Assembly (NCBI RefSeq): GCF_014646815.1
Contig: NZ_BMNZ01000009.1
Span: 1 to 64,000, forward strand
DNA length: 64,000 bases
Reading direction: 5' to 3'
Source of the DNA: Terrabacter tumescens
GTDB taxonomy: Bacteria; Actinomycetota; Actinomycetes; Actinomycetales; Dermatophilaceae
This document shows, piece by piece, positions 1-64,000 of the stretch. The notes under the pieces were generated by a model. It did not search any database. It was not told where the DNA came from and saw only the letters and a program-made list of their open reading frames with translations. The position numbers and the translations under genes were made by a program. How positions within the stretch are numbered: the stretch's first letter is position 1; each line of letters starts with the position of its first letter.

Positions 1-69
1 GCCACCCTCGGCTTCCACACCCCCGCCCATAAACTCAACGAACTACTCACCGTTGCGCACACGCCCTGA
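1..69 (+). CDS. IS30-family transposase, C-terminal end (partial)
   Basis: The first 22 codons of the window read in frame to a TGA at 67-69 and end in a peptide (TLGFHTPAHKLNELL) typical of the C-terminus of IS30-family DDE transposases. The rest of the gene lies left of the window. Codons ending in A (GAA, CTA, AAA) are more frequent than in neighbouring genes, as expected for an insertion sequence. The right terminal inverted repeat should lie within the next ~60 bases but cannot be identified without the left end. Family assignment rests on a short peptide. Confidence 0.6.
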   Translation, partial: ATLGFHTPAHKLNELLTVAHTP

Positions 70-143
70 AACCGCCCGTGGCACGTGGGGCGGGGCGCTC
101 ACTCGACAGAGGTGAAGCGGGGCGGGGAGGCCACTCGACGGGG

Positions 144-1391
144 TCAGGTCGTGGGGTTGTGGACGGTGTCGTTGGGGGTGTCGGCGTCGGTGGGCTCGGG
201 GTGGGCCGACTCGCGGACGGCGGGAAGGGCCACGAGAGCGACGACCGCCATGGCTCCGACGACGAGGAGCGAGTGCAGCACCCCGACGTGGTCGCCGAGG
301 AAGCCGAGCAGGGGCGGGCCGGCGAGGAACGCCGTGTAGCCGATCGTCGAGACGACGCTCATCCGGGCCGCGGCGCGCTTCGGGTCGTCGGCGGCGGCGC
401 TCATGCCGACCGGGAAGCCGAGGCTTGCCCCGATGCCCCAGATCGCCGCACCGACGAAGGCAAGCACGGGTCCGCCGAAGACGACGAGCAGGCAGCCGAC
501 GACGGCCGAGACGAACAGGACGCGCAGCACGGGGATGCGGCCACGCTGGTCGAGGACGCGCGTGCCGAGCAGGCGACCGGCGGTCATGGCCGTGAGGAAG
601 ACGGCGAAGCCGACGACGCCGACCCAGCGCTCGAGGCCGTAGCCGTCCGACAGCGCGACGGCGACCCAGTCGTTGGCCGTGCCCTCGGTGAAGGCGGCGG
701 CCAGCACGACGACGCCGATGAGTAGGGTGCGCGGCTCGCGCCAGGCCGCTCCGATGCCGGCCTCGGAGCGCACCTCGGCGCCGCTCTCGTCGGTCTCGAC
801 CGACCGGGGCAGGAACGCACGCAGGAACCACGGGGTCACGAGCAGGAGCAGCACGACGACGCCGATGAGGTGCGCGACGACGGGCACGTGCAGGAACGAC
901 AGCCCCGCCCCGATGAGGGCGCTGACGACCGTGCCCCCGCTGAAGGCGGCATGGAAGTGCGGCATGATCGCGCGGCCGAGGAAGCGCTCGACCTCGGCGC
1001 CCTCGAGGTTCATCGCCACGTCGAAGACGCCCGTGCCGATGCCGACGAGCAGCAGACCGCCCATGACGACGGCCCGGTTGCCGGCGACGTCGACGCCAAT
1101 GCCCACGCCGACGAGGCCGAGGCTCTGGATGACCGCAGCTCCGAGGAGGGTGCGGGCCGCGCCGAGGTGGTGGACGATCCAGCCCGAGAGCGGCAGGCCG
1201 ATGACGGAGCCGAGCGAGGCCGCGAGCAGGGTGAGGCCGAGGGCCCCGGCCGACAGCCCGAGCGCGTGCTTGATGTCGGGGACGCGCGAGGCGAACGCCG
1301 CGAAGGCGGCCCCGTTGACCGCGAAAGCCACGAAGACGGCGGTGCGGGCCGCGCGGACGGTGGTGGCCGGCGGTGCGCTGGCGACGGACAT
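144..1391 (-). CDS. MFS transporter, YbjJ-like
   Basis: A 415-residue integral membrane protein with about 12 hydrophobic segments and the usual length of a major facilitator. The N-terminal part (FAVNGAAFAAFASRVPDIK) resembles the FucP/YbjJ-type branch of inner-membrane MFS proteins; the substrate is not evident. The ATG at 1391 is followed directly by the first membrane segment after about 15 residues. The gene diverges from a LacI-type regulator starting at 1548, and the two palindromic sites between them make control by that regulator likely. A long open frame overlaps it in another minus-strand frame, but only this frame encodes hydrophobic helices. Confidence 0.85.
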   Translation of the reverse strand: MSVASAPPATTVRAARTAVFVAFAVNGAAFAAFASRVPDIKHALGLSAGALGLTLLAASLGSVIGLPLSGWIVHHLGAARTLLGAAVIQSLGLVGVGIGVDVAGNRAVVMGGLLLVGIGTGVFDVAMNLEGAEVERFLGRAIMPHFHAAFSGGTVVSALIGAGLSFLHVPVVAHLIGVVVLLLLVTPWFLRAFLPRSVETDESGAEVRSEAGIGAAWREPRTLLIGVVVLAAAFTEGTANDWVAVALSDGYGLERWVGVVGFAVFLTAMTAGRLLGTRVLDQRGRIPVLRVLFVSAVVGCLLVVFGGPVLAFVGAAIWGIGASLGFPVGMSAAADDPKRAAARMSVVSTIGYTAFLAGPPLLGFLGDHVGVLHSLLVVGAMAVVALVALPAVRESAHPEPTDADTPNDTVHNPTT

Positions 1392-1505
1392 GACTCAAGC
1401 CTCTCAGGGGCGACGGCCGGGAGGGCAGGGTCGGCGGCACGCGGGTGGTGCGGCCGAGGCTCCGCAACGACGGTCGGATGGATCGATGATGGTTCCCACG
1501 TCGCT

Positions 1506-1534
1506 TCGAATCGATTCGACTCGAAACGTTTCGA
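1506..1534. promoter_or_regulatory. Two tandem LacI-type operators
   Basis: Two perfect 14-bp palindromes, TCGAATCGATTCGA (1506-1519) and TCGAAACGTTTCGA (1521-1534), lie one base apart just upstream of the LacI-family start and about 115 bases upstream of the divergent MFS start. Palindromes with a central CG are the known operator form of LacI-family repressors. The position implies autoregulation and control of the transporter. Confidence 0.7.
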
Positions 1535-1547
1535 TAGCATGCCTCCC

Positions 1548-2621
1548 ATGGTTGCCCGAGGTCAAGCCCGTCCGACGCTCCGCGACGTCGCCGAGCGCGC
1601 CGGCGTCTCGGTGTCGACCGCCTCCCTCGTCTTCAGCGGCAAGGGGCCCGTCGCCGAGGCCACCGGCGAGCGGGTCAGGGCGGCCGCCGGCGAGCTCGGG
1701 TTCACCGGACCCAACCCCCTCGCCTCCTCGCTGCGTCAAGGACGCTCGGGAGCCATCGGCGTCCTCGTCGAGGGTCGCCTGCGCATGGCCTTCCGCGACC
1801 CCTTCGCCATCGCGGTGCTCGACGGCCTGGCCGAGGTGCTCGAGACGGTCCCGACCGGCATGCTTCTCATCGGGCAGCCCAGCGGCGCAGGCGATTCCGT
1901 CGTGCCCCAGCTCGCACCGCTCGCCCTCGACGCCGTCGTCTTCTCCCTCTGCGGACCGGGAGAGAACCCCGCCGTCGAGCACCTCGCAGCCCGCGGCATC
2001 CCGATGTTCAGCACCGGCGTGCCGAGCGACCGTCGCATCACCCAGGTCCGCGTCGACGAGCGAGCAGCAGGAGCCGCGATCGCCGAGCACGTGCGCTCGC
2101 TCGGGCACCGACACGTGGCACACGTCGCCATGCCGATGCTGCCGACGAGCGTGGCCGGCCCGGTGCCGGGCGACGAGGTGGACCCGCGCGAGGCGCACGC
2201 GCCCAGCGTCGGCCGGCTGCTCGGCTTCCGCGACGTGTTCGGACCGGACGCCCCGGCCGTCCAGACGGGCGACGGGTCCTCGTTCGAGGGCGGCACCATC
2301 GCCGGCCGCGCGCTGCTCGACGTGCCCGAGGACGAGCGCCCCACCGCGATCGTCGCCCAGTCCGATGTCATCGCCGCCGGCGTCATCACCGCCGCGGAGG
2401 AGCTCGGCCTGCGCGTGCCCGACGACCTCAGCGTCACCGGCTTCGACGGCGTCGACCTGCCGTGGCTCCCCCACCGGCTGACGACGATGGACCAGCACGG
2501 CCGCGAGAAGGGCCGCATCCTCGGCACGCTCGTGCGCAAGCGCCTCGACGGCACGAAGCCACGCAGCGTCACCCAGCCCGTGGAGCTCCGGATCGGCACG
2601 ACCACGGCCCCGCCGTCCTGA
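1548..2621 (+). CDS. LacI-family transcriptional regulator
   Basis: A 357-residue regulator. Residues about 9-55 form the LacI helix-turn-helix and hinge (TLRDVAERAGVSVSTASLVFSG), followed by a periplasmic-binding-protein-like effector domain ending in the conserved segment with SVTGFDGVDLPWLPHRLTTMDQ. An in-frame ATG at 1539 is an alternative start; neither has a convincing Shine-Dalgarno, so a leaderless message is possible. It is divergent from the MFS gene and probably represses it through the palindromes immediately upstream. The effector is unknown. Confidence 0.9.
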   Translation: MVARGQARPTLRDVAERAGVSVSTASLVFSGKGPVAEATGERVRAAAGELGFTGPNPLASSLRQGRSGAIGVLVEGRLRMAFRDPFAIAVLDGLAEVLETVPTGMLLIGQPSGAGDSVVPQLAPLALDAVVFSLCGPGENPAVEHLAARGIPMFSTGVPSDRRITQVRVDERAAGAAIAEHVRSLGHRHVAHVAMPMLPTSVAGPVPGDEVDPREAHAPSVGRLLGFRDVFGPDAPAVQTGDGSSFEGGTIAGRALLDVPEDERPTAIVAQSDVIAAGVITAAEELGLRVPDDLSVTGFDGVDLPWLPHRLTTMDQHGREKGRILGTLVRKRLDGTKPRSVTQPVELRIGTTTAPPS

Positions 2622-2710
2622 AGCACCCGCCCTGACGCACCCGCCCTGACGCGACCACCCCGATACGCCAACCCAGGCACCGACGCACCGCGCCGGCCGG
2701 GGAAAGGGGA

Positions 2711-2794
2711 CACCCCGCGTACCTGGAAGAGCTCTCCTACCCTTGCTGCATTCCTGCCCTGGGGGAGTTCGGAGAGGTACCACCACGCGGGGTG
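2711..2794 (-). ncRNA. ffs: Signal recognition particle RNA, small bacterial type
   Basis: Read on the minus strand, the ends CACCCCGCGTGG and CACGCGGGGTG pair, and the apex carries the conserved SRP54-binding hairpin (CCCAGGGCAGGAATGCAGCA, with the GGAA-type loop and the AGCAAGGG side). Length (about 84 nt) fits the small 4.5S-like SRP RNA of Gram-positive actinobacteria. It works with Ffh and FtsY in co-translational membrane targeting. Ends are set from the terminal stem and are uncertain by a few bases. Confidence 0.9.
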
Positions 2795-2823
2795 CCGACG
2801 GCAAGCATATGCCGCAGCCGACG

Positions 2824-4161
2824 TCAGCCGGAAATCGCCCCGTCCGTCGCCGCCGGAGCCGCCGGACCCGCCGCGACGGCCGCCTCGACCCCGCGGACCC
2901 CGTTGACGTGCGGCGGCAGCCGCCGCTCGACGACGAGCGCGATGACGGCGAGCACGGCGCACCCGACGACGAGGAAGCCGATGTAGACCAGGCCGAGGTC
3001 GCGGCCGACGAGGAAGCTCGCGACGACCGGCCCGACGACGAAGGCCACCGAGAACATCAGTGAGCTGAGTGCGTTGTAGCGGCCGCGCAGGTGGTCGGGC
3101 GCGAGGTCGTTGACCATGGCCGCGCTCGTCGGCTGGAGCATGGTCTCGCCGAGGCCGAAGACGCCGGCGCACGCGGCGAGCAGCACCGTCGCCGTCACGG
3201 TGGCGGGCACGAGCGAGGTCGCCCCGAGCAGGGACCAGGCGACCATCCAGGTCAGCGCCATGACGACGGCGACCCGGGTGCGGCGCCGGCCCTCGATGCG
3301 CTGGAGGACGAAGAGCTGCAGCACGACGATGACGACCGTGTTGGCCGCAAAGGCGTAGCCGAGCCCCTCGGTCGAGATCTGCCCCTCGGCCCGGGCGTAG
3401 GCCGGCATCCCGGCGTTGAGCTGCGGATAGCTGACGAGGGCGGCGACTGCGACGAGGAGCAGCAGCGCCCGCAGCCGCGGGTCGCGCAGCAGAGTCAGGT
3501 AGGACACCGATTCCGAGCCTGCGTCGACGGGCCGCTGCACCCGGTCGCGGGCATGACGCAGCGCGACGAGCAGGATGAACAGCCCCGGCACGTAGCTGAG
3601 GGCGTCGAGCAGGTAGACCGTCACGAAGGTGCCCGGCCGGCCGACGTCGACGAAGCGGCCACCGACGATGCCGCCGATGCCGATGCCGAGGTTGAGCAGC
3701 GTGAAGTTGAGGCCGAAGTAGCGTTGCCGCTGCTCGGTCGGGATGAGGTTGCCGATGAGGGCGCTCGATGCCGGCCAGACGATGCCGAAGCCGTAGCCCA
3801 TGAGCACGAGCGCCGCCGCGGCCTGCCCCGTCGTCGTCGCGAGCGCCAGCAGCACGTCGGCCACGGCCAGCGCGACGAGGCTGCTCGCGTAGACCCGACG
3901 CGGACCGATCCGGTCGATGAGCGCCCCGGCCGGCGTGACGAGCACGATCCCCACGCCCGCCTGCAGCGCGAGCAGCAGGCCCACCGTCTCGAGCGGGATG
4001 CCGCGCACCTCGTGGAGGTAGACGACCATGAACGGCAGGACGAGGCCAGTGCCGATCGACTGGAAGACGACGGTCGAGATCAGCAGCTTGCCCTCGCGCG
4101 GCAGGTCGTGCCAGAACGAGGACAGCCGCGGCCGTTCGGGCGCAGGGCTGGTCGAGCTCAC
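2824..4161 (-). CDS. MFS transporter
   Basis: A 445-residue major facilitator with about 12 membrane segments beginning near residue 22 (LLISTVVFQSIGTGLVLPFM). Residues PAGALIDRIGPRRVY form the cytoplasmic loop 2-3 signature. The GTG at 4161 is chosen because upstream codons have non-coding composition and extend through the divergent gene; a longer open frame to 4740 exists but is a shadow. Substrate unknown; related proteins are often drug or small-molecule exporters. It ends about 30 bases from the SRP RNA, transcribed in the same direction. Confidence 0.85.
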   Translation of the reverse strand: MSSTSPAPERPRLSSFWHDLPREGKLLISTVVFQSIGTGLVLPFMVVYLHEVRGIPLETVGLLLALQAGVGIVLVTPAGALIDRIGPRRVYASSLVALAVADVLLALATTTGQAAAALVLMGYGFGIVWPASSALIGNLIPTEQRQRYFGLNFTLLNLGIGIGGIVGGRFVDVGRPGTFVTVYLLDALSYVPGLFILLVALRHARDRVQRPVDAGSESVSYLTLLRDPRLRALLLLVAVAALVSYPQLNAGMPAYARAEGQISTEGLGYAFAANTVVIVVLQLFVLQRIEGRRRTRVAVVMALTWMVAWSLLGATSLVPATVTATVLLAACAGVFGLGETMLQPTSAAMVNDLAPDHLRGRYNALSSLMFSVAFVVGPVVASFLVGRDLGLVYIGFLVVGCAVLAVIALVVERRLPPHVNGVRGVEAAVAAGPAAPAATDGAISG

Positions 4162-4270
4162 CGGGGCAGTCTGCCGCGACCCACCGACAGTCACCGCACC
4201 CCCAAGGACCTTCGCCTCTGGCGGCGCCTCCCTGCCCCGGACGAGCGTGGAGGGACTGAAGGAGGTCGCC

Positions 4271-4753
4271 ATGTCGACCGTCGAACGACGCCACCACGCC
4301 CCAAGGCAGGCTCCCCGGCAACCCGGGCTTCGCACGGAGTCCAGAGCCGCCATCGGGCTCGGGATCGCCGGGTTCCTCGTGGCCGGCGCCACGTTCGTCA
4401 CCCCGAAGGGAGAGGTGGCGGGCGCCTGCTGGACCGTCGGTTTCGCCCTCTTCTTCGGCGCGCTCGTCATGGCCGTCGTCGGCATCGTCCACGCGCGCGG
4501 CGACCGCCTCAGCGCGTTGCCGACGAGCGCCGCCGGCTGGGTGGCCCTGCTGTGCTTCATCGCCGGCGCCGCGCTCCTCTTCGGCCCCTTCGCCGAGTTC
4601 AGCCTCGCCCTCGCGCTCGTGTCGGCCGGCGCCGCGGTCCTCGGCGTCGGCGCCCTGCGCGAGCGCTCGCTGGCGGTGATCGCGCTGCCGCTGCTGGGCG
4701 GCACCTTCGTGCTGGCCTTCCTGCTCGGCGAGCTGCTCATCGGGCACGAGTGA
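4271..4753 (+). CDS. Small membrane protein, four predicted helices
   Basis: A 160-residue protein with a basic N-terminus (His/Arg/Gln-rich, about 25 residues) and four hydrophobic segments (about residues 30-47, 58-75, 92-110, 115-155). The ATG at 4271 has a strong ribosome site (AAGGAGG, seven bases upstream). Divergent from the MFS gene. No family recognised; general topology recalls HdeD/DUF308-like membrane proteins, but this is only a resemblance. Confidence 0.7.
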   Translation: MSTVERRHHAPRQAPRQPGLRTESRAAIGLGIAGFLVAGATFVTPKGEVAGACWTVGFALFFGALVMAVVGIVHARGDRLSALPTSAAGWVALLCFIAGAALLFGPFAEFSLALALVSAGAAVLGVGALRERSLAVIALPLLGGTFVLAFLLGELLIGHE

Positions 4754-4855
4754 CGAGCTCGCGTATGCCGTGAGCCCGCCTCTCGAGGACCAGCGCCGCC
4801 TGTCCCTTCCGCAGTCCACGACCCGCGGGCTCAGGACACTCCGGCCCGCGGGGAT

Positions 4856-4931
4856 GGGGGAACCGTCGGCGCGAGGCCGGTCGGGCCGCTCGTTCCTCGC
4901 GGCGGGCGGCCTCGCGCCTCCTCCCAAATCC
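4856..4931. other. tRNA-Ser-linked stem-loop element, copy 1
   Basis: On the plus strand the order is GGGGGAACCGTC, a 12-bp stem arm (4868-4879), an internal loop with a further CCGC/GCGG helix, the loop TCGTTCCTC (4890-4898), the second arm (4907-4918), and TCCTCCCAAATCC. The 12-bp helix pairs perfectly. Loop and right flank match the copies at 19921 and 53511, while the stem sequence differs. It lies 14 bases beyond the terminator of tRNA-Ser(GGA). No family recognised. Confidence 0.6.
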
Positions 4932-4944
4932 GGAGACTCCGTCA

Positions 4945-4991
4945 CATGACAGAGGCCCCGCCGCGCTGAGCGCGGCGGGGCCTCTGTCATG
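4945..4991 (-). terminator. Terminator hairpin of tRNA-Ser(GGA)
   Basis: A near-perfect inverted repeat with arms CATGACAGAGGCCCCGCCGC and its complement, loop of about five bases, adjoins the tRNA 3' end. There is no U tract, which is usual for strong stem terminators in this clade; it should stop transcription from either side. Confidence 0.75.
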
Positions 4992-5079
4992 TGGCGGAGG
5001 ATGGGGGATTTGAACCCCCGAGGGTTTTATCCCAACACGATTTCCAATCGTGCGCACTAGGCCACTATGCGAATCCTCC
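4992..5079 (-). tRNA. serT: tRNA-Ser(GGA)
   Basis: 88 nt including an encoded CCA. The acceptor GGAGGAT pairs with the 3' strand ATCCTCC, the anticodon loop is TTGGAAA (anticodon GGA, reading UCC/UCU), and the long variable arm marks class II serine tRNA. T-arm GGGGGTTCAAATCCCCC is intact. Confidence 0.97.
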
Positions 5080-5158
5080 GTCGCGCAGGTTACCCGAGGC
5101 GGAGCCCGCACAAGAAATCGGCGGGCGCCAGGACCCGTCATGCAGCACACTCGGGCGC

Positions 5159-6094
5159 ATGCCAGGCCCCGAGAAGGTCCCGCTCGACACCGACGTCGCC
5201 TGGATCCACGGCTCCCCGTCGCCGCGGCACCTCTCCGACCCGCCGCTCCAGGTCCACCACCTCGCGCCCGACACCGTCCTCGTCCGGCAGAGCAAGGACC
5301 TCACCTACGAGGCGCCGTTCATCCTGCTGCTCCTCGGCGAGGACCGCGCCCTGCTCCTCGACACCGGAGCCGTCGACGGCGCCGAGCTCCGGGCCACCGT
5401 CGACCGGCTCGTTGCAAACCACACGGCCACGCGGACGGGCGACACGGCATACGACCTCGTCGTCGCGCACACGCACGGTCACGGCGACCACGTCGCCGGT
5501 GACGCGGCCTTCGCCGACCGTCCGCACACGACGGTCGTCGGACGCGACCGCACCGACGTCGTCGCCCACTTCGGCTTCACGGACTGGCCGAGCGAGGTGG
5601 TGACGGTCGACCTCGGCGGCCGCTCGCTCGAGGTCTTCGGCATCCCCGGGCACCATGCCGCCTCGATCGCGGTGCACGACGAGCGGACGGGCCTGCTGCA
5701 CACCGGCGACACCGTCTATCCCGGCCGCATCTACGTCGAGGACCCCACCGCGCTGCTCGACACCCTCGACCGGCTCGTCGCCTTCGCCGAGCAGCGCGGC
5801 GTCGAGCACGTGCTCGGCTGCCACGTCGAGATGACCCGACGGCCGGGCCGCGACTACCCCCTCGGCTCGCGCTACCAGCCCGACGAGCCGTCGCCCTTCA
5901 TGACGGTGGACCGGCTGCGCGCGGCGCGCGACGCGTTCCGCACCGTCGCCGACCGCCCGGGCATCCACCGCTTCGACGACATCGTCTTCTGCGTCGGGAC
6001 GGGGCCGCGGGTACTCGTTCCGCTCCAGGCGCGGGCCCTCGTCGAGCAGGTGCGGTGGAGGCTGGGACTGCTCGCCCGACGTCCGAGCACCTGA
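5159..6094 (+). CDS. MBL-fold metallo-hydrolase
   Basis: A 311-residue soluble protein with the metallo-beta-lactamase-fold metal site: HTHGHGDH at residues 104-111, GIPGHH about residue 160, a further Asp in LLHTGDTVY and a C-terminal histidine (LGCHVEM). These are the residues that bind the two metal ions in glyoxalase II-like hydrolases. The substrate cannot be predicted. The start ATG at 5159 follows the tRNA-Ser promoter region; the next gene, argF, follows at 44 bases on the same strand and may be co-transcribed. Confidence 0.85.
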
Positions 6095-6137
6095 GACCGG
6101 ATTGCCGCGCTCGACCTCGCCTGAAACCATCACGTGC

Positions 6138-7151
6138 ATGTCGCTCGCCGCACTCCACCGCCGCAACCTCCTCAAGGAGATCGACCTGACGCCCGACGAG
6201 TTCCGGGCGCTGCTCGACCTCGCCGCCGAGCTCAAGGCCGCCAAGCGAGAGGGCCGCGAGGAGCGCCGCCTGGCCGGCAAGAACATCGCGCTGCTCTTCG
6301 CCAAGACCTCGACCCGCACGCGCTGCGCGTTCGAGGTGGCGGCGGCCGACCAGGGCGCGAGCACGACCTACCTCGACCCGGTCGGCTCGCAGATGGGCCA
6401 CAAGGAGTCGGCGAAGGACACCGCGCGCGTGCTCGGCCGCTTCTACGACGGGATCGAGTACCGCGGCGCCGGCCACGACGTCATCGAGACGCTCGGCGCC
6501 TTCGCCGGCGTGCCCGTCTGGAACGGCCTGACCGACGACTGGCACCCGACGCAGTCGCTGTGCGACGCCCTGACGATGCGCGAGCACGCGGGCAAGCCCG
6601 ACGAGCAGATCGCGTACGCCTACGTCGGCGACGCGCGCTTCAACATGGGCAACTCGCTGCTCGTCACCGGGGCCATCCTCGGCATGGACGTGCGCATCGT
6701 CGCCCCGCGGTCGCTCTGGCCGTCCGACGCCGTCATCGCCATCGCGCGGAGGTATGCCGCCGACACCGGTGCGCGCGTCACGCTCACCGAGGACGTGGCC
6801 GAGGGCGTGCGCGGTGTCGACTTCGTGCACACCGACGTCTGGGTGTCGATGGGTGAGGCCAAGGAGGTCTGGGCCGAGCGCATCGAGCTGCTGACGCCCT
6901 ACCAGGTCAACGCGGATCTCCTTGCGCTGACGGGCAATCCGCAGGTCAAGTTCATGCACTGCCTGCCCGCCTTCCACGACTTGGAGACCGCCGTCGGCAT
7001 GGAGGTGCACCAGCAGTTCGGGCTCAAGGAGCTCGAGGTCACCGACGACGTCTTCGAGTCCGAGGCCTCCGTCGTCTTCGACCAGGCCGAGAACCGGATG
7101 CACACCATCAAGGCCCTCATGGTCGCCACTCTGGTGCAGTTCGACGCCTGA
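6138..7151 (+). CDS. argF: Ornithine carbamoyltransferase
   Basis: A 337-residue enzyme that makes citrulline from ornithine and carbamoyl phosphate, or runs the reverse phosphorolysis in arginine catabolism. The carbamoyl-phosphate motif STRTR is at residues 58-62, HPTQ near 137, and the ornithine-binding HCLPAF near 273. Throughout, the sequence resembles the E. coli ArgF / Pseudomonas ArcB branch (for example [16 protein letters not shown] and YDGIEYRG) rather than the shorter actinobacterial biosynthetic ArgF. No other arg or arc gene is adjacent, so a catabolic or stand-alone role is possible. Start at ATG 6138 fits the family N-terminus. Confidence 0.93.
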
Positions 7152-7205
7152 CGTTCACCCGTTGGTGGTGGCGGCGGCCGCCCACCATGGGGCATAACGG
7201 CAGTC

Positions 7206-8240
7206 ATGCACCTTTCGCGCACCCCCGCCCTCGCGGCCGTCGCCGCCTCGCTCGTCGTCCTCTCCGCCGCAGCGGCCACGGCATCGGCCGCCGACGCCCC
7301 CGGCCAGCAGAAGGACGGGCACTACCAGTTCGCCGTCATCGGCGACGTGCCCTACGGCGACGCCCAGGTCGCGGCCTTCCCGAAGTGGGTCGACCAGATC
7401 AACGCGACGCCGAACCTGTCGTTCACCATCCACGTCGGCGACATCAAGAACGGCTCGTCGACATGCACCAACGAGTACTTCTCGATGATCCGCACCCAGT
7501 TCGACCGCTTCACCATGCCGCTCGTCTACACCCCCGGCGACAACGAGTGGACCGACTGCCACCGCACCAACAACGGCACCTACGACCCGCTCGAGCGCCT
7601 CGCCGCCATCCGGTCGACGTTCTTCCCCCAGCCCGGCCACACGCTCGGCGCCGACATGACAGTGGCGTCGCAGGCGGCGGCCGGCTTCCCCGAGAACGTC
7701 TCGTTCCGCCGGCAGGGCATCGACATCGCGACCCTCCATGTCGTCGGCAGCAACAGCGGGCTGCTCCCCTGGCCCGAGCTGGGCCACCCCACGCCGACTC
7801 CCGAGCAGCTCGCCGAGGAGAAGGTGCGCATGGACAGTGCTGTGGCACAGGTGCGCTCGGCGTTCGCCGACGCCCGGCAGCGTCATGACCGGGCCGTGGC
7901 CCTCTTCCTCCAGGCCGACATGTTCGACCCGACGTATGCCGTGACGTGGGCCGACAACTCGGCCTTCCAGCCGCTCGTGCGCGAGCTCGTCGCGCAGTCG
8001 AAGGCGTTCGACGGAGAGGTCTACCTCTTCAACGGTGACAGCCACGTCTACAACTCGGACCGGCCGCTCGCCGCCGGGTCGACGTGGCTCGACTTCTACG
8101 GCGTGCAGGGCTCGGCCGACAACCTGACCCGCGTCACGGTCGACGGATCGAGCAACAACAAGGACTTCCTCGAGGTCAGGGTCAACCGGCCCGGCGCCGA
8201 GCACGTGCTCTCGTGGGAGCGCGTCCCCTACGCCTCCTGA
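7206..8240 (+). CDS. Secreted metallophosphoesterase-like protein
   Basis: A 344-residue exported protein. Residues 1-29 are a Sec signal peptide (basic start, Ala-rich core, cleavage near ATASAADA). The mature part starts with a calcineurin-like fold: GDVPYGDAQ (first Asp metal ligand), HVGDIKNG (second block), TPGDNEW (GDNE/H block) and a late NGDSHVYN. These are the spaced metal-binding blocks of metallophosphoesterases. Substrate unknown; it would act outside the membrane. It ends at a hairpin shared with the convergent LytR_C gene. Confidence 0.8.
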   Translation: MHLSRTPALAAVAASLVVLSAAAATASAADAPGQQKDGHYQFAVIGDVPYGDAQVAAFPKWVDQINATPNLSFTIHVGDIKNGSSTCTNEYFSMIRTQFDRFTMPLVYTPGDNEWTDCHRTNNGTYDPLERLAAIRSTFFPQPGHTLGADMTVASQAAAGFPENVSFRRQGIDIATLHVVGSNSGLLPWPELGHPTPTPEQLAEEKVRMDSAVAQVRSAFADARQRHDRAVALFLQADMFDPTYAVTWADNSAFQPLVRELVAQSKAFDGEVYLFNGDSHVYNSDRPLAAGSTWLDFYGVQGSADNLTRVTVDGSSNNKDFLEVRVNRPGAEHVLSWERVPYAS

Positions 8241-8257
8241 CGTCCAGCCGCCGGTTC

Positions 8258-8296
8258 GAGGTGGACGCGCCGTGGATTCCGCGGCGCGTTCACCTC
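8258..8296. terminator. Bidirectional terminator hairpin
   Basis: Arms GAGGTGGACGCGCCG (8258-8272) and CGGCGCGTTCACCTC (8282-8296) pair over 15 bp with one G-U, loop nine bases, between two convergent genes. Confidence 0.7.
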
Positions 8297-8344
8297 AACG
8301 GGGCGGGGCCGACCGAGGCCGAGACCGCCGACTCGGACGAGGTC

Positions 8345-8881
8345 TCAGCTGCCGACCGTGATCGTCGGGCACTGGCGCAGGGTCTGCGTCGGCGTCGGCA
8401 CGGCCGGCACCTTGCCGAAGCTCTTCCAGCCGTTGCCCACGACGAGGTCGACGGTGTCGCCCTTGCGCTTGTCGTTGACGAGGACGGCCTGCGGCACGTG
8501 GCTCTTGACGAGCTGGGCCGAGTCGGCGCCCTCGGGTCCGAAGCGCACCTGGGCGACCTGCTTGATCGTCGCCTTCTTCGGGTCGTTGCCGATGGCCTTG
8601 ACCTTGAAGCCGCGATCCGTCGCGGTCTTGGCGACCGCGGCGGCCAGCCCCTTGCGCGAGGTGGCGTTGTAGACGTTGAGGCTCACGTCCTCGGGGCTGA
8701 GCGGCGCGGCCGGGACCTCGGTCGTGCAGGGTCCCGGCGTCGGCGTCGTGTCACGGAAGTAGGTGGACGCGTAGTAGAACGCGCCGGCCAGGCTGAGCAG
8801 GACCACCGCGATGACGATCGTCGACCGGCGCTGGCGCCGCACCCGGTAGGTGCGGTCGTCCTCGTCCACGACCTCCGACAT
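8345..8881 (-). CDS. LytR_C-domain membrane-anchored protein
   Basis: A 178-residue protein with a basic cytoplasmic N-terminus (residues 1-20), one membrane segment (about 21-40, STIVIAVVLLSLAGAFYYAS) and an extracytoplasmic LytR C-terminal domain (VSLNVYNATSRKGLAAAVAKTATDRGF to about residue 160). This domain is found downstream of LCP ligases and alone; its role in the envelope is not established. It follows the VapB-like gene by 45 bases on the same strand, a pairing I recognise as common in actinobacteria. Confidence 0.85.
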   Translation of the reverse strand: MSEVVDEDDRTYRVRRQRRSTIVIAVVLLSLAGAFYYASTYFRDTTPTPGPCTTEVPAAPLSPEDVSLNVYNATSRKGLAAAVAKTATDRGFKVKAIGNDPKKATIKQVAQVRFGPEGADSAQLVKSHVPQAVLVNDKRKGDTVDLVVGNGWKSFGKVPAVPTPTQTLRQCPTITVGS

Positions 8882-8926
8882 CCACGCTCCTTCGTCCGTC
8901 GCCCCCGATGGTCGGGCGGCCTCGTG

Positions 8927-9223
8927 TCAGGAGAGTACGAGGACTCGGGCGTGAAGGACAGGACGTTGCTGCAGCGCGGCGCGTAGTGCCCGGTGCAGCC
9001 CGTCCTCGAGGTAGAGCTCGCCCTCCCACTCCACGCAGTGCGGGAAGAGGTCCCCGTAGAACGTCGAGTCGTCCGCGAGCAGGCCACGCAGGTCGAGCGT
9101 GCTCTTGGTCGTGATGAGCTCGCCGAGCTGCACCACCCGAGGCGGGACGTTGGACCAGTCCTTGGTCGTCTCTAGTCCATGGTCGGGGTACGGGCGGGAG
9201 TCGCCGACGGCCTTGAAAATCAC
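8927..9223 (-). CDS. VapB-like conserved actinobacterial protein
   Basis: A 98-residue protein beginning at GTG 9223. The conserved segments VGDSRPYPDHGL, TTKSTLDLRGLLADDSTFYGDLF and YLEDGLHRALRAALQQRPVLHARVL match a family often labelled type II VapB antitoxin in databases. No PIN-domain toxin is adjacent, so toxin-antitoxin function is doubtful. A TATGCT hexamer six bases upstream of the GTG suggests a leaderless transcript. It is divergent from the HerA-like gene. Confidence 0.75.
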   Translation of the reverse strand: MIFKAVGDSRPYPDHGLETTKDWSNVPPRVVQLGELITTKSTLDLRGLLADDSTFYGDLFPHCVEWEGELYLEDGLHRALRAALQQRPVLHARVLVLS

Positions 9224-9229
9224 CGGGTC

Positions 9230-9267
9230 AGCATAGGCGGCGAACGTGGACGACCCACCACTAGAGT
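9230..9267. promoter_or_regulatory. Divergent -10 elements, probably leaderless transcripts
   Basis: In the 51-base gap, TATGCT (minus strand, 9230-9235) lies six bases before the VapB-like GTG, and TAGAGT (plus strand, 9262-9267) lies seven bases before the HerA-like GTG. Both spacings fit transcription starting at the start codon, as is common in actinobacteria. No clear -35 boxes. Confidence 0.4.
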
Positions 9268-9274
9268 TCGAAGC

Positions 9275-10873
9275 GTGACCGAGACAGCAGCCTCAGGGGC
9301 CCCTCAGACGGGTGGCACCGGCGACACGAGCCAGATCGACGAGATCCGCGCCGGCTACGCCTTCGACGGGGGCGTGCTCAAGCTCGGCGCCGCGGTCGTC
9401 GACGGCCAGGCGCACGCCGACGCCCCGGTGCAGATCCCGCTCGGCGTGCTCAACCGCCACGGCCTCGTCGCCGGCGCGACGGGCACCGGCAAGACCAAGA
9501 CCCTCCAGCTCATGGCCGAGCAGCTGTCCGACCAGGGCGTTCCGGTCTTCCTCGCCGACATGAAGGGCGACCTCTCCGGCCTCGCCACGCCGGGCGAGGG
9601 CGGCGACAAGATCACCAGCCGCGCGGCCGACGTCGGCATGCCGTGGACGGCGACGGCATACCCCACCGAGTTCTTCTCGCTCGGCGGCAAGGGCGACGGC
9701 ATCGCGATCCGCGCCACGATCACGAGCTTCGGCCCGACCCTGCTCAGCAAGGTCCTCGGCCTCAACGACACGCAGGAGAGCAGCCTCGGGCTGATCTTCC
9801 ACTACGCCGACAAGAACGGCCTGGCGCTGCTCGACCTCAAGGACCTGCGCGCCGTCATCAGCCACCTGACCTCCGACGAGGGCAAGGCCGACCTCAAGGA
9901 GCTCGGTGGTCTCTCGAGCGCGACGGCCGGCGTCATCCTGCGCAACCTCATCACCTTCGAGGACCAGGGCGCCGGCGACTTCTTCGGTGAGCCCGAGTTC
10001 GAGACGAGCGACCTGCTGCGCACGGCCGCCGACGGCAAGGGGATCATCTCCTGCCTCGAGCTGCCACAGGTCCAGGACCGGCCGCAGCTGTTCTCGACCT
10101 TCCTCATGTGGATGCTCGCCGATCTCTTCCACGACCTCCCCGAGGAGGGCGACCTCGACAAGCCAAAGCTCGTCTTCTTCTTCGACGAGGCGCACCTGCT
10201 CTTCAACGACGCCAGCAAGGCGTTCCTGCAGGCCATCGAGCAGACCGTCCGGCTCATCCGGTCCAAGGGCATCGGCGTCTTCTTCGTGACGCAGTCGCCC
10301 AAGGACGTCCCTGCCGGCGTGCTCGCGCAGCTCGGCAACCGCGTCCAGCACGCCCTGCGCGCCTTCACCCCCGACGACGCCAAGGCGCTCAAGCAGGCCA
10401 TCGCGACCTACCCGCACACGGCATACGACATGGAGAAGCTCCTGACGAGCCTTGGCATCGGCGAGGCCGTCGTCACGGTGCTGTCCGACAGGGGCGTGCC
10501 GACCCCGGTCGCGTGGACCCGGATGAAGGCGCCCAACTCGCTCATGGACCCCTCGTCCCAGGCGACGATGGACGCCGTGATCGCCGCGTCGACGATCAAG
10601 ACGAAGTATGCCGCCGTCGTCGACCGCGAGTCCGCCTACGAGATGCTCGCGGCTCGCCTTCAGGCAGCACCCGCCGCGCCCGCTCCAGCGGCCCCCGCCC
10701 CCGCCCCAGCGCCCGCAGCGCCCGCCCCAGCGCCCAAGCGGGCGGCCAAGGAGGAGCCGAGCATCATCGAGCAGGTTGCCGGCAGCTCGGCCTTCAAGTC
10801 GATGCTCCGCTCGGCCGGCACCGTGATCGGCCGCGAGATCACTCGCAGCATCTTCGGCACGCGCAAGCGCTGA
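9275..10873 (+). CDS. HerA-like ATPase, DUF853 family
   Basis: A 532-residue protein with a RecA-type ATPase core. Walker A GATGTGKT is at residues 67-74 and Walker B LVFFFDEAHLL near residue 305. The DUF853 family is related to HerA/FtsK DNA translocases; its cellular role is not settled. Residues about 470-495 form an Ala/Pro-rich linker before a conserved C-terminal tail ending GTVIGREITRSIFGTRKR. The start is GTG 9275, just after a TAGAGT -10, in preference to an upstream in-frame codon that would overlap the divergent gene. Confidence 0.9.
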   Translation: MTETAASGAPQTGGTGDTSQIDEIRAGYAFDGGVLKLGAAVVDGQAHADAPVQIPLGVLNRHGLVAGATGTGKTKTLQLMAEQLSDQGVPVFLADMKGDLSGLATPGEGGDKITSRAADVGMPWTATAYPTEFFSLGGKGDGIAIRATITSFGPTLLSKVLGLNDTQESSLGLIFHYADKNGLALLDLKDLRAVISHLTSDEGKADLKELGGLSSATAGVILRNLITFEDQGAGDFFGEPEFETSDLLRTAADGKGIISCLELPQVQDRPQLFSTFLMWMLADLFHDLPEEGDLDKPKLVFFFDEAHLLFNDASKAFLQAIEQTVRLIRSKGIGVFFVTQSPKDVPAGVLAQLGNRVQHALRAFTPDDAKALKQAIATYPHTAYDMEKLLTSLGIGEAVVTVLSDRGVPTPVAWTRMKAPNSLMDPSSQATMDAVIAASTIKTKYAAVVDRESAYEMLAARLQAAPAAPAPAAPAPAPAPAAPAPAPKRAAKEEPSIIEQVAGSSAFKSMLRSAGTVIGREITRSIFGTRKR

Positions 10874-10942
10874 CCCCCACCGTCTCCCAGCCGGGGCGCC
10901 TCGACCGTTCGTGGGCCGGGGCGCCCTTTCGCGTGCCGATGC

Positions 10943-10969
10943 AACCAAAGCCGCTCCCGGGGTCTCGTC
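10943..10969 (+). promoter_or_regulatory. Candidate ECF-type promoter
   Basis: AACC at 10943-10946 and CGTC at 10966-10969, 37 bases upstream of the sigma-factor ATG, resemble the AAC/CGTC elements of autoregulated ECF sigma promoters. The 19-base spacer is slightly longer than the usual 16-17, so this is tentative. Confidence 0.35.
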
Positions 10970-11005
10970 CCAGTGGAAGCATCGGGAGGGACGGCAGGTG
11001 GGCTC

Positions 11006-11517
11006 ATGCACGAGAGCGACGACGGTGACCCGGTCCGGGCCGCGTACGACCTGTCGTACCGACGGCTCGTGACGCAGCTGGCCGCGCTCTGCGGAAACCT
11101 CCCCGAGGCGGAGGACATCGTGCAGGAGGCCTTCGTCACCGCGATGACGCACCGTCGCGACTTCGTCGAGGTCGCCAACCGGGAGGCCTGGCTGCGCACC
11201 GTGGCCGTCAACCTGCTGCGCAACCGCTGGCGGAGGGCCCGGGTGACCGCCCGGGTGCTGCCGAAGTTCCGTGCCGAGCTGAGCATCGACCTCGGCCCGG
11301 GCACGCCGGAGGACCACGTGGCCGTGGTGTACGCGCTCAGCCAGCTCAGCCTGCCGGTGCGCATCACCGTCGTGCTGTACTACATCGCCGACCTCAGCGT
11401 CGCGCAGGTCGCCGCCGAGCTGGGGTGCCCGAGGGGACGGTCAAGGCGCGGCTCGCCCGGGCCCGCGCCCAGATGGCCACCCACCTCACCGACCGCGAGG
11501 AGGCCGACCATGTCTGA
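11006..11517 (+). pseudogene. ECF sigma factor, SigE-like, frameshifted in region 4
   Basis: From ATG 11006 the frame encodes sigma region 2 (RRLVTQLAALCGNLPEAEDIVQEAFVTAM, residues about 14-48) and the start of region 4 (YALSQLSLPVRITVVLYYIADLSVAQVAAELG). At 11421-11426 the run TGGGGTG is one G short of the expected CTG-GGG-GTG: with one base restored, the frame continues VPEGTVKARLARARAQM and stops at TGA 11515-11517, overlapping the next ATG as in a normal operon. As given, the frame stays open into the downstream gene and region 4 loses its recognition helix. Either a true mutation or a homopolymer sequencing error. Confidence 0.8.
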
Positions 11518-12598
11518 GCTGACGAGCTTCGCCCGCGACACCGAGCGGCGCGTCGAGCAGCCGCCCTTCGAGACCCTCATGTGGCGCCAGCGCCGGGCCC
11601 GTCGTCGCCGCGCGGCGTGGCTCTCGGCGGCGGCCGTGGCTGCCGTCCTCGCGCTGGCGCTGGCCGTGTCGGGGCTCGGGCGGCTCGGCGCCCAGCGGCT
11701 GCCGTCGGCGCCGACCCCGCAGCTGACATCGGTGGCCGTCCCCGACTGGAGCGCCGACGAGGTCGTCGGCCACCCGGACGCGTTCGTCGCCGCCCAGCTC
11801 GAGTCCCGCGTCGACCGCCGGACCGTCCTGACGGTCTGGAAGCGGTGCGTCGCGCCCCGCGCCGACCACGACTGCCTCGGCCGAGAGGCCTTTGCCGTGG
11901 TGGACGGGACCGACCACCGCCTCCTCGCCCTCGGTGCGGTCACCGGGTCGAGCAACCAGCCCTCGCTGGGCGCTCCCGGGATGTACCGCGAGGTCGGCGA
12001 CGGCCTCTGGTACTGGGCGCACACCGGCCCCGGTCCCTACCTGCTCTCCGCGACGATGCACCAGCCGGTGGCACTCACCGTCATGGACCGCCCCGTGGCC
12101 GTGCCCTACGGCACCCCCACCGTCGAGTGCGCCGAGGGCGAGGGCCTGTGCGCACTCGACGCCAACGCGCGCACGCTCCAGCGGGTCTCGCTCCCCGCCG
12201 TCGACGCCGTCCGCTGGGCGACGCCCAACGCCCGGGGGTGCGGCATCTGGGGCCTCGCCGGCGCCGGCGACGACCTGCGCCTCGTGGTCCAGCAGCGCAA
12301 CGGCTCCTTCTCCACGGCACGGCTGCCCGGGACCGGGCACGGGACCACCATGGCCGAGGGCGGAGCCGGCTGCGAGACAGCCGTCTTCCAGAGCCGTTCC
12401 GACATGGTCGTGGAGCTGCTCGTCAGCCTCGACGAGGGAGCCACGTGGCAGGTGCGCGGCCCGATCGCGCCCCCTCAGCACCTCGAAGGACTCATCGAGG
12501 AGCAGCCCCGGCTCCGGGTGCTCCTCCCACCACGCTGGTCAGCCCTCCCCAGCACCCGGAGCATCTTCCCGATGCCCGACCCGTTGACCCCGCTCTGA
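11510..12598 (+). CDS. Membrane protein encoded with the ECF sigma factor (possible anti-sigma or effector)
   Basis: A 362-residue protein starting at ATG 11510, overlapping the sigma stop by eight bases. It has a short cytoplasmic part (about 45 residues, Arg-rich at 29-36), one membrane segment (about 38-56, AAWLSAAAVAAVLALALAVSGL) and a large extracytoplasmic domain of about 300 residues with paired cysteines (RCVAPRADHDC, VECAEGEGLC, RGCG, GCETA). This topology suits a sigma-factor partner, but no zinc-binding anti-sigma motif (HxxxCxxC) is seen. It is fused in frame to the broken sigma gene in this sequence. Confidence 0.7.
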   Translation: MSELTSFARDTERRVEQPPFETLMWRQRRARRRRAAWLSAAAVAAVLALALAVSGLGRLGAQRLPSAPTPQLTSVAVPDWSADEVVGHPDAFVAAQLESRVDRRTVLTVWKRCVAPRADHDCLGREAFAVVDGTDHRLLALGAVTGSSNQPSLGAPGMYREVGDGLWYWAHTGPGPYLLSATMHQPVALTVMDRPVAVPYGTPTVECAEGEGLCALDANARTLQRVSLPAVDAVRWATPNARGCGIWGLAGAGDDLRLVVQQRNGSFSTARLPGTGHGTTMAEGGAGCETAVFQSRSDMVVELLVSLDEGATWQVRGPIAPPQHLEGLIEEQPRLRVLLPPRWSALPSTRSIFPMPDPLTPL

Positions 12599-12610
12599 GG
12601 GAGGGGGCGT

Positions 12611-12646
12611 GCCGGGTGGCCGCGCGCACGGGCGCGGCCACCCGGC
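12611..12646. terminator. Bidirectional terminator between convergent genes
   Basis: Arms GCCGGGTGGCCGCG (12611-12624) and CGCGGCCACCCGGC (12633-12646) pair perfectly over 14 bp with an eight-base loop. Confidence 0.75.
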
Positions 12647-12671
12647 ATATGCCTGCGGTGACCCCGACGGG

Positions 12672-13508
12672 CTACGCGTCGAACTCGATGTCGTCGAGGT
12701 CCCCGTCGACGTCGGCGAAGTAGCTGATGACGCGGATGTCGGGCTCGTCGAGCACCTGCAGCACGAGCTGGCGCAGCTGGATCACCTGACCGGTGTCGAG
12801 GCGGATCCGCTTGGTGCGGCCGCGGGTCGGGTCGGTGTCGTGCCGCTCCCACCACTCGACGGTCGCCGGGTTGGCCTTGAAGATCTCGTCCAGGACGCGC
12901 TTGAACGACGGGTCGTCGGGGTGGCGCGCGTAGGCCTCGCGGAAGAGCGCGAGCTGGTCGGCGGCCTCCTGCTCCCAGTCGACGAAGAGGCTGCGGGCGG
13001 CCGGGTCGCAGCAGTAGAACCACAGCAGGTTGCGCTCACGCTTCGTGCGCTTGCTCTCCCAGTCCGTGAAGAGCTGGCAGGCCGTGTGGTTCGCGCCCAG
13101 GACGTCCCAGCGCGCGCCCACGACGTAGGCCGGGTTGGGGTCGAGCGAGTCGAGCAGCTCCTCGAGCTCCTCGGTGAGCTCCTCGTGGGGCTGCGGCCGC
13201 CGCGACGGCGCACCGCTCGCGAGCGCGTGCAGGTGCGACCGCCCGTCGGCGTCGAGCTTGAGGGCTCGAGCGAGCCCGTCGATGACGCTCTGGCTCGGGC
13301 GCAGGTCGCGGCCCCGCTCGATGAGGTCGTAGTACGCCACGGAGATGTTCGCCAGCTCGGCGACCTCGGTCCGGCTCAGGCCCACCCGACGGCGCCCCTT
13401 GACCCGCTTGATGCCGACCTCCTCGGGAGCGAGCTGCTTGCGGCGGGTGCGCAGGAACTCGCCCAGCGGTGAGGGGGTGCGCACGCTGAGCGGGACGTCC
13501 GTGGTCAT
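12672..13508 (-). CDS. XRE-type regulator with MmyB-like ligand domain
   Basis: A 278-residue regulator. Residues about 12-75 are the helix-turn-helix (VGLSRTEVAELANISVAYYDLIERGRDLRPS), and residues about 100-270 match the MmyB-like C-terminal domain (NPAYVVGARWDVLGANHTACQLFTDW, with WFYCCDPAARSLFVDWEQ). MmyB-family proteins regulate, among others, oxidoreductase genes, and the C-terminal domain can bind fatty acids in some members. ATG 13508 is preferred over an in-frame start 60 bases upstream with poor coding composition. A neighbouring target gene is not apparent. Confidence 0.85.
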   Translation of the reverse strand: MTTDVPLSVRTPSPLGEFLRTRRKQLAPEEVGIKRVKGRRRVGLSRTEVAELANISVAYYDLIERGRDLRPSQSVIDGLARALKLDADGRSHLHALASGAPSRRPQPHEELTEELEELLDSLDPNPAYVVGARWDVLGANHTACQLFTDWESKRTKRERNLLWFYCCDPAARSLFVDWEQEAADQLALFREAYARHPDDPSFKRVLDEIFKANPATVEWWERHDTDPTRGRTKRIRLDTGQVIQLRQLVLQVLDEPDIRVISYFADVDGDLDDIEFDA

Positions 13509-13617
13509 GGCGCACATCCTGCCAGTGGCCCGGCGTCCCGATGGCGCCGACGTCGGGCGCGCGTCCACCGATCGCGTATGCCGTCAGCCTGGGTGCACGG
13601 CGGACGCACGGGCCCGT

Positions 13618-13692
13618 GGTCGTGCCGGTCGGGTCAGGTCGTGCCGGGCGGGTCAGGTCGTGCCGGTCGGGTCAGGTCGTGCCGGTGGGATC
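13618..13692. repeat. Four tandem 19-bp repeats
   Basis: The unit GGTCGTGCCGGTCGGGTCA is repeated from 13618, 13637, 13656 and 13675, the second with one change and the fourth degenerate. It overlaps the last codons of the minus-strand membrane-protein gene that ends at 13653. The unit is not a multiple of three, so copy-number change would alter that protein's C-terminus. Confidence 0.85.
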
Positions 13693-14696
13693 GGTGCCGT
13701 CGTGGCGTCCCGACCTCGCAGGGCGATGCGCCGGTCGTGCAGCACGAACAGCAGGACGGTCACCATGAGAGCTCCGAGCACGAGACCGGCGTCGGTGGTG
13801 AGGACGAGGGCAAGCGGATGCTCGGGCGCGGGCTGCGCGTCGGCGCGCGTGGCGGACAGCGCGCTGTAGAGGTTCTGGGCGAACATCACGCTCGACGACG
13901 TCCAGACCGCCGCCATGGGCACGACGAACCTCGAAGCGCCTCGGCAGGTGGTCGTCACCAGCAGACCCCAGGCCCCGAGGACCGCCCAGACCCCGGTGCT
14001 CAGGGACAGCAGGTGCCACCACTCGTCGCGCAGGTGCAGGCGGTCGGCGTCCAGACCGAGAACCCCACCGGATGCCCAGTAGATCTTGGTGAGGCCGAGC
14101 GCCAGGGCGCCGCCTGCCGCGAGCCGGGCGAGCGTGGTCCGGAGCTGCTTGGTGTGATTCCGTCCGGCCCCAACGGTGCCGCTGAACGCCCAGGGCCAGC
14201 GGGCCCGGGCGTACCCGACGAGCGCGAGCGGCAGTCCGATGCCGACACCGACGAGCGACACCATGACGAGGACCTGCTCATGGGACCACACCTCGGCGGC
14301 GCCGGCCTCCTGGTCGCGGGCGACCGCAGCCGGTCCGAGGACCGGGGCGAGCAGCACCACCGGCACGAGCAGGCCGGTGGCGACCCAGACCGGCAGCGCC
14401 ACCAGCCAGGCGGGCACGCGTTCGCCCCAGGGCCGGCTGAACGCCATCGCCAGCACGATGGCCGCCGCGGCCAGGGCGGCGGTGGCGGCGTTGATCGCAC
14501 GCCAGCCCGATTCTCCCATCTGAGCGGTGGGGAGGAAGAGTCCGGCGGTCCACGCGACCTTGATCAAGAGGTACGGCGTCACCGCGACGACGACCGCAGA
14601 GGCGGCGCGTCTTCGGAGCGTGAGCCACGATGAGGCGGTCGCGTTGACGGTCAGGGCTGGTTCCTTGCGGGCGCGGTCTCGCGTGTCGGCATCCAT
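13653..14696 (-). CDS. Polytopic membrane protein of unknown function
   Basis: A 347-residue protein with about eight hydrophobic segments (for example residues 31-52, 72-90, 98-120, 143-163, 187-205, 228-248, 255-275, 307-327). No motif or family recognised. ATG 14696 begins with a short charged segment. It is divergent from the sensor kinase gene 117 bases away. The C-terminus (ARPDPTGTT) is encoded by the tandem repeat at 13618. Confidence 0.65.
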   Translation of the reverse strand: MDADTRDRARKEPALTVNATASSWLTLRRRAASAVVVAVTPYLLIKVAWTAGLFLPTAQMGESGWRAINAATAALAAAAIVLAMAFSRPWGERVPAWLVALPVWVATGLLVPVVLLAPVLGPAAVARDQEAGAAEVWSHEQVLVMVSLVGVGIGLPLALVGYARARWPWAFSGTVGAGRNHTKQLRTTLARLAAGGALALGLTKIYWASGGVLGLDADRLHLRDEWWHLLSLSTGVWAVLGAWGLLVTTTCRGASRFVVPMAAVWTSSSVMFAQNLYSALSATRADAQPAPEHPLALVLTTDAGLVLGALMVTVLLFVLHDRRIALRGRDATTAPIPPARPDPTGTT

Positions 14697-14812
14697 GTCT
14701 CCAACCTGCCCGCCCTGCGTCCCGAGCAGATCCCCCGTGAGAGCGGTTCGACTCCCTCGTGTGAGGGACTCGCCGACGCGCGGTGTCTGACAGGCTGGGG
14801 CGGGTGCGGACG

Positions 14813-16012
14813 ATGTGGCGACGGTGGCTGTTCCTCGTGCTCGGGGGTGCCCTGTTCACGCCGTATGCCGTCTTCGGCTGGGTCGTGGTGCCGCTGGCAG
14901 TGCCTTCTCTGGCGTCGATGGCGGACGTCGTATTCGTCTGTGTCGCAATGGCGTCGGTCTTCGTCGCCATCGTCCTGTCGTCGTTGGCGCCCGTGGTGCG
15001 CACTGTCGAAGGTGCTCTCGCCGTCCTGCTCCTCGGCGGTCCCGCGGCCGACCTCGTCGTCGCGCGGGCGCAGACCTGGACCGAGCGCCGACGGGCCGCC
15101 GCCTGGTACCTGCTGCACACTGTCGTCGGCGCCCTCGTCTCGCTCCTTTCGGTGGTGACGCCGGTGGTCGTCATTCCCTTGATCGCCTCATGGGCAGGCG
15201 GTCGTGCCGTGACCCCGGTCGGCGCCTCGGAGGTCTCCGTCCCGCAAGCCTGGGCGCCTCTCGTGGCACTCGCACTGGTGGCGGTGCTGGCGTGCGCCGT
15301 GTGGGCTGCAGGCTCGGCGGCGGCGAGGACGGCTCCCTCGCTGCTGGGCCCCGGTCCTGCAGCACGGTTCGCCGCCCTCGAGCGACGAGCCGCAGAGCTC
15401 CACGAGCGCAACCGGCTCGCCACCGAGCTGCACGACTCCCTCGGGCACGCCCTGACCGTCATCACCCTGCAGGCGGGGGCCGCCCGCACCGTGCTCCACA
15501 CCGACCCGGCCTTCGTCGAGGAGGCTCTCCACGCCGTCGAGCGGACCGGGCGGACGGCTGCTGCCGACCTCGACCACGTCCTCGGGATGCTGCGCGAGGA
15601 CGCCGGGACCCGGGCGCCGCAGTCCACGTTGGCCGAGCTCGACGCCCTTCTCGCCTCGCACCGGGAGACGGGGCTGCCGGTCACGCTCGCCGTCGAGGGC
15701 GACCTCTCCCGGCTGCCTGCCGTGGTGTCGCGCGAGGTCTACCGCGTGATCCAGGAGGGTCTGACGAACGTGCAGCGACACGCCGGCACCGTGCCGACCT
15801 CCGTGCACCTCGTGCTCGCGGGCGCGCAGCTGAAGGCCGAGGTGCACAACGCGGCCCCACCGGACCGTGTGGTGCACCATCGGCGCGGCGGAGGTCACGG
15901 TCTCGAGGGAGTGCGCCAGCGGGTGCGCTTGCTCGGGGGTCAGGTCGAGAGCGGGGCGGACGGCCACGGCTGGCGCCTCCTGGTGACCGTTCCGACGGGA
16001 GCACGACGATGA
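14813..16012 (+). CDS. NarL-family sensor histidine kinase
   Basis: A 399-residue membrane kinase. The N-terminal half has four to six hydrophobic segments without a large periplasmic loop. The HisKA_3 dimerisation domain carries the phospho-acceptor in RLATELHDSLGHALTVI (near residue 206), and the HATPase domain shows NVQRHAG (N box) and GGGHGLEGVRQRVRLLGG (G box). In-frame GTG codons at 14783 and 14804 are alternative starts; ATG 14813 is chosen for its GGGGCGGG site and direct entry into the membrane segment. It overlaps the response regulator by four bases (ATGA). Stimulus unknown. Confidence 0.9.
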   Translation: MWRRWLFLVLGGALFTPYAVFGWVVVPLAVPSLASMADVVFVCVAMASVFVAIVLSSLAPVVRTVEGALAVLLLGGPAADLVVARAQTWTERRRAAAWYLLHTVVGALVSLLSVVTPVVVIPLIASWAGGRAVTPVGASEVSVPQAWAPLVALALVAVLACAVWAAGSAAARTAPSLLGPGPAARFAALERRAAELHERNRLATELHDSLGHALTVITLQAGAARTVLHTDPAFVEEALHAVERTGRTAAADLDHVLGMLREDAGTRAPQSTLAELDALLASHRETGLPVTLAVEGDLSRLPAVVSREVYRVIQEGLTNVQRHAGTVPTSVHLVLAGAQLKAEVHNAAPPDRVVHHRRGGGHGLEGVRQRVRLLGGQVESGADGHGWRLLVTVPTGARR

Positions 16013-16656
16013 CGACCACGGTCCTGCTCGTCGACGACGAGCCCTTGGTGCGCAGTGGGCTCCGAGCGGTCCTCGCGAGCGCGGAGGGTATCGAGGTGGT
16101 GGGTGAGGCCGGCGACGGAGCCGAGGTGCCTGCTGCAGTGGCCCGGCTGAGCCCGACCGTGGTGCTCATGGACGTGCGCATGCCGCGCATCGACGGCATC
16201 TCGGCGACGCAGCGCCTCATGGCGTCACCGCAGCCGCCCAAGGTGCTGGTCGTCACGACGTTCGAGAACGACGAGTACGTCTACGCGGCGCTGCGGGCCG
16301 GCGCCAGCGGATTCGTGCTCAAGCGAGCCCAGCCCGAGCAGATCGTGGCAGCAGTGCGGACCGTCGCGTCCGGCGAGTCCCTGCTCTTCCCCACCGCGAT
16401 CCGGTCGCTCGCCCGCGCTTATGGCCGGAGCTCCGAGTCGACACCCGCGCAGCGACTCAGCGGACGCGAGCAGGACGTGCTGCGCCTCATGGCACGCGGC
16501 CTGACCAACGCGGAGATCGCCACTGAGATGTTCGTCGGCATCGAGACCGTCAAGACCCACGTGAGCGCCGTCCTCGGCAAGCTCGGCGTCCGCGACCGGA
16601 CGCAGGCGGTCATCCTGGCGTACGAGTCCGGTTTCCTCTCGCCTCGGCTTCCCTGA
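16009..16656 (+). CDS. NarL/LuxR-family response regulator
   Basis: A 215-residue regulator translationally coupled to the kinase. The receiver domain (1-120) has the acidic pair DD9-10, phospho-acceptor D55 (VVLMDVRMPRIDG), T83-type switch (VVTTFEND) and K105 (FVLKRAQPE). The LuxR-type HTH lies at about 148-205 (LSGREQDVLRLMARGLTNAEIATEMFVGIETVKTH). No target is obvious; the divergent membrane protein at 13653-14696 is a candidate. Confidence 0.93.
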   Translation: MTTTVLLVDDEPLVRSGLRAVLASAEGIEVVGEAGDGAEVPAAVARLSPTVVLMDVRMPRIDGISATQRLMASPQPPKVLVVTTFENDEYVYAALRAGASGFVLKRAQPEQIVAAVRTVASGESLLFPTAIRSLARAYGRSSESTPAQRLSGREQDVLRLMARGLTNAEIATEMFVGIETVKTHVSAVLGKLGVRDRTQAVILAYESGFLSPRLP

Positions 16657-16816
16657 GCGCAGATCCTGCGACGGAGCACGAGTGCAGGCCGCGCCGCCAC
16701 GAGGACGATCCGAAGGCACACGCACATGGTGGTCGGCCTCGTGCTAGCCTGCCGCGTCCCCACCGCGCGTCAGCAGCCCGCGACCGGCAGCGGACCACCG
16801 TCCCCGGAGCCCGCGT

Positions 16817-17710
16817 ATGCCGTCGACCGCCTTCGAGCCCACGTCCACCCCGGTCGCGCGGGCAGCCGACCTGCCACTCCCTGCCCCCGGCTGGGGCATC
16901 GACCAGGCGCGGGCGGCCCTCGAGGCAGCTCGTTCCCGGCTTCCCCTGGACCCAGGCCCGGCCGGCGAGGTGCTCGGCCTGCTGACGACCGTCGCGCTCG
17001 CCGCCGGCGCGCACGTCGTCAAGGTCTATCCGCCCGGCACCGACACCGGTCACCTGGACCGCATCCATGCAGAGCTCGCGGGGTCCAGGACCGCAACCCC
17101 GGCCGTCGGGCGCTGCGTCGAGACGCCGCACGGCGTGGTGTCGGTGGCCCCTCGGCTGGTCGGGGACCTCCCGGTCAGCTGGCCCGAGCTCGGCGCCCTC
17201 CTCCGCACCTTCCACGACGAGCACGCCGGGGCCGACGTCGGCCAATGGTCGCCGCTGTCACGGCTCGACTCGCAGCTCGACGTGCTGCCCGAGCCGGACG
17301 CTGTCGTCCTCCGGTCTGCTCGGGACCGGCTGTTGGCGGAGCTGGCCCTCGTGCGGTCCGAGCTCGGGATCGAGGTGATCCACGGGGACGTGTCACCCTC
17401 GAACGTGCTCCACGACGGGCGACGCGCAGCTCTCATCGACCTCGACTGGGTTGCCCTGGCGCCGCGCGAGTACGACCTGGCAAGCGCCTCGCGCCGGTTC
17501 CGTGCCGGTGAGCTGGACCGCGCGACGTACCGGGACTTCTGCGCGGCCTACGGCCACGACGTGATGGGCTGGGACGGACTGCCGCTCGTGGACGAGGTCG
17601 CCGACCTCGCGGGGGTCGCCTTCCGCATCTGGGACTGCCGACACCACGGCCGTGACCTCGACTGGCTGGCCGCCGAGCTACCACGGTGGACGGCCTGCGC
17701 TGACGCGTGA
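16817..17710 (+). CDS. Aminoglycoside phosphotransferase/choline kinase-fold protein
   Basis: A 297-residue protein with a kinase fold. The Brenner-type catalytic loop is VIHGDVSPSNVLHD (near residue 194) and the metal-binding Asp follows in AALIDLDWVALAPREYDLA, as in the APH/choline kinase family. The N-terminal lobe is diverged (HVVKVYPPG supplies the likely lysine). Substrate unknown; resistance function is not implied. No P-loop. ATG 16817 lies within a GTATGCCG octamer. Confidence 0.8.
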   Translation: MPSTAFEPTSTPVARAADLPLPAPGWGIDQARAALEAARSRLPLDPGPAGEVLGLLTTVALAAGAHVVKVYPPGTDTGHLDRIHAELAGSRTATPAVGRCVETPHGVVSVAPRLVGDLPVSWPELGALLRTFHDEHAGADVGQWSPLSRLDSQLDVLPEPDAVVLRSARDRLLAELALVRSELGIEVIHGDVSPSNVLHDGRRAALIDLDWVALAPREYDLASASRRFRAGELDRATYRDFCAAYGHDVMGWDGLPLVDEVADLAGVAFRIWDCRHHGRDLDWLAAELPRWTACADA

Positions 17711-17778
17711 CGTGCTCGTCGGGTCGCAGTTCAGCGGGTCGCCCAGATGGTCGATCAGGTGGCCGCTCAGATGGTCGC

Positions 17779-18291
17779 TCAGGTCGGGACGGGCGCCGGC
17801 AGCGCGCGGAGCCACTCAGCGAAGCGCTCGTTGTTGACTGTGGCACGACGACGCTGCCGGACGTGCTCGAGCGCCTCGGCGCCGCTGACGCCGAGGAGGT
17901 CCCGCACGACGAGGCACATCACGAGACCCGACCTGTTGCGTCCGAACGTGCAATGGACCAGGACGTGGCGGCCCTCCCTGACCAGGTCGGCGACGAGATG
18001 GGCGAGCCGGGTGGTGAGGACGGGATCCGGGACGTCCTCGCCGTCGACGAGGGGACACTTGAGGTAGGCGAGACCCTCGATCTCGTCCGACGGAGGGAAT
18101 GCGTCGGCGTCCGCGAGGTCGACGACGGTGTCGATGTGGGCATCTCGGACCCACTCGAAGTCGACCGGGCAACCGCCGTGCCAGAGACCGGGCACCATCT
18201 CGGTCGGTGGGTCCGCCGGGTCGACCCCCTCGAGATCGACGGGGTCGGTGGTCCAGTTGAGGGCGTCAGTCACGCGACGCACGTACCCCAC
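17779..18291 (-). CDS. Dual-specificity/tyrosine phosphatase-like protein
   Basis: A 170-residue protein with the cysteine phosphatase signature VLVHCTFGRNRSG near residue 110 (HCX5R) and the general acid loop Asp in CPLVDGEDVPD. The family hydrolyses phosphotyrosine or other phosphomonoesters through a cysteinyl-phosphate. It converges on the kinase-fold gene at 16817-17710; a functional pair is possible but not shown. Confidence 0.82.
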   Translation of the reverse strand: MGYVRRVTDALNWTTDPVDLEGVDPADPPTEMVPGLWHGGCPVDFEWVRDAHIDTVVDLADADAFPPSDEIEGLAYLKCPLVDGEDVPDPVLTTRLAHLVADLVREGRHVLVHCTFGRNRSGLVMCLVVRDLLGVSGAEALEHVRQRRRATVNNERFAEWLRALPAPVPT

Positions 18292-18342
18292 GCCACGGCC
18301 GGTCCAACGCAGCGCCCGGGTGCCGACGCGGGACTGCGTGAC

Positions 18343-18950
18343 TCATGTCAGCGGCTGGCCACCGGTGACGCCCAGCGCCTCCCCGGTCACATAGCTCGAC
18401 TCCGGCGACGCCAGGAACACGAACGCCGAGGCGCCCTCGGCGGGCTGGCCCCCCGACCCAAGGGCGTCTGCTCGCCGAAGCCCTCGACCTGGTCCTCGCC
18501 CATGGTGGCCGGGATCAGTGGGGTCCAGATGGGGCCGGGTGCCACGGAGTTGACCCGTATGCCGCGCTCGGCGAGCTGCCCCGCAAGTCCCTGCGTGAAC
18601 GCCACGATCCCTGCCTTCGTCGTCGCGTAGTCGAGCAGCTCTGGCGATGGCTGACGCGACTGGATCGATGAGGTGTTGACGATGGTGGCGCCCGCCTTCA
18701 GGTGGGGAAGGGCCTTCTTGCACAGCCAGAACATCGCGTAGAGGTTGGTCTTCATGACACGGTCGAACTGCTCGGTGGTGACGTCGGCGATGCCGCCCGC
18801 TGCGCCATCTGGTAGGCCGCGTTGTCGACGAGGATGTCGATGCCCCCGAGATCGGCGACCGCTCGGTCCACGACCGCCGCACACTGCTCCTCCTCGGTGA
18901 GATCACCAAGGCAGACCACTGCCGCGCGGCCGGCCTCGCGTCGCCCCTCC
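18343..18950 (-). pseudogene. SDR-family oxidoreductase, broken (truncated and twice frameshifted)
   Basis: Pieces of one short-chain dehydrogenase are spread over three minus-strand frames: VVCLGDLTEEEQ to LGGIDILVDNAAYQMAQ (to about 18800), GGIADVTTEQFDRVMKTNLYAMFW through the active site TSSIQ/YATTKAG and SVAPGPIWTPLIPATMGEDQVEGFG (to about 18455), and SAFVFLASPESSYVTGEALGVTGGQ to the stop at 18343. The NAD-binding N-terminus before about 18950 is missing and replaced by an unrelated plus-strand fragment. The frame change near 18455 is at a C run. Clearly non-functional. Confidence 0.85.
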
Positions 18951-18964
18951 CGCCGCGCCCGGAG

Positions 18965-19204
18965 CCGCCGCTGTCCTACCTCAGCGACCTCATCGATGCC
19001 GTCCAGAGTCCGGAGGAGCTCAGTGGTGAGCAGCAGTTCCAGCTGCTCGACCGGCTGGATCCCGCCCTCAGCTCGGCAGACCCCGAGGAGATGCAGGGAG
19101 GCGTCCTCGTCCTGGGGAAGCTGGCGCGGAGGCCTGATCTGAGGGCCGGGGTGGAGCACCGGATCTCGCCCTGCAGGCGGCCTCCGCCCCGGTGGGCGCA
19201 GTAG
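18965..19204 (+). pseudogene. Fragment of an unrecognised gene
   Basis: A plus-strand frame of about 80 codons (SYLSDLIDAVQSPEELSG, then DPEEMQGGVLVLGKLARRPDLRAGVEH) has strong G/C third positions and a helical, acidic composition typical of a real protein, but no start; it abuts the broken SDR directly. It ends at TAG 19202-19204. Probably the remnant of a gene cut by deletion. Confidence 0.45.
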
Positions 19205-19332
19205 CCTCCGCTCCTCCTCCCGGGTCGCGGCCGGGCGTTCCCGCCCGCGACGGTCCGGTTGCGAGAGACGGAGGTGGCGGAACCCCACCTGGGCAGGCTC
19301 TGTCCCCAGCACCGAAGAAGCGCCCGAAGGTG

Positions 19333-19497
19333 ATGACGGGCCTGGCCGTCGTCGGCGCGATCTTCATCGCGCTCATCCTCATCGGCTTCTGCTCCGCCAC
19401 CGGCGACGACACGTACTACTACGGTCTCGGCCTCGTCGTCCCGTCTCCCACCATCGTGTCGAGGATGTGTCATGAGAAGCGTCGAACGCTCACCTGA
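19333..19497 (+). CDS. Small single-pass membrane protein or remnant
   Basis: 54 codons from ATG 19333 encode one hydrophobic helix (TGLAVVGAIFIALILIGFC) and a tail with TYYYG. Upstream in the same frame is a Pro/Gly-rich region without a clear start (PAPKKRPK). It may be the end of a longer lost gene. Its last bases overlap the ATG at 19472. Confidence 0.3.
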   Translation: MTGLAVVGAIFIALILIGFCSATGDDTYYYGLGLVVPSPTIVSRMCHEKRRTLT

Positions 19498-19690
19498 GCA
19501 CGCCAACCCATCAGTCGTCGACCGCTACTTCCGAACGGCGCCGTCACCGAGCCTGGACGAGATCAGGGATGCCGTGTGGAACGATGCCGGTCCGGCCGGG
19601 GCCCCCGCAGCAGCAGCTGCGGCGACCGGCGCACTCGTGGAGCAGTACCGGCTCTACGTCGAGATGGCTGACCGGATCAGTGCCCGGCGA
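19472..19690 (+). pseudogene. N-terminal fragment, possibly RipA-like octameric membrane protein family
   Basis: From ATG 19472 the frame reads an ordinary N-terminus and then LVEQYRLYVEMADRISARRG, a segment I associate with the RipA-like family just before its first membrane helix. Coding similarity ends at about 19690, exactly where the opposite-strand SDR fragment ends, so the remaining helices are lost. Assignment is from one short peptide. Confidence 0.4.
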
Positions 19691-19872
19691 GGGCGGTCTC
19701 CTCGATGGTCTCGGGCCGGTTCATGACGGACCGACCTTCTCTCGTGCTCCGTCCCGTCCCATACACCGTAGCTCCGCGGGCACCGAGCTCGATGGCGATC
19801 GCGCGCCCGGCTCCTCGCGTCGCGCCGGCCACCACGGCGACGCGCCCTGTCAGGTCGTTGTGTCCCTCCATC
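19677..19872 (-). pseudogene. N-terminal fragment of a second SDR oxidoreductase
   Basis: From ATG 19872 the frame encodes the Rossmann start of a short-chain dehydrogenase (LTGRVAVVAGATRGAGRAIAIELGARGATVYGTGRS, nucleotide-binding GxxxGxG) and then RPETIEETA, after which it stops at 19677. Only about 60 of some 290 residues remain. A TetR-like operator sits nine bases upstream of the start. The cut meets the plus-strand fragment ending near 19690, marking a deletion junction. Confidence 0.75.
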
Positions 19873-19880
19873 CGCAAGAC

Positions 19881-19900
19881 ATAAACGAATGTGCGTTTAT
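19881..19900. promoter_or_regulatory. Orphan TetR-type operator
   Basis: A 20-bp sequence with perfect seven-base arms, ATAAACG and CGTTTAT, spaced by AATGTG, just upstream of the truncated SDR start at 19872. The AT-rich core stands out from the high-GC background and has the shape of TetR-family operators. No TetR gene remains nearby. Confidence 0.55.
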
Positions 19901-19920
19901 ATTGCAACGAGGATGGCGGT

Positions 19921-19981
19921 GGGACGCCGTCGCCTGCGAGCCGCCTCGTTCCTCGGCGCCTCGCTGGCTCCTCCCAAATCC
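19921..19981. other. tRNA-Ser-linked stem-loop element, copy 2
   Basis: Plus-strand order: GGGACGCCGTCG (19921-19932), stem GCGAGCCGCC (19936-19945), loop TCGTTCCTC (19946-19954), stem GGCGCCTCGC (19955-19964), then GGCTCCTCCCAAATCC. Nine of ten stem positions pair. It is 14 bases from the terminator of tRNA-Ser(CGA). Loop and flanks match copies at 4856 and 53511 while the stem does not. Confidence 0.6.
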
Positions 19982-19995
19982 CTCGGCTCTCGATA

Positions 19996-20042
19996 GAACG
20001 ACGAAGGACCCGACGGTGAAGCATGTCGGGTCCTTCGTCGTT
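19996..20042 (-). terminator. Terminator hairpin of tRNA-Ser(CGA)
   Basis: Arms AACGACGAAGGACCCGAC and GTCGGGTCCTTCGTCGTT pair perfectly over 18 bp with a ten-base loop, adjoining the tRNA 3' end. Confidence 0.8.
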
Positions 20043-20043
20043 T

Positions 20044-20133
20044 TGGCGGTGGCGGTGGGATTTGAACCCACGGTGGAGTTACCCCCACACACGCTTTCGA
20101 GGCGTGCTCCTTAGGCCGCTCGGACACGCCACC
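20044..20133 (-). tRNA. tRNA-Ser(CGA)
   Basis: 90 nt including encoded CCA. Acceptor GGTGGCG pairs with CGCCACC, anticodon loop CTCGAAA (anticodon CGA, reading UCG), long variable arm, and T-arm GTGGGTTCAAATCCCAC. Confidence 0.97.
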
Positions 20134-20143
20134 GGGAGAGACC

Positions 20144-20662
20144 TTACCGGAGCCTGCGGCCCTCGAAGAAATCGACCAGCAGGGCCGCCGACTCCTCGGC
20201 CCGGACGCCCCCGACGACGTCCACGGCGTGCGTGGCGAGCGGGTCCCGGGTCAGGTCCCAGACCGACCCGCACGCCCCCGCTTTGGGGTCCCAGGCCCCG
20301 AACACGATCCGCTCGACCCGCGCCGCCATCGCCGCGCCGGCGCACATGACGCACGGCTCGAGCGTCACGACGAGCGTGCAGCCGTCGAGCCTCCACGAGC
20401 CCACCGCCGCAGCCGCCTCGCGCAGCGCGACGACCTCGGCGTGGCCCGTCGGGTCGCCGAGCTCCTCCCGGACGTTGCGCCCCCGGCCGATCACCGCCCC
20501 GTCGGGGTCGACGACGAGCGCGCCGACGGGCACGTCCTGGGCTCCAGCGGTCGCGGCGGCCAGGTCGAGCGCCTGGCCCAGCCACGCGGCATACGTCTCG
20601 GGTGCAGGGACGGAGCCCTTGCCGGGGGTCTCGGATCTCTTCGCCACGCGATAAGTTTCCAC
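20144..20662 (-). CDS. tadA: tRNA adenosine(34) deaminase
   Basis: A 172-residue zinc deaminase that converts A34 to inosine in tRNA-Arg(ACG), the substrate tRNA encoded at 50335-50407. The catalytic HAE is at residues 74-76 and the zinc ligands PCVMC at 103-107, in the order of the family. The C-terminus ([12 protein letters not shown]) corresponds to the TadA tail. The ATG at 20662 leaves only two bases to the divergent upp start; GTG 20647 (VAKRSETPG) is a plausible alternative. Confidence 0.93.
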
Positions 20663-20664
20663 CC

Positions 20665-21303
20665 ATGGACGTCCATGTCGCAGACCACCCGCTCATCGCC
20701 CACAAGCTGACCTACCTGCGCGACAAGCGGACCGACAGCCCCACCTTCCGACGCCTCGCCGAGGAGCTGGTCACGCTCCTCGCCTACGAGGCCACGCGCG
20801 ACGTCCGCGTCGAGCCGTTCGACATCGAGACGCCGGTCTCGCCGACCACGGGCATCAAGCTGTCCAACCCCAAGCCGATCATCGTGCCGATCCTGCGCGC
20901 CGGCCTCGGCATGCTCGACGGCATGGTCAAGCTCCTGCCGAGCGCCGAGGTGGGCTTCCTCGGCATGATCCGCAACGAGGAGACGCTCGAGGTCTCGACC
21001 TACGCCAACCGGCTGCCCGACGACCTCACCGGGCGCCAGGTCTTCATCCTCGACCCGATGCTCGCCACGGGCGGCACGCTGGTCATGGCAATCGACTACC
21101 TCACCGCCAAGGGCGCCCGCGACATCACCGCCGTGTGCCTGCTCGCCGCGCCCGAGGGCATCAAGCACCTCGAGGACGAGCTCTCCGACAGCGACATCCC
21201 GGTCAAGGTCGTGCTCGGCACCATCGACGAGAAGCTCAACGAGAAGGGCTACATCGTCCCGGGGCTGGGCGACGCGGGCGACCGCCTCTACGGCGTCGTC
21301 TGA
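20665..21303 (+). CDS. upp: Uracil phosphoribosyltransferase
   Basis: A 212-residue salvage enzyme making UMP from uracil and PRPP. The PRPP-binding loop [14 protein letters not shown] (near residue 130) and the uracil-binding C-terminus [15 protein letters not shown] are intact, and length matches the family. Divergent from tadA with almost no intergenic DNA, so their promoters must overlap the partner's coding sequence or the transcripts are leaderless. Confidence 0.96.
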
Positions 21304-21330
21304 GCCGCCCTCCTTGCGTATGCCGTGTGC

Positions 21331-22320
21331 TCAGGGCAGCGCGTCGCCCCACTCGGCGTCGCGCGCCCTCCGGTAGCGCTCCCCCGCCTTCTTCGAGACG
21401 ACCTCGCGGCCTGCGGTGCCGTCGGGCCGGCACACCTGGAACTCGACGAAGCCCTTGCGCTTCAACGGGTGCCGCAGGATGCGCCCTGAATTCGCCTCTG
21501 CCGTCAGGGTTTCGGCAACTTCCGGAGCTGCGGCCGCGATCCACGAGAACTTCTCGTCCTCGTAGGACAACTCGGCGCCCTTGAGCCGGCGATGCTCGGC
21601 ACTACGGTTGACGCGGGCGGCGAAGTGGCACCAGTCTCCCTGCGCGAGAGGGCATTCGGCGGCGTGAGGACACGGCCCGAGCAGAGTCCAGCCGGCGGCG
21701 AGGAGAGCCGAGCGCACGCGCAGCACCCGGGCGTAGCCGTCGGGCGTGCCGGGCTCCACGACGACGACGGAGCGCCCCCGCCTCATCGCGTCGACCAGGA
21801 GGGCGTCCTGCTGCCGCTCTTCGAGCTCGCTGAGGACGTACGACACGGTCACGAGGTCGGCCTCGAGCTCGGGCCACGCGCCGGCCCGAGCCTGCCGGAA
21901 CGTCGCTGCCGCCAGGATCGGCGAGGGGGCGTCGGCGACGAGGTCGCGCCCCAGGGCCAAGGCGTCCTCGACCTGGTCGAGGACGGTCACCGACTCGAGC
22001 GTGTCGAAGGCCTCGGCTGCCGCCCATGCGGCGGCACCCGTGCCACCGCCGAGGTCGAGCAGCGAGCGGGGCCGCAGCCCACGGGCGGCGACCTCGCCGA
22101 GCACGCGCGACAGGGCGGCATGCGTCGCCGGCATCCGGTAGGTGGCGTAGGCCGCGACGTGCACCCGGGAGGCGAGGATCGGCGCCGAGGCGGGTGCGAC
22201 CGAGCGGTAGCGGGCCACGAGCGCCTCGGTGGCACGGGTCAGCTCGCGCTCGTCGACCGCACCCACCGCGCGCCGCAGGGCGGTGCGCAGCGCGGCGGCA
22301 TACTCTGGGGTTCGCGACAC
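21331..22320 (-). CDS. Rsm22-like small-ribosomal-subunit methyltransferase
   Basis: A 329-residue protein with an AdoMet-binding domain (LLDLGGGTGAAAWAA near residue 92; SYVLSEL) and the Cys-containing segment PCPHAAECPL...GDWCHFAARV that is diagnostic for the Rsm22 family, whose mitochondrial member carries an Fe-S cluster and is needed for small-subunit assembly. The bacterial role is inferred. Start ATG 22320. Confidence 0.82.
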   Translation of the reverse strand: MSRTPEYAAALRTALRRAVGAVDERELTRATEALVARYRSVAPASAPILASRVHVAAYATYRMPATHAALSRVLGEVAARGLRPRSLLDLGGGTGAAAWAAAEAFDTLESVTVLDQVEDALALGRDLVADAPSPILAAATFRQARAGAWPELEADLVTVSYVLSELEERQQDALLVDAMRRGRSVVVVEPGTPDGYARVLRVRSALLAAGWTLLGPCPHAAECPLAQGDWCHFAARVNRSAEHRRLKGAELSYEDEKFSWIAAAAPEVAETLTAEANSGRILRHPLKRKGFVEFQVCRPDGTAGREVVSKKAGERYRRARDAEWGDALP

Positions 22321-22483
22321 GCGAGGAGGATAGCGGCGCGCCGTCCGGTGGGCTCAGGACCCGACCGACACGCGGGGCACGGTGACACACCACACCAGCC
22401 CCGTACGGCACACTGTTCACACCCCTGTGCCGTGGGGCTGTCAGGGCAGCCTGCGCCACCTTCCCTCCAAGGAGCGACCCACC

Positions 22484-22654
22484 ATGGGCCCCAAGGCCAA
22501 GAAGATCATCCTGATCATCGTGCTGGCGTTCTTCGTCTATGCCGTCTTCACCTCCCCTGACAAGGCGGCCGACATCGTCACCAACATCTGGGGCGTCCTC
22601 GTCGACGGCTTCAACGCGATCCTCAGGTTCTTCAGCTCCCTGCTCAACCGCTGA
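22484..22654 (+). CDS. Small membrane protein (56 aa)
   Basis: A 56-residue protein with a basic start (GPKAKK), one hydrophobic helix (residues about 7-21, IILIIVLAFFVYAVF) and an amphipathic second half (IWGVLVDGFNAILRFFSSLL). The ATG at 22484 is preceded by AAGGAGCG. It lies 18 bases upstream of the PH-domain gene and is probably co-transcribed with it. No known function. Confidence 0.7.
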   Translation: MGPKAKKIILIIVLAFFVYAVFTSPDKAADIVTNIWGVLVDGFNAILRFFSSLLNR

Positions 22655-22672
22655 TGCGAGCAGACTGAGGTC

Positions 22673-23470
22673 ATGGCCTTCCTGCGGAGCTCCGACGTCC
22701 CGGCGGGACTCGCTCCGATCCTGCTGCCCGGCGAGCGGCTCGTGACCGCCGTGCGCGCGCACTGGGCCAAGCTGGCCGAGCCGGTCGCGACGACCACGCT
22801 CGGCCTCGCCCTCGCCGTCTGGGTCGACTCCAACGTCACGAAGTCCACCCAGGCCGTCGGCACGATCTTCTGGTGGGTCTTCATCGCGCTGCTCGTCCGG
22901 CTCCTGTGGTGCCTGCTCGACTGGAGCCACAACTGGTTCGTGGCCACCGACAAGCGGCTGCTGCTGCGCTACGGCCTCATCACCCACAAGGTCGCGATGA
23001 TGCCTCTGCTCAAGGTCACCGACATGAGCTACGTCCGCTCCATCCCCGGACAGTTCCTCGGCTTCGGCAAGTTCGTCCTCGAGAGCGCCGGCCAGGACCA
23101 AGCCCTCCGCGAGGTCAAGTGGGTGCCCAACCCCGACCAGACCTACCGCGACATCTGCGCCGAGATCTTCCACATCGCCCCTCCCCCCGGCGACGAGGAC
23201 TTCGAGGAGATCGCGGAGCTGCCCGACGAGCCGGGTCCGTTCGGTGGCCCGCCCACGCCCGGCAGCCCGGAGGCACCCGGGGGCAACACGGCATACCCCG
23301 ACGTGCACCGCACCCACAACCCCATCCAGGACCGCCTCGACTCCTACTCGCGCGCCGTGCCGATCCACCGGCCGAGCGACCGGCCCGAGACCGTCTACGA
23401 GAGCGATGACCTCAAGCGCCGCAGGCGCGGCGCCGACACCGGGCCGATCTGGCCGCGCTCCGACGACTGA
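22673..23470 (+). CDS. Membrane-associated PH-domain protein
   Basis: A 265-residue protein: two hydrophobic segments (about 38-53 and 64-83) then a bacterial PH-like domain (FVATDKRLLLRYGLITHKVAMMPLLKVTDMSYVRSIPGQFLGFGKFVLES). Residues after about 165 are disordered, acidic then Arg-rich, ending DLKRRRRGADTGPIWPR. Function unknown; the domain is common in actinobacterial membrane proteins. Confidence 0.8.
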   Translation: MAFLRSSDVPAGLAPILLPGERLVTAVRAHWAKLAEPVATTTLGLALAVWVDSNVTKSTQAVGTIFWWVFIALLVRLLWCLLDWSHNWFVATDKRLLLRYGLITHKVAMMPLLKVTDMSYVRSIPGQFLGFGKFVLESAGQDQALREVKWVPNPDQTYRDICAEIFHIAPPPGDEDFEEIAELPDEPGPFGGPPTPGSPEAPGGNTAYPDVHRTHNPIQDRLDSYSRAVPIHRPSDRPETVYESDDLKRRRRGADTGPIWPRSDD

Positions 23471-23669
23471 CGACCCCTGCCGACTGCCCGAATTGCGCGA
23501 CGTGTCCCGTGGCGACGCGGTGACCGCGAGACGGGCGTTCGGGGTACCAACCGGTAGCCGCGACATCCGTCGACGGCACGTGGCCGACGGCGGCCGGCAG
23601 GACTCGCCGCCGGGCGCGCTCACCGATAGTTTGTGATGATTCCCGTCACCGACCTGCTCGGAGGTCAGC

Positions 23670-25169
23670 ATGAGTGTCTTTCGCACCAAGTCGATCGAGG
23701 CGTCGATGGCCTCGGCCGAGGACGCCGACCATCAGCTGAAGAGGACCCTCAGCGCGCTCGACCTCACGGTCTTCGGCATCGGCGTCATCATCGGCGCCGG
23801 TATCTTCACGTTGACCGGACGAGCGGCGAAGGACTACGCCGGGCCCTCGATCGCGCTGTCGTTCGTCGTCGGCGCCATCGTCTGCGGTCTCGCGGCGGTC
23901 TGCTACGCGGAGTTCGCCTCGACGGTGCCCATCTCGGGCTCGGCCTACACCTTCTCCTACGCGACGCTCGGCGAGCTCGTCGCGTGGATCATCGGCTGGG
24001 ACCTGCTGCTCGAGCTCATGCTCGGTGCGAGCGTGGTCGCCCAGGGGTGGTCGCAGTACTTCGTGACGTTGCTGGGCCAAGTCGGCATCACCTGGCCCGA
24101 CTCACTCGGGCCGGGGTCACACTTCGACCTGCCGGCCTTCCTGCTCATCGCCGCGCTGACGCTGCTCATCGCCAAGGGCATCAAGGAGTCGATGCGCGTC
24201 AACCTCGTGCTCGTCGGCGTCAAGCTCTTCATCGTCCTCTTCGTCATCTTCGCGGGCATCCAGTTCATCAACCGCGACAACTGGTCCCCGTTCATCCCGC
24301 CGAGCCAGCCCGGCAAGGCGGCCGAGGGCCTGACGACCCCGCTGCTCCAGGTGCTCACCGGCATGACCCCCGCGACGTACGGCGTCATGGGCATCATGGC
24401 CGGCGCAGCCATCGTCTTCTTCGCCTACATCGGGTTCGACGTCGTCGCGACGACGGCCGAGGAGGCCAAGAACCCGCAGCGTGACCTACCCCGCGGCATC
24501 ATCGGCTCGCTCGTCGTCTGCACCGTCCTCTACGTCGCGGTCACGCTCGTCATCACGGGCATGCAGAACTACAAGGAGATCGACCCCAAGGCGGCCCTCG
24601 CGACCGCCTTCACCAACGTCGGCAGGGACGGCTTCGCGACCCTCATCTCCGCGGGTGCGGTCGCCGGTCTCACGACGGTCGTCATGACGCTCATCATCGG
24701 CGCCACGCGCGTCACGTTCGCCATGAGCCGCGACCACCTCATCCCCGCGAGCCTCGGCCGCACGAACCCCAAGACGGGCACGCCGGTCAAGCTGACGCTC
24801 ATCATCGGCGCCGTCGTCGCCCTCATCGCCTCGCTCACGCCCATCGGCAAGCTCGAGGAGATGGTCAACATCGGCACCCTGACGGCGTTCATGCTCGTCT
24901 CACTCGCCGTGCCGATCCTGCGCAAGCGCCGCCCCGACCTCAAGCGCTCCTTCCGCGTCCCGGGCAACCCGGTCGTGCCGTGGCTGTCCGCGCTCGCCTG
25001 CTTCTACCTCGTGCTCAACCTCTCGATCGAGACGTGGATCCGTTTCGTCGTCTGGATGGCGCTCGGCTTCCTCATCTACTTCACCTACTCGCGCCACCAC
25101 AGCAAGCTGGCGACGGGCGAGGAGGAGGAAGGCAGCCGCAAGGCCCCCGAGGTCGTCAGCGAGCACTGA
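23670..25169 (+). CDS. APC-family amino acid permease
   Basis: A 499-residue permease with about 12 membrane segments, related to the cationic amino acid transporter branch (YfnA-like). The substrate-contacting unwound TM1 motif IGVIIGAGIFTLTG is near residue 38, and AYIGFDVVATTAEEAKNPQRDLPRGIIGS in TM6 and its loop is the family signature. The C-terminal tail after about 470 is charged and cytoplasmic. ATG 23670 has a GGAGG site. It ends 18 bases before the first hairpin at 25188. Confidence 0.9.
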   Translation: MSVFRTKSIEASMASAEDADHQLKRTLSALDLTVFGIGVIIGAGIFTLTGRAAKDYAGPSIALSFVVGAIVCGLAAVCYAEFASTVPISGSAYTFSYATLGELVAWIIGWDLLLELMLGASVVAQGWSQYFVTLLGQVGITWPDSLGPGSHFDLPAFLLIAALTLLIAKGIKESMRVNLVLVGVKLFIVLFVIFAGIQFINRDNWSPFIPPSQPGKAAEGLTTPLLQVLTGMTPATYGVMGIMAGAAIVFFAYIGFDVVATTAEEAKNPQRDLPRGIIGSLVVCTVLYVAVTLVITGMQNYKEIDPKAALATAFTNVGRDGFATLISAGAVAGLTTVVMTLIIGATRVTFAMSRDHLIPASLGRTNPKTGTPVKLTLIIGAVVALIASLTPIGKLEEMVNIGTLTAFMLVSLAVPILRKRRPDLKRSFRVPGNPVVPWLSALACFYLVLNLSIETWIRFVVWMALGFLIYFTYSRHHSKLATGEEEEGSRKAPEVVSEH

Positions 25170-25187
25170 CCCCACCCCGCTTGACCA

Positions 25188-25257
25188 CCGAACGCGGCGT
25201 TCGGTCTCGAACTCAGTGTTCTAACAGAGCTTTCGAGACCGAACGCCGCGTTCGGTT
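25188..25257. repeat. 70-nt nested palindrome, left copy
   Basis: Two 25-nt arms (25188-25212 and 25233-25257) pair perfectly; each arm contains its own palindrome ACCGAACGCGGCGTTCGGT with a one-base centre, so the DNA can form one long or two short hairpins. The loop contains CTCAGTGTTCTAACAG. A homologous 70-nt unit lies at 26260. It could act as a terminator for the permease but has no T tract. Confidence 0.85.
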
Positions 25258-25322
25258 CGTCGTTCTGGGGCTTATCCACAGGCTGTCCCCGGCCCGCTGA
25301 CGTATGCCGTCACGATGGCCCC

Positions 25323-26243
25323 ATGGATCTGCACCGTCTCGCGCCTTCCGGCGTCTTCTCTGCATCCGCTGCCCGTGCCAGTGGCATCAGTGGCGCACTG
25401 CTGAGGAGCCTGGTGGCACGCGGTCAGTGCCATCCGCTGCACCGCGGCTGGTACTCCGTGCAGCGTCCGACGAGCGACAAGCACCGGCATCGCCTGCGGG
25501 TCGTCGCGCTGCTCGAGGAGTACGAAGGCCGGGTCATGGCCTCGCACTGCTCGGCCCTGGCACTTCTCGACCTGCCGGACGAGGACATCGACTGGGGCAC
25601 GGTGCACCTCATGTGGCGGGACGCCGAGCTGCCGTTCAGGGCTTTCAGCAGGGTGCACATCCACGAGCGCGTCGAGCACCCTGCCCTCCGGCACGGGGCC
25701 GAGACCGTCGATCTGGGGTTGGCCGCCGTTCAGGTGGGGCTTCGCAGCCAGACCGGCATGCTGGTCGTCGCCGACCACTGTCTGCGCGTCGGACTGACCA
25801 CACCGGAGTCCCTCGCCGCCGCGGCACGGAGCCTGGGCGGTCAACGCGGTGTCACTCGGGCGAAGGCCGCGATCCCGTGGTGCGACGGTCGCCACGAGAC
25901 TCCCGGCGAGACCCTCACGGCCCACGTGCTCCGCGGCCTCGGCTACGCCTTCACGCCCCAGTTCGAGGTGGTCCGCAGTGAGCGCCCCGGACGGGTCTTC
26001 CACGCCGACTTCCGCATCGAGGACAGCCTCGTCCTCGTCGAGTTCGACGGCAAGGTGAAGTACGACCCGTTGTCGAACCCCGATGCCGCCCGGGCGAACT
26101 TCGAAGAGAAGCTGCGCGAGGACGAGCTCCGTCGGCTCGGCTTCGTCGTGGTGCGCCTCACTCGCGCAGACCTGGCCCGCCCCGCCCTCGTGCGCGCGCG
26201 TGTCGAGGCCGCCCTCGCGGACTCCCGCCGCTTCACCGGCTGA
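25323..26243 (+). CDS. AbiEi-type N-terminal domain with DUF559/Vsr-like nuclease C-terminus
   Basis: A 306-residue protein. The N-terminal 60-70 residues (VFSASAARASGISGALLRSLVARGQCHPLHRGWYSV) match the winged-helix domain of AbiEi-type antitoxins. The C-terminal 100 residues resemble DUF559/very-short-patch-repair endonucleases: an ETLT start, FHADFRIEDSLVLVEFDGKVKY (Asp and Glu-Phe-Asp-Gly-Lys) and LREDELRRLGFVVVRLTRADL. No AbiEii toxin is adjacent. Such orphan proteins are abundant in actinobacteria without an assigned role. It is enclosed by two homologous 70-nt palindromes (25188 and 26260). A GTATGCCG octamer lies 20 bases upstream. Confidence 0.8.
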   Translation: MDLHRLAPSGVFSASAARASGISGALLRSLVARGQCHPLHRGWYSVQRPTSDKHRHRLRVVALLEEYEGRVMASHCSALALLDLPDEDIDWGTVHLMWRDAELPFRAFSRVHIHERVEHPALRHGAETVDLGLAAVQVGLRSQTGMLVVADHCLRVGLTTPESLAAAARSLGGQRGVTRAKAAIPWCDGRHETPGETLTAHVLRGLGYAFTPQFEVVRSERPGRVFHADFRIEDSLVLVEFDGKVKYDPLSNPDAARANFEEKLREDELRRLGFVVVRLTRADLARPALVRARVEAALADSRRFTG

Positions 26244-26259
26244 CAACCCCCACCTCCCG

Positions 26260-26329
26260 ACCGAACGCAGCGTTCGGTCTCGAACTCAGTGCTCTAACAG
26301 TGAGTTCGAGATCGAACGCTGCGTTCGGT
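26260..26329. repeat. 70-nt nested palindrome, right copy
   Basis: Same length and design as the unit at 25188, with arm palindromes ACCGAACGCAGCGTTCGGT and (one mismatch) TCGAACGCTGCGTTCGGT. The central G-C pair of the left unit is A-T here, a compensatory change, and one C is T, giving G-U. It lies between the stop of the AbiEi/Vsr-like gene and the convergent end of pntB, so it may also serve as a bidirectional terminator. Confidence 0.85.
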
Positions 26330-26356
26330 GGGGCAAGCGGGTGGGGCCGGGGTGGG

Positions 26357-27733
26357 TCAGAGGGCCTTGATGATGTCCTCGACGCGCTCCTTGGCATCGC
26401 CGAAGAGCATGGCGCTGTTGTCGCGGAAGAAGAGCGGGTTCTGCACCCCGGCGTAGCCGGCGTTCATCGACCGCTTGAAGACGACGACGTCCTTGGCGTT
26501 CCACACCTGCAGGACCGGCATGCCCGCGATCGGCGAGGTCGGGTCCTCCGCGGCGGCGGGGTTGACCGTGTCGTTGGCGCCGATGACGAGCACGACGTCC
26601 GTGTCGGGGAAGTCGTCGTTGATCTCGTCCATCTCGAGCACGATGTCGTACGGCACCCGCGCCTCGGCGAGCAGCACGTTCATGTGGCCCGGGAGGCGGC
26701 CGGCCACCGGGTGGATGCCGAACCGGACGTCGACGCCGCGCTCGCGCAGCTTGGACGTCAGCTCGGCGACGGGGTACTGCGCCTGCGCCACGGCCATGCC
26801 GTAGCCGGGGGTGATGACGACGGACGAGGAGTTCCTGAGCAGGTCTGCGACCTCGGCCGCGTTGGTCTCGCGGTGGTCCCCGTAGTCGACGTCGGAGTCG
26901 GACACCGCTCCGTCAGAGCCGAACCCACCGGCGATGACCGAGACGAACGAGCGGTTCATCGCCTGGCACATGATGTAGGAGAGGTAGGCACCGGACGAGC
27001 CGACGAGCGCGCCGGTGACGATGAGCAGGTCGTTGCCGAGCATGAATCCCGCCGCCGCTGCCGCCCATCCGGAGTAGCTGTTGAGCATCGACACGACGAC
27101 CGGCATGTCGCCGCCGCCGATCGAGGCCACGAGGTGCCAGCCGAAGGCGAGCGCGATCGCCGTCATGACCAGGAGCGGGACGATCGAGTGCGCCGCGACG
27201 AACCACACGAGCAGCCCCGCAGAGACGACGAGCGCCGCGAGGTTGAGCCAGTGCCGGGCGGGCAGCATGAGCGGCTTGCTCGAGATGCGCGCCGACAGCT
27301 TGAGGAAGGCGACGATCGAGCCGGTGAACGTCACGGCGCCGATGAACACGCCGAGGAAGATCTCGACGAGGTGGACCGAGTCCCCGGCGCCGTCGGAGGC
27401 GAGGAAGGTGTTGAGCCCGACGAGCACCGCCGCCGCACCGACGAAGGAGTGCAGCATCGCGATGAGCTCGGGCATGCCCGTCATCTCGACCCGCCGCGCG
27501 CGCCAGATGCCGATCGCCGCACCGATCGCCATCGCCACCGCGACGGCGATCACGTTGCCCCACGGGGCATCCCGCAGCGCGAGCCACAGGGTCGCGACGA
27601 GGGCGATGCCCATGCCGATCATGCCGAGCACGTTGCCGTCGCGCGCGGTCTCGTGCTTCGAGAGCCCGGCGAGCGACATGATGAAGAGCAGCGCAGCGAT
27701 GATGTATGCCGCCTGGATGAGTGCGATGTCCAT
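26357..27733 (-). CDS. pntB: NAD(P) transhydrogenase, beta subunit
   Basis: A 458-residue membrane subunit of the proton-translocating transhydrogenase. About nine membrane segments occupy residues 1-265, followed by the NADP(H)-binding domain III ([58 protein letters not shown]). The C-terminus [19 protein letters not shown] is family-typical. It lies seven bases after pntA on the same strand and forms the enzyme with it, making NADPH from NADH using the proton gradient. Confidence 0.96.
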
Positions 27734-27739
27734 GTGCGG

Positions 27740-29302
27740 TCAGCCCTTCCGGAACATCGTCAGCATGCGGCGGGTCACGGTGAAGCCACCGAAGATGTTG
27801 ATGCTCGCGATGAGCGTGGCGACGAACGCGAGGACGATGATGACGAGCTGCGAGCTCGGCGACGTCTGCGCAGAGCCGAGCTGGAGCAGCGCGCCGACGA
27901 CGATGATGCCGCTGATCGCGTTGGTCACCGACATGAGCGGCGTGTGCAGGGCGTGGTGCACGTTGCCGATGACGTAGTAGCCGATGACGACGGCGAGCGC
28001 GAAGACGGTGAAGTGACCGAGGAAGCTCGCGGGTGAGACGGCCGCGATCACGGCGAACACGACCGCACCGACTGCCATGCCGGCATACCTCCGGCGTGGA
28101 TCCTTCGGTGGCTCAGGCTCTTTGACGACCTTCTTGCCGGCCGGGGACTGCGCGACGGGCGCCGCGCTGACCTGGATCGCGGGCGGCGGCCAGAGCAGCT
28201 CGCCGTCCCGCGCGACCGTCATGTTGCGCTGCACGACGTCGTCGAAGTCGAGGACGAGCTGCCCGTCCTTGCCAGGCGTCAGCAGCTTCATCAGGTTGAC
28301 GAGGTTGGTGCCGTAGAGCTGTGACGCCTGCGTGGGCAGGCGTGCCGCGAGGTCGGTGTAGCCGATGATCCGGACGCCGTTGTCGGTGACGACCATCTGG
28401 TCGGCGACGGAGCCCTCGACGTTGCCGCCGTTGGCCGCGGCCATGTCGACGATGACCGAGCCCGGCCGCATCGAGGCGACCATCTCGCCGGTGATGAGGC
28501 GGGGCGCGGGACGTCCCGGGATGAGCGCGGTCGTGATGATGATGTCGACGTCGGGAGCCTGCTGCGCATAGAGCTCGGCCGCGCGCCGGTTGTACTCCTC
28601 CCCCATCTCCTTGGCGTAACCGTCGCTCGACGCCGCGGCCTCGTCGACCTCGGGCAGCTGCACGGCGAGGAAGTCGGCGCCCATGGACTCGACCTGCTCG
28701 GCCACCTCGACGCGGGCGTCGGTCGCGCGGACGATGGCACCGAGCGAGCGCGCCGTGCCGATGGCGGCGAGGCCGGCCACGCCGGCCCCGGCGACGAGCA
28801 CCTTCGCCGGCGGGACCTTGCCCGCCGCGGTCACCTGCCCGGTGAAGAACGAGCCGAACTCGTGGGCCGCCTCGACGACGGCGCGGTAGCCGGCGATGTT
28901 GGCCATCGACGACAGGACGTCGAGCGACTGCGCGCGGCTGATGCGCGGCACGGCGTCCATGGCCATCGCGGTGACCCGGGCCGCCCGGAGCTTTTCGACG
29001 AGGTCGGGACTGATCGCCGGCGCCATGAGCGAGACGAGGACGGTGCCCGGTCGCAGCCGGGCTATCTCGTCGTCGGACGGCGCATTGACCTTGTGCACGA
29101 TCGGCGAGCCCCACGCCTCGTCAGCGGTGACCACGCGAGCGCCGGCTGCGGCATACGCCTCGTCGGAGAAGCTGGCTGCGGCACCCGCCCCGCCCTCGAC
29201 GGCGACGTCGTAGCCGAGGGCGACGAGCTGCTCGACGGTCTTGGGCGTCGCGGCGACGCGTGTCTCTCGGGCGCGGGTCTCTCGGGGGACACCGATCTGC
29301 AC
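27740..29302 (-). CDS. pntA: NAD(P) transhydrogenase, alpha subunit (fused alpha1-alpha2)
   Basis: A 520-residue subunit. Residues 1-380 are the NAD(H)-binding domain I ([59 protein letters not shown]) and residues about 425-520 carry four membrane segments of domain II ([31 protein letters not shown]). In many actinobacteria these are two genes; here they are one. GTG 29302 is chosen over the ATG at 29335 because it has an AAGGAG site eight bases upstream and starts at the conserved N-terminus. Confidence 0.95.
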
Positions 29303-29513
29303 GCTGGGCTCCTTCGCGCGGAGGGCTGTGGGCACTGGTTCACGAACCTAGGGCACGACCCGCGGGTAGCGGCAGGTCTGCCGGGCACGTCACACAAATG
29401 ACATGCGTCCGGGCCCGACCGTCTCTGATGGTGGGCACCCCGACGGTGCAGGGGCGCCCGGTCCGGTCAAGGCCGGGTCAGTGCCGGGTCACGGCGACGG
29501 CGCCCGGGCCGGG

Positions 29514-30545
29514 TCAGGGCGACGGCGCCCGGAGGCCGAGGCTGAACAGCTCGGGCGGCGGCTTCTGGTCGGACTCCAGGCGGCGGTAGGCGCTCGGCGT
29601 GCTGCCCACCTCGGCGAGGAACTGCCGGTTGAAGTTGGCCATGTTGTGGTAGCCGCTGCGCTCGGCGATCTGGGCCACCGAGTCGTCGGAGGTGTCGAGG
29701 AGGCGGCGGGCGTAGGCGATCCGCAGCTTCTTGACCATGTTGGAGAACGTCATCCCGGTCGCGGTCTTGAAGTACTTCGAGAAGGTCGGCTCGGACATGT
29801 AGGCCAGGCGCGCGGCCGTCGACAGTCGGATGTCGCCCGTCAGGTTGTCGAGGATGTAGCTGAGCCCGGCCTCGCCGGCGTCGCGCGACGCCGCGTCGTT
29901 GGGACGGCCCACCCACTCGCTCGCGACGAGCTCGTACTCGTCCGTCGGGGCGTGCGCGAAGAGCGCCAGCAGCTTGAAGAGGTGGCCGAGCTGCTCGACG
30001 CCGTGACTGTGCACGCAGGCCAGGATGGTCTCGGCGGCCCGCCACGCGGTGGCGCCGGAGAACACGAGCCCGCGCGTCGACCGGTGGAGCAGCTCGGAGA
30101 CCTCGGCGAGCTCGGGCAGGTGCTCGGTGGCCTGGCGGATCCACTCGTCGCTGAACTGGATGACGGCGTCGCGGTCGACGGCCACCTGTCCCTCGGCGAG
30201 ATCGCTCACCCAGTCGTGCGGCAGGTTGGGGCCGACCATGCTGACGTGACCCGGCGCGAAGGTCCCGATGTGGTCGCCGGCGATGAAGCTGCCGCGCGTC
30301 TTGGTGATGAGGTGGATCTCGTACTCGGGGTGGTAGCCCCAGCCGCAGATCTCGCTCGGGAAGTCGTGGGTCAGCACGCGGATGGAGGCCTGCGGGTGCG
30401 GCGGGATGACCTCCCGGCGCATCGGCCCCCCGAGTCGCAGGGCCGATGAGGCCGGCGAGGCCGACGAATCAGGCGCAGCGGTACTCCCCCCGCCCGCGGG
30501 TGCCGTTCCACGGTCGTGGGTCTGGCTGGATCGATACGAATCCAT
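29514..30545 (-). CDS. AraC-family regulator of the polyol locus
   Basis: A 343-residue regulator. After a 40-residue disordered start, residues about 50-220 form a cupin-like sensor domain (IHLITKTRGSFIAGDHIGTFAPGHVSMVGPNLPHDW), and residues about 235-330 form the double helix-turn-helix (LSTAARLAYMSEPTFSKYFKTATGMTFSNMVKKLRI, AQIAERSGYHNMANFNRQF). Divergent from the solute-binding gene, so it is the likely activator of the polyol operon, responding to its substrate. Confidence 0.9.
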   Translation of the reverse strand: MDSYRSSQTHDRGTAPAGGGSTAAPDSSASPASSALRLGGPMRREVIPPHPQASIRVLTHDFPSEICGWGYHPEYEIHLITKTRGSFIAGDHIGTFAPGHVSMVGPNLPHDWVSDLAEGQVAVDRDAVIQFSDEWIRQATEHLPELAEVSELLHRSTRGLVFSGATAWRAAETILACVHSHGVEQLGHLFKLLALFAHAPTDEYELVASEWVGRPNDAASRDAGEAGLSYILDNLTGDIRLSTAARLAYMSEPTFSKYFKTATGMTFSNMVKKLRIAYARRLLDTSDDSVAQIAERSGYHNMANFNRQFLAEVGSTPSAYRRLESDQKPPPELFSLGLRAPSP

Positions 30546-30810
30546 TTCGTCCTTCGTCGGCCTGGGACCTCGTCGTCTCCGCCTCGTGCGGGGAGCGCCA
30601 CCGAAGTACGCATCCCGGACGAGCCGCCGCGAAAAATCGTATCAACGACAGAGGGCTCATGGTGCTTGTTGGGGCTGCCGTCGCGTCATTACCGTTCCGG
30701 CAAGTTCCAGTCAAGAACTGTTGCGGATGCCACAACCGACGGTGTCCTGCCTCACCCGTGATCGTCGAGCTCGGGCCGGAACGAGAGATTGCCTACCAAA
30801 GGAGTTGGGA
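30546..30810. promoter_or_regulatory. Divergent control region of the polyol locus
   Basis: The 265-base gap between the AraC regulator and the solute-binding gene is more AT-rich than its surroundings. It holds an interrupted repeat AGTTC (30704-30708)/GAACT (30716-30720) and a strong ribosome site AAAGGAG before ATG 30811. AraC or catabolite-repressor sites are expected here, but none can be defined with confidence. Confidence 0.4.
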
Positions 30811-32175
30811 ATGCTTGCGAACAAGCGCATGCTCGCGCTGGGGACGGGCGTGGTGGCGGTGGCCATGACGGTGACTGCCTGTTCGTCCGGCGCCGTGCAG
30901 TCCGGGAACGGGTCTACCGGCGCGGCCGGCGGAGCCGTCACCCTCAAGGTGGCCACGGTGAACAACGGCCAGATGAAGGACATGGAGAAGCTCAAGGCCG
31001 AGTACGAGAAGGCGAATCCCGGCGTCACGGTCAACTTCCAGGTCATGGAGGAGGGCGACCTCCGCGCCGCCGTGACGGCGGACGTCGCGAGCGGCGCCGG
31101 CCAGTACGACATCGTCACCATCGGCGCGTACGAGACGCCGCAGTGGGGCGCCAACGGGTGGCTCGTCGACCTCACCCCGGAGCTGCAGGCCGACTCGTCC
31201 TACGACGTCAACGACCTGCTCCCGCCGGTGCGCGACGTGAACAGCTACAACGGCAAGCTGTTCGCCGTCCCGTTCTACGGCGAGTCCTCGATCCTCATGT
31301 ACAACAAGGAGGTCCTGGACAAGGCCGGCGTCACGATCCCGCAGAACCCGACCTGGCAGCAGGTCGCGGACGCCGCCAAGAAGGTCAAGACCAACGACAT
31401 GGCCGGCATCTGCATGCGCGGCAAGCCCGGCTGGGGCGACCTCTTCGCGCCGCTCACGACCGTCGTGCAGACGTTCGGCGGCAACTGGTACGACAGCAAC
31501 TGGAAGGCGACGGTCGACACCCCGGAGTGGAAGGAAGCCGTCGGCTTCTACAAGCAGATGCTCGACGACTCCGGTGAGAAGGACCCGGTCTCGTACAGCT
31601 TCAACGAGTGCCTGACGGCGCTCAAGGAGGGCAAGGCCGCGATGTGGGCCGACGCCTCCGTCGCCGCCTCGATGCTCGAGGCCGCGGACTCGCCGGTCAA
31701 GGGCAAGATGGGCTACGCCCACATGCCGGTGAACAAGACCAAGGAGTCCGGCTGGCTGTGGAGCTGGAACCTGGCCATCCCCGCATCGACGAAGCAGAAG
31801 GACGCGGCGGTCAAGTTCGTCAAGTGGGCCACGAGCAAGGACTACATCAAGCTCGTCGGCACCAAGATCGGCTGGTCCAACGTCCCGCCCGGCTCGCGCA
31901 CCTCGACGTACTCGATCCCCGAGTACAAGGAGGCTGCCAAGGCGTACGCCCCCATCACCCTCGATGTCATGAGCTCGGTCAACCCGAAGCAGCCGGGCGT
32001 CAACCCGCAGGGCTGGGTCGGCATCCAGTACGTCTCGATCCCCGAGTTCCAGGACGTCGGGAACCAGTGCGCGCAGCTCGTCGCGGACTACCTCGCCAAC
32101 CGCGGCACCATCGACGACGCCCTCGGCAAGTGCCAGAGCATCGCCCAGGCCGCCGGCGACAAGCACAAGAAGTGA
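30811..32175 (+). CDS. Sugar-alcohol ABC transporter, solute-binding lipoprotein
   Basis: A 454-residue lipoprotein: signal peptide residues 1-23 with lipobox VTAC, then a family-1 extracellular solute-binding fold (VTLKVATVNNGQMKDMEKLKAEYEKANPGVTVNFQ; YDIVTIGAYETPQWGANGWLVDL; FAVPFYGESSILMYNKEVLDKAGV). It resembles the sorbitol/mannitol-binding SmoE group; substrate preference is inferred from the downstream polyol dehydrogenase. A 17-bp hairpin follows the gene, which probably keeps binding protein in excess over the permeases. Confidence 0.9.
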   Translation: MLANKRMLALGTGVVAVAMTVTACSSGAVQSGNGSTGAAGGAVTLKVATVNNGQMKDMEKLKAEYEKANPGVTVNFQVMEEGDLRAAVTADVASGAGQYDIVTIGAYETPQWGANGWLVDLTPELQADSSYDVNDLLPPVRDVNSYNGKLFAVPFYGESSILMYNKEVLDKAGVTIPQNPTWQQVADAAKKVKTNDMAGICMRGKPGWGDLFAPLTTVVQTFGGNWYDSNWKATVDTPEWKEAVGFYKQMLDDSGEKDPVSYSFNECLTALKEGKAAMWADASVAASMLEAADSPVKGKMGYAHMPVNKTKESGWLWSWNLAIPASTKQKDAAVKFVKWATSKDYIKLVGTKIGWSNVPPGSRTSTYSIPEYKEAAKAYAPITLDVMSSVNPKQPGVNPQGWVGIQYVSIPEFQDVGNQCAQLVADYLANRGTIDDALGKCQSIAQAAGDKHKK

Positions 32176-32199
32176 CCTGCGGCTGACCAGCAGCTGACA

Positions 32200-32239
32200 G
32201 GTGGTGCCGGGTCCGGCACGCCCCGGACCCGGCACCACC
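32200..32239 (+). terminator. Intra-operon hairpin after the solute-binding gene
   Basis: Arms 32200-32216 and 32223-32239 (GGTGGTGCCGGGTCCGG and its complement) pair perfectly over 17 bp with a six-base loop. Its position between binding protein and permease genes is typical of partial termination or 3' mRNA protection, giving higher binding-protein expression. Confidence 0.75.
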
Positions 32240-32314
32240 CCACCTCACCCCGCTTCACCGCCTCCCAGTCGCGCGCGCCGCACCAGCCGCACAACCGCAC
32301 GAGGAAGTGCCGAC

Positions 32315-33262
32315 ATGACCACGACCACCACGAAACCGACCGAGCTCGAGGACGTCCCGGCCGCCACGGCCACGGACAAGCGGCGGGTGCAGCGCAAGGA
32401 GCTCTGGCGCAACCGGGGCCTGCTGCTGCCGGCCGTCATCTTCCTGATCCTGCTGACCCAGATCCCGTTCCTGACGACCATCGGGTTCTCGCTGACGAAG
32501 TGGAACCTGCTCTACCCCAACGACCGCGCCTTCGCCGGCTTCGACAACTACACCAGCGCCCTGACCTCCGGGGACCTGTGGCCCTCGATCGTGGCCACGG
32601 TGCTCATCACGGCCTTCTCCGTCGTCCTCGCGCTGCTCTTCGGGCTGCTCTTCGCGATGCTGCTCGACCGCAAGTTCCGCGGCCGCGCCCTGGCCCGGAC
32701 CCTGATGATCACCCCGTTCCTCATCATGCCCGCCGCGGCCGCGCTCATCTGGAAGTACTCGATGTTCGACACGAACATCGGGATGCTCAACTGGCTCTTC
32801 CGGACCCTGCACCTGCCCGTCGTCTCCTGGAGCACCGAGCACCCGATGATGACCGTCGTCATCGTGCTCACCTGGCAGTTCACCCCGTTCATGATGCTGA
32901 TCCTGCTCGCCGGCCTTCAGGGCCAGGACAAGGGCATCCTCGAGGCCGCCCAGGTCGACGGCGCCGGCGCCTGGCGCACCTTCACCTGGATCACCCTGCC
33001 CCACCTGCGGATGTACATCGAGATCGGGGTCCTGCTCGGCTCGGTCATCATCCTGCAGGTCTTCGACCCCATCGCGATCCTCACCAAGGGGACCGGCGGG
33101 ACCAAGACCCTCGCCTACCTGCTCTACGAGCGGGCCTTCATCGGGCTCGACGTCGGGCAGGCAGCGGCCTACGGCGTCGTGACCGTCATCCTCACGATCA
33201 TCGTCGCGACCATCGCGCTCAAGAGCGTCTTCAAGGTCTTCATGGCAGGAGGAAGCCGATGA
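32315..33262 (+). CDS. Polyol ABC transporter permease 1
   Basis: A 315-residue permease with six membrane segments, the first near residues 35-55. The EAA loop, the contact with the ATPase, is EAAQVDGAGAWRTFTWITLPHL near residue 210. It resembles the SmoF/MalF-like sugar-alcohol permeases. ATG 32315 follows GAGGAAG. It overlaps the second permease by four bases. Confidence 0.92.
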   Translation: MTTTTTKPTELEDVPAATATDKRRVQRKELWRNRGLLLPAVIFLILLTQIPFLTTIGFSLTKWNLLYPNDRAFAGFDNYTSALTSGDLWPSIVATVLITAFSVVLALLFGLLFAMLLDRKFRGRALARTLMITPFLIMPAAAALIWKYSMFDTNIGMLNWLFRTLHLPVVSWSTEHPMMTVVIVLTWQFTPFMMLILLAGLQGQDKGILEAAQVDGAGAWRTFTWITLPHLRMYIEIGVLLGSVIILQVFDPIAILTKGTGGTKTLAYLLYERAFIGLDVGQAAAYGVVTVILTIIVATIALKSVFKVFMAGGSR

Positions 33263-34083
33263 ACAGCTCCAACAGGTCGGCCCGCGGGGCCCTCGTGACC
33301 CTCGCGACCTGGATCCTCGTCCTCGTCTTCTTCTTCCCCGTGCTGTGGATGTTCCTCAACGGGTTCAAGCCCGAGTCCCTCGCGTCCTCGGTCAACCCGA
33401 CGTTCTTCTTCAAGCCCGTCACCGAGGGCTACCAGCTCGCGATGGACCGCGGGATGGCCGGCTACCTCCAGAACTCGCTCACGGCGGCGGTGACGTCGAC
33501 GATCATCTCGGTGCTCCTCGCGATCCCGGCCGCCTACGCCCTGTCGATCCGCCGGGTGAAGAACGTCGAGAACTCCCTGTCGTTCTTCATCTCCACCCGC
33601 TTCATGCCCCTCGCCGCGATCGTGCTGCCGCTCTTCATGATCTTCAAGACGGTCGGCTTGCTCGACAACATCTACGTCCTCGCCGTCGTCTACGGCGCGA
33701 TGAACCTGCCCGTCACGGTGTGGATGATGCGCTCGTTCCTGCTCGAAGTCCCCTTCGAGATCATCGAAGCCGCCCGCGTCGACGGCGCCGGCATGTTCCG
33801 CGAGATCGTCCGCATCGTCCTGCCCCTCGTGCTACCCGGCGTCGCAGCCGCAGCACTCATCAGCTTCATCTTCGCCTGGAACGAGTACTTCCTCGCGCTG
33901 CTGCTGACGAGCTCCGCCGCCCGCACCACACCCCCCTTCCTCGGCAGCTTCGTCGACGGCCGCGGCCAGTTCCTCGCCGTGCTGTCCGCCGCCGCGACCA
34001 TCGCCGCCCTCCCCGTCATCATCGCCGGCTGGGTCGCCCAGAAACAGCTCGTCCGCGGCCTGTCGATGGGTGCCATCAAGTGA
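33259..34083 (+). CDS. Polyol ABC transporter permease 2
   Basis: A 274-residue permease with six membrane segments and the EAA loop EAARVDGAGMFREIVRIVLPLVLPG near residue 170; SmoG/MalG-like. Start ATG 33259 overlaps the preceding stop and has a GGAGGAAG site. No ATPase gene follows; many actinobacteria energise such importers with one shared MsiK-type ATPase encoded elsewhere, which is inferred here. Confidence 0.92.
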   Translation: MNSSNRSARGALVTLATWILVLVFFFPVLWMFLNGFKPESLASSVNPTFFFKPVTEGYQLAMDRGMAGYLQNSLTAAVTSTIISVLLAIPAAYALSIRRVKNVENSLSFFISTRFMPLAAIVLPLFMIFKTVGLLDNIYVLAVVYGAMNLPVTVWMMRSFLLEVPFEIIEAARVDGAGMFREIVRIVLPLVLPGVAAAALISFIFAWNEYFLALLLTSSAARTTPPFLGSFVDGRGQFLAVLSAAATIAALPVIIAGWVAQKQLVRGLSMGAIK

Positions 34084-34865
34084 GCGACACTGCAGCACAG
34101 AACCGTTCGGCAGTCGGGCACGTCGTCGACCGCACCCGCAGCCTCGAGGACACGGTCGTCGTCGTGACCGGCGCCGGCGGCGCCATCGGCGGTGCGATCG
34201 CGCGGCTCGTCCTCGAGGCGGGTGGGCGCGTCGTCGCCGGGGACCTCCGGCCCGACGCGCTGGCCCCGCTCCGGGACGCCTGGGGCGAGGACCGGCTGGC
34301 CGTCGCGGTCGGCGACGTCCGGGACGAGGCCACCGCCGACGCGCTCGTCGCGGCGGGTGTCACGGCCTTCGGCCGGGTCGACTCCGTCGTCGCCAACGCG
34401 GCCGTCGGCTTCTACGGCGGGGTGCTCGACTACTCCGCGGACGAGGTCTCGCTCATGGTCGACGTCAACGTCAAGGGCACCGTGTGGCTCTCCCGGGCCG
34501 CCGTGCGCCAGTTCCGTGCCCAGGGCGACGGCGGCGACATCGTCATCCTCGGCTCCGTCGCCGGGCTGCTTATCGGGGGCGGCAAGGAGGCGGTCTACGC
34601 CGCCACCAAGGCCGCCCAGATCAACCTCGGCTACGCCCTCGACCGCGAGCTGCGCTCCGAGGGGATCCGCACCACGACCATCGCCCCGGCCGGCGTCAAC
34701 ACCCCTTTCGCCGCGGCCGACGGGCGCTTCGGCGACCGGGACCCGTCCGAGGCCGACTTCCTCGAACCCGAGGACATCGCCCAGGCCGTCGCCTACACCC
34801 TGCGACAGCCCCGCCGGATGCGCACCGAGCTCTGGACGATGTGGAGCCTCTCCGAGTCGCACTGA
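34080..34865 (+). CDS. SDR-family oxidoreductase of the polyol operon
   Basis: A 261-residue short-chain dehydrogenase: nucleotide-binding VTGAGGAIGGAIA (residues about 29-41), NAAVGFYGG, active-site Ser in ILGSVAG and YAATK (Tyr/Lys). GTG 34080 overlaps the permease stop by four bases, showing translational coupling. It probably oxidises a sugar alcohol or a sugar intermediate; the exact substrate cannot be told. Confidence 0.88.
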   Translation: MSDTAAQNRSAVGHVVDRTRSLEDTVVVVTGAGGAIGGAIARLVLEAGGRVVAGDLRPDALAPLRDAWGEDRLAVAVGDVRDEATADALVAAGVTAFGRVDSVVANAAVGFYGGVLDYSADEVSLMVDVNVKGTVWLSRAAVRQFRAQGDGGDIVILGSVAGLLIGGGKEAVYAATKAAQINLGYALDRELRSEGIRTTTIAPAGVNTPFAAADGRFGDRDPSEADFLEPEDIAQAVAYTLRQPRRMRTELWTMWSLSESH

Positions 34866-34969
34866 CCACCGTCGCCCGACGACCCGGTGACCGCCGCACG
34901 ACCCGAGGCCCCCAGCCGTTCAGTGCCTCCCAGACCTTCGAGAACCTCCGAGAGAGGACCCAGACGATC

Positions 34970-36487
34970 ATGACCACCTCCGACGCCGCGGCGTCATCGA
35001 CGCCGATCCCCCTGTCGCAGAGCACGTATGCCGCCCTCCCGCCCGAGGTGGGCCGGCCGGGCTACGACCGGGCGAAGGTCACGGCGAGCATCGTGCACTT
35101 CGGTGTCGGTGGCTTCCACCGGGCCCACCAGGCGATGTACGTCGACCGCCTCCTCGAGGACGGGCTCGCGCTCGACTGGGGCATCTGCGGGGTCGGCGCG
35201 CTGCCCCAGGACCGCCGGATCGTCGACACCCTCAGCGCGCAGGACGGGCTCTACACGCTCGTGGTCAAGCACCCCGACGGCCACCGGGAGGCACGCGTCG
35301 TCGGCAGCATCGTCGAGATGATGTTCGCGCCGGACGACCCCCAGGCCGTCGTCGACCGGCTCGCCGACCCGCGCACGCGCATCGTGTCGCTGACCATCAC
35401 CGAGGGCGGCTACGTCGTCAACCAGGTGACGGGCGAGTTCGATGCCGACGACCCGGCGATCCGCGCCGACCTCGAGGAGGGCGCCGTCCCGCGCACCGTC
35501 TTCGGCTACGTCGTCGCAGGGCTCGCGGCGCGGCGGGCTGCCGGCGAGGCACCCTTCACCGTCATGTCCTGCGACAACCTGCCGGGCAACGGCGACGTGG
35601 CCCGCCGGATGATGACGGCCTTCGCGCGACTGAAGGACCCGTCGCTCGCCGACTGGATGGACGAGCACGTGTCGTTCCCCAACTGCATGGTCGACCGGAT
35701 CACCCCCGTGACGGCGCAGGAGGACATCCACCGTTTGGCCGACGAGTTCGGTGTCGCCGACGGCTGGCCCGTCGTCTGCGAGCCCTTCACGCAGTGGGTC
35801 CTCGAGGACCACTTCACCGACGGTCGCCCGCCGTTCGAGCAGGCCGGGGTGCAGCTCGTCGACGACGTCGTGCCCTACGAGCTGATGAAGCTCCGGCTGC
35901 TCAACGCGAGCCATCAGGCCCTCTGCTACCTCGGCTACCTCGCCGGCTACCGCTACGCCCACGAGGTGTGCCAGGACCCGCTCTTCGTCGACTTCCTCCT
36001 CGGCTACATGGAGCACGAGGGGAGCCCCACGCTGCCGGAGGTGCCGGGCGTCGACCTCGACGCGTACCGGCACGAGCTCATCGAGCGTTTCGCGAACCCG
36101 GAGGTGCGCGACACCCTGGCGCGCCTGTGCGCCGAGAGCTCGGACCGCATCCCCAAGTGGCTCGTGCCGGTCATCAACCGCAACCTCGAGACCGATGGCG
36201 AGATCGACCGGTCGGCGCTCGTCGTCGCGGCGTGGGCGCGGTACGCCGAGGGCACCGACGAGCAGGGCGAGCCCATCGAGGTCGTCGACCGCATCAAGGA
36301 CCGGGTGATGGCTGCCGCCGCCCGGCAGGGAGAGGACCCGCTCGCCTTCCTCCGCGATCGCGACCTCTTCGGAGGCCTCGTCGACGACGAGCGTTTCACC
36401 ACGGTGTTCACGGACGCCCTGTCGGCCTTGCACCAGAAGGGCGCCCGGGAGACGCTGCAGTCATGGAGCACCAGGGTGACCACGTGA
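34970..36487 (+). CDS. Mannitol/D-arabitol 2-dehydrogenase family protein
   Basis: A 505-residue polyol-specific long-chain dehydrogenase. The N-terminal NAD-binding domain starts IVHFGVGGFHRAHQAMYVDRLL; the catalytic block includes SCDNLPGNGDV, WVLEDHF and KLRLLNASHQALCYLGYLAGY (Lys, Asn and His of the active site). It would turn mannitol into fructose or D-arabitol into xylulose; a following xylulokinase-type gene favours arabitol. The GTG of that kinase overlaps its stop. About 100 bases separate it from the SDR gene. Confidence 0.93.
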   Translation: MTTSDAAASSTPIPLSQSTYAALPPEVGRPGYDRAKVTASIVHFGVGGFHRAHQAMYVDRLLEDGLALDWGICGVGALPQDRRIVDTLSAQDGLYTLVVKHPDGHREARVVGSIVEMMFAPDDPQAVVDRLADPRTRIVSLTITEGGYVVNQVTGEFDADDPAIRADLEEGAVPRTVFGYVVAGLAARRAAGEAPFTVMSCDNLPGNGDVARRMMTAFARLKDPSLADWMDEHVSFPNCMVDRITPVTAQEDIHRLADEFGVADGWPVVCEPFTQWVLEDHFTDGRPPFEQAGVQLVDDVVPYELMKLRLLNASHQALCYLGYLAGYRYAHEVCQDPLFVDFLLGYMEHEGSPTLPEVPGVDLDAYRHELIERFANPEVRDTLARLCAESSDRIPKWLVPVINRNLETDGEIDRSALVVAAWARYAEGTDEQGEPIEVVDRIKDRVMAAAARQGEDPLAFLRDRDLFGGLVDDERFTTVFTDALSALHQKGARETLQSWSTRVTT

Positions 36488-37905
36488 CCGACGGCCGAAC
36501 GCTCGTCGCCGGGGTCGACAGCTCGACCCAGTCGACCAAGATCGTCGTCTGCGACGCCGAGACGGGGCAGGTCGTCCGGTCCGCCCGCGCCCCGCACCCG
36601 GACGGCACCGAGGTGCACCCCGACCGCTGGTGGGAGGCCTACGAGCAGGCCGCTGCCGGTGGGATCCTCGAGGGTGTGGCGGCCATCGCGGTGGGTGGCC
36701 AGCAGCACGGGATGGTGACGCTCGACGACGAGGACACCGTCGTGCGCGATGCCCTCCTCTGGAACGACACTCGGAGTGCGGGCGCCGCCCGTGACCTCAC
36801 TGCCGAGCTCGGCGGCGCTGCTGCATGGGTGGAGGCCGTCGGCTCGGCACTGGTCCCGAGCTTCACGGTGACGAAGCTGCGCTGGCTCGCCGAGCACGAG
36901 CCCGAGCGCGCTGCCCGGGTGGCTCGGGTCGTGCTGCCGCACGACTGGATGACGGGTCGGATCCTCCAGCAGGGCAACGGCTTCGAGCGCTGGAGCACCG
37001 ACCGCGGCGACGCGTCGGGCACCGGCTACTGGTCGGCAGCCGACGGCGACTACCGCCTCGACCTGCTCGAGCGCGCCTTCGGTCGCGTCGTCGAGGTGCC
37101 CGAGGTGCTCTCCCCCGCCCAGCGGGCGGGGCGCACCACCGGAGGCCTGCTCGTCGCTGCCGGTACCGGCGACAACATGGGCGCCGCGCTCGGCCTGACC
37201 CTGCAGCCGGGCGACGTCGTCGTGTCGCTCGGCACGAGCGGCACCGTCTTCACCCCCCACCGTTCCGCGATCCGCGACGAGTCGGGCGCCATCGCGGGCT
37301 TCGCCGACGCCACGGGCCACCACCTGCCGCTCATGTGCACCCTCAACGCCGCCCGCGTGCTGACTGCCACCGCCAGGATGATCGGGGTGGATCTCGCAGA
37401 GCTCGACCGCCTTGCGCTGCAGGCGAGTCCGGGCGCCGGTGGCCTGAGCCTGCTGCCCTACCTCGACGGCGAGCGCACGCCCGACCTTCCTGACGCGACG
37501 GGCACGCTCGCCGGGTTGACGCGCTCGAACGCCACCCCCGAGAACCTCGCACGGGCCGCCGTCGAGGGGATGCTCTGCAACCTCGTCGCCGGTGTCGACG
37601 CCCTGCGCGACAAGGACGTCGAGGTCCGGCGCATCCTGCTCATCGGCGGCGCGGCCGCCTCGCGCGCCGTGCGAGAGGTCGCTCCCGGGCTCTTCCGAGC
37701 ACCGGTCGTGGTGCCCGCGCCCGCCGAGTACGTCGGCGTCGGCGCCGCCCGACAGGCCGCGTGGGCCCTCTCGGCTGAGCCTGCCCCGCCGACGTGGGAC
37801 CTCGAGATCGACTCGGAGTATGCCGTCCGGCCGGGTGACGAGCAGGCGCACGCCGACGTCGTGGCGCGCTACCAGGCGCTCGTCACCCGGACGCACGGGA
37901 TCTGA
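36484..37905 (+). CDS. xylB: Xylulokinase-type FGGY sugar kinase
   Basis: A 473-residue FGGY kinase. The N-terminal ATP/sugar domain starts VAGVDSSTQSTKIVVCD; VGGQQHGMVTLD and WNDTRS are XylB-type sugar-binding blocks; VSLGTSGTVF and the C-terminal RILLIGGAAASRAVREVAP are the second domain signatures. It would phosphorylate D-xylulose made by the preceding dehydrogenase and pass it to the pentose phosphate pathway. GTG 36484 overlaps the upstream stop; ATG 36463 is an alternative. Confidence 0.92.
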   Translation: MTDGRTLVAGVDSSTQSTKIVVCDAETGQVVRSARAPHPDGTEVHPDRWWEAYEQAAAGGILEGVAAIAVGGQQHGMVTLDDEDTVVRDALLWNDTRSAGAARDLTAELGGAAAWVEAVGSALVPSFTVTKLRWLAEHEPERAARVARVVLPHDWMTGRILQQGNGFERWSTDRGDASGTGYWSAADGDYRLDLLERAFGRVVEVPEVLSPAQRAGRTTGGLLVAAGTGDNMGAALGLTLQPGDVVVSLGTSGTVFTPHRSAIRDESGAIAGFADATGHHLPLMCTLNAARVLTATARMIGVDLAELDRLALQASPGAGGLSLLPYLDGERTPDLPDATGTLAGLTRSNATPENLARAAVEGMLCNLVAGVDALRDKDVEVRRILLIGGAAASRAVREVAPGLFRAPVVVPAPAEYVGVGAARQAAWALSAEPAPPTWDLEIDSEYAVRPGDEQAHADVVARYQALVTRTHGI

Positions 37906-37912
37906 CCGGGCC

Positions 37913-37948
37913 CGGCTGCGCCGCACCTACCGGCTGCGCCGCACCTAT
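37913..37948. repeat. 18-bp tandem duplication
   Basis: The unit CGGCTGCGCCGCACCTAC is repeated twice head to tail (one final base differs) between xylB and the convergent DUF4328 gene, overlapping the latter's stop codon. Confidence 0.8.
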
Positions 37949-38757
37949 CGACGCGTGAACGCGGTGATCCGGCCGACGACGAGCGCGAGGAGCACCGCCG
38001 CCCCGGCGATCAGGGCGTTGCCCACGCCCTTGACGCCGAGGTAGAGCTCCAGCGTCGGCAGGAGCGACTCGACCGAGGCCGGCGCGCTGAGCCCGACCCG
38101 GAGGACGCGTTCGACGACGGCACACAGGACGGCCGGCAGGGCGACGAGCCACCAGGCGGTCACGAGCCTCGGGGTGCTCCGGTCGACGGGACCGTCGTGG
38201 ACGCCGCGACGGGCGTTGTGCGTGCCGTGCCACAGGTCGCGCAGGGCATAGGCGCCGAGCACGACGTTGGCCACGGGGACGAACCATCCCCCGACGGCGA
38301 TTCCGGTGCTGCGGGTGTAGACGTTGTGCGCCGACCGGTCCGAGGTCCAGAGACGGTGCAGCCAGACGAGGAACACCACGAACGCACCGGGAAGGACGTA
38401 GGTGATGGGCCACAGGAACTGATCGACCAGCGCACGCAGCACGACGAACTCCTCGACGTCCCGCGTGGCGACGAGACGCCTGAGCGTGAGGTCGACAGCC
38501 GCGGCCACGAGCTCGGCGACCGCCGTGAGGCCGAGCAGGGGCTGGGTGGCGCGCGCCAGGACGTCGTTGGCCCGGCTCCACGGGCGAACCTTCACCCGGT
38601 TGCCGTCCGACGTCAGTCCCATGAGGCCGGTGCGATCCGGTGTGGCCGGCGCGACGGGGGCCAGCGTGAAGGTAGCGGCCGCGGGGGCCGGCGGGGCAGC
38701 CGGCGCCGCAGCGACCCGGCTCGGTCCGGTCGGCGTGCTCGGTGGTTCGTAGGTCAT
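37945..38757 (-). CDS. DUF4328 membrane protein, paralogue A
   Basis: A 270-residue membrane protein with an Ala/Pro-rich start (residues 1-45), the block NRVKVRPWSRAN, about five hydrophobic segments and the family core LVWLHRLWTSDRSAHNVYTRSTGIAVGGWFVPVANVVLGAYALRDLWHG. It is clearly paralogous to the gene at 41736-42563. Function unknown. Confidence 0.85.
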   Translation of the reverse strand: MTYEPPSTPTGPSRVAAAPAAPPAPAAATFTLAPVAPATPDRTGLMGLTSDGNRVKVRPWSRANDVLARATQPLLGLTAVAELVAAAVDLTLRRLVATRDVEEFVVLRALVDQFLWPITYVLPGAFVVFLVWLHRLWTSDRSAHNVYTRSTGIAVGGWFVPVANVVLGAYALRDLWHGTHNARRGVHDGPVDRSTPRLVTAWWLVALPAVLCAVVERVLRVGLSAPASVESLLPTLELYLGVKGVGNALIAGAAVLLALVVGRITAFTRR

Positions 38758-38855
38758 GACGTTCCTCCCCTGTGAGTGGACGTCTGGAACCTACGGGAGG
38801 TCGAGGGTCGGCCTCGCCGCTCATCCACAGGCCCCCGCGAGGCCCGACCGCCGGG

Positions 38856-40338
38856 TCAGAGCTCGCTCGACGCCTGCAGGCGACCGGAGGCCACGGCCTC
38901 GGCGAGGGCGGCATGGTCGCCCTCGTTCTTGTCGGCATAGGCCACGGCGAAGTCCGCGACGGCCTCGTCGAACTCCACTCCTTCGCCCCCGCCCGTGACG
39001 TCCCCGCCCTTGCCCGCAGCACCGTCCGGCCCCCCGGCCACGTCCTGCCCCCGCTCCCCCCGACCCGAGGTAGGCAGCGATGTCGCGGCGGTCCCCCGAC
39101 CGGGCGTGCGCGCGGGCAAGCGTCCAGGCGCACATCTGCCCCAGCATGTCCAGGGTCGCGTCGTCGATGGTCTCGATCTCGAATCCGCCCTTCCAGTCAC
39201 GGAACTGGCGGACGTAGAAGTCGCGCTCGACCCCGTCGATCCCGGCGGTGCGCTGCCACCCGAGCAGGATGTCGCTGCTCGCCTGCATCAGCCGCTGCCC
39301 CTCGACGACCCGTCGCCCCTGGTTGTCGAAGGTGGGGCCGGACAGGTGCGCGGCAAGCACCGAGTCGACGGCCTCCTTGGCCTGCAGCATCAACGGGTCC
39401 CCCGACTCGTCGAGCAGCAGCATCAGCCAGGCGCGGGTGCCGACCGAGCCGACGCCGACGGCCTTGCGGGCGAGGTCGACCACGCGGAACCGGTCGAGCA
39501 GGACGCGCCGGTCGGCCTGCAGGGTGCCGCGGTACTGCACGAGGATCCGGCCGGCCCAGTCGTCGAGGTCATCGGCGAGGTCCGGGGCGAGGTCGCGCAC
39601 CGGCACGAGCAGTGGCGGGTCGCTGGCGAAGCGTGGCTGACCGTCCTCGACGGTGGTCAGCTTGCCCAGCGCATGGGCGGAGTCCCGGCTCCGGGACTTC
39701 TCCACGACCCGCCGCGTCGTGGCGCGGGACGCCTTGGGCAGCGCCTCCTTGAGCCGGGGCAGGCCCGGCTGGAGCTCGCCCCGGGTGTACCAGACCTCCA
39801 GCATCGACTGCGCGGCGAACCGCGCCATCGACAGCCGGTAGGACCGCACGGCCGCCGTCGTGATCGCGCGACGGCGCTTGCGGCGCAGGCCGTTTCCGCG
39901 GCCGGCGATCTCGAGGCTGGCGGCCAGCCGCTTGACGTCCCACTCGAACGGACCGGGCCACGTCTCGTCGAAGTCGTTGAGGTCGAAGACCTGTCGCCGC
40001 TCCGGCGACGCGTAGAGCCCGAAGTTGGACACGTGCGCGTCACCGCACAGCTGGACCGTCAGCCCGGTGCCCGGTGCGGTCGAGAGGTCGGCCGCCATGA
40101 CGGCCGCTGCGCCGCGGTAGAACGCGAAGGGCGAGGCGAGCATGCGGCCGTGACGGACGGGCAGCAGCTCCGCGATGCGGGCGCGCCCCTGCTCCTCGAG
40201 GAGGGCGACGACGTCCTGGGCACCCGGGGGTGCGAGCTGCGCGTGGGCAGCGAGCGGCATACGCGATCGGGCCTCCCGGACGCGCTCGGCACGTGTGGCC
40301 GAGGCCTCCGGGAGGGCCCCGTCGGGCGCCCCGCTCAC
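38856..40338 (-). pseudogene. DUF2252 protein with a C-terminal frameshift
   Basis: The first about 420 residues are a complete DUF2252 domain (VQLCGDAHVSNFGLYASPERRQVFDLNDFDETWPGPFEWDVKRLAASLE), a kinase-like fold family of unknown activity. At the G6 run (plus 39056-39061, C6) the frame is lost after IAAYLGSG; removing one G restores GQDVAGGPDG and the conserved end FAVAYADKNEGDHAALAEAVASGRLQ to the stop at 38856. As given, the frame instead runs to 38821 with a low-complexity Arg/Gly tail. One-base homopolymer error or true mutation. Confidence 0.8.
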
Positions 40339-40357
40339 GGGACCACTGCTCCCGCGG

Positions 40358-40738
40358 TCAGGCCAGCGCCTTGGCCTTGAGGGAGGCGAACTCGTCGGCC
40401 GTGATCGCGCCGGTGTCGAGCAGCTCCTTGGCCTTGGCGATCTGCTCCGGCGCCGACGTGCCCGTGCCGGCCACCGAGCGCACGTAGTCCTCCTGCGCCT
40501 GGCGAGCCTGCTCGTACGACTTCGCCGTGCGCTCGTTCATGCCACGGCCGCGGACGATGAGGTAGACGATCGCGGTGATGAAGGTGAAGAAGACGAGGCA
40601 CACGACCCAGAGCGCCTTCATCCCGCCGGAGACCTCGGGGTCGCGGAAGAGGTCAGCGACGATCGAGAACAGCACCATGAGGTACGACGCGAACGCGAAG
40701 AAGATGATGATGAACCAGATGATGTCCCAGAACGACAT
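40358..40738 (-). CDS. SHOCT-domain membrane protein
   Basis: A 126-residue protein with two membrane helices (about 6-30 and 42-62) of the PLDc_N type, a charged linker (RGRGMNERTAKSYEQARQAQEDY), and a C-terminal SHOCT motif (APEQIAKAKELLDTGAITADEFASLKAKAL). SHOCT segments are short oligomerisation modules. It starts 19 bases after the DUF2252 gene in coordinates and reads in the same direction. Function unknown. Confidence 0.85.
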   Translation of the reverse strand: MSFWDIIWFIIIFFAFASYLMVLFSIVADLFRDPEVSGGMKALWVVCLVFFTFITAIVYLIVRGRGMNERTAKSYEQARQAQEDYVRSVAGTGTSAPEQIAKAKELLDTGAITADEFASLKAKALA

Positions 40739-40853
40739 GTCGGGGCGACCTTTCTCGTAGGGCAGCGACCCAGTCGGGTGTGCTCCCTGCCATCGTCACC
40801 ACCACCCCCGCCCCGCGGCATCATCCTCACGGGGTGACTGTGGGCCCGTGGGA

Positions 40854-41618
40854 TCAGCGGTACTCGGGGTTGTGCCAGCCGAAGTGCTCGCCCTCGTTCC
40901 ACGCCGACCGCACGTTGCCGTATGCCGGCACGCCACCTGCGTCGTGCAGCATCCTCGCGAGGTGCATGAGGTTCCACGTCATGAAGGTCGTGTTGCGGTT
41001 GGTGAAGTCGTTCTCGGGTCCCCCGCTGCCGGGGTCGAGGTAGCTCGGGCCCGGGCCGGCCTCGCCGATCCAGCCGGCGTCGGCGTTGGGCGGGATGGTG
41101 TAGCCGACGTGCTGGAGGCTGTAGAGCACGTTCTGCGCGCAGTGCTTGATGCCGTCCTCGTTGCCGGTGATGAGGCACCCGGCGACCCTGCCGTAGAAGA
41201 GGTACTGCCCCTGGTCGTTGAGCATGCCGCTGAGAGAGTAGATGCGCTCGATGAGGCGCTTCGCGACGCTGGAGTTGTCACCGAGCCAGATCGGTCCGGC
41301 GACGACGAGGATCTGGCTGTCGAGGATGCCGGGGTAGATCTCGGGCCAGGCGTCTGTCTCCCAGCCGTGCTCGCGCATGTCGGGGTAGACGCCGGTCGCG
41401 ACGTCGTGGTCGACGAGACGGATCTCCTCGACGGTGACGCCGTGCTCGCGCATGATGGCCGCGCTCGCGTCGACGAGCCCCTGCGTGTGGCTGAGCTCGG
41501 GGCTCTTCTTGAGGGTGCAGTTGACGTAGGTGGCCCTGAGGCCGCTGAAGTCCCAGCCGCTCGGGCCGGCTGTGGTGCTCGTCCCGCTCGTGTCACTCGT
41601 GCTGCTCGTGTCGCTCAT
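40854..41618 (-). CDS. Flavodoxin-like NAD(P)H-dependent FMN reductase family protein
   Basis: A 254-residue protein with a flavodoxin-like fold: ATYVNCTLKKSPELSHTQGLV (phosphate-binding start), GPIWLGDNSSVAKRLIERI (flavin-binding loop) and GCLITGNEDGIKHCAQNVLYSLQHVGYTIPP. The N-terminal 20 residues are Ser/Thr-rich and dispensable. ATG 41618 is used; the open frame extends further but without coding character. Substrate unknown. Confidence 0.82.
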   Translation of the reverse strand: MSDTSSTSDTSGTSTTAGPSGWDFSGLRATYVNCTLKKSPELSHTQGLVDASAAIMREHGVTVEEIRLVDHDVATGVYPDMREHGWETDAWPEIYPGILDSQILVVAGPIWLGDNSSVAKRLIERIYSLSGMLNDQGQYLFYGRVAGCLITGNEDGIKHCAQNVLYSLQHVGYTIPPNADAGWIGEAGPGPSYLDPGSGGPENDFTNRNTTFMTWNLMHLARMLHDAGGVPAYGNVRSAWNEGEHFGWHNPEYR

Positions 41619-41666
41619 GAGCCGACTGTCCTCTGCCGCAACGGACCGCCGCAACGGCCTGGATGT

Positions 41667-41705
41667 GACGAGGTGCTGACGTCCCGTGGACGTCAGCACC
41701 TCGTC
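41667..41705 (-). terminator. Terminator of DUF4328 paralogue B
   Basis: Perfect 18-bp arms GACGAGGTGCTGACGTCC and its complement, three-base loop, between the DUF4328 stop (41736) and the flavodoxin-like start. Confidence 0.8.
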
Positions 41706-41735
41706 GACCGCGTGGCCGCGCCCCTCCCGGCGGTG

Positions 41736-42563
41736 TCAGCGACGCGTGAGCGCCATGACCTTGCGGATGTAGAGGATGGCGATCACGGCGCCGGCCGCGC
41801 CGGCCACCCCGCCGAGGGCTTCGTACGTGAGGCTCGCCTGGACCGAGGTCATGAGCGCGTCGATCGAGTCGGGGCGCTGCAGACCGCTCTCCGCACCGCG
41901 ACCCAGCATGACGAGCACGAGGTTGACGGCGATGACGACCCAGAAGGCGATGACGAGTCGCGGGGTCGCGGCCGGGCGGCCCGGCTTGGCCTCGGGGCTG
42001 GCGTGCTCGACGCCCCACAGCAGGTCTCGCAGGGCGAGCGGGCCGAGGACGAAGTTGGCGAACGGGATGAACCAGCCACCGATCGCCATGCCCGTGCCGC
42101 GCGTGTAGAGGCTGTGGTCGGAGCGGTCCGAGGTCCACACGCGGTGGAACCAGACCAGCAGCAGGATGGCGGAGAGCGCCCCGACACCGAGGATGAGCAG
42201 GTAGAGGCCGTCGGCGCTCTGGGCCTCGCGCTCCATGGCGGCGAAGTCACGGTCCTCGAGCTGGCCCTTGACCTTGACGTCCAACGAGGTGAGGTAGAGG
42301 TTCGCGAGCGCCCCGACGACGAACGCCGCCTGGGTCATGACGGCGACGACGGCCGTGGACTGGCGCCACGGCCGCACCGCGACGTTCTTGACGTTGGCCG
42401 TGACACCCGTCTGGGCGGCGGCGGGCGCGGGCGGCGGTGGTGGTGCCGTGGCCGTCGCGGCCGGCTGGGCGCCGGTCGGGACGGTCGGGACGGTCGGGAC
42501 CGTCGAGGCCGTTGGGACCGCGGGCGATGCCGGTGGTTCGTACGGTGCGGCGGGCTGGGTCAT
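41736..42563 (-). CDS. DUF4328 membrane protein, paralogue B
   Basis: A 275-residue paralogue of 37945-38757. It shares the VAVRPWRQST block, the core LVWFHRVWTSDRSDHSLYTRGTGMAIGGWFIPFANFVLGPLALRDLLWG, and a Pro/Thr/Ala-rich N-terminus of about 60 residues with repeated TVPTVPTVPT. About five hydrophobic segments. Function unknown. Confidence 0.85.
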   Translation of the reverse strand: MTQPAAPYEPPASPAVPTASTVPTVPTVPTGAQPAATATAPPPPPAPAAAQTGVTANVKNVAVRPWRQSTAVVAVMTQAAFVVGALANLYLTSLDVKVKGQLEDRDFAAMEREAQSADGLYLLILGVGALSAILLLVWFHRVWTSDRSDHSLYTRGTGMAIGGWFIPFANFVLGPLALRDLLWGVEHASPEAKPGRPAATPRLVIAFWVVIAVNLVLVMLGRGAESGLQRPDSIDALMTSVQASLTYEALGGVAGAAGAVIAILYIRKVMALTRR

Positions 42564-42651
42564 GTGCGTTCTCCCCTGTCGATGTGACGTGCGGCCGCAA
42601 CGTAGCGCAGCGCCGACACCGACAGGGGCAGAACGGGACGAACCGCCCCGG

Positions 42652-44412
42652 TCACATCCGCTCTGGAGACTCCAGCCCGAGCAGGTCGAGACCCGTCGTC
42701 ATGACACGGAAGACGAGGGCGCACAGGGTCAGGCGCGACTCCTTGACCTCGTCGTGCTCGGCCTTGAGCACGGGACAGTTCTCGTAGAACGCCGAGAACG
42801 CCTGTGCCAGCTCGAAGAGGTAGCCGGCGAGCCGGTGCGGCTCGTAGGTGTCGCCGACCTCGGCCACGACATCGCCGAACCCGAGCAGGTGCGTGGCGAG
42901 GGCACGCTCGTGCAGCTCACCGAGCAGGATCGGCGCGTGCTGGGCGGCCGGGTCGAGCCCCACCTGGCGGAAGATCGACCGGACGCGGGCCACGACGTAC
43001 TGCAGGTAGGGGCCCGTGTTGCCGGTGAGCGCGACCATGCGGTCGAGGTCGAAGACGTACTCGCTGTCGTGCGCGACGGACAGGTCGGCGTACTTCACGG
43101 CCCCGATGCCGATCTGCCGCGCGATGGTCGCCCGCAGCGTGTCGTCGAGGTCGGGGCGCGTCTCGTCGATGACGGCGCGCGCCTTGTCGACGGCCTCCTC
43201 GAGCAGCGCCATGAGCCGCAGCGGCGCACCGGAGCGCGTCTTGAGGATCTTGCGGTCCTCGCCGAGCACGTTGCCGATCTGCACGTGGACGGGCACGACG
43301 TCGTCGGGCAGCCAGCCGGCCTTGCGCGCCGTGTCCCAGACCATGTTGAGGTGCAGCGACTGCGGCGCCCCGATGACGTAGAGCACCCGATGGGCACCGA
43401 GGTCGTGCACGCGGTACTTGATCGTCGCCAGATCCGTTGTGGCATAGCCGTATCCGCCGTCGGACTTGCGGATGATGAGCGGCACCGGCTTGCCCTCGCG
43501 GCCGGTGTAACCGTCGAGGAAGACGCACAGGGCGCCGTCGGAGACCTCGGCGATGCCGCGTGACTCGAGCTCCTCGCAGATGCCGGGGAGGGCGTCGTTG
43601 TACATCGACTCGCCCGCGAGGTGCAGGTCGGTCAGCGTGACGCCGAGGGTCGAGTAGAGCTTGTTGAAGTAGACCTTGGACAGGTCGACGAGCTCGTTCC
43701 AGAGCCGCAGCGTCTCGGCGTCGCCGGCCTGCAGGAGCACGACCCGGGAGCGGGCCCTGACGTTGAAGTCGCCTGCGCTGCCGGCGGGTTCGGCCTTCTC
43801 GGCGGCGTCGAACTTGACCCGGGCTGCCTGGTAGAACGCGTTCGGGTCGGTGACGAGCAGACCCGCCTCGTCCGAGCCCTCGCCGACGTCGAGCAGGTGC
43901 TCGATGAGCATGCCGAAGGGCGTGCCCCAGTCACCGATGTGGTTCTGACGGATGACGTTGTGGCCCAGGTGCTCGAGCGTGCGGGCGATGGAGTCGCCGA
44001 CGACGGTCGTGCGCAGGTGCCCGACGTGCATCTCCTTGGCGACGTTGGGCGCGGAGTAGTCGATGGGGATGTTCTGCGTCGGCTGGAGCGGGACGCCGGC
44101 GCGCTCGTCGGCCTCGACCTCCTGGAGCAGGCCGGCGATCCACGCGCTCGAGAAGGTGAGGTTGATGAACCCCGGCCCGCTCACCTCGACGGAGTCGCAG
44201 ACGCCGTCGAGGTCGAGTGCGGCGACGATCTTGGCCGCCACGTCGCGCGGCGGCATCCCGACCTTCTTGGCCAGGGCGAGCGCGGCGTTGACCTGCACGT
44301 CGGCGAACTGCGACGGACGCAGCACCGGGTCCGCCTCGCGGTAGTCGTCACCGAGAGCGGCGGCGATCGCGGACTGGACCTTGGGCGTGAGCGCGACGAG
44401 CGGGGAAACCAT
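42652..44412 (-). CDS. argS: Arginyl-tRNA synthetase
   Basis: A 586-residue class I synthetase. The HIGH-type motif is in SAPNVAKEMHVGHLRTTVVGDSI (HVGH, near residue 125), after the N-terminal tRNA-recognition domain; the C-terminal DALR anticodon-binding domain (RALATHLLGFGDVVAEVGDTYEPHRLAGYLFELAQAFSAFYENCPVL) ends GLESPERM. It charges tRNA-Arg such as that at 50335. ATG 44412 starts the conserved N-terminus. Confidence 0.97.
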   Translation of the reverse strand: MVSPLVALTPKVQSAIAAALGDDYREADPVLRPSQFADVQVNAALALAKKVGMPPRDVAAKIVAALDLDGVCDSVEVSGPGFINLTFSSAWIAGLLQEVEADERAGVPLQPTQNIPIDYSAPNVAKEMHVGHLRTTVVGDSIARTLEHLGHNVIRQNHIGDWGTPFGMLIEHLLDVGEGSDEAGLLVTDPNAFYQAARVKFDAAEKAEPAGSAGDFNVRARSRVVLLQAGDAETLRLWNELVDLSKVYFNKLYSTLGVTLTDLHLAGESMYNDALPGICEELESRGIAEVSDGALCVFLDGYTGREGKPVPLIIRKSDGGYGYATTDLATIKYRVHDLGAHRVLYVIGAPQSLHLNMVWDTARKAGWLPDDVVPVHVQIGNVLGEDRKILKTRSGAPLRLMALLEEAVDKARAVIDETRPDLDDTLRATIARQIGIGAVKYADLSVAHDSEYVFDLDRMVALTGNTGPYLQYVVARVRSIFRQVGLDPAAQHAPILLGELHERALATHLLGFGDVVAEVGDTYEPHRLAGYLFELAQAFSAFYENCPVLKAEHDEVKESRLTLCALVFRVMTTGLDLLGLESPERM

Positions 44413-44667
44413 GCCGGTCAGTCTATTTGTGCGCGCCGGGTGCCCGCGCCACCGTTTCCGCCGGGCCCGGGCGATGGCGTATGCCGCGTGCTCGGGTCTG
44501 CGTGCTTGCCCGGGTGAGCTCGGGCGCGGTGCGGCGCAGTGGCAGGCCGACCCGGACGGGCTCGAGGAGGCGCGGACCGACGCTGACCGGCCGGACAGGG
44601 GTGTGGCCACGTGCACCGGGTGCACGTGGCCACGTCGACCTGTGGTGACTCGACCGTCAGGACGTGG

Positions 44668-46632
44668 TCACTCCCCCTCGCGGCGGAAGCCCGCGCGGCG
44701 GGCCGCCTCCTCGTTGTAGAACCACACGTCCGGCTCGACGTCGTCGTAGCCGGCGTCGTCGGGGCCGAGGAAGGTCGTGCCGTCGCGGCGTCCCTTGATC
44801 GCGTGGCCGAGCGGCTGCGCGCCGTCGGCGATCGGTGCGGCAGAGCCGAGTCCGAAGCCGCCGTCGACGACCTCGTCGAAGCCGGACATCCGTCGACCGG
44901 ACGCGGGCTGCTCCTGGGTGGACTCGGGCTGGGCGGATTCCGGCTGGGCCGACTCGTCCTGGACCGGCTGCTGGGCCGACTCGTCCTGGGCCGGCTGCTC
45001 GGCGGACTGGGAGGCCGGCTCGTCGGACGCCCCCTCCGTCGCGTCGGACCTCGGGTCGTCCACCGACCACGCGGTGTCCGTGGGCGCGGCGGAGTCGTGC
45101 TGCTGCTCGTCGCTCTCCTCCACGACGGGCTCGTCGCCCGCGTCAGCGGTCGGGGCCGCACTCTCGGGGGCGTCGGGGGCGTCGGTCCAGGCCGTGTCGG
45201 TGACACCGTCGTCGCCGGTGTCCGACGCGCGGTCATCCGTCGTGTCGGACGCGCTGTCAACCGTCGGGGCGGACGCGGTCGCCGGTGCGCGGTCAGCGTC
45301 GTCGCTCGCCGGCTCGGCCAGCTCGTCGTCCTCGTCGCTCTCGTGGGAGTGCGGCGCCATGTCGACGTCGAGCCCCTGGTCGGCAGCGTCCTCGTCGCCC
45401 GCGTCCTCGTCGAGGCCGCGCTCGCCGGGGGTGGTCGCCCAGGCCTGGCCGCGGTGGTCGCCCGGGTCGCTCGCCGGGGTGCCACCGTCCGAGAGGACGT
45501 CGTCGCGCTCGTCCAGAGCGGGGACCTCGACCCGCTCCGGCTCGTCGGCGTCGGCCACGGGCGGGGCGAAGGAGTGGTCCGTCGCATCGGCAGCCGCGTC
45601 CGTGGAGGCGTCGGCGCTCATGTCGGTGCGGGTGCTCGCGTCGGTGTCGCTGTGGTCGCTCATGGTCGTGGACCTTTCGTCGGGAAGCCCTTCCGGTGCA
45701 CTCCCAGTACCCACTGAGCCCTGCGACGCCGCGTCGTCCTCGTGACCGGCCTCGGCTGCCGCCTCAGGCGCCACCTGGTCCGTCGCCAGGTCCGTCGCCG
45801 TGTCCGTCTCTTCGTCCGTCTCTTCGTCCGTGTCCTCGCGCCTCGTGCCGAGGACCTCGGGCTCCTCCGACGCGTAGGAGGACTCGTCAGCCGTCTGCTC
45901 GTCGACCTCACGGTCGGCGTCGCTCGCGAGGTCGGTGCCCTCACCCGCGGCCACAGCCGGCTCGACGGGCTCTTCGGTCGCAGCCGGCTCTTCGGCTCTG
46001 GCGGCGGGCGCGAAGGGGTTCTCGGCGTCGGCGAGGTCGTCCTCGTCGTCGTCGTCACGCGTGAAGGCCGCGGCGCCCACGGCGGACGCGCCGGCCACGG
46101 CTGCGGCACCTGCCGCGCCGCCCCGGTGCGCGGGCTCCTGCCCCGGGAGGCGGTTGCCGTCGTCGTCCACGCGGTAGCCCTCGTCGTCGGTGGCGACGTC
46201 GGGGTCGACACGGTCGGCCTCGCGCTCCAGTCCCGCGTGCTCGGCGCGGGCCGCCTCGGCGGTGGCGCGGTGCTGCTCGGCCTGCTCCTCGAGGCGTCGG
46301 GCCTCGGCAGCCTGCTGCTGCGCCTCAGCCGCCTGTCGTTCGGCCTGCGCCCTCTGGCGCTCGGCCTCGGCCCTCTGCCGCTCTGCCTCGGCGGCCTGCC
46401 GCTCGGCGTCGGCCCGCGCGTCGGCGGCCATGGCGGCGGTGACCGACGCCCGGTCCTGGGTGTCCTGCACCTCGGGACGACGGTCGTCGACGCGGGCGCG
46501 GAGCTCGCCGGCCTCGAAGCGACGCGCCTCGACCTCGCGACGGCGCCCTGCCGAGACGAACAACCAGATGATCACTGCAATGACGACGATCGCCACCACG
46601 ATCCACAGAACCGTCTTGCCTGCGTCGGACAT
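44668..46632 (-). CDS. Acidic coiled-coil membrane protein with C-terminal sunset domain
   Basis: A 654-residue protein. One membrane helix at residues 8-27 (VLWIVVAIVVIAVIIWLFV), a coiled coil at about 55-155 built from ERQRAEAERQ-type heptads, then about 450 residues of disordered Asp/Glu/Ala/Ser-rich sequence with short repeats (QDESAQQP, PESAQPES), and a C-terminal sunset domain (DDVEPDVWFYNEEAARRAGFRREGE). An internal ATG at 45663 has its own GAAAGG site, so the C-terminal half may also be made separately or may once have been a separate gene. Function unknown. Confidence 0.75.
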   Translation of the reverse strand: MSDAGKTVLWIVVAIVVIAVIIWLFVSAGRRREVEARRFEAGELRARVDDRRPEVQDTQDRASVTAAMAADARADAERQAAEAERQRAEAERQRAQAERQAAEAQQQAAEARRLEEQAEQHRATAEAARAEHAGLEREADRVDPDVATDDEGYRVDDDGNRLPGQEPAHRGGAAGAAAVAGASAVGAAAFTRDDDDEDDLADAENPFAPAARAEEPAATEEPVEPAVAAGEGTDLASDADREVDEQTADESSYASEEPEVLGTRREDTDEETDEETDTATDLATDQVAPEAAAEAGHEDDAASQGSVGTGSAPEGLPDERSTTMSDHSDTDASTRTDMSADASTDAAADATDHSFAPPVADADEPERVEVPALDERDDVLSDGGTPASDPGDHRGQAWATTPGERGLDEDAGDEDAADQGLDVDMAPHSHESDEDDELAEPASDDADRAPATASAPTVDSASDTTDDRASDTGDDGVTDTAWTDAPDAPESAAPTADAGDEPVVEESDEQQHDSAAPTDTAWSVDDPRSDATEGASDEPASQSAEQPAQDESAQQPVQDESAQPESAQPESTQEQPASGRRMSGFDEVVDGGFGLGSAAPIADGAQPLGHAIKGRRDGTTFLGPDDAGYDDVEPDVWFYNEEAARRAGFRREGE

Positions 46633-46769
46633 GCCATTCCCCTCACGGATTACGGGTCCTCGCGACCACGTCACCCGAAACCTACTGCGCCGGAGCGCTC
46701 CCGCGGCACCCAGCACACCGCTGGACTCGTCTCGTCGGCCGCCGAGCAGGTGAGCGCACGGCAGGCGGG

Positions 46770-48413
46770 TCAGCCCAGTCCGAGCTTCTTCGCGGTGGTC
46801 TCGCGCATCTCGACCTTGCGGATCTTGCCCGTGACCGTCATCGGGAACTCCTCGACGATCTCGACGTAGCGCGGGATCTTGTAGTGCGCGAGCTGCCCGG
46901 TGCAGAACTCACGCAGCGACTCGGCCGTCAGGGGCGTCGCGCCGTCCTTCATCCGGATCCAGGCGCACAGCTCCTCACCGTACTTCTCGTCGGGGACGCC
47001 GATGACCTGGGCGTCGAGGATGTCGGGGTGGGTGTAGAGGAACTCCTCGATCTCACGCGGGTAGACGTTCTCACCGCCGCGGATGACCATGTCCTTGATG
47101 CGGCCGGTGATCTCGACGTAGCCGTCGTCGTGCATGACGCCGATGTCGCCGGTGTGCATCCAGCCGTCCTCGATGGCCTCCGCGGTCTTGTCGGGCTGCT
47201 CCCAGTAGCCGAGCATCACCGAGTAGCCCTTGGTCATGAACTCTCCCGCGGTGCCGCGCGGAACGGTCTCTCCCGTCAGGGGATCCGCGATCTTGATCTC
47301 GAGGTGCGGACCGACGCGCCCCACGGTGCCGACCTTCTGGTCGAAGGTGTCGTCGGTGCGGTTCTGCGTCGACACCGGCGACGTCTCGGTCATGCCGTAG
47401 CAGATCGTCATCTCCTCGATGCCGGCCGCGATGAGCTGCTTCATCAGCTCTGCGGGACAAGGGGATCCGGCCATGATGCCGGTGCGCACGCTGGACAGGT
47501 CGTAGTCGGCGAAGTCGGGCAGGTTCCACTCGGCGATGAACATCGTGGGCACGCCGTAGAGCGAGGTGACCTTCTCGTCCTGCGTGGCCCGCAGGGTCGC
47601 CGCCGGGTCGAAGCCGGGTGCCGGGATGACCATGCAGGCGCCGTGCGTCGTGCACGCGAGGTTGCCCATGACCATGCCGAAGCAGTGGTAGAAGGGCACC
47701 GGGATGCAGACGCGGTCGGCCTCGGTGTAGTCGCAGAGCTCACCGACGAAGTAGCCGTTGTTGAGGATGTTGCGGTGGCTCAGGGTCGCGCCCTTGGGGA
47801 AGCCCGTGGTGCCCGAGGTGTACTGGATGTTGATGGGGTCGGTGTTCTTCAGGCCTGCTTGTATGCCGGCCAGCTCGCTCTCGGGCACCTCGTCGGCACG
47901 GGCGACCAGGTCGTCCCAGTCGGACGTGCCGATGTAGACGACGCGCTCGAGCCCGTCGACCTCGTCCCGCACCTCGTCGACCATCTGGCGGTAGTTGCTC
48001 GTCTTGAACGACTCGGCCGCGACCAGCGTCGAGATGCCGGCCTGGCCAAGGACGTACTGCAGCTCGTGGGAGCGGTAGCTCGGGTTGATGTTGACGAGGA
48101 TGGCGCCGATCTTGGCCGTCGCGTACTGCACGAGCGTCCACTCGGAGCAGTTCGGCGCCCAGATGCCGACCCGGTCACCGGTCTGCACCCCGATCGCCAG
48201 CAGCGCGCGGGCCAGCCGGTCGACGTCGGCCCGCAGCTCGGCATACGTCCACCGCTTGCCCTGCGCGACGTCGACGAGCGCCTCACGCCCGCCGAAGAGC
48301 GCGACGGTGGCGTCGAAGTTGTCGCCGATCGTCGTCTCGAGCAGCGGCGTGTCGGTCTCACCCCGGGTGTGCGAGAGCGAGGGGTCGAGGGTGGCGGGCG
48401 GAGCAGCGGTCAT
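46770..48413 (-). CDS. Acyl-CoA ligase (AMP-binding), ACSF2-like
   Basis: A 547-residue adenylate-forming enzyme. The P-loop-like motif YTSGTTGFPKGATLSHRN is near residue 190, the GYGMTETSP-type A5 motif is CYGMTETSPVS near 333, GWMHTGDIG (A7) and GRIKDMVIRGGENVYPREIEE (A8) follow, and the catalytic lysine is in TVTGKIRKVEMRE (A10). It should activate a fatty or other carboxylic acid as its CoA thioester; chain length cannot be predicted. Confidence 0.93.
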   Translation of the reverse strand: MTAAPPATLDPSLSHTRGETDTPLLETTIGDNFDATVALFGGREALVDVAQGKRWTYAELRADVDRLARALLAIGVQTGDRVGIWAPNCSEWTLVQYATAKIGAILVNINPSYRSHELQYVLGQAGISTLVAAESFKTSNYRQMVDEVRDEVDGLERVVYIGTSDWDDLVARADEVPESELAGIQAGLKNTDPINIQYTSGTTGFPKGATLSHRNILNNGYFVGELCDYTEADRVCIPVPFYHCFGMVMGNLACTTHGACMVIPAPGFDPAATLRATQDEKVTSLYGVPTMFIAEWNLPDFADYDLSSVRTGIMAGSPCPAELMKQLIAAGIEEMTICYGMTETSPVSTQNRTDDTFDQKVGTVGRVGPHLEIKIADPLTGETVPRGTAGEFMTKGYSVMLGYWEQPDKTAEAIEDGWMHTGDIGVMHDDGYVEITGRIKDMVIRGGENVYPREIEEFLYTHPDILDAQVIGVPDEKYGEELCAWIRMKDGATPLTAESLREFCTGQLAHYKIPRYVEIVEEFPMTVTGKIRKVEMRETTAKKLGLG

Positions 48414-48508
48414 CGGTGGCCTCCCGGCGTGCGGCGGTGGACGGTCTCACCACACCCAACCCCGCGCGGCGACCGCGCACAAGGCACCGCTCCCGATGTG
48501 GAGCGAAC

Positions 48509-50173
48509 TCACACGTCGGCGTCGTCCCGGCGGTCCTCCTCACCGTCGTCCCCGCGGTCATCCTCGTCGTCGTCATCGCCCTCATCACCGGGCGCCCGGT
48601 CGGTGAGTCGCCCGGTGAACATCAGGGCGCCCGCGGCCAGCAGCGCCGTGACACCGAACGCCTCACGCAGCGCGTCGAGGCGCGCGGTGGCGTTGACCTT
48701 CGTGATCGCCGACGCGGTGGCGGCGTCGAGCTGGGTGGCGGCCAGGGCCTCGGTGAGCTGCTTGTCGGAGATGAAGGGCACGCCGCCGACGAGCTGGGTC
48801 GAGGCCTGGGCCTTGACCGACGCTGGCACGGCCGGGTTCTCCTGGATGCCCGAGGCGACCGAGGCGGTCAGCGTCGCGAGCAGCACCGAGCCGACGAGGG
48901 CGGTGCCCAGCGAGGCCCCGAGGTTGGTGCCGGTGTTCTCCAGGCCCCCGACCTCCGCGCTCTCGGAGTCCGGCACCGACGAGACGGTGACGCTGCCGAG
49001 CTGCGACGACAGCGCGCCGAGGCCGAAGCCGATGAGCAGCATCGGGATCGCGACGACGCCGGCGTTGGCGCCCGGGTCCATGCCGGCGACGAGCACGAGG
49101 ATGCCGGCGAGCACCGAGAAGAGCCCGATGCGCACGACCCGACGCGGATTGGCCCGTGGCCACACCTTGGGGATGCCGGCGGCGGCCGCGAGCAGGGCGA
49201 ACGACAGCGGCAGGATCCGCAGGCCCGTCTGGAGCGCGTCGAGCTCGAGCACGACGGAGAGGAAGAGGGGCACGGCGAAGAAGACGCCCGCCTGGACGAT
49301 GTACTGCGAGAAGAACATCGTCAGGCCCGCGACGAGCCCTCGGTTGCGCAGCAGCGCCGGACGCAGGAGCGGCTCGCCGCCGGTGCGCACGAGGCGCTCC
49401 TCCCAGCACATGAACGCGAAGACGACGAGCACGCCGAGCAGGATGAGCCAGATCGACGGCGACGCGCCGAGCACCTTGGGAGCGCCCGTCTTGGCGACGA
49501 CCCAGCCCCACTCGCTGGTGCGCAGCACGCCGTAGACGACCGAGCCGAGACCGACCACCGAGAGCACCGAGCCGACGAGGTCGATGCGGGCGGGACTCGG
49601 CGGCACGTCGGCCACCTTGCGGAGGAAGGCGATGATCGCGAGGACGATGACGACCTCGCCGGCGAAGACGTAGCGCCACGAGGCGAAGGTCGTGACGGCG
49701 CCGCCGATGAGCGGCCCGGCAGCAACCGCCATGGCGCCCGCTGCGGCGACGAGGCCGTAGGCGGCGGCGCGCCGCTCGGCCGGGAAGTTCGCGGCGACGA
49801 GCGCGACGATCGCCGGCATGATCAGCGAGGCGCCGAGCCCCTCGAGCAGCGACCAGCCGAGGAGCAGCACCGGGAGGTTCGGGGCGAGCGCCGTGACGAG
49901 CGAGCCGGCGCCGTAGACGAGCAGCCCGATCGCGAAGGCGCGACGTCGTCCCAGGATCGTGCCGAGCTTGCCGCCCGTGATCATCATCGTGGCCATGACG
50001 AGCGTGTAGAGCGTGATCGCGGTCTGGATCCCGCTGATCGTCGTGCCGAGGTCCGAGGCGACGACGGCCATCGAGACGTTCATGACCGAGCTGTCGAGGG
50101 TCATGAGGAACTGGCTCGCCGCGAGGACGGCGAGCACCAGTCCGGCGTTGCCCCGCACAGGTGTGCTCGACAT
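48509..50173 (-). CDS. MFS drug exporter, DHA2 type (14 helices)
   Basis: A 554-residue transporter with about 14 membrane segments. The DHA2 signature LDSSVMNVSMAVVASDLG lies in TM1, GGKLGTILGRRRAFAIGLL is the loop 2-3 motif, and motif C appears in LGWSLLEGLGASLIMPAIVALVAANFP. The cytoplasmic tail is extremely acidic (Asp/Glu/Arg). ATG 50173 starts directly before TM1. Substrate unknown; no regulator is adjacent. Confidence 0.9.
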   Translation of the reverse strand: MSSTPVRGNAGLVLAVLAASQFLMTLDSSVMNVSMAVVASDLGTTISGIQTAITLYTLVMATMMITGGKLGTILGRRRAFAIGLLVYGAGSLVTALAPNLPVLLLGWSLLEGLGASLIMPAIVALVAANFPAERRAAAYGLVAAAGAMAVAAGPLIGGAVTTFASWRYVFAGEVVIVLAIIAFLRKVADVPPSPARIDLVGSVLSVVGLGSVVYGVLRTSEWGWVVAKTGAPKVLGASPSIWLILLGVLVVFAFMCWEERLVRTGGEPLLRPALLRNRGLVAGLTMFFSQYIVQAGVFFAVPLFLSVVLELDALQTGLRILPLSFALLAAAAGIPKVWPRANPRRVVRIGLFSVLAGILVLVAGMDPGANAGVVAIPMLLIGFGLGALSSQLGSVTVSSVPDSESAEVGGLENTGTNLGASLGTALVGSVLLATLTASVASGIQENPAVPASVKAQASTQLVGGVPFISDKQLTEALAATQLDAATASAITKVNATARLDALREAFGVTALLAAGALMFTGRLTDRAPGDEGDDDDEDDRGDDGEEDRRDDADV

Positions 50174-50281
50174 GGGCCCAGCGTCGCGCCAGGGCCGGCG
50201 GCCGCTCATCACCCCCAGAGGATGAAAGTCCCCGTCGGCAGGGCCGCCCGCATCGCCGCCGGTGAAGCCACCCGGAAAGCA

Positions 50282-50314
50282 CGAGACCCCGACCGGCAAC
50301 CGGTCGGGGTCTCG
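50282..50314 (-). terminator. Terminator hairpin of tRNA-Arg
   Basis: Perfect 15-bp arms CGAGACCCCGACCGG and its complement with a three-base loop, 20 bases beyond the tRNA 3' end. Confidence 0.85.
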
Positions 50315-50334
50315 CATTCTGTCTCAACACAGAG

Positions 50335-50407
50335 TGCACCCGTAGGGATTCGAACCCCAAACCTTCTGATCCGTAGTCAGATGCTCTATCCGTTGAGCTA
50401 CGGGTGC
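50335..50407 (-). tRNA. tRNA-Arg(ACG)
   Basis: 73 nt, CCA not encoded. Acceptor GCACCCG pairs with CGGGTGC, anticodon loop CTACGGA (anticodon ACG, edited to ICG by TadA, encoded at 20144), T-arm GGGGTTCGAATCCC. Unlike the serine tRNAs here, no CCA is encoded. Confidence 0.96.
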
Positions 50408-50837
50408 GTCGTTCCTCACCGGGAGGAACGAAAAGTTACCTTAGCGCCTCGGGTCCGCATCCACGAAATCGGCCCCGGAGAGCGCCACCCGGAGACGGTC
50501 CGGGCGGCCCCGCGAGAGGGACCACGCGGCATACGCAGGCGGTGTCGGGACCACCGGCCGAGCGCGCCCCGACCCTACGGATGAGTACTGAAAATCCTGC
50601 AAGAATCCGACAACGATCCGTCGTAATTCTTGCTGGCTCGACGTGGTGTGAGGCGTCTCACCGGTATCGACCCGGCTTGCGGCCTGAGGCACTCCCGTCG
50701 GCGCGTACCTTGAAGACATCACGTCATCTGTTCAGCATGTGGACACCTGCAGCCCGATCCGGGTCTGCCCAGGATCCACGTGGGGGACAGCTTCACACCG
50801 GCACGACGTGGTGCCGGGCGGCACCGCGCGCGAAGGG
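50408..50837. other. 430-base region upstream of pckG, no gene seen
   Basis: Next to the tRNA-Arg 5' end is a small hairpin TCGTTCCTC/GAGGAACGA (50409-50430), then a GC-rich part with one CGGCATAC octamer (near 50528), then an AT-richer stretch (about 50583-50640) that probably holds the pckG promoter. No open frame here has coding composition, and no -10/-35 pair could be assigned with confidence. Confidence 0.5.
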
Positions 50838-52682
<1,845 letters not shown>

Positions 52683-52729
52683 GGTCGGTCCTCCGCCTGC
52701 TGGCCGGCGGGCGGCGGACGACGTGATGC

Positions 52730-52759
52730 AGGGCCCGGCACCTCTGGGTGCCGGGCCCT
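52730..52759 (+). terminator. pckG terminator
   Basis: Arms AGGGCCCGGCACC (52730-52742) and GGTGCCGGGCCCT (52747-52759) pair perfectly with a four-base loop, 48 bases after the pckG stop. Confidence 0.8.
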
Positions 52760-52788
52760 CCGTCATGCACGGACGGGACACCCGAGGG

Positions 52789-52822
52789 TGCGTATGCCGC
52801 GTCGCCCGGCACCCGGCATACG
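52789..52822. repeat. Inverted pair of the GTATGCCG octamer
   Basis: GCGTATGCCG and its complement CGGCATACGC form 10-bp arms around a spacer of about 14 bases, in the gap between pckG and the DUF6328 gene. Could form a hairpin or be two oppositely oriented copies of the window-wide octamer. Confidence 0.7.
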
Positions 52823-52866
52823 CGACCCTCGCGCCCTCCCGTCCTCCACGGCACACGGCGGGGTAC

Positions 52867-53370
52867 ATGAGAGACATGAGCGACCCCGACGGCTACAGCC
52901 GCGACGAGAGCGAGGCCGAGCGGCTCGACCGCAACTTCAACGAGCAGCTCCAGGAGCTGCGCATCGCCCAGGCCGGCGTCCAGATCCTCTTCGCGTTCCT
53001 GCTGACGATCCCCTTCCAGCAGCGCTTCACGACGCTGACCGACCTGCAGCGCGACATCTACGTCGTGACGCTCGTGTCCATCGCGATCAGCACGCTCGTG
53101 TTCATGACACCCGTCGCGATGCACCGGATGCTCTTCCGCGAGGGCCTCAAGGACTTCGTCGTCCGGCACACCGACACGTTGATCGGCGCCGGGATGTTCT
53201 TCCTCGTCGTCGGCATCATCGGCGGCGTCGTGCTCGTGCTCGACGTCCTGCTCTCGCACACGACCGCCATCTGGATCGGCGGCGGCCTGACGCTGCTCGC
53301 AGTTGCGCTCTGGCTCGTGCTGCCCCTCTCCCAGCGCCGGCGCCGCCGCCGCGAGGACCCCGACACCTGA
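52867..53370 (+). CDS. DUF6328 membrane protein
   Basis: A 167-residue protein with an acidic N-terminus (SRDESEAERLDRNFNEQLQELRIAQAGVQILFAFLL) and four membrane segments (about 38-52, 67-88, 105-128, 137-155), ending in a run of arginines. The N-terminal amphipathic helix leading into TM1 is family-typical. A second ATG at 52876 is an alternative start. Function unknown. Confidence 0.8.
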   Translation: MRDMSDPDGYSRDESEAERLDRNFNEQLQELRIAQAGVQILFAFLLTIPFQQRFTTLTDLQRDIYVVTLVSIAISTLVFMTPVAMHRMLFREGLKDFVVRHTDTLIGAGMFFLVVGIIGGVVLVLDVLLSHTTAIWIGGGLTLLAVALWLVLPLSQRRRRRREDPDT

Positions 53371-53373
53371 ACC

Positions 53374-53495
53374 GTCGAGAGGCCAACGTTTGCGGGTCCT
53401 CGCAAGTCGAGAGGCCAACGTTGCGGGTCCTCCACCGTCGAGAGGCCAACGTTTGCGGGTCCTCCACCGTCGAGAGGCCAACGTTGCGGGTCAAC
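53374..53495. repeat. Four tandem 31/32-bp repeats
   Basis: The segment GTCGAGAGGCCAACGTT begins at 53374, 53406, 53437 and 53469 and continues (T)GCGGGTCCTC; copies alternate between CAACGTTTGCG and CAACGTTGCG, giving spacings 32, 31, 32. The core CAACGTTG is palindromic. It directly follows the DUF6328 gene. There are no spacers, so this is not a CRISPR array. Confidence 0.9.
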
Positions 53496-53510
53496 GCTCG
53501 CCCCGGCGGC

Positions 53511-53571
53511 GGGACACCGTCGCTGGGCAGGCCCCTCGTTCCTCGGGGCCTGCCCAGCTCCTCCCAAATCC
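53511..53571. other. tRNA-Ser-linked stem-loop element, copy 3
   Basis: Plus-strand order: GGGACACCGTCG (53511-53522), stem CTGGGCAGGCCCC (53523-53535), loop TCGTTCCTC (53536-53544), stem GGGGCCTGCCCAG (53545-53557), then CTCCTCCCAAATCC. The 13-bp stem is perfect and unrelated in sequence to the stems of the copies at 4856 and 19921, while loop and flanks are the same. It lies 15 bases from the terminator of tRNA-Ser(GCU). Confidence 0.65.
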
Positions 53572-53585
53572 CACGCGTTCGTTCA

Positions 53586-53640
53586 GCACAAGACAGAAGG
53601 ACCCCGACGAAAAGCGTGTCGGGGTCCTTCTGTCTTGTGC
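53586..53640 (-). terminator. Terminator hairpin of tRNA-Ser(GCU)
   Basis: Arms 53586-53608 and 53618-53640 (GCACAAGACAGAAGGACCCC and onward) pair perfectly over about 23 bp, with a loop of about nine bases, directly at the tRNA 3' end. Confidence 0.8.
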
Positions 53641-53730
53641 TGGCGGAGGCGGCGGGATTTGAACCCGCGAGAGGTTTTATCCTCAACCCGCTTAGCAGGC
53701 GGGCGCACTAGGCCACTATGCGACGCCTCC
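53641..53730 (-). tRNA. tRNA-Ser(GCU)
   Basis: 90 nt with encoded CCA. Acceptor GGAGGCG pairs with CGCCTCC, anticodon loop CTGCTAA (anticodon GCT, reading AGC/AGU), long variable arm, T-arm GCGGGTTCAAATCCCGC. Confidence 0.97.
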
Positions 53731-53937
53731 GTGCCCGTGATCGAGGCCGCCGAGGCGACGCCGGATGCACGGGCGGACACAGGCTACCGGGCCACGCACC
53801 GCAACCCAAACCCGGGTCCTCCGCCACGCTCATGTGACTGTCGACGCGCAATGAGGCGGTTCAAAGGATGACCGTGCACAATGGCAGGGTTGCCCACCCA
53901 GGACGACAGGTGACACTGCCCTGGCCGAGAGGATCCG

Positions 53938-55512
53938 ATGACTGACGCCACCGCGCCGCGGCCGCGGCGTGACAACGCACCCAGTGGTCGTGAAGCCATC
54001 CGTCGCCAGGTCAGGGCCGGCTTCCGTCGGGCGCTCGGACTCACCACCCTCGGCACTCTCCTACCCGGTGCGGGCCTGACCCAGACACGGAGCAAGCGAC
54101 TCGGCTGGGCCGTCCTCGCCCTCTTCCTGCTGACCGGAGTCGTCGTCGGCTACGTCGTCCTGCGCGACGGCATCACCAACGCAGCCCTCTCGCTCGTCGC
54201 GCGCCCCTCGCTACTCCAAGGTGTCGCCGTCGGTTTCGTCGCCATCGGCATCCTCTGGTGCGGCTCGATCATCCTCACCGCCGTCCAGTCCCGCCCGACC
54301 CGGCTGGACCGCACCCGGACGAGGACCCTCGCCGCACTGACCACGGTCCTCGTCTTCCTCGTCGCCGGCTCGACCTTCAAGGTCGCCGAGTACACCTTCA
54401 TCACGACCGACACCGTCAACCAGGTCTTCGGCACCACCTCGCTCGGCAACAAGCAGGCCGGCTCCGGCGTCAACGTCACGACCGAGGGCGACGACCCCTG
54501 GGCCAACCAGCCCCGGGTCAACATCCTGCTGCTCGGCTCGGACGCCGGGGCGGACCGCACGGGCATCCGCACCGACTCGATGATCGTGGCCAGCATCGAC
54601 ACCAAGACGGGCCGGACCGCCCTCATCTCGATGCCGCGCAACCTGCTCTACGCGCCGCTCGCACCCAACAGCCCCCTGCGCGCTCGCTACCCGTCGGGCC
54701 ACTTCGGTGCACCCGAGTCCACCTGCGCCCAGAACAGCCCCGGCGTCACAGGCCAGTGCATGCTGACCAACCTCTACGTCGAGGCGGAGAACTACGCCAA
54801 GGACCACCCCGGCGCCTACCCCGCCGGCTCGGTGCCGGGCCGCCAGGAGATCCGCGGTGCCGTCCAGGAGATCCTCGGCCTGCAGATGAACCAGATGGTC
54901 ATCGTCGACCTCTACGGCTTCCAGCAGCTCATCGACGCGATGGGTGGGCTCGACGTCAACGTCAAGCTGAGCGCCAACGGGACCCGGCTGACGATCGGCG
55001 GTCAGCACGACGCGTCGGGACGCGTCTTCGGCGTCAAGGGCTACTTCGAGCCGGGGCGTCAGCACCTCGACGGCTACCACGCCCTCTGGTACGCGCGGAC
55101 GCGCGCCGCCGACGACGACACCCACCGCCAGATGCGCCAGCGCTGCGTCGTCCAGGCCATCGTCCAGCAGGTCAACCCGGCGTCGATGGTGAGCCGCTAC
55201 CCCGAGATCGCCAAGATCCTCAAGCAGCGGATCTTCACCGACATCGAGGCCCAGTCCCTCCCGGCGTTCGTGCAGCTCGTCGAGCGGGTGCAGAAGGCCA
55301 AGATCACGAGCGTCGCCCTCACGTCGAGCCAGGGCGTCTACTCGAGCGACCCCGACTACGCCCTCGTCCGCGAGCTCGTCCAGAAGGCCATCGCCCCGCC
55401 CAAGCCGGCCGCCACGCCGTCGACGACCCCGAGCACGTCGAAGCCCTCGTCGACCAGGACGAGGACGCCGTCGACCCCGAGCCCCACGACGACGCCGTAC
55501 GAGCAGTGCTGA
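53938..55512 (+). CDS. LytR-CpsA-Psr (LCP) family glycopolymer ligase
   Basis: A 524-residue membrane protein. Residues about 57-155 carry three membrane segments, followed by an extracytoplasmic LCP domain (about 195-430): NILLLGSDAGADRTGIRTDSMIVASID, TALISMPRNLLYAPL (Arg of the pyrophosphate site), VDLYGFQQLIDAMGGLDV and YARTRAADDDTHRQMRQRCVVQAI. The family attaches glycopolymers such as arabinogalactan or teichoic acid to peptidoglycan from lipid-linked precursors. The C-terminus is a Thr/Pro/Ser-rich tail ending in Cys. Three N-terminal helices instead of one is a variant seen in some actinobacteria. Confidence 0.9.
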   Translation: MTDATAPRPRRDNAPSGREAIRRQVRAGFRRALGLTTLGTLLPGAGLTQTRSKRLGWAVLALFLLTGVVVGYVVLRDGITNAALSLVARPSLLQGVAVGFVAIGILWCGSIILTAVQSRPTRLDRTRTRTLAALTTVLVFLVAGSTFKVAEYTFITTDTVNQVFGTTSLGNKQAGSGVNVTTEGDDPWANQPRVNILLLGSDAGADRTGIRTDSMIVASIDTKTGRTALISMPRNLLYAPLAPNSPLRARYPSGHFGAPESTCAQNSPGVTGQCMLTNLYVEAENYAKDHPGAYPAGSVPGRQEIRGAVQEILGLQMNQMVIVDLYGFQQLIDAMGGLDVNVKLSANGTRLTIGGQHDASGRVFGVKGYFEPGRQHLDGYHALWYARTRAADDDTHRQMRQRCVVQAIVQQVNPASMVSRYPEIAKILKQRIFTDIEAQSLPAFVQLVERVQKAKITSVALTSSQGVYSSDPDYALVRELVQKAIAPPKPAATPSTTPSTSKPSSTRTRTPSTPSPTTTPYEQC

Positions 55513-55555
55513 CCGCGCCGGACGGCATACGCCCTCGGCGCTGAGCCCGGACAAA

Positions 55556-55589
55556 CGAAGGCCCCCCGGTCGAGACCGGGGGGCCTTCG
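55556..55589. terminator. Bidirectional terminator between LCP and csp genes
   Basis: Arms CGAAGGCCCCCCGGT and ACCGGGGGGCCTTCG pair perfectly over 15 bp with a four-base loop. Confidence 0.85.
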
Positions 55590-55646
55590 CACAAACGACT
55601 GTGCGGTGAAGCGGTGTCGCTCGTTAAGGGTGAACGATCCCTCAGA

Positions 55647-55850
55647 TCAGAGCGGACGAACCGCGTCAGCCTGGGGGCCCTTGGGACCCTGGGTGACCTC
55701 GAACTCGACGCGCTGCGCCTCCTCCAGCGAACGGTAGCCGTTCGACTGGATCGCCGAGTAGTGGACGAAAACGTCGGGGCCGCCGCCGTCCTGGGCGATG
55801 AAACCAAAGCCCTTTTCAGCGTTGAACCACTTGACGGTGCCCTGTGCCAT
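55647..55850 (-). CDS. cspA: Cold-shock protein
   Basis: A 67-residue single cold-shock domain. RNP1-like [10 protein letters not shown] and RNP2-like DVFVHYSAI are present, with [10 protein letters not shown] at the start, so it should bind single-stranded RNA/DNA and melt mRNA structure. ATG 55850 has an AAGGAAGAG site; the longer open frame upstream is non-coding. The long leader is consistent with temperature-responsive control. Confidence 0.95.
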
Positions 55851-56035
55851 ACGGGTAACTCTTCCTTCTTTAGCGTGTGGAACGACGCACTTCGCGCATC
55901 CCAAGCTGCCGCTTCGACTCCACTCGACGGGCGAACCCGTCTATGTCGAAAGAAATCCCGTCACCATTGCGGATGACGGGATCCTGCTCGACTACGAGGA
56001 ACTGCAACTGCAACCGCGACGAACCTAGCAGAATA
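55851..56035 (-). promoter_or_regulatory. cspA promoter and long 5' leader
   Basis: On the minus strand a TATTCT -10-like hexamer (56030-56035) lies about 180 bases before the start codon, so the message would have a long leader. The leader holds a 9-bp hairpin (ATCCCGTCA/TGACGGGAT, 55955-55963 with 55974-55982). Long structured leaders are typical of cold-shock mRNAs. No -35 is clear. Confidence 0.45.
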
Positions 56036-56076
56036 CCGGCCGTTCGGCCCGTCGGATGACACTCGTTTTTGGGCGT

Positions 56077-57060
56077 TCAGGAGTCGTTCGTCACAGCGTC
56101 ACGCCGGGTGCCCCGAAGGGCGAGTCGCGGGGTTCGGTCGCCGCGGATCGTCGCTACCATGTCGAGGACCCGCCGGGTCGCCCGGACGTCGTGCGCGCGG
56201 AACACCGTGGCACCCAGCCAGGCGGCGACGGCAGTGGCCGCGAGCGACCCCTCGAGGCGCTCCTCGGCGGGCAGGTCGAGCGACTCACCGACGAAGTCCT
56301 TGCGCGACATCGCTTGCAGCACAGGGTAGTTCAGGGAAACGACGTCAGCCGTGTGCCGCAGCACCTCGAGCGAGTGAGCCGTCGTCTTGCCGAAGTCGAG
56401 CGTCGGGTCCACGAGGATGCGCTCACGAGGTATGCCGGCCTGCTCGGCCGCGTGGGCTCCGCTCGCCAGGGTGCGCACGACGTCACGCACCACGTCCAGC
56501 AGGTCGTCGCCGTAGGTGACGTCGACGGGGTCGGTCCGGGGCGGCAGGCCTCCGGTATGTGAGATGACGTAGCCGGCGCCGATGGCCGACGCCACGTGGA
56601 CGAGCTCGCGGTCGTGCCCGGCCCACGTGTCGTTGACGAGGTCGACGACACCGTCGGCCTCGCGCGCGACCTCGGAACGCCAGGTGTCGAGGCTGAGCAG
56701 GACGTCCGGATGCTCCGAACGCGCCCACTGGAGGAAGGGCACGACGCGCCGGATCTCCTCGTCCGCGTCGACGACCTCACCTTCCTGACCGGCGCGCACA
56801 CCCCCGACGTCGACGAGGTCGGCGCCGAGCTCGACGGCGTCGACGAAGGCCGCCTTGGCGGACTCGAGGTCGGCGTGCCGGTTGCCGCTGAAGAAGGAGT
56901 CACGGGTCCGGTTGACGATCGCCATGACGGCGGGGGACGCCGCGTCGAATCGCTTGCCGCGCAGCACGAGCGGGCTTGCCGACGGCAGGTCGAGCGGAGC
57001 CAGCCGGCTCAGGATCTCGGCGGTGTCGGGCGCGGGATCCGAGCCGGAATGTGTGGTCAC
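56077..57060 (-). CDS. folP2: FolP2-type dihydropteroate synthase homologue
   Basis: A 327-residue pterin-binding TIM-barrel protein. It keeps AIVNRTRDSFFSGNRHADLESAKAAFVDAVELGADLVDVGGVRAG, LSLDTWRSEVAREA, LVNDTWAG and ILVDPTLDFGKTTAHSLEVLR. The Asn-Arg-Thr-Arg-Asp start and the Asp-Thr-Trp-Arg block are the divergent FolP2 type; the mycobacterial FolP2 protein was reported not to substitute for dihydropteroate synthase, so folate synthesis should not be assumed. GTG 57060 is preferred over a TTG at 57087. No folate genes are adjacent. Confidence 0.88.
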   Translation of the reverse strand: MTTHSGSDPAPDTAEILSRLAPLDLPSASPLVLRGKRFDAASPAVMAIVNRTRDSFFSGNRHADLESAKAAFVDAVELGADLVDVGGVRAGQEGEVVDADEEIRRVVPFLQWARSEHPDVLLSLDTWRSEVAREADGVVDLVNDTWAGHDRELVHVASAIGAGYVISHTGGLPPRTDPVDVTYGDDLLDVVRDVVRTLASGAHAAEQAGIPRERILVDPTLDFGKTTAHSLEVLRHTADVVSLNYPVLQAMSRKDFVGESLDLPAEERLEGSLAATAVAAWLGATVFRAHDVRATRRVLDMVATIRGDRTPRLALRGTRRDAVTNDS

Positions 57061-57280
57061 ACTGTCGTATCTCACGGGGCCCGGCAAAGGTCAACGGTCG
57101 TCCCGAGCATGGTTGCGGAACTGTTACCCTTGCACTGCAGACGTCATCCACGGCCCGGCCACGCTCCCGGTCGGGTCGCGGATGGTCTGCCGGTCCTGAT
57201 CGTCCCGCAATGACGATCGACCACCGAGCCCTCCGACCACCAGTCAGCAGGGCTGCGCCATAAGGAAACTGAATACAGAG

Positions 57281-57391
57281 ATGTCGTACATCGTGTCGTT
57301 CTTCGCGGCCATGAACCGTCCGTCCAGGTCACTGCCGGTCGGTCAGTACAACTCCAGCACGACGTTCGAGGAGAGGCTCGGCCTGCTCTGA
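57281..57391 (+). CDS. Probable 36-aa small protein
   Basis: ATG 57281 is preceded by AAGGA (11 bases upstream) and opens 36 codons, with about 33 third positions G or C, the same bias as real genes here. The peptide starts SYIVSFFAAMNRPSRSLPVG and ends FEERLGLL. A terminator with a T run follows 48 bases after the stop, so the unit looks like an independent short transcript. No family recognised. Confidence 0.5.
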   Translation: MSYIVSFFAAMNRPSRSLPVGQYNSSTTFEERLGLL

Positions 57392-57438
57392 GAGCGCGTG
57401 CACGTCCGGCCCCACCGATGAGGCCGGCGCATGAGAAC

Positions 57439-57472
57439 AAAAGGGACTCCGGATCTCCGGGGCCCCTTTTTT
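57439..57472 (+). terminator. Terminator with T tract
   Basis: AAAAGGG-A-CTCCGG pairs with CCGGGG-C-CCCTTTT, followed by TT: one of the few hairpins here with a U run. It closes the transcript carrying the 36-codon frame at 57281. Confidence 0.8.
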
Positions 57473-57627
57473 CATGCCCGGATCCGGTTCTAGGCCCCTG
57501 GGCGGCCGGCGTGAGATCGCGCCGGAGATCGCGCGAGCGCTGCGCCCTGACGACAACGGGCGCGTGATGAGCCGCACGATCTGGTCGCGACGGGCGTCGA
57601 CTTGGCGCTCCGCGGTGACGGAGCTGT

Positions 57628-57736
57628 TGGCGGAGGGCGTGGGATTCGAACCCACGATGGGCTATGAACCCATAGCGGTTTTCAAGACCGCAATCCTTTG
57701 ACGCTCTGACCTGCACAGACGTCCTGCCGTCCCTCC
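57628..57736 (-). pseudogene. Disrupted tRNA-Ser(UGA) (candidate attachment-site remnant)
   Basis: The 3' two thirds of a serine tRNA are intact: anticodon stem GCGGT/ACCGC with loop CTTGAAA (anticodon UGA), long variable arm, T-arm GTGGGTTCGAATCCCAC, acceptor strand GCCCTCC, G and CCA. The D-arm side is wrong: the acceptor-like GGAGGG (57731-57736) lies about 20 nt too far upstream, with GCAGGAC/GCAGGTC duplicated between. Either an 18-20 nt insertion in the D arm or loss of the 5' end. It marks the border between core genes (folP2 side) and the accessory island. Confidence 0.6.
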
Positions 57737-57788
57737 CGGTGCCCGACGAATGCCCAATACCCAGGCCACATCGCAGCCGCGTGGCGAG

Positions 57789-59324
57789 TCAGTGCTTGTC
57801 GGTTTCGGCGAGGTAACCCCAGCCGCCGGGGTAGTGCCGTGAGCGGCAAGCAGCCGTGAGCAGAAGGGCGGAGAGGGGGTCTGTGTTTGCCGTCGCGAGC
57901 GGTGCCGTGCCCTGGTCTGCCCAAGGCGCGAAGTCCACGCGGGGCTGCGGCCACACGTCATTCCCACCGCGAACCCAGTGCGCCTTGGCTTCGTCCGCGT
58001 TCATCGTCTCCGGGACGATGCGCAGGGCCTCCACGTTCTCTCGGACTCGTTCGTAAAAGGATTCCTCTCCGAGGAAGACTGCGAGGTCCAGCACGGCAGT
58101 CGCGAGGTAGCTCGACGAACGACGGTCAATGGTGGTGCTCTCAAGCATCCCCCCGAGGACCCGCGAAGCGCTCGTAGCCTCGTCTTCGGCGAGGGACGCC
58201 AGCCCCAGCCCCGAGAAGTCGTCATCGTGCCGGTCGAGAAGCCAGCCGGCGACGCGACGAAGGTATTCGACGGCATCGTCGTGTCCGAAGGTGCTCAGCA
58301 TGACCGTCGTCAAAATGACGGACGTCGTGAAGAGGTCGCTCGGTGGCCGACTGGTGCCCGGCTGCTCCGCTAGTGCCGCAAGCGCTTCCTCGAACGCGGC
58401 CGCCTCGTCCTTATCGCCCTCAGCACGAGCCAGCGCGAGGCCTAGCGCGATGGCCTCGGACGCCCGGCAGCAGATCACTGGATAGGTGAAAATCGCCATC
58501 TGGCTCATGGTGTGCCGAGCGAGGTCGAGCGGGTCCTCCAGCAGCGGCACGAGCTGCTCTCTCACCTGCTTTGCCATCAACAACACGAGACGGTGAGCGG
58601 CCTCCACCAGGCCGGTCGGGGCGGCTGGGTCTTGGCAAGCTGCCCGCACGAGTTGAAGTGCAACGCTGACAGCTAGGTCTAGGCGCCGGACACGGGTCAG
58701 GGCGTTGACAAGGATCGCGGCTTCGACTGCTGCGCGTTTTGCGTTCCCTACGGGCGGCAGCCAGCGGCGTGTGTACTTCTCGATGCGGCTGTCCGTGACC
58801 CCCCTGTCGAGGATGCTCGTCACCATCGAGAGCAGTTGCACCTCTACATCAGCGCCAGCGACCCCGGCAGTCGGCTCCTTGCAGAACCAGTCGACCAGGT
58901 CCGACCGCTCCCAGATCTCAAGGTCCGCGAGGCCTCTGCGCTCGACGGACTTGCGGTATTCGGCGGCGTCCGAGGGCGCGCTGCCCTTGAGCCGCCCTGT
59001 CGTGACGAGGACCGCCACCCGCGGGAGGTCCTTGTCAAACGACTGATGGCCGAGGGTGTTGTACTCGCACTCTTCCAACTGCGGTCGAACAGCACGCCAC
59101 TCAGCACTCCCCAAGTCCCCGGCCTTGGACTGGATCAGATACTGACGGACAAGGCCAGTTTCAGGGTCAGCACGCTTCGCGACGACGTCCTTGCCGAACT
59201 CGAACTGCCCGTGGATGAAGTGGACGTCCGTGAAACCCCGCGCCGCGAGCAGGGCCAGCAGCGGCCCGTCGAACTCGCGCTCGGTCAGGGTGTCAAGAAA
59301 GGTCCCGACGACGTCTTGCAGCAC
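57789..59324 (-). CDS. Mrr-like restriction endonuclease-domain protein with long helical C-terminus
   Basis: A 511-residue protein. The N-terminal 110 residues have a PD-(D/E)XK-type core: GFTDVHFIHGQFEFGKDVVAKR (D46) and VRQYLIQSKAGDLG with Gln65-Ser-Lys67, the QxK variant seen in Mrr-type nucleases. Residues about 170-511 are helical, Leu/Ala-rich and repetitive, possibly a sensor or scaffold; no known domain was recognised. Its ATG lies inside the end of the 212-aa gene (32-base overlap), so the pair is translationally coupled. Candidate defence nuclease. Confidence 0.65.
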   Translation of the reverse strand: MLQDVVGTFLDTLTEREFDGPLLALLAARGFTDVHFIHGQFEFGKDVVAKRADPETGLVRQYLIQSKAGDLGSAEWRAVRPQLEECEYNTLGHQSFDKDLPRVAVLVTTGRLKGSAPSDAAEYRKSVERRGLADLEIWERSDLVDWFCKEPTAGVAGADVEVQLLSMVTSILDRGVTDSRIEKYTRRWLPPVGNAKRAAVEAAILVNALTRVRRLDLAVSVALQLVRAACQDPAAPTGLVEAAHRLVLLMAKQVREQLVPLLEDPLDLARHTMSQMAIFTYPVICCRASEAIALGLALARAEGDKDEAAAFEEALAALAEQPGTSRPPSDLFTTSVILTTVMLSTFGHDDAVEYLRRVAGWLLDRHDDDFSGLGLASLAEDEATSASRVLGGMLESTTIDRRSSSYLATAVLDLAVFLGEESFYERVRENVEALRIVPETMNADEAKAHWVRGGNDVWPQPRVDFAPWADQGTAPLATANTDPLSALLLTAACRSRHYPGGWGYLAETDKH

Positions 59325-59931
59325 GCCACTCCTCCCGCCGTCGCTCCAGGATCGCGTTGAGGCGCGCCTCCTGCTCGGGCGTCGGCTTCTTGTCCTTGAG
59401 TTTCTCCAGTAGGTCGGGGTGCATGAAGATCGTGGTGGTCGGGTTCCCTTCGGCGTCGAACTCCAGCTCGATCTTCTCCATTGCGTCCGCGTACACGTCG
59501 AAGAAGTCTCGGTCCGTCGCCTGAATGACGTTGCCGTGGTCCTCCGATACCTGCGAGATGAGCTCGAAGAAGCCCTTCACCATCTGGGCGCCTGTGCCTT
59601 CGGCGACCGCGTACGTGTCTGCGAGGAACTGATCGAGCTTGAACTCCACCACGTCCTCGACGGAGACGGTCCAGACGTGCGACGTCTTCATGGGGCGGTA
59701 GAGGCGCGACGCCTCCGGTGGTGGAGGTTCGCCCTCCTCGATTCGCGGCGGGCCGTCGGCGAGTTCGGCACGTGGGATCTGAGCAAGCAGGGGGTGGAGT
59801 GCTCGCTGCAGCTCCTGGACCGTTTGGTTGAACCAGCGCACTCCACCGATCTCGTACTCCCGTGGCATGAGCCACGGCTGGTCGTCCTGCTCTGCCTCTA
59901 AGGTGTCCTCCTCCACGCTCCCATCCTGCAC
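59293..59931 (-). CDS. Unrecognised protein encoded with the Mrr-like nuclease
   Basis: A 212-residue soluble protein with an acidic N-terminus (EEDTLEAEQDDQPW), a middle region with RLYRPMKTSHVWTVSVEDVVEFKLDQFLADTYAVAEG, the segment QVSEDHGNVIQATDRDFFDVYADAMEKIELEFDAEGNPTTTIFMHPDLL, and a highly basic C-terminus (ERRREEWRAARRRRD). I recognise no family. Coupled to the nuclease gene by overlap, so it likely forms a two-gene system with it. Confidence 0.6.
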   Translation of the reverse strand: MQDGSVEEDTLEAEQDDQPWLMPREYEIGGVRWFNQTVQELQRALHPLLAQIPRAELADGPPRIEEGEPPPPEASRLYRPMKTSHVWTVSVEDVVEFKLDQFLADTYAVAEGTGAQMVKGFFELISQVSEDHGNVIQATDRDFFDVYADAMEKIELEFDAEGNPTTTIFMHPDLLEKLKDKKPTPEQEARLNAILERRREEWRAARRRRDLS

Positions 59932-60135
59932 GACGGCACCGACAACCGTTGAGAAGCACCCCAGGCAGGGCCAGTCATCCTCTCAGTGATCTGCACCGGC
60001 CTGACTCGACATTCGGACGGCGAAGGGTCGTCCCGCCCAACCCATCGGGCCTCGGTGCTTCGCGGCATATCCATCCCCCCGACGCTGACCTCGCTGCGGC
60101 GCTCGCGCCAGCATGTCGACGTGCCCGGCCGGTCG

Positions 60136-60843
60136 TCACCACGGAGCGTCCGCCGGAACCACCTCCAGTCGTGTCCCGAGATAGGCACAAAGCGCCGCGA
60201 GCGTGCGGATGCTGGAGAAGCGGAAGTCCCCAATGTCGTACATCTCGGTCACAGTGTTGTGGCGCAGCCCGACCGCCCGGGCAACAGCGGACTTGGAGAC
60301 CCCGACGACCCTCATGCGCTCCCGTAGCTCAAGCGAGACCAGTAGCTGCAACGGAATCGCGACCTTGTAGCCGGCGGCCAGCCAGGCCGCCACCATCGTG
60401 GCTTGGTCTTGGTCCTCGGTTTGGGGGAGGAGGCTGGGCCCAGCGACCTGGACCCGGAGACCCAACGCGTCGGCAACGATGGCTACGGTCTCGAAGCCGG
60501 GCCATCCGCTGCCCTGTTCGAGCCCGGTCAGCACCGAGAGCGCAACACCGGTCGTCGCGCTGAGCCGACGCAACGTGAGCCCCCGTAGGCGTCGCTCCCG
60601 CGCCAGATCGGTGGCCAAGGCACGGTAGCCCTCTGCGCTGCGCCGTTCGAGGTCGTTGACGTAGCTCTCGCCAGGTCGCGTTGACAGCGTCCACCGCCAC
60701 TGTCCATCCGACCCGCGCCCACCGCGCGGCGCCGGCCAGCTAACCGGGGCCTGCGCTGACGGGAGGCTTCGGATCGTCCGGCCGTCCTCGTCTGTAGGTG
60801 GGAAGAGCCAGCGCAGCAGGTCCCCGCGTGATTTCTCGGCCAC
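60136..60843 (-). CDS. Double helix-turn-helix (XRE-like) protein
   Basis: A 235-residue protein starting with GTG 60843. A first XRE-type helix-turn-helix lies at about 78-125 (LARERRLRGLTLRRLSATTGVALSVLTGLEQGSGWPGFETVAIVADALGL) and a second at about 172-228 (VVGVSKSAVARAVGLRHNTVTEMYDIGDFRFSSIRTLAALCAYLG). The N-terminus (LLRWLFPP) is not assigned. It may repress the neighbouring nuclease operon, which reads in the same direction 205 bases downstream; no operator is defined. Confidence 0.7.
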   Translation of the reverse strand: MAEKSRGDLLRWLFPPTDEDGRTIRSLPSAQAPVSWPAPRGGRGSDGQWRWTLSTRPGESYVNDLERRSAEGYRALATDLARERRLRGLTLRRLSATTGVALSVLTGLEQGSGWPGFETVAIVADALGLRVQVAGPSLLPQTEDQDQATMVAAWLAAGYKVAIPLQLLVSLELRERMRVVGVSKSAVARAVGLRHNTVTEMYDIGDFRFSSIRTLAALCAYLGTRLEVVPADAPW

Positions 60844-61046
60844 GTCGTCGCCCCCTCGCGCTCAGGCTTGTATCGGCCCACAGATCAAACCATGTCCTGC
60901 ACCGTCGTCAGCGGTTCAGGAACACGAACTGGACCCGCGGCCAGCAGCCCCCGCTGCCCAACGGACGCCTCGCCGAGCAGTGACCCCAGCATCAGCCAGT
61001 AAGTCGGACTCGGCGGTTCTCACCGAACCCGCAAGGCAGCCCACAC

Positions 61047-62093
61047 ATGTCCGGCAACAAGTCCGCCACCACGTCCAATCCCGCCATCGCGAAGGTCATG
61101 TTCTCCTCGGCCTCCGACGACTGGGCCACCCCTCAGGCGTTCTACGACGAGTACGACGCCGAGTTCGGCTTCGTACTCGACGCCTGCTCCAGCACGACCA
61201 ACCACAAGGCACCGCACTTCTTCGCTCTCGACCACCCCGACGCCCATCGCCGCGACGGGCTCACCGGGGACTGGGCCGCCGATGCCCGCGCCCATGGCGG
61301 GGCGGTCTGGTGCAACCCCGTATACGGCCGGTCCATCACCGACTGGATGGCGAAGGCCGCCGCAACCGCACGCGCAGGGGTCACGGTCGTGTGTCTGGTC
61401 CCAGCCCGGACCGACACCCGCTGGTTCCATGAGCACGTCCTCGCGGAAGGTGCCGAGGTCCGGTATGTCCGAGGCCGGCTGAAGTTCGGCACAGCAACCA
61501 CTGGCGCCCCGTTCGCCAGCCTCGTGATCATCTACCGGGGCCACTCCTCAGCCGAGGCGGAGGAGGCCGGCCCAGATTGCGAAGCCGGTGACACCCTCGA
61601 CCTCGACGACGAGGTCAAGCCGCAGGCGCCACGCGAGCACGCCCTGGAAAGTCGAGAGGGCCGGGTAAGCCGTGCAGCGGTTCTCCGAGAGGCCGTGCGC
61701 GACCAGCGCCTGCCGCAGGGTGAACGTCACAGTACGCGCGAAGCACGCCGCCATCGGAGCGCCCAATCTGAGGCGGCCGTTAGGACGCTCGCCGAACACG
61801 TAGCGCGCTGGCAGCCCTTCGAAGCTACATCGCCTGGACATGACGCGTCGATGACGTGGTCACCCGTCCTCGGGACATCAGACGGAACATGGCGGAGGGT
61901 GTGGGATTTGAACCCACGAGGCGTCTCCGCCTGGTCGCTTTCAAGGCGACTGCACTCGGCCACTATGCGAACCCTCCAGGTGCGTGGCCCAGTGTTTCAG
62001 ACTGGCCGGCCCTGTTGCACGCAGCCCCACCCCAGCGCGTGTGGGCGGTCCAGCGAGGTCGATTGCGCCCCCAAGCCGTTGCAGCACCGGTGA
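61047..62093 (+). CDS. Phage-type DNA N6-adenine methyltransferase (Dam), probably broken at the 3' end
   Basis: Residues 25-168 match phage Dam adenine methylases: WATPQAFYDEYDAEFGFVLDACSS (AdoMet side), WCNPVYGRSITDWMAKA with the catalytic motif as N90-P-V-Y instead of the usual NPPY, and CLVPARTDTRWFHEHV to ASLVIIYRG. After about 61550 the frame has shadow-like composition and runs antisense through tRNA-Ser(UGA) to a stop at 62093, so the native C-terminus is probably lost. Expression and activity are uncertain; the altered catalytic motif may reduce activity. Confidence 0.6.
   Translation: MSGNKSATTSNPAIAKVMFSSASDDWATPQAFYDEYDAEFGFVLDACSSTTNHKAPHFFALDHPDAHRRDGLTGDWAADARAHGGAVWCNPVYGRSITDWMAKAAATARAGVTVVCLVPARTDTRWFHEHVLAEGAEVRYVRGRLKFGTATTGAPFASLVIIYRGHSSAEAEEAGPDCEAGDTLDLDDEVKPQAPREHALESREGRVSRAAVLREAVRDQRLPQGERHSTREARRHRSAQSEAAVRTLAEHVARWQPFEATSPGHDASMTWSPVLGTSDGTWRRVWDLNPRGVSAWSLSRRLHSATMRTLQVRGPVFQTGRPCCTQPHPSACGRSSEVDCAPKPLQHR
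61890..61977 (-). tRNA. tRNA-Ser(UGA)
   Basis: 88 nt with encoded CCA. Acceptor GGAGGGT pairs with ACCCTCC, anticodon loop CTTGAAA (UGA, reading UCA/UCG/UCU), long variable arm, T-arm GTGGGTTCAAATCCCAC. Its variable arm differs from the broken copy at 57628, so it is not a simple duplicate. It lies inside the accessory island, next to the excisionase gene. Confidence 0.95.
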
Positions 62094-62097
62094 CGCC

Positions 62098-62292
62098 ATG
62101 ACCACCGAAACGAACACTTGGCTAACGGTCAACCAGACCGCGCTCCGTGCTGGCGTATCCCGCGCCACCCTCTACCGGTACTGGGAGCGTGGGTCTGGGC
62201 CCCGCTTCTGCCGAACTCCAGGCGGGAACCGTCGCGTCCGCGTCGATTGGGTTGATGACTGGATGCTCGACCTCGAGGAGTTCGCAGCCTGA
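62098..62292 (+). CDS. Excisionase/helix-turn-helix protein
   Basis: A 64-residue protein with a MerR-like winged helix (WLTVNQTALRAGVSRATLYRYWERGSGPRFCRTPGGNRRVRVDWVDDWM), the usual fold of small Xis proteins of actinobacterial elements. Its TGA overlaps the integrase ATG (TGATG). It should direct excision by bending DNA at the attachment site. Confidence 0.85.
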   Translation: MTTETNTWLTVNQTALRAGVSRATLYRYWERGSGPRFCRTPGGNRRVRVDWVDDWMLDLEEFAA

Positions 62293-63683
62293 TGCCTCAG
62301 ACATTCGATGTCCAAATCCATTCGCTGCGCGCGCGTAGGCGCTCCGACCGTAAGGCCGTCTCATACGAACTCGGCTGGGTCGTCGGGGGAGACAAGCACT
62401 ACGCGACGTTCAAGCTCAAGGGACTCGCCACCTCGGAGCACGCAAAGCTCGTTTCGGCTGCCAAGCGGGGCGACGCCTTCGACACGGTCACAGGTCAACC
62501 GGTTTCCTCGGGGCTCAACGCGACCCCCACGCTGCTCGAGGTGGCGCGGAGGATCTACGCCGACGAGTGGCGCGACTCCGGCGGCAAGACGCGCAAGTCG
62601 ACCGCTGAGAACCTTGCCCACGTCGTCGCTGTCGTTACCGAGGCACGTCACCAGGTGGACGGTGCCCGCCGCGAGTTGCTCTACCAAGCGCTCTACCAAG
62701 GCGGCTTGTCACCGGAGGGGCTGCGGATTCCAGACGAGGGGAAGGTGACGTCGCGTCGCACTTCAGTTACGCGAGCGCACCACGACGCGCTGCGCTGGCT
62801 CGAGCGCGCCTCTCTTCCGGTCGGGAAAGTAGACATAGCCGTGTGCGAAACCGCATTGCGGCGACTCGCAATCAATCTGGACGGCTCGACTGCAAAGCCG
62901 ACGGCACGTACTCGTCGGCGGGCCGGCCTGTCCAAGATCCTTGAGTACGCGGTCAGGCACCAGCACCTCTCGTCGTCTCCGCTGCGCACCATCACGACGA
63001 GGGCATCGAACCGGGCCGCCGTTGAGGTTACGGCCACTACCGTGGCGCACCCCGAACTCATACCCGCCGCCCTGCGAGCGGTGGCCGCGAAGGGACCGCG
63101 AGGACCGGTGTTTGCGGCGTTCCTCGCTTGCGTCTTCTACGCGGGCTTACGTCCATCGGAGGCTGCCTCGCTCCAACTTGGGCACTGTGAGCTGCCAGAG
63201 ACCGGATGGGGAAGGCTCCGCCTTCGCAAGTCAGCGGCCGCGGCGGGGACGGCCTGGACGGACTCCGGTGCTGTTCGTGACGACCGAGGCCTGAAGCGAC
63301 GCCAGGCGGGTGCCGAACGGCCAGTTCCGATTCCCCCGGTTCTGGTGCAGATGCTCCGTGAGTTTGCGCAGAGCCGACGCATCAGTTCTGGGCTGCTATT
63401 CACGACCGGCCAAGGCTCGATGCTGTCGGAGTCGGAAGTGGGAGAGTTCTGGCGCGCTGGGAGAAGGCTCGCGATGCCGGACGCTGAGGAAGAGACGCTG
63501 GCTCGCGTCTACGACCTGCGCCATGCGGCAGCATCCCTCTGGCTACGCGACGTCCCAGTCGGCGTCGTCGCTGCCCGCCTCGGGCATTCCCCGGAGGTGT
63601 GTCTCCGCGTCTACCACCACCTCATTCCCGGGGACGAGGAGCGGTGGAACGAGGCGATTGCGGCCACGCTACCTGCCTGGTGA
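62292..63683 (+). CDS. int: Tyrosine recombinase/integrase
   Basis: A 463-residue site-specific integrase. Residues about 75-225 contain the core-binding (SAM-like) domain, and about 245-455 the catalytic domain: Arg of box I in AGLRPSEAASLQLG, the box II YDLRHAAASLWL (His-Arg form with Tyr at the first position), and RLGHSPEVCLRVYHH with the nucleophilic tyrosine. Coupled to xis by start-stop overlap. The attachment site used is not proven; a serine tRNA is likely. Confidence 0.92.
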   Translation: MPQTFDVQIHSLRARRRSDRKAVSYELGWVVGGDKHYATFKLKGLATSEHAKLVSAAKRGDAFDTVTGQPVSSGLNATPTLLEVARRIYADEWRDSGGKTRKSTAENLAHVVAVVTEARHQVDGARRELLYQALYQGGLSPEGLRIPDEGKVTSRRTSVTRAHHDALRWLERASLPVGKVDIAVCETALRRLAINLDGSTAKPTARTRRRAGLSKILEYAVRHQHLSSSPLRTITTRASNRAAVEVTATTVAHPELIPAALRAVAAKGPRGPVFAAFLACVFYAGLRPSEAASLQLGHCELPETGWGRLRLRKSAAAAGTAWTDSGAVRDDRGLKRRQAGAERPVPIPPVLVQMLREFAQSRRISSGLLFTTGQGSMLSESEVGEFWRAGRRLAMPDAEEETLARVYDLRHAAASLWLRDVPVGVVAARLGHSPEVCLRVYHHLIPGDEERWNEAIAATLPAW

Positions 63684-63780
63684 CACCTCCCCGCGATGCG
63701 CTGCCCCCACCCGTCGCCAGTCACTTGCCCGCTGCAACCTGCAATGCGGGTCGACCTCGAACAACCGAAGGAGTAGAAGA

Positions 63781-64000
63781 ATGTCCGACCCAATGAGGCC
63801 ATCATGGGATCGCTACCGGCAGTGGGTCAGCAATGAGCAGCTCGTAGCTGCCACGGCTGTGCTCGATGTCGACCCCGCTGGGGTTGTGCGCCAGGACGCG
63901 ACGGCTTGGCTGACCTTCAGCACCGAAAGCCGACAGCGCGACGAGCACGGGAACTGGCACTGGGACCCGGTGCTTGACTGGGAGGCGTGGGTCTCCGATG
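63781..64000 (+). CDS. Unrecognised protein, 5' end only
   Basis: ATG 63781 with an AAGGAG site ten bases upstream opens a frame that remains open to the window edge (73 codons), rich in Trp and Asp (PSWDRYRQWVSNEQLVAATA; NWHWDPVLDWEAWVSD). No family recognised. It follows the integrase by about 100 bases and belongs to the same island. Confidence 0.6.
   Translation, partial: MSDPMRPSWDRYRQWVSNEQLVAATAVLDVDPAGVVRQDATAWLTFSTESRQRDEHGNWHWDPVLDWEAWVSD

What the first reader, a model, noticed from the sequence alone, without database searches (positions are those of the whole stretch)
4856..53571. Stem-loop element with conserved loop and flanks but variable stem beyond three tRNA-Ser terminators
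At 4856-4931, 19921-19981 and 53511-53571 the same design appears: GGGACrCCGTCG (weaker in copy 1), a 10-13 bp helix of unrelated sequence in each copy, the loop TCGTTCCTC, the matching helix strand, and CTCCTCCCAAATCC. Each sits about 60-70 bases from the 3' end of a different tRNA-Ser gene, past a perfect terminator. Helix conservation without sequence conservation is the signature of a selected structure. Read on the plus strand, loop and tail are anti-Shine-Dalgarno-like (CCTCC); read on the minus strand they look like ribosome sites. It may be a small RNA convergent with the tRNA, or a REP-like sequence.
Basis: seen in the sequence. Interest (0 to 1): 0.75.

Follow-up and report, generated by a model that had tools for sequence, protein, structure and literature searches.

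The report
Hairpin insertions copying tRNA gene ends
Small DNA hairpins sit just past tRNA genes in many actinobacteria, each wrapped in a copy of the neighbouring tRNA gene's end, which suggests an undescribed kind of tiny insertion element that targets tRNA genes.

Summary
The three copies are real, and the key feature was missed: the 5' flank is a direct copy of the adjacent tRNA gene's 3' end (up to the T-loop), and the 3' flank an inverted copy of the same T-arm. A unit reads: tRNA-end copy, N-CCGTCG, variable hairpin, CTCCTCCC, inverted T-arm copy, terminator-like palindrome, tRNA. In 98 of 108 distinct copies at least 11 of 14 flank bases match the downstream tRNA end, against 180 of 1563 mismatched pairings. 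Targets: tRNA-Ser, Pro, Gly, Leu, Ala, Met, and tmRNA. The stem covaries strongly. Found in 39 of 394 genomes of the class; in a phylum sample 5 of 396, all same-class. No Rfam match. Near-identical hairpins occur at tRNA-Gly and tmRNA, each with that gene's own flank. One empty/occupied comparison shows a 17-bp duplication.

Best reading: a non-autonomous DNA insertion unit aimed at tRNA 3' ends, perhaps recombining as a folded strand. The enzyme is unknown; seven small positive genomes had no hit for the three mobiliser families tested and few tyrosine recombinases, mostly XerC/XerD-like. Host RNA function is not excluded.

The parts
4848..4861 (+). Copy 1, distal copy of the tRNA-Ser(GGA) gene 3' end (GCGGGGATGGGGGA, one base shorter than the gene's version)
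4863..4925 (+). Copy 1, CCGTCG - hairpin with loop TCGTTCCTC (4890-4898) - CTCCTCCC
4926..4931 (+). Copy 1, AAATCC, inverted copy of the tRNA T-arm
4944..4991 (.). Copy 1, terminator-like palindrome between hairpin and tRNA
   Evidence: read by eye
4992..5079 (-). tRNA-Ser(GGA); its 3' end 4992-5008 is the source of the copied flank
19914..19924 (+). Copy 2, distal copy of the tRNA-Ser(CGA) gene 3' end (TGGCGGTGGGA)
19927..19975 (+). Copy 2, CCGTCG - hairpin with loop TCGTTCCTC (19946-19954) - CTCCTCCC
19976..19982 (+). Copy 2, AAATCCC, inverted T-arm copy
19997..20043 (.). Copy 2, terminator-like palindrome
   Evidence: read by eye
20044..20133 (-). tRNA-Ser(CGA); 3' end 20044-20060 is the source of the flank
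53505..53514 (+). Copy 3, distal copy of the tRNA-Ser(GCT) gene 3' end (GGCGGCGGGA)
53517..53565 (+). Copy 3, CCGTCG - perfect hairpin with loop TCGTTCCTC (53536-53544) - CTCCTCCC
53566..53572 (+). Copy 3, AAATCCC, inverted T-arm copy
53586..53640 (.). Copy 3, terminator-like palindrome
   Evidence: read by eye
53641..53730 (-). tRNA-Ser(GCT); 3' end 53641-53657 is the source of the flank

Best explanation
It is a small, gene-less insertion unit that enters the 3' end of tRNA and tmRNA genes at the T-loop. The constant part is N-CCGTCG - variable palindromic stem-loop - CTCCTCCC. Around it lie copies of the target: the tRNA 3' end in direct orientation on the far side, the same T-arm in inverted orientation on the near side, then a terminator-like palindrome, so the tRNA gene stays whole. 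SHOWN: the anatomy, flank copies that follow the target, stem covariation, tandem arrays, occurrence at seven kinds of RNA gene, near-identical hairpins at two different target genes, and one empty/occupied comparison with a 17-bp duplication. INFERRED: that units move as DNA; that one strand folds so that its base (GGGA/TCCC) recreates the T-arm core of the target, as integron attC sites or CTX-phage attP do (recalled); that an enzyme acts in trans. The enzyme is not identified. Copies then persist by descent and decay.
For: Flank identity: 53 of 108 distinct copies match 14 of 14 bases, 98 of 108 at least 11; control 180 of 1563. In 77 copies measured, the exact direct repeat most often ends exactly at the tRNA gene's 3' end (12 of 77; 24 of 77 within one base; 46 shorter, 19 longer). 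The 3' flank follows the local T-arm: where that is not CAAATCCC it fits its own tRNA better in 25 of 31 loci, equally in 2, worse in 4. Spread: 33-base hairpins score 0.94 alike at tRNA-Gly (L040) and tmRNA (L064), and 0.85 at tRNA-Gly and tmRNA of one genome (L062, L064), each with that gene's own flank. Empty/occupied: L243 and L244 against L019, TGGCGGTGGCGGTGGGA once against twice after the same left sequence. Tandem units: L011, L280, L283, L278, L042. Palindrome plus tRNA end duplicated exactly over 66 and 57 bases at L268 and L272. Covariation: 88.6% of cells paired against 65.7% shuffled, 16 of 18 pairs changed on both sides. Wobble is rare in inner stems on both strands. Loss and decay within the genus.
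Against: No mobilising gene was found: 0 of 7 small positive genomes hit PF00665, PF00078 or PF01797; they hold 14 tyrosine recombinases in all, and of the ten I scanned nine best fit XerC or XerD models. No gene-bearing version was recognised, and none of 27 viral contigs that matched two patterns scores with model R3. Stems within one genome usually differ: arm identity 0.49 within a genome across tRNAs (5 pairs), 0.53 for the same tRNA across genomes (64), 0.51 otherwise (67) among 17 stems of the own family; simple copying would give more. Some copies are inherited at their locus (tRNA-Ser CGA stems of G002, G004, G005), and the stem of the occupied site L019 resembles that of window copy 2 at the same tRNA type (12 of 14 arm bases), so that gain may be a transfer between equal loci rather than a jump. 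The empty/occupied pair comes from different genera. Array polarity was mixed. Refolding whole hits gave 6.9% wobble on the minus strand.
Confidence: 0.46

Rival explanations
1. A host RNA element: the hairpin, read in the tRNA direction or as a convergent small RNA, acts on tRNA 3' processing, termination or protection from antisense transcription, and is inherited with its tRNA.
For: Strong stem covariation. Inheritance at tRNA-Ser CGA in the genus. Copies kept in genomes of 1.0-1.8 Mb. Same orientation and similar position relative to the RNA gene. Whole hits refolded on the minus strand show 6.9% wobble, as in tRNA.
Against: Wobble in the inner stem is rare on both strands, 1.5% and 1.1%, though terminators are also low. 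Distribution is patchy and decaying in one genus. The loop is not conserved outside some families. At copy 2 the left neighbour appears to be a reading frame that starts there and runs away (my reading), so the hairpin is not simply the terminator of a convergent gene.
Confidence: 0.26
2. A product of host DNA replication: template switching at the T-loop and at the terminator palindrome makes direct and inverted tRNA-end copies, and quasi-palindrome correction keeps stems perfect. No dedicated enzyme is involved.
For: Everything except the CCGTCG/CTCCTCCC hairpin looks like a target copy in alternating orientation. Local palindrome plus tRNA end is duplicated exactly at L268 and L272. The seven small genomes lack the mobiliser families tested.
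Against: It does not supply the constant CCGTCG and CTCCTCCC shared across families of the class, nor near-identical hairpins at two target genes.
Confidence: 0.18
3. Leftover attachment sites of tRNA-specific integrative elements (phage, ICE or island) whose genes were lost.
For: Direct repeats of tRNA 3' ends are typical of such elements (recalled). Integrative elements occur at the same loci, and G299 has an island with an integrase domain beside copies at tmRNA.
Against: Of 89 copies with a complete tRNA downstream, the hairpin ends 46-84 bases from it in 75 and at most 206 in 88, leaving no room for genes. Integrative elements seen at tRNA-Ser CGA appear to cross over near the anticodon instead. 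Tyrosine recombinases of the small genomes are few and, of ten scanned, nine are XerC/XerD-like.
Confidence: 0.1

Closest known systems
Integron attC sites (folded single-strand recombination sites)
   Same: Constant base arms, unpaired internal segment, variable terminal stem; the base recreates a recombination core; tandem arrays (attC features recalled)
   Different: The base copies a tRNA T-arm, not GTTRRRY; CCGTCG/CTCCTCCC are constant; no gene cassettes; no integron integrase among the ten recombinases scanned
REP/RAYT elements
   Same: Small intergenic hairpins without genes, several per genome
   Different: Sited at tRNA/tmRNA 3' ends, target-derived arms, no Y1 transposase hit in the seven small genomes tested
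MITEs (miniature non-autonomous transposons)
   Same: Short, gene-less, flanked by a target duplication
   Different: No terminal inverted repeats of a parent transposon recognised; the inverted arm comes from the target
tRNA attachment sites of tyrosine-integrase elements
   Same: Direct repeat of the tRNA gene 3' end; the tRNA gene stays whole
   Different: Only about 110-130 bp, no integrase gene, constant covarying hairpin, many RNA gene types
Insertion sequences of IS481 type at tRNA 3' ends (G193; family name recalled)
   Same: Same target; a 15-bp duplication ending at the tRNA gene 3' end
   Different: Gene-bearing, different ends, no hairpin

Membership tests
Rfam RNA families | Covariance-model score above gathering threshold | tested here: not met
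   Searches (only tRNAs and SRP RNA hit in the window; window 53490-53650 at E <= 10): 37 matches, all below their gathering scores
REP elements | Scattered intergenic sites, not tied to one gene class | tested here: not met
   89 of 108 copies have a complete tRNA downstream; of the other 19, 16 lie at tmRNA or at cut or interrupted tRNA/tmRNA ends (by reading)
REP elements | Associated Y1 (RAYT) transposase | tested here: not met
   0 of 7 small positive genomes; larger genomes not tested
Integron attC | Variable terminal stem above constant arms | tested here: met
Integron attC | Core GTTRRRY / RYYYAAC | tested here: not met
   base is GGGA with TCCC in 17 of 19 aligned copies and with TCCG in 2
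Integron attC | Integron integrase in the genome | tested here: not met
   10 of 14 tyrosine recombinases of the small genomes scanned; none reaches the integron-integrase cut-off
Transposon or MITE | Target-site duplication | tested here: met
Transposon or MITE | Terminal repeats shared with an autonomous parent | tested here: inconclusive
   no parent recognised; PF00665 in 0 of 7 small genomes
Phage or ICE attachment site | Integrase gene between the repeats | tested here: not met
   hairpin-to-tRNA distance at most 206 bases in 88 of 89 copies

The most novel reading that the evidence does not exclude
A class-wide system in Actinomycetes in which a single-stranded DNA hairpin recombines with the T-loop of tRNA genes, rebuilding its own recognition core from the target each time, driven by a host-encoded recombinase (XerC/XerD or an unknown enzyme), with no mobile gene involved.
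Probability: 0.25. Interest if true: 0.9.

Novelty: new variant of a known kind. Interest (0 to 1): 0.7.

Why it matters
tRNA 3' ends are favourite docking sites for bacterial mobile DNA. A tiny gene-less unit that carries its target's end in both orientations, present even in small streamlined genomes, would point either to an unknown folded-strand recombination process or to a new RNA element attached to tRNA genes. Both are testable with ordinary laboratory strains.

Tried and rejected
Rfam at gathering threshold and at E <= 10: no family. Viral contigs: 7 and 20 contigs matched two patterns; 0 of 27 score with R3 at E <= 0.1, and 18 of the 20 are by eye one unrelated sequence. The inverted repeat at 50409-50431 is not a copy. 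Array polarity was mixed and is not used. The wobble test is weak for the reasons given. Literature: seven answered searches; I saw titles and abstract starts only, and 20 of the 45 papers found; none seemed to describe such elements. PMC2267715 was seen as found passages only; it removed tRNA-related clusters. The library is open-access papers only, so absence from print is not shown. Facts on attC, REP, CTX attP, MITEs, IS481, T-loop numbering and quasi-palindromes are recalled.

Selections and drops: R1 came from 19 copies chosen by an exact pattern, which favours the conserved loop. L048 (an R1 hit without tRNA or CTCCTCCC) was dropped as probably false, and L059 (a run of N) was left out. 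One search covered 100 loci of my choice; 7 of its 115 rows were dropped as duplicates. The control did not exclude loci without a called tRNA. Of the 89 copies with a tRNA, L285 has it 345 bases off and its flank does not match. Searches used 77 and 78 of 108 copies. One search had an offset error; one search replaces its flank test. Only 25 loci were read. How many genomes belong to other classes is not shown, and searches over 40 genomes use stricter filters.
Full report
OBSERVATION. The three copies are present as described. ARAGORN places tRNA-Ser GGA, CGA and GCT beside them on the minus strand; the fourth tRNA-Ser (TGA) has none. The loop-plus-tail pattern occurs three times in the genome with no reversed-control match.

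On the plus strand, the flank before the hairpin repeats the adjacent tRNA gene's 3' end (as its complement) up to the T-loop: copy 3 has GGCGGCGGGA then CACCGTCG, and the tRNA gene reads GGCGGCGGGA then TTTGAACC. AAATCCC after CTCCTCCC is the inverted T-arm. Then come a terminator-like palindrome and the tRNA. In several loci the segment between AAATCCC and the palindrome has the length of the tRNA acceptor end and ends in CA (by eye), so it looks like a diverged inverted copy of the whole tRNA 3' end. The pattern scan did not report the palindrome of copy 3 as a terminator; 'terminator' is my reading.

FAMILY. Nineteen copies gave model R1; 13 of 14 pairs change on both sides. R1 found copies in 27 of 297 genomes of the order at E <= 0.001. 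R2 (77 copies) found 39 of 394 in the class. R3, at E <= 1e-4, found 5 of 396 in a phylum sample, all in the same class. The loop TCGTTCCTC is shared by part of the class; in others loops are short and variable, and the constant parts are CCGTCG and CTCCTCCC (by eye). Named records with strong matches: Flexivirga (two), Intrasporangium, Terracoccus, Terrabacter, Kineosporia, Pseudactinotalea, Knoellia and a Propionibacteriales MAG. Two genus-mates of the window share 300-base stretches with Terrabacter sp. MAHUQ-38 and Terracoccus sp. 273MFTsu3.1, so the window is probably from that group.

TARGETS. Of 108 distinct copies, 89 have a complete tRNA within 400 bases: Ser 53, Pro 17, Gly 8, Leu 5, Ala 4, Met 2. 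I sorted the other 19 by reading: three at complete tmRNA genes (for L064, for L026 and L057), eight beside tRNA 3' halves cut near the anticodon, one at a tmRNA end cut in the T-arm, four where an insertion sequence interrupts the T-arm, two at contig ends, one with no visible end. L286, outside the 108, is a further tmRNA case.

FLANKS FOLLOW THE TARGET. The last 14 bases of the distal flank match the downstream tRNA end 14 of 14 in 53 and at least 11 of 14 in 98 of 108; mismatched pairings reach 11 in 180 of 1563 and peak at 8-9. In 77 copies the exact direct repeat most often ends at the tRNA gene's 3' boundary: 12 exactly, 46 shorter, 19 longer. The 3' flank matches its own T-arm 8 of 8 in 52 of 78, and fits the own T-arm better than the commonest one in 25 of 31 loci with another T-arm. 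A minority carry GGCATCC-type flanks instead.

GAIN, ARRAYS AND LOSS. At tRNA-Ser CGA, G002 and G004 read GCAGGTGAC - TGGCGGTGGCGGTGGGA - TTTG, while L019 of another genus reads GCAGGTGAC - the same 17 bases - hairpin unit - the same 17 bases - TTTG. Its stem arm resembles window copy 2 at the same tRNA type (12 of 14), so transfer between equal loci is possible. Tandem units occur, exact at L280 and L283. At L268 and L272 palindrome plus tRNA end is duplicated exactly, 66 and 57 bases. Hairpins of 33 bases score 0.94 alike at tRNA-Gly of one genome and tmRNA of another in the same genus, and 0.85 at tRNA-Gly and tmRNA of one genome, with different flanks. In the window's genus copies are also lost or reduced to remnants; G001 and G003 have none.

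DNA OR RNA. 88.6% of cells pair against 65.7% shuffled, with 289 double-change cells. In the aligned inner stem there are 14 G-T and 9 A-C among 976 cells; refolded inner stems show 1.5% wobble on the plus and 1.1% on the minus strand, against 6.9% in tRNA stems. Against this, palindromes before the tRNA show 2.0-3.3%, and whole hits refolded show 2.7% and 6.9%. The test leans to DNA but is not decisive. Quasi-palindrome template switching could also renew stems.

WHO MOVES IT. Seven positive genomes of 1.0-1.8 Mb hold 14 tyrosine recombinases, 1-3 each. Of ten scanned, four pass the XerD cut-off, five fit XerC best but fall just under its cut-off, and one (G725) has no hit. None of the seven has PF00665, PF00078 or PF01797. 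The enzyme is open: XerC/XerD, something untested, or no dedicated enzyme.

MECHANISM. I favour a non-autonomous DNA insertion unit whose folded strand presents a T-arm-like core at its base. The fold-and-recombine step is inference. Rivals are a host RNA element, replication template switching, and relic attachment sites.

Noticed in passing
window 53371-53492: A 32-bp tandem array (ACCGTCGAGAGGCCAACGTTTGCGGGTCCTCC, 3.9 copies) lies directly beside copy 3; similar GTCGA-GGCCA repeats appear by eye at the same locus in several genus-mates.
   Followed up: partly
L251 and L252 (G193): An insertion sequence of IS481 type (name recalled) sits in tRNA 3' ends beside the hairpin; at tRNA-Pro it has a 15-bp duplication TGGTCGGGATGACAG that ends at the tRNA gene end. 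Similar-looking ends touch tRNA-Ser in G003 and G008.
   Followed up: partly
window 50409-50431: TCGTTCCTC - ACCGG - GAGGAACGA inverted repeat just outside the 5' end of tRNA-Arg.
   Followed up: no
L064 (G299): Three hairpin copies at and near tmRNA flank an island with an integrase domain and what look like type I restriction-modification genes.
   Followed up: partly
L256, L257, L259 and the CGA loci of G002/G004: An integrative element that appears to cross over near the tRNA-Ser anticodon has displaced tRNA 3' halves together with their hairpins.
   Followed up: partly
window 2703-2799: Bacterial small SRP RNA gene on the minus strand.
   Followed up: no
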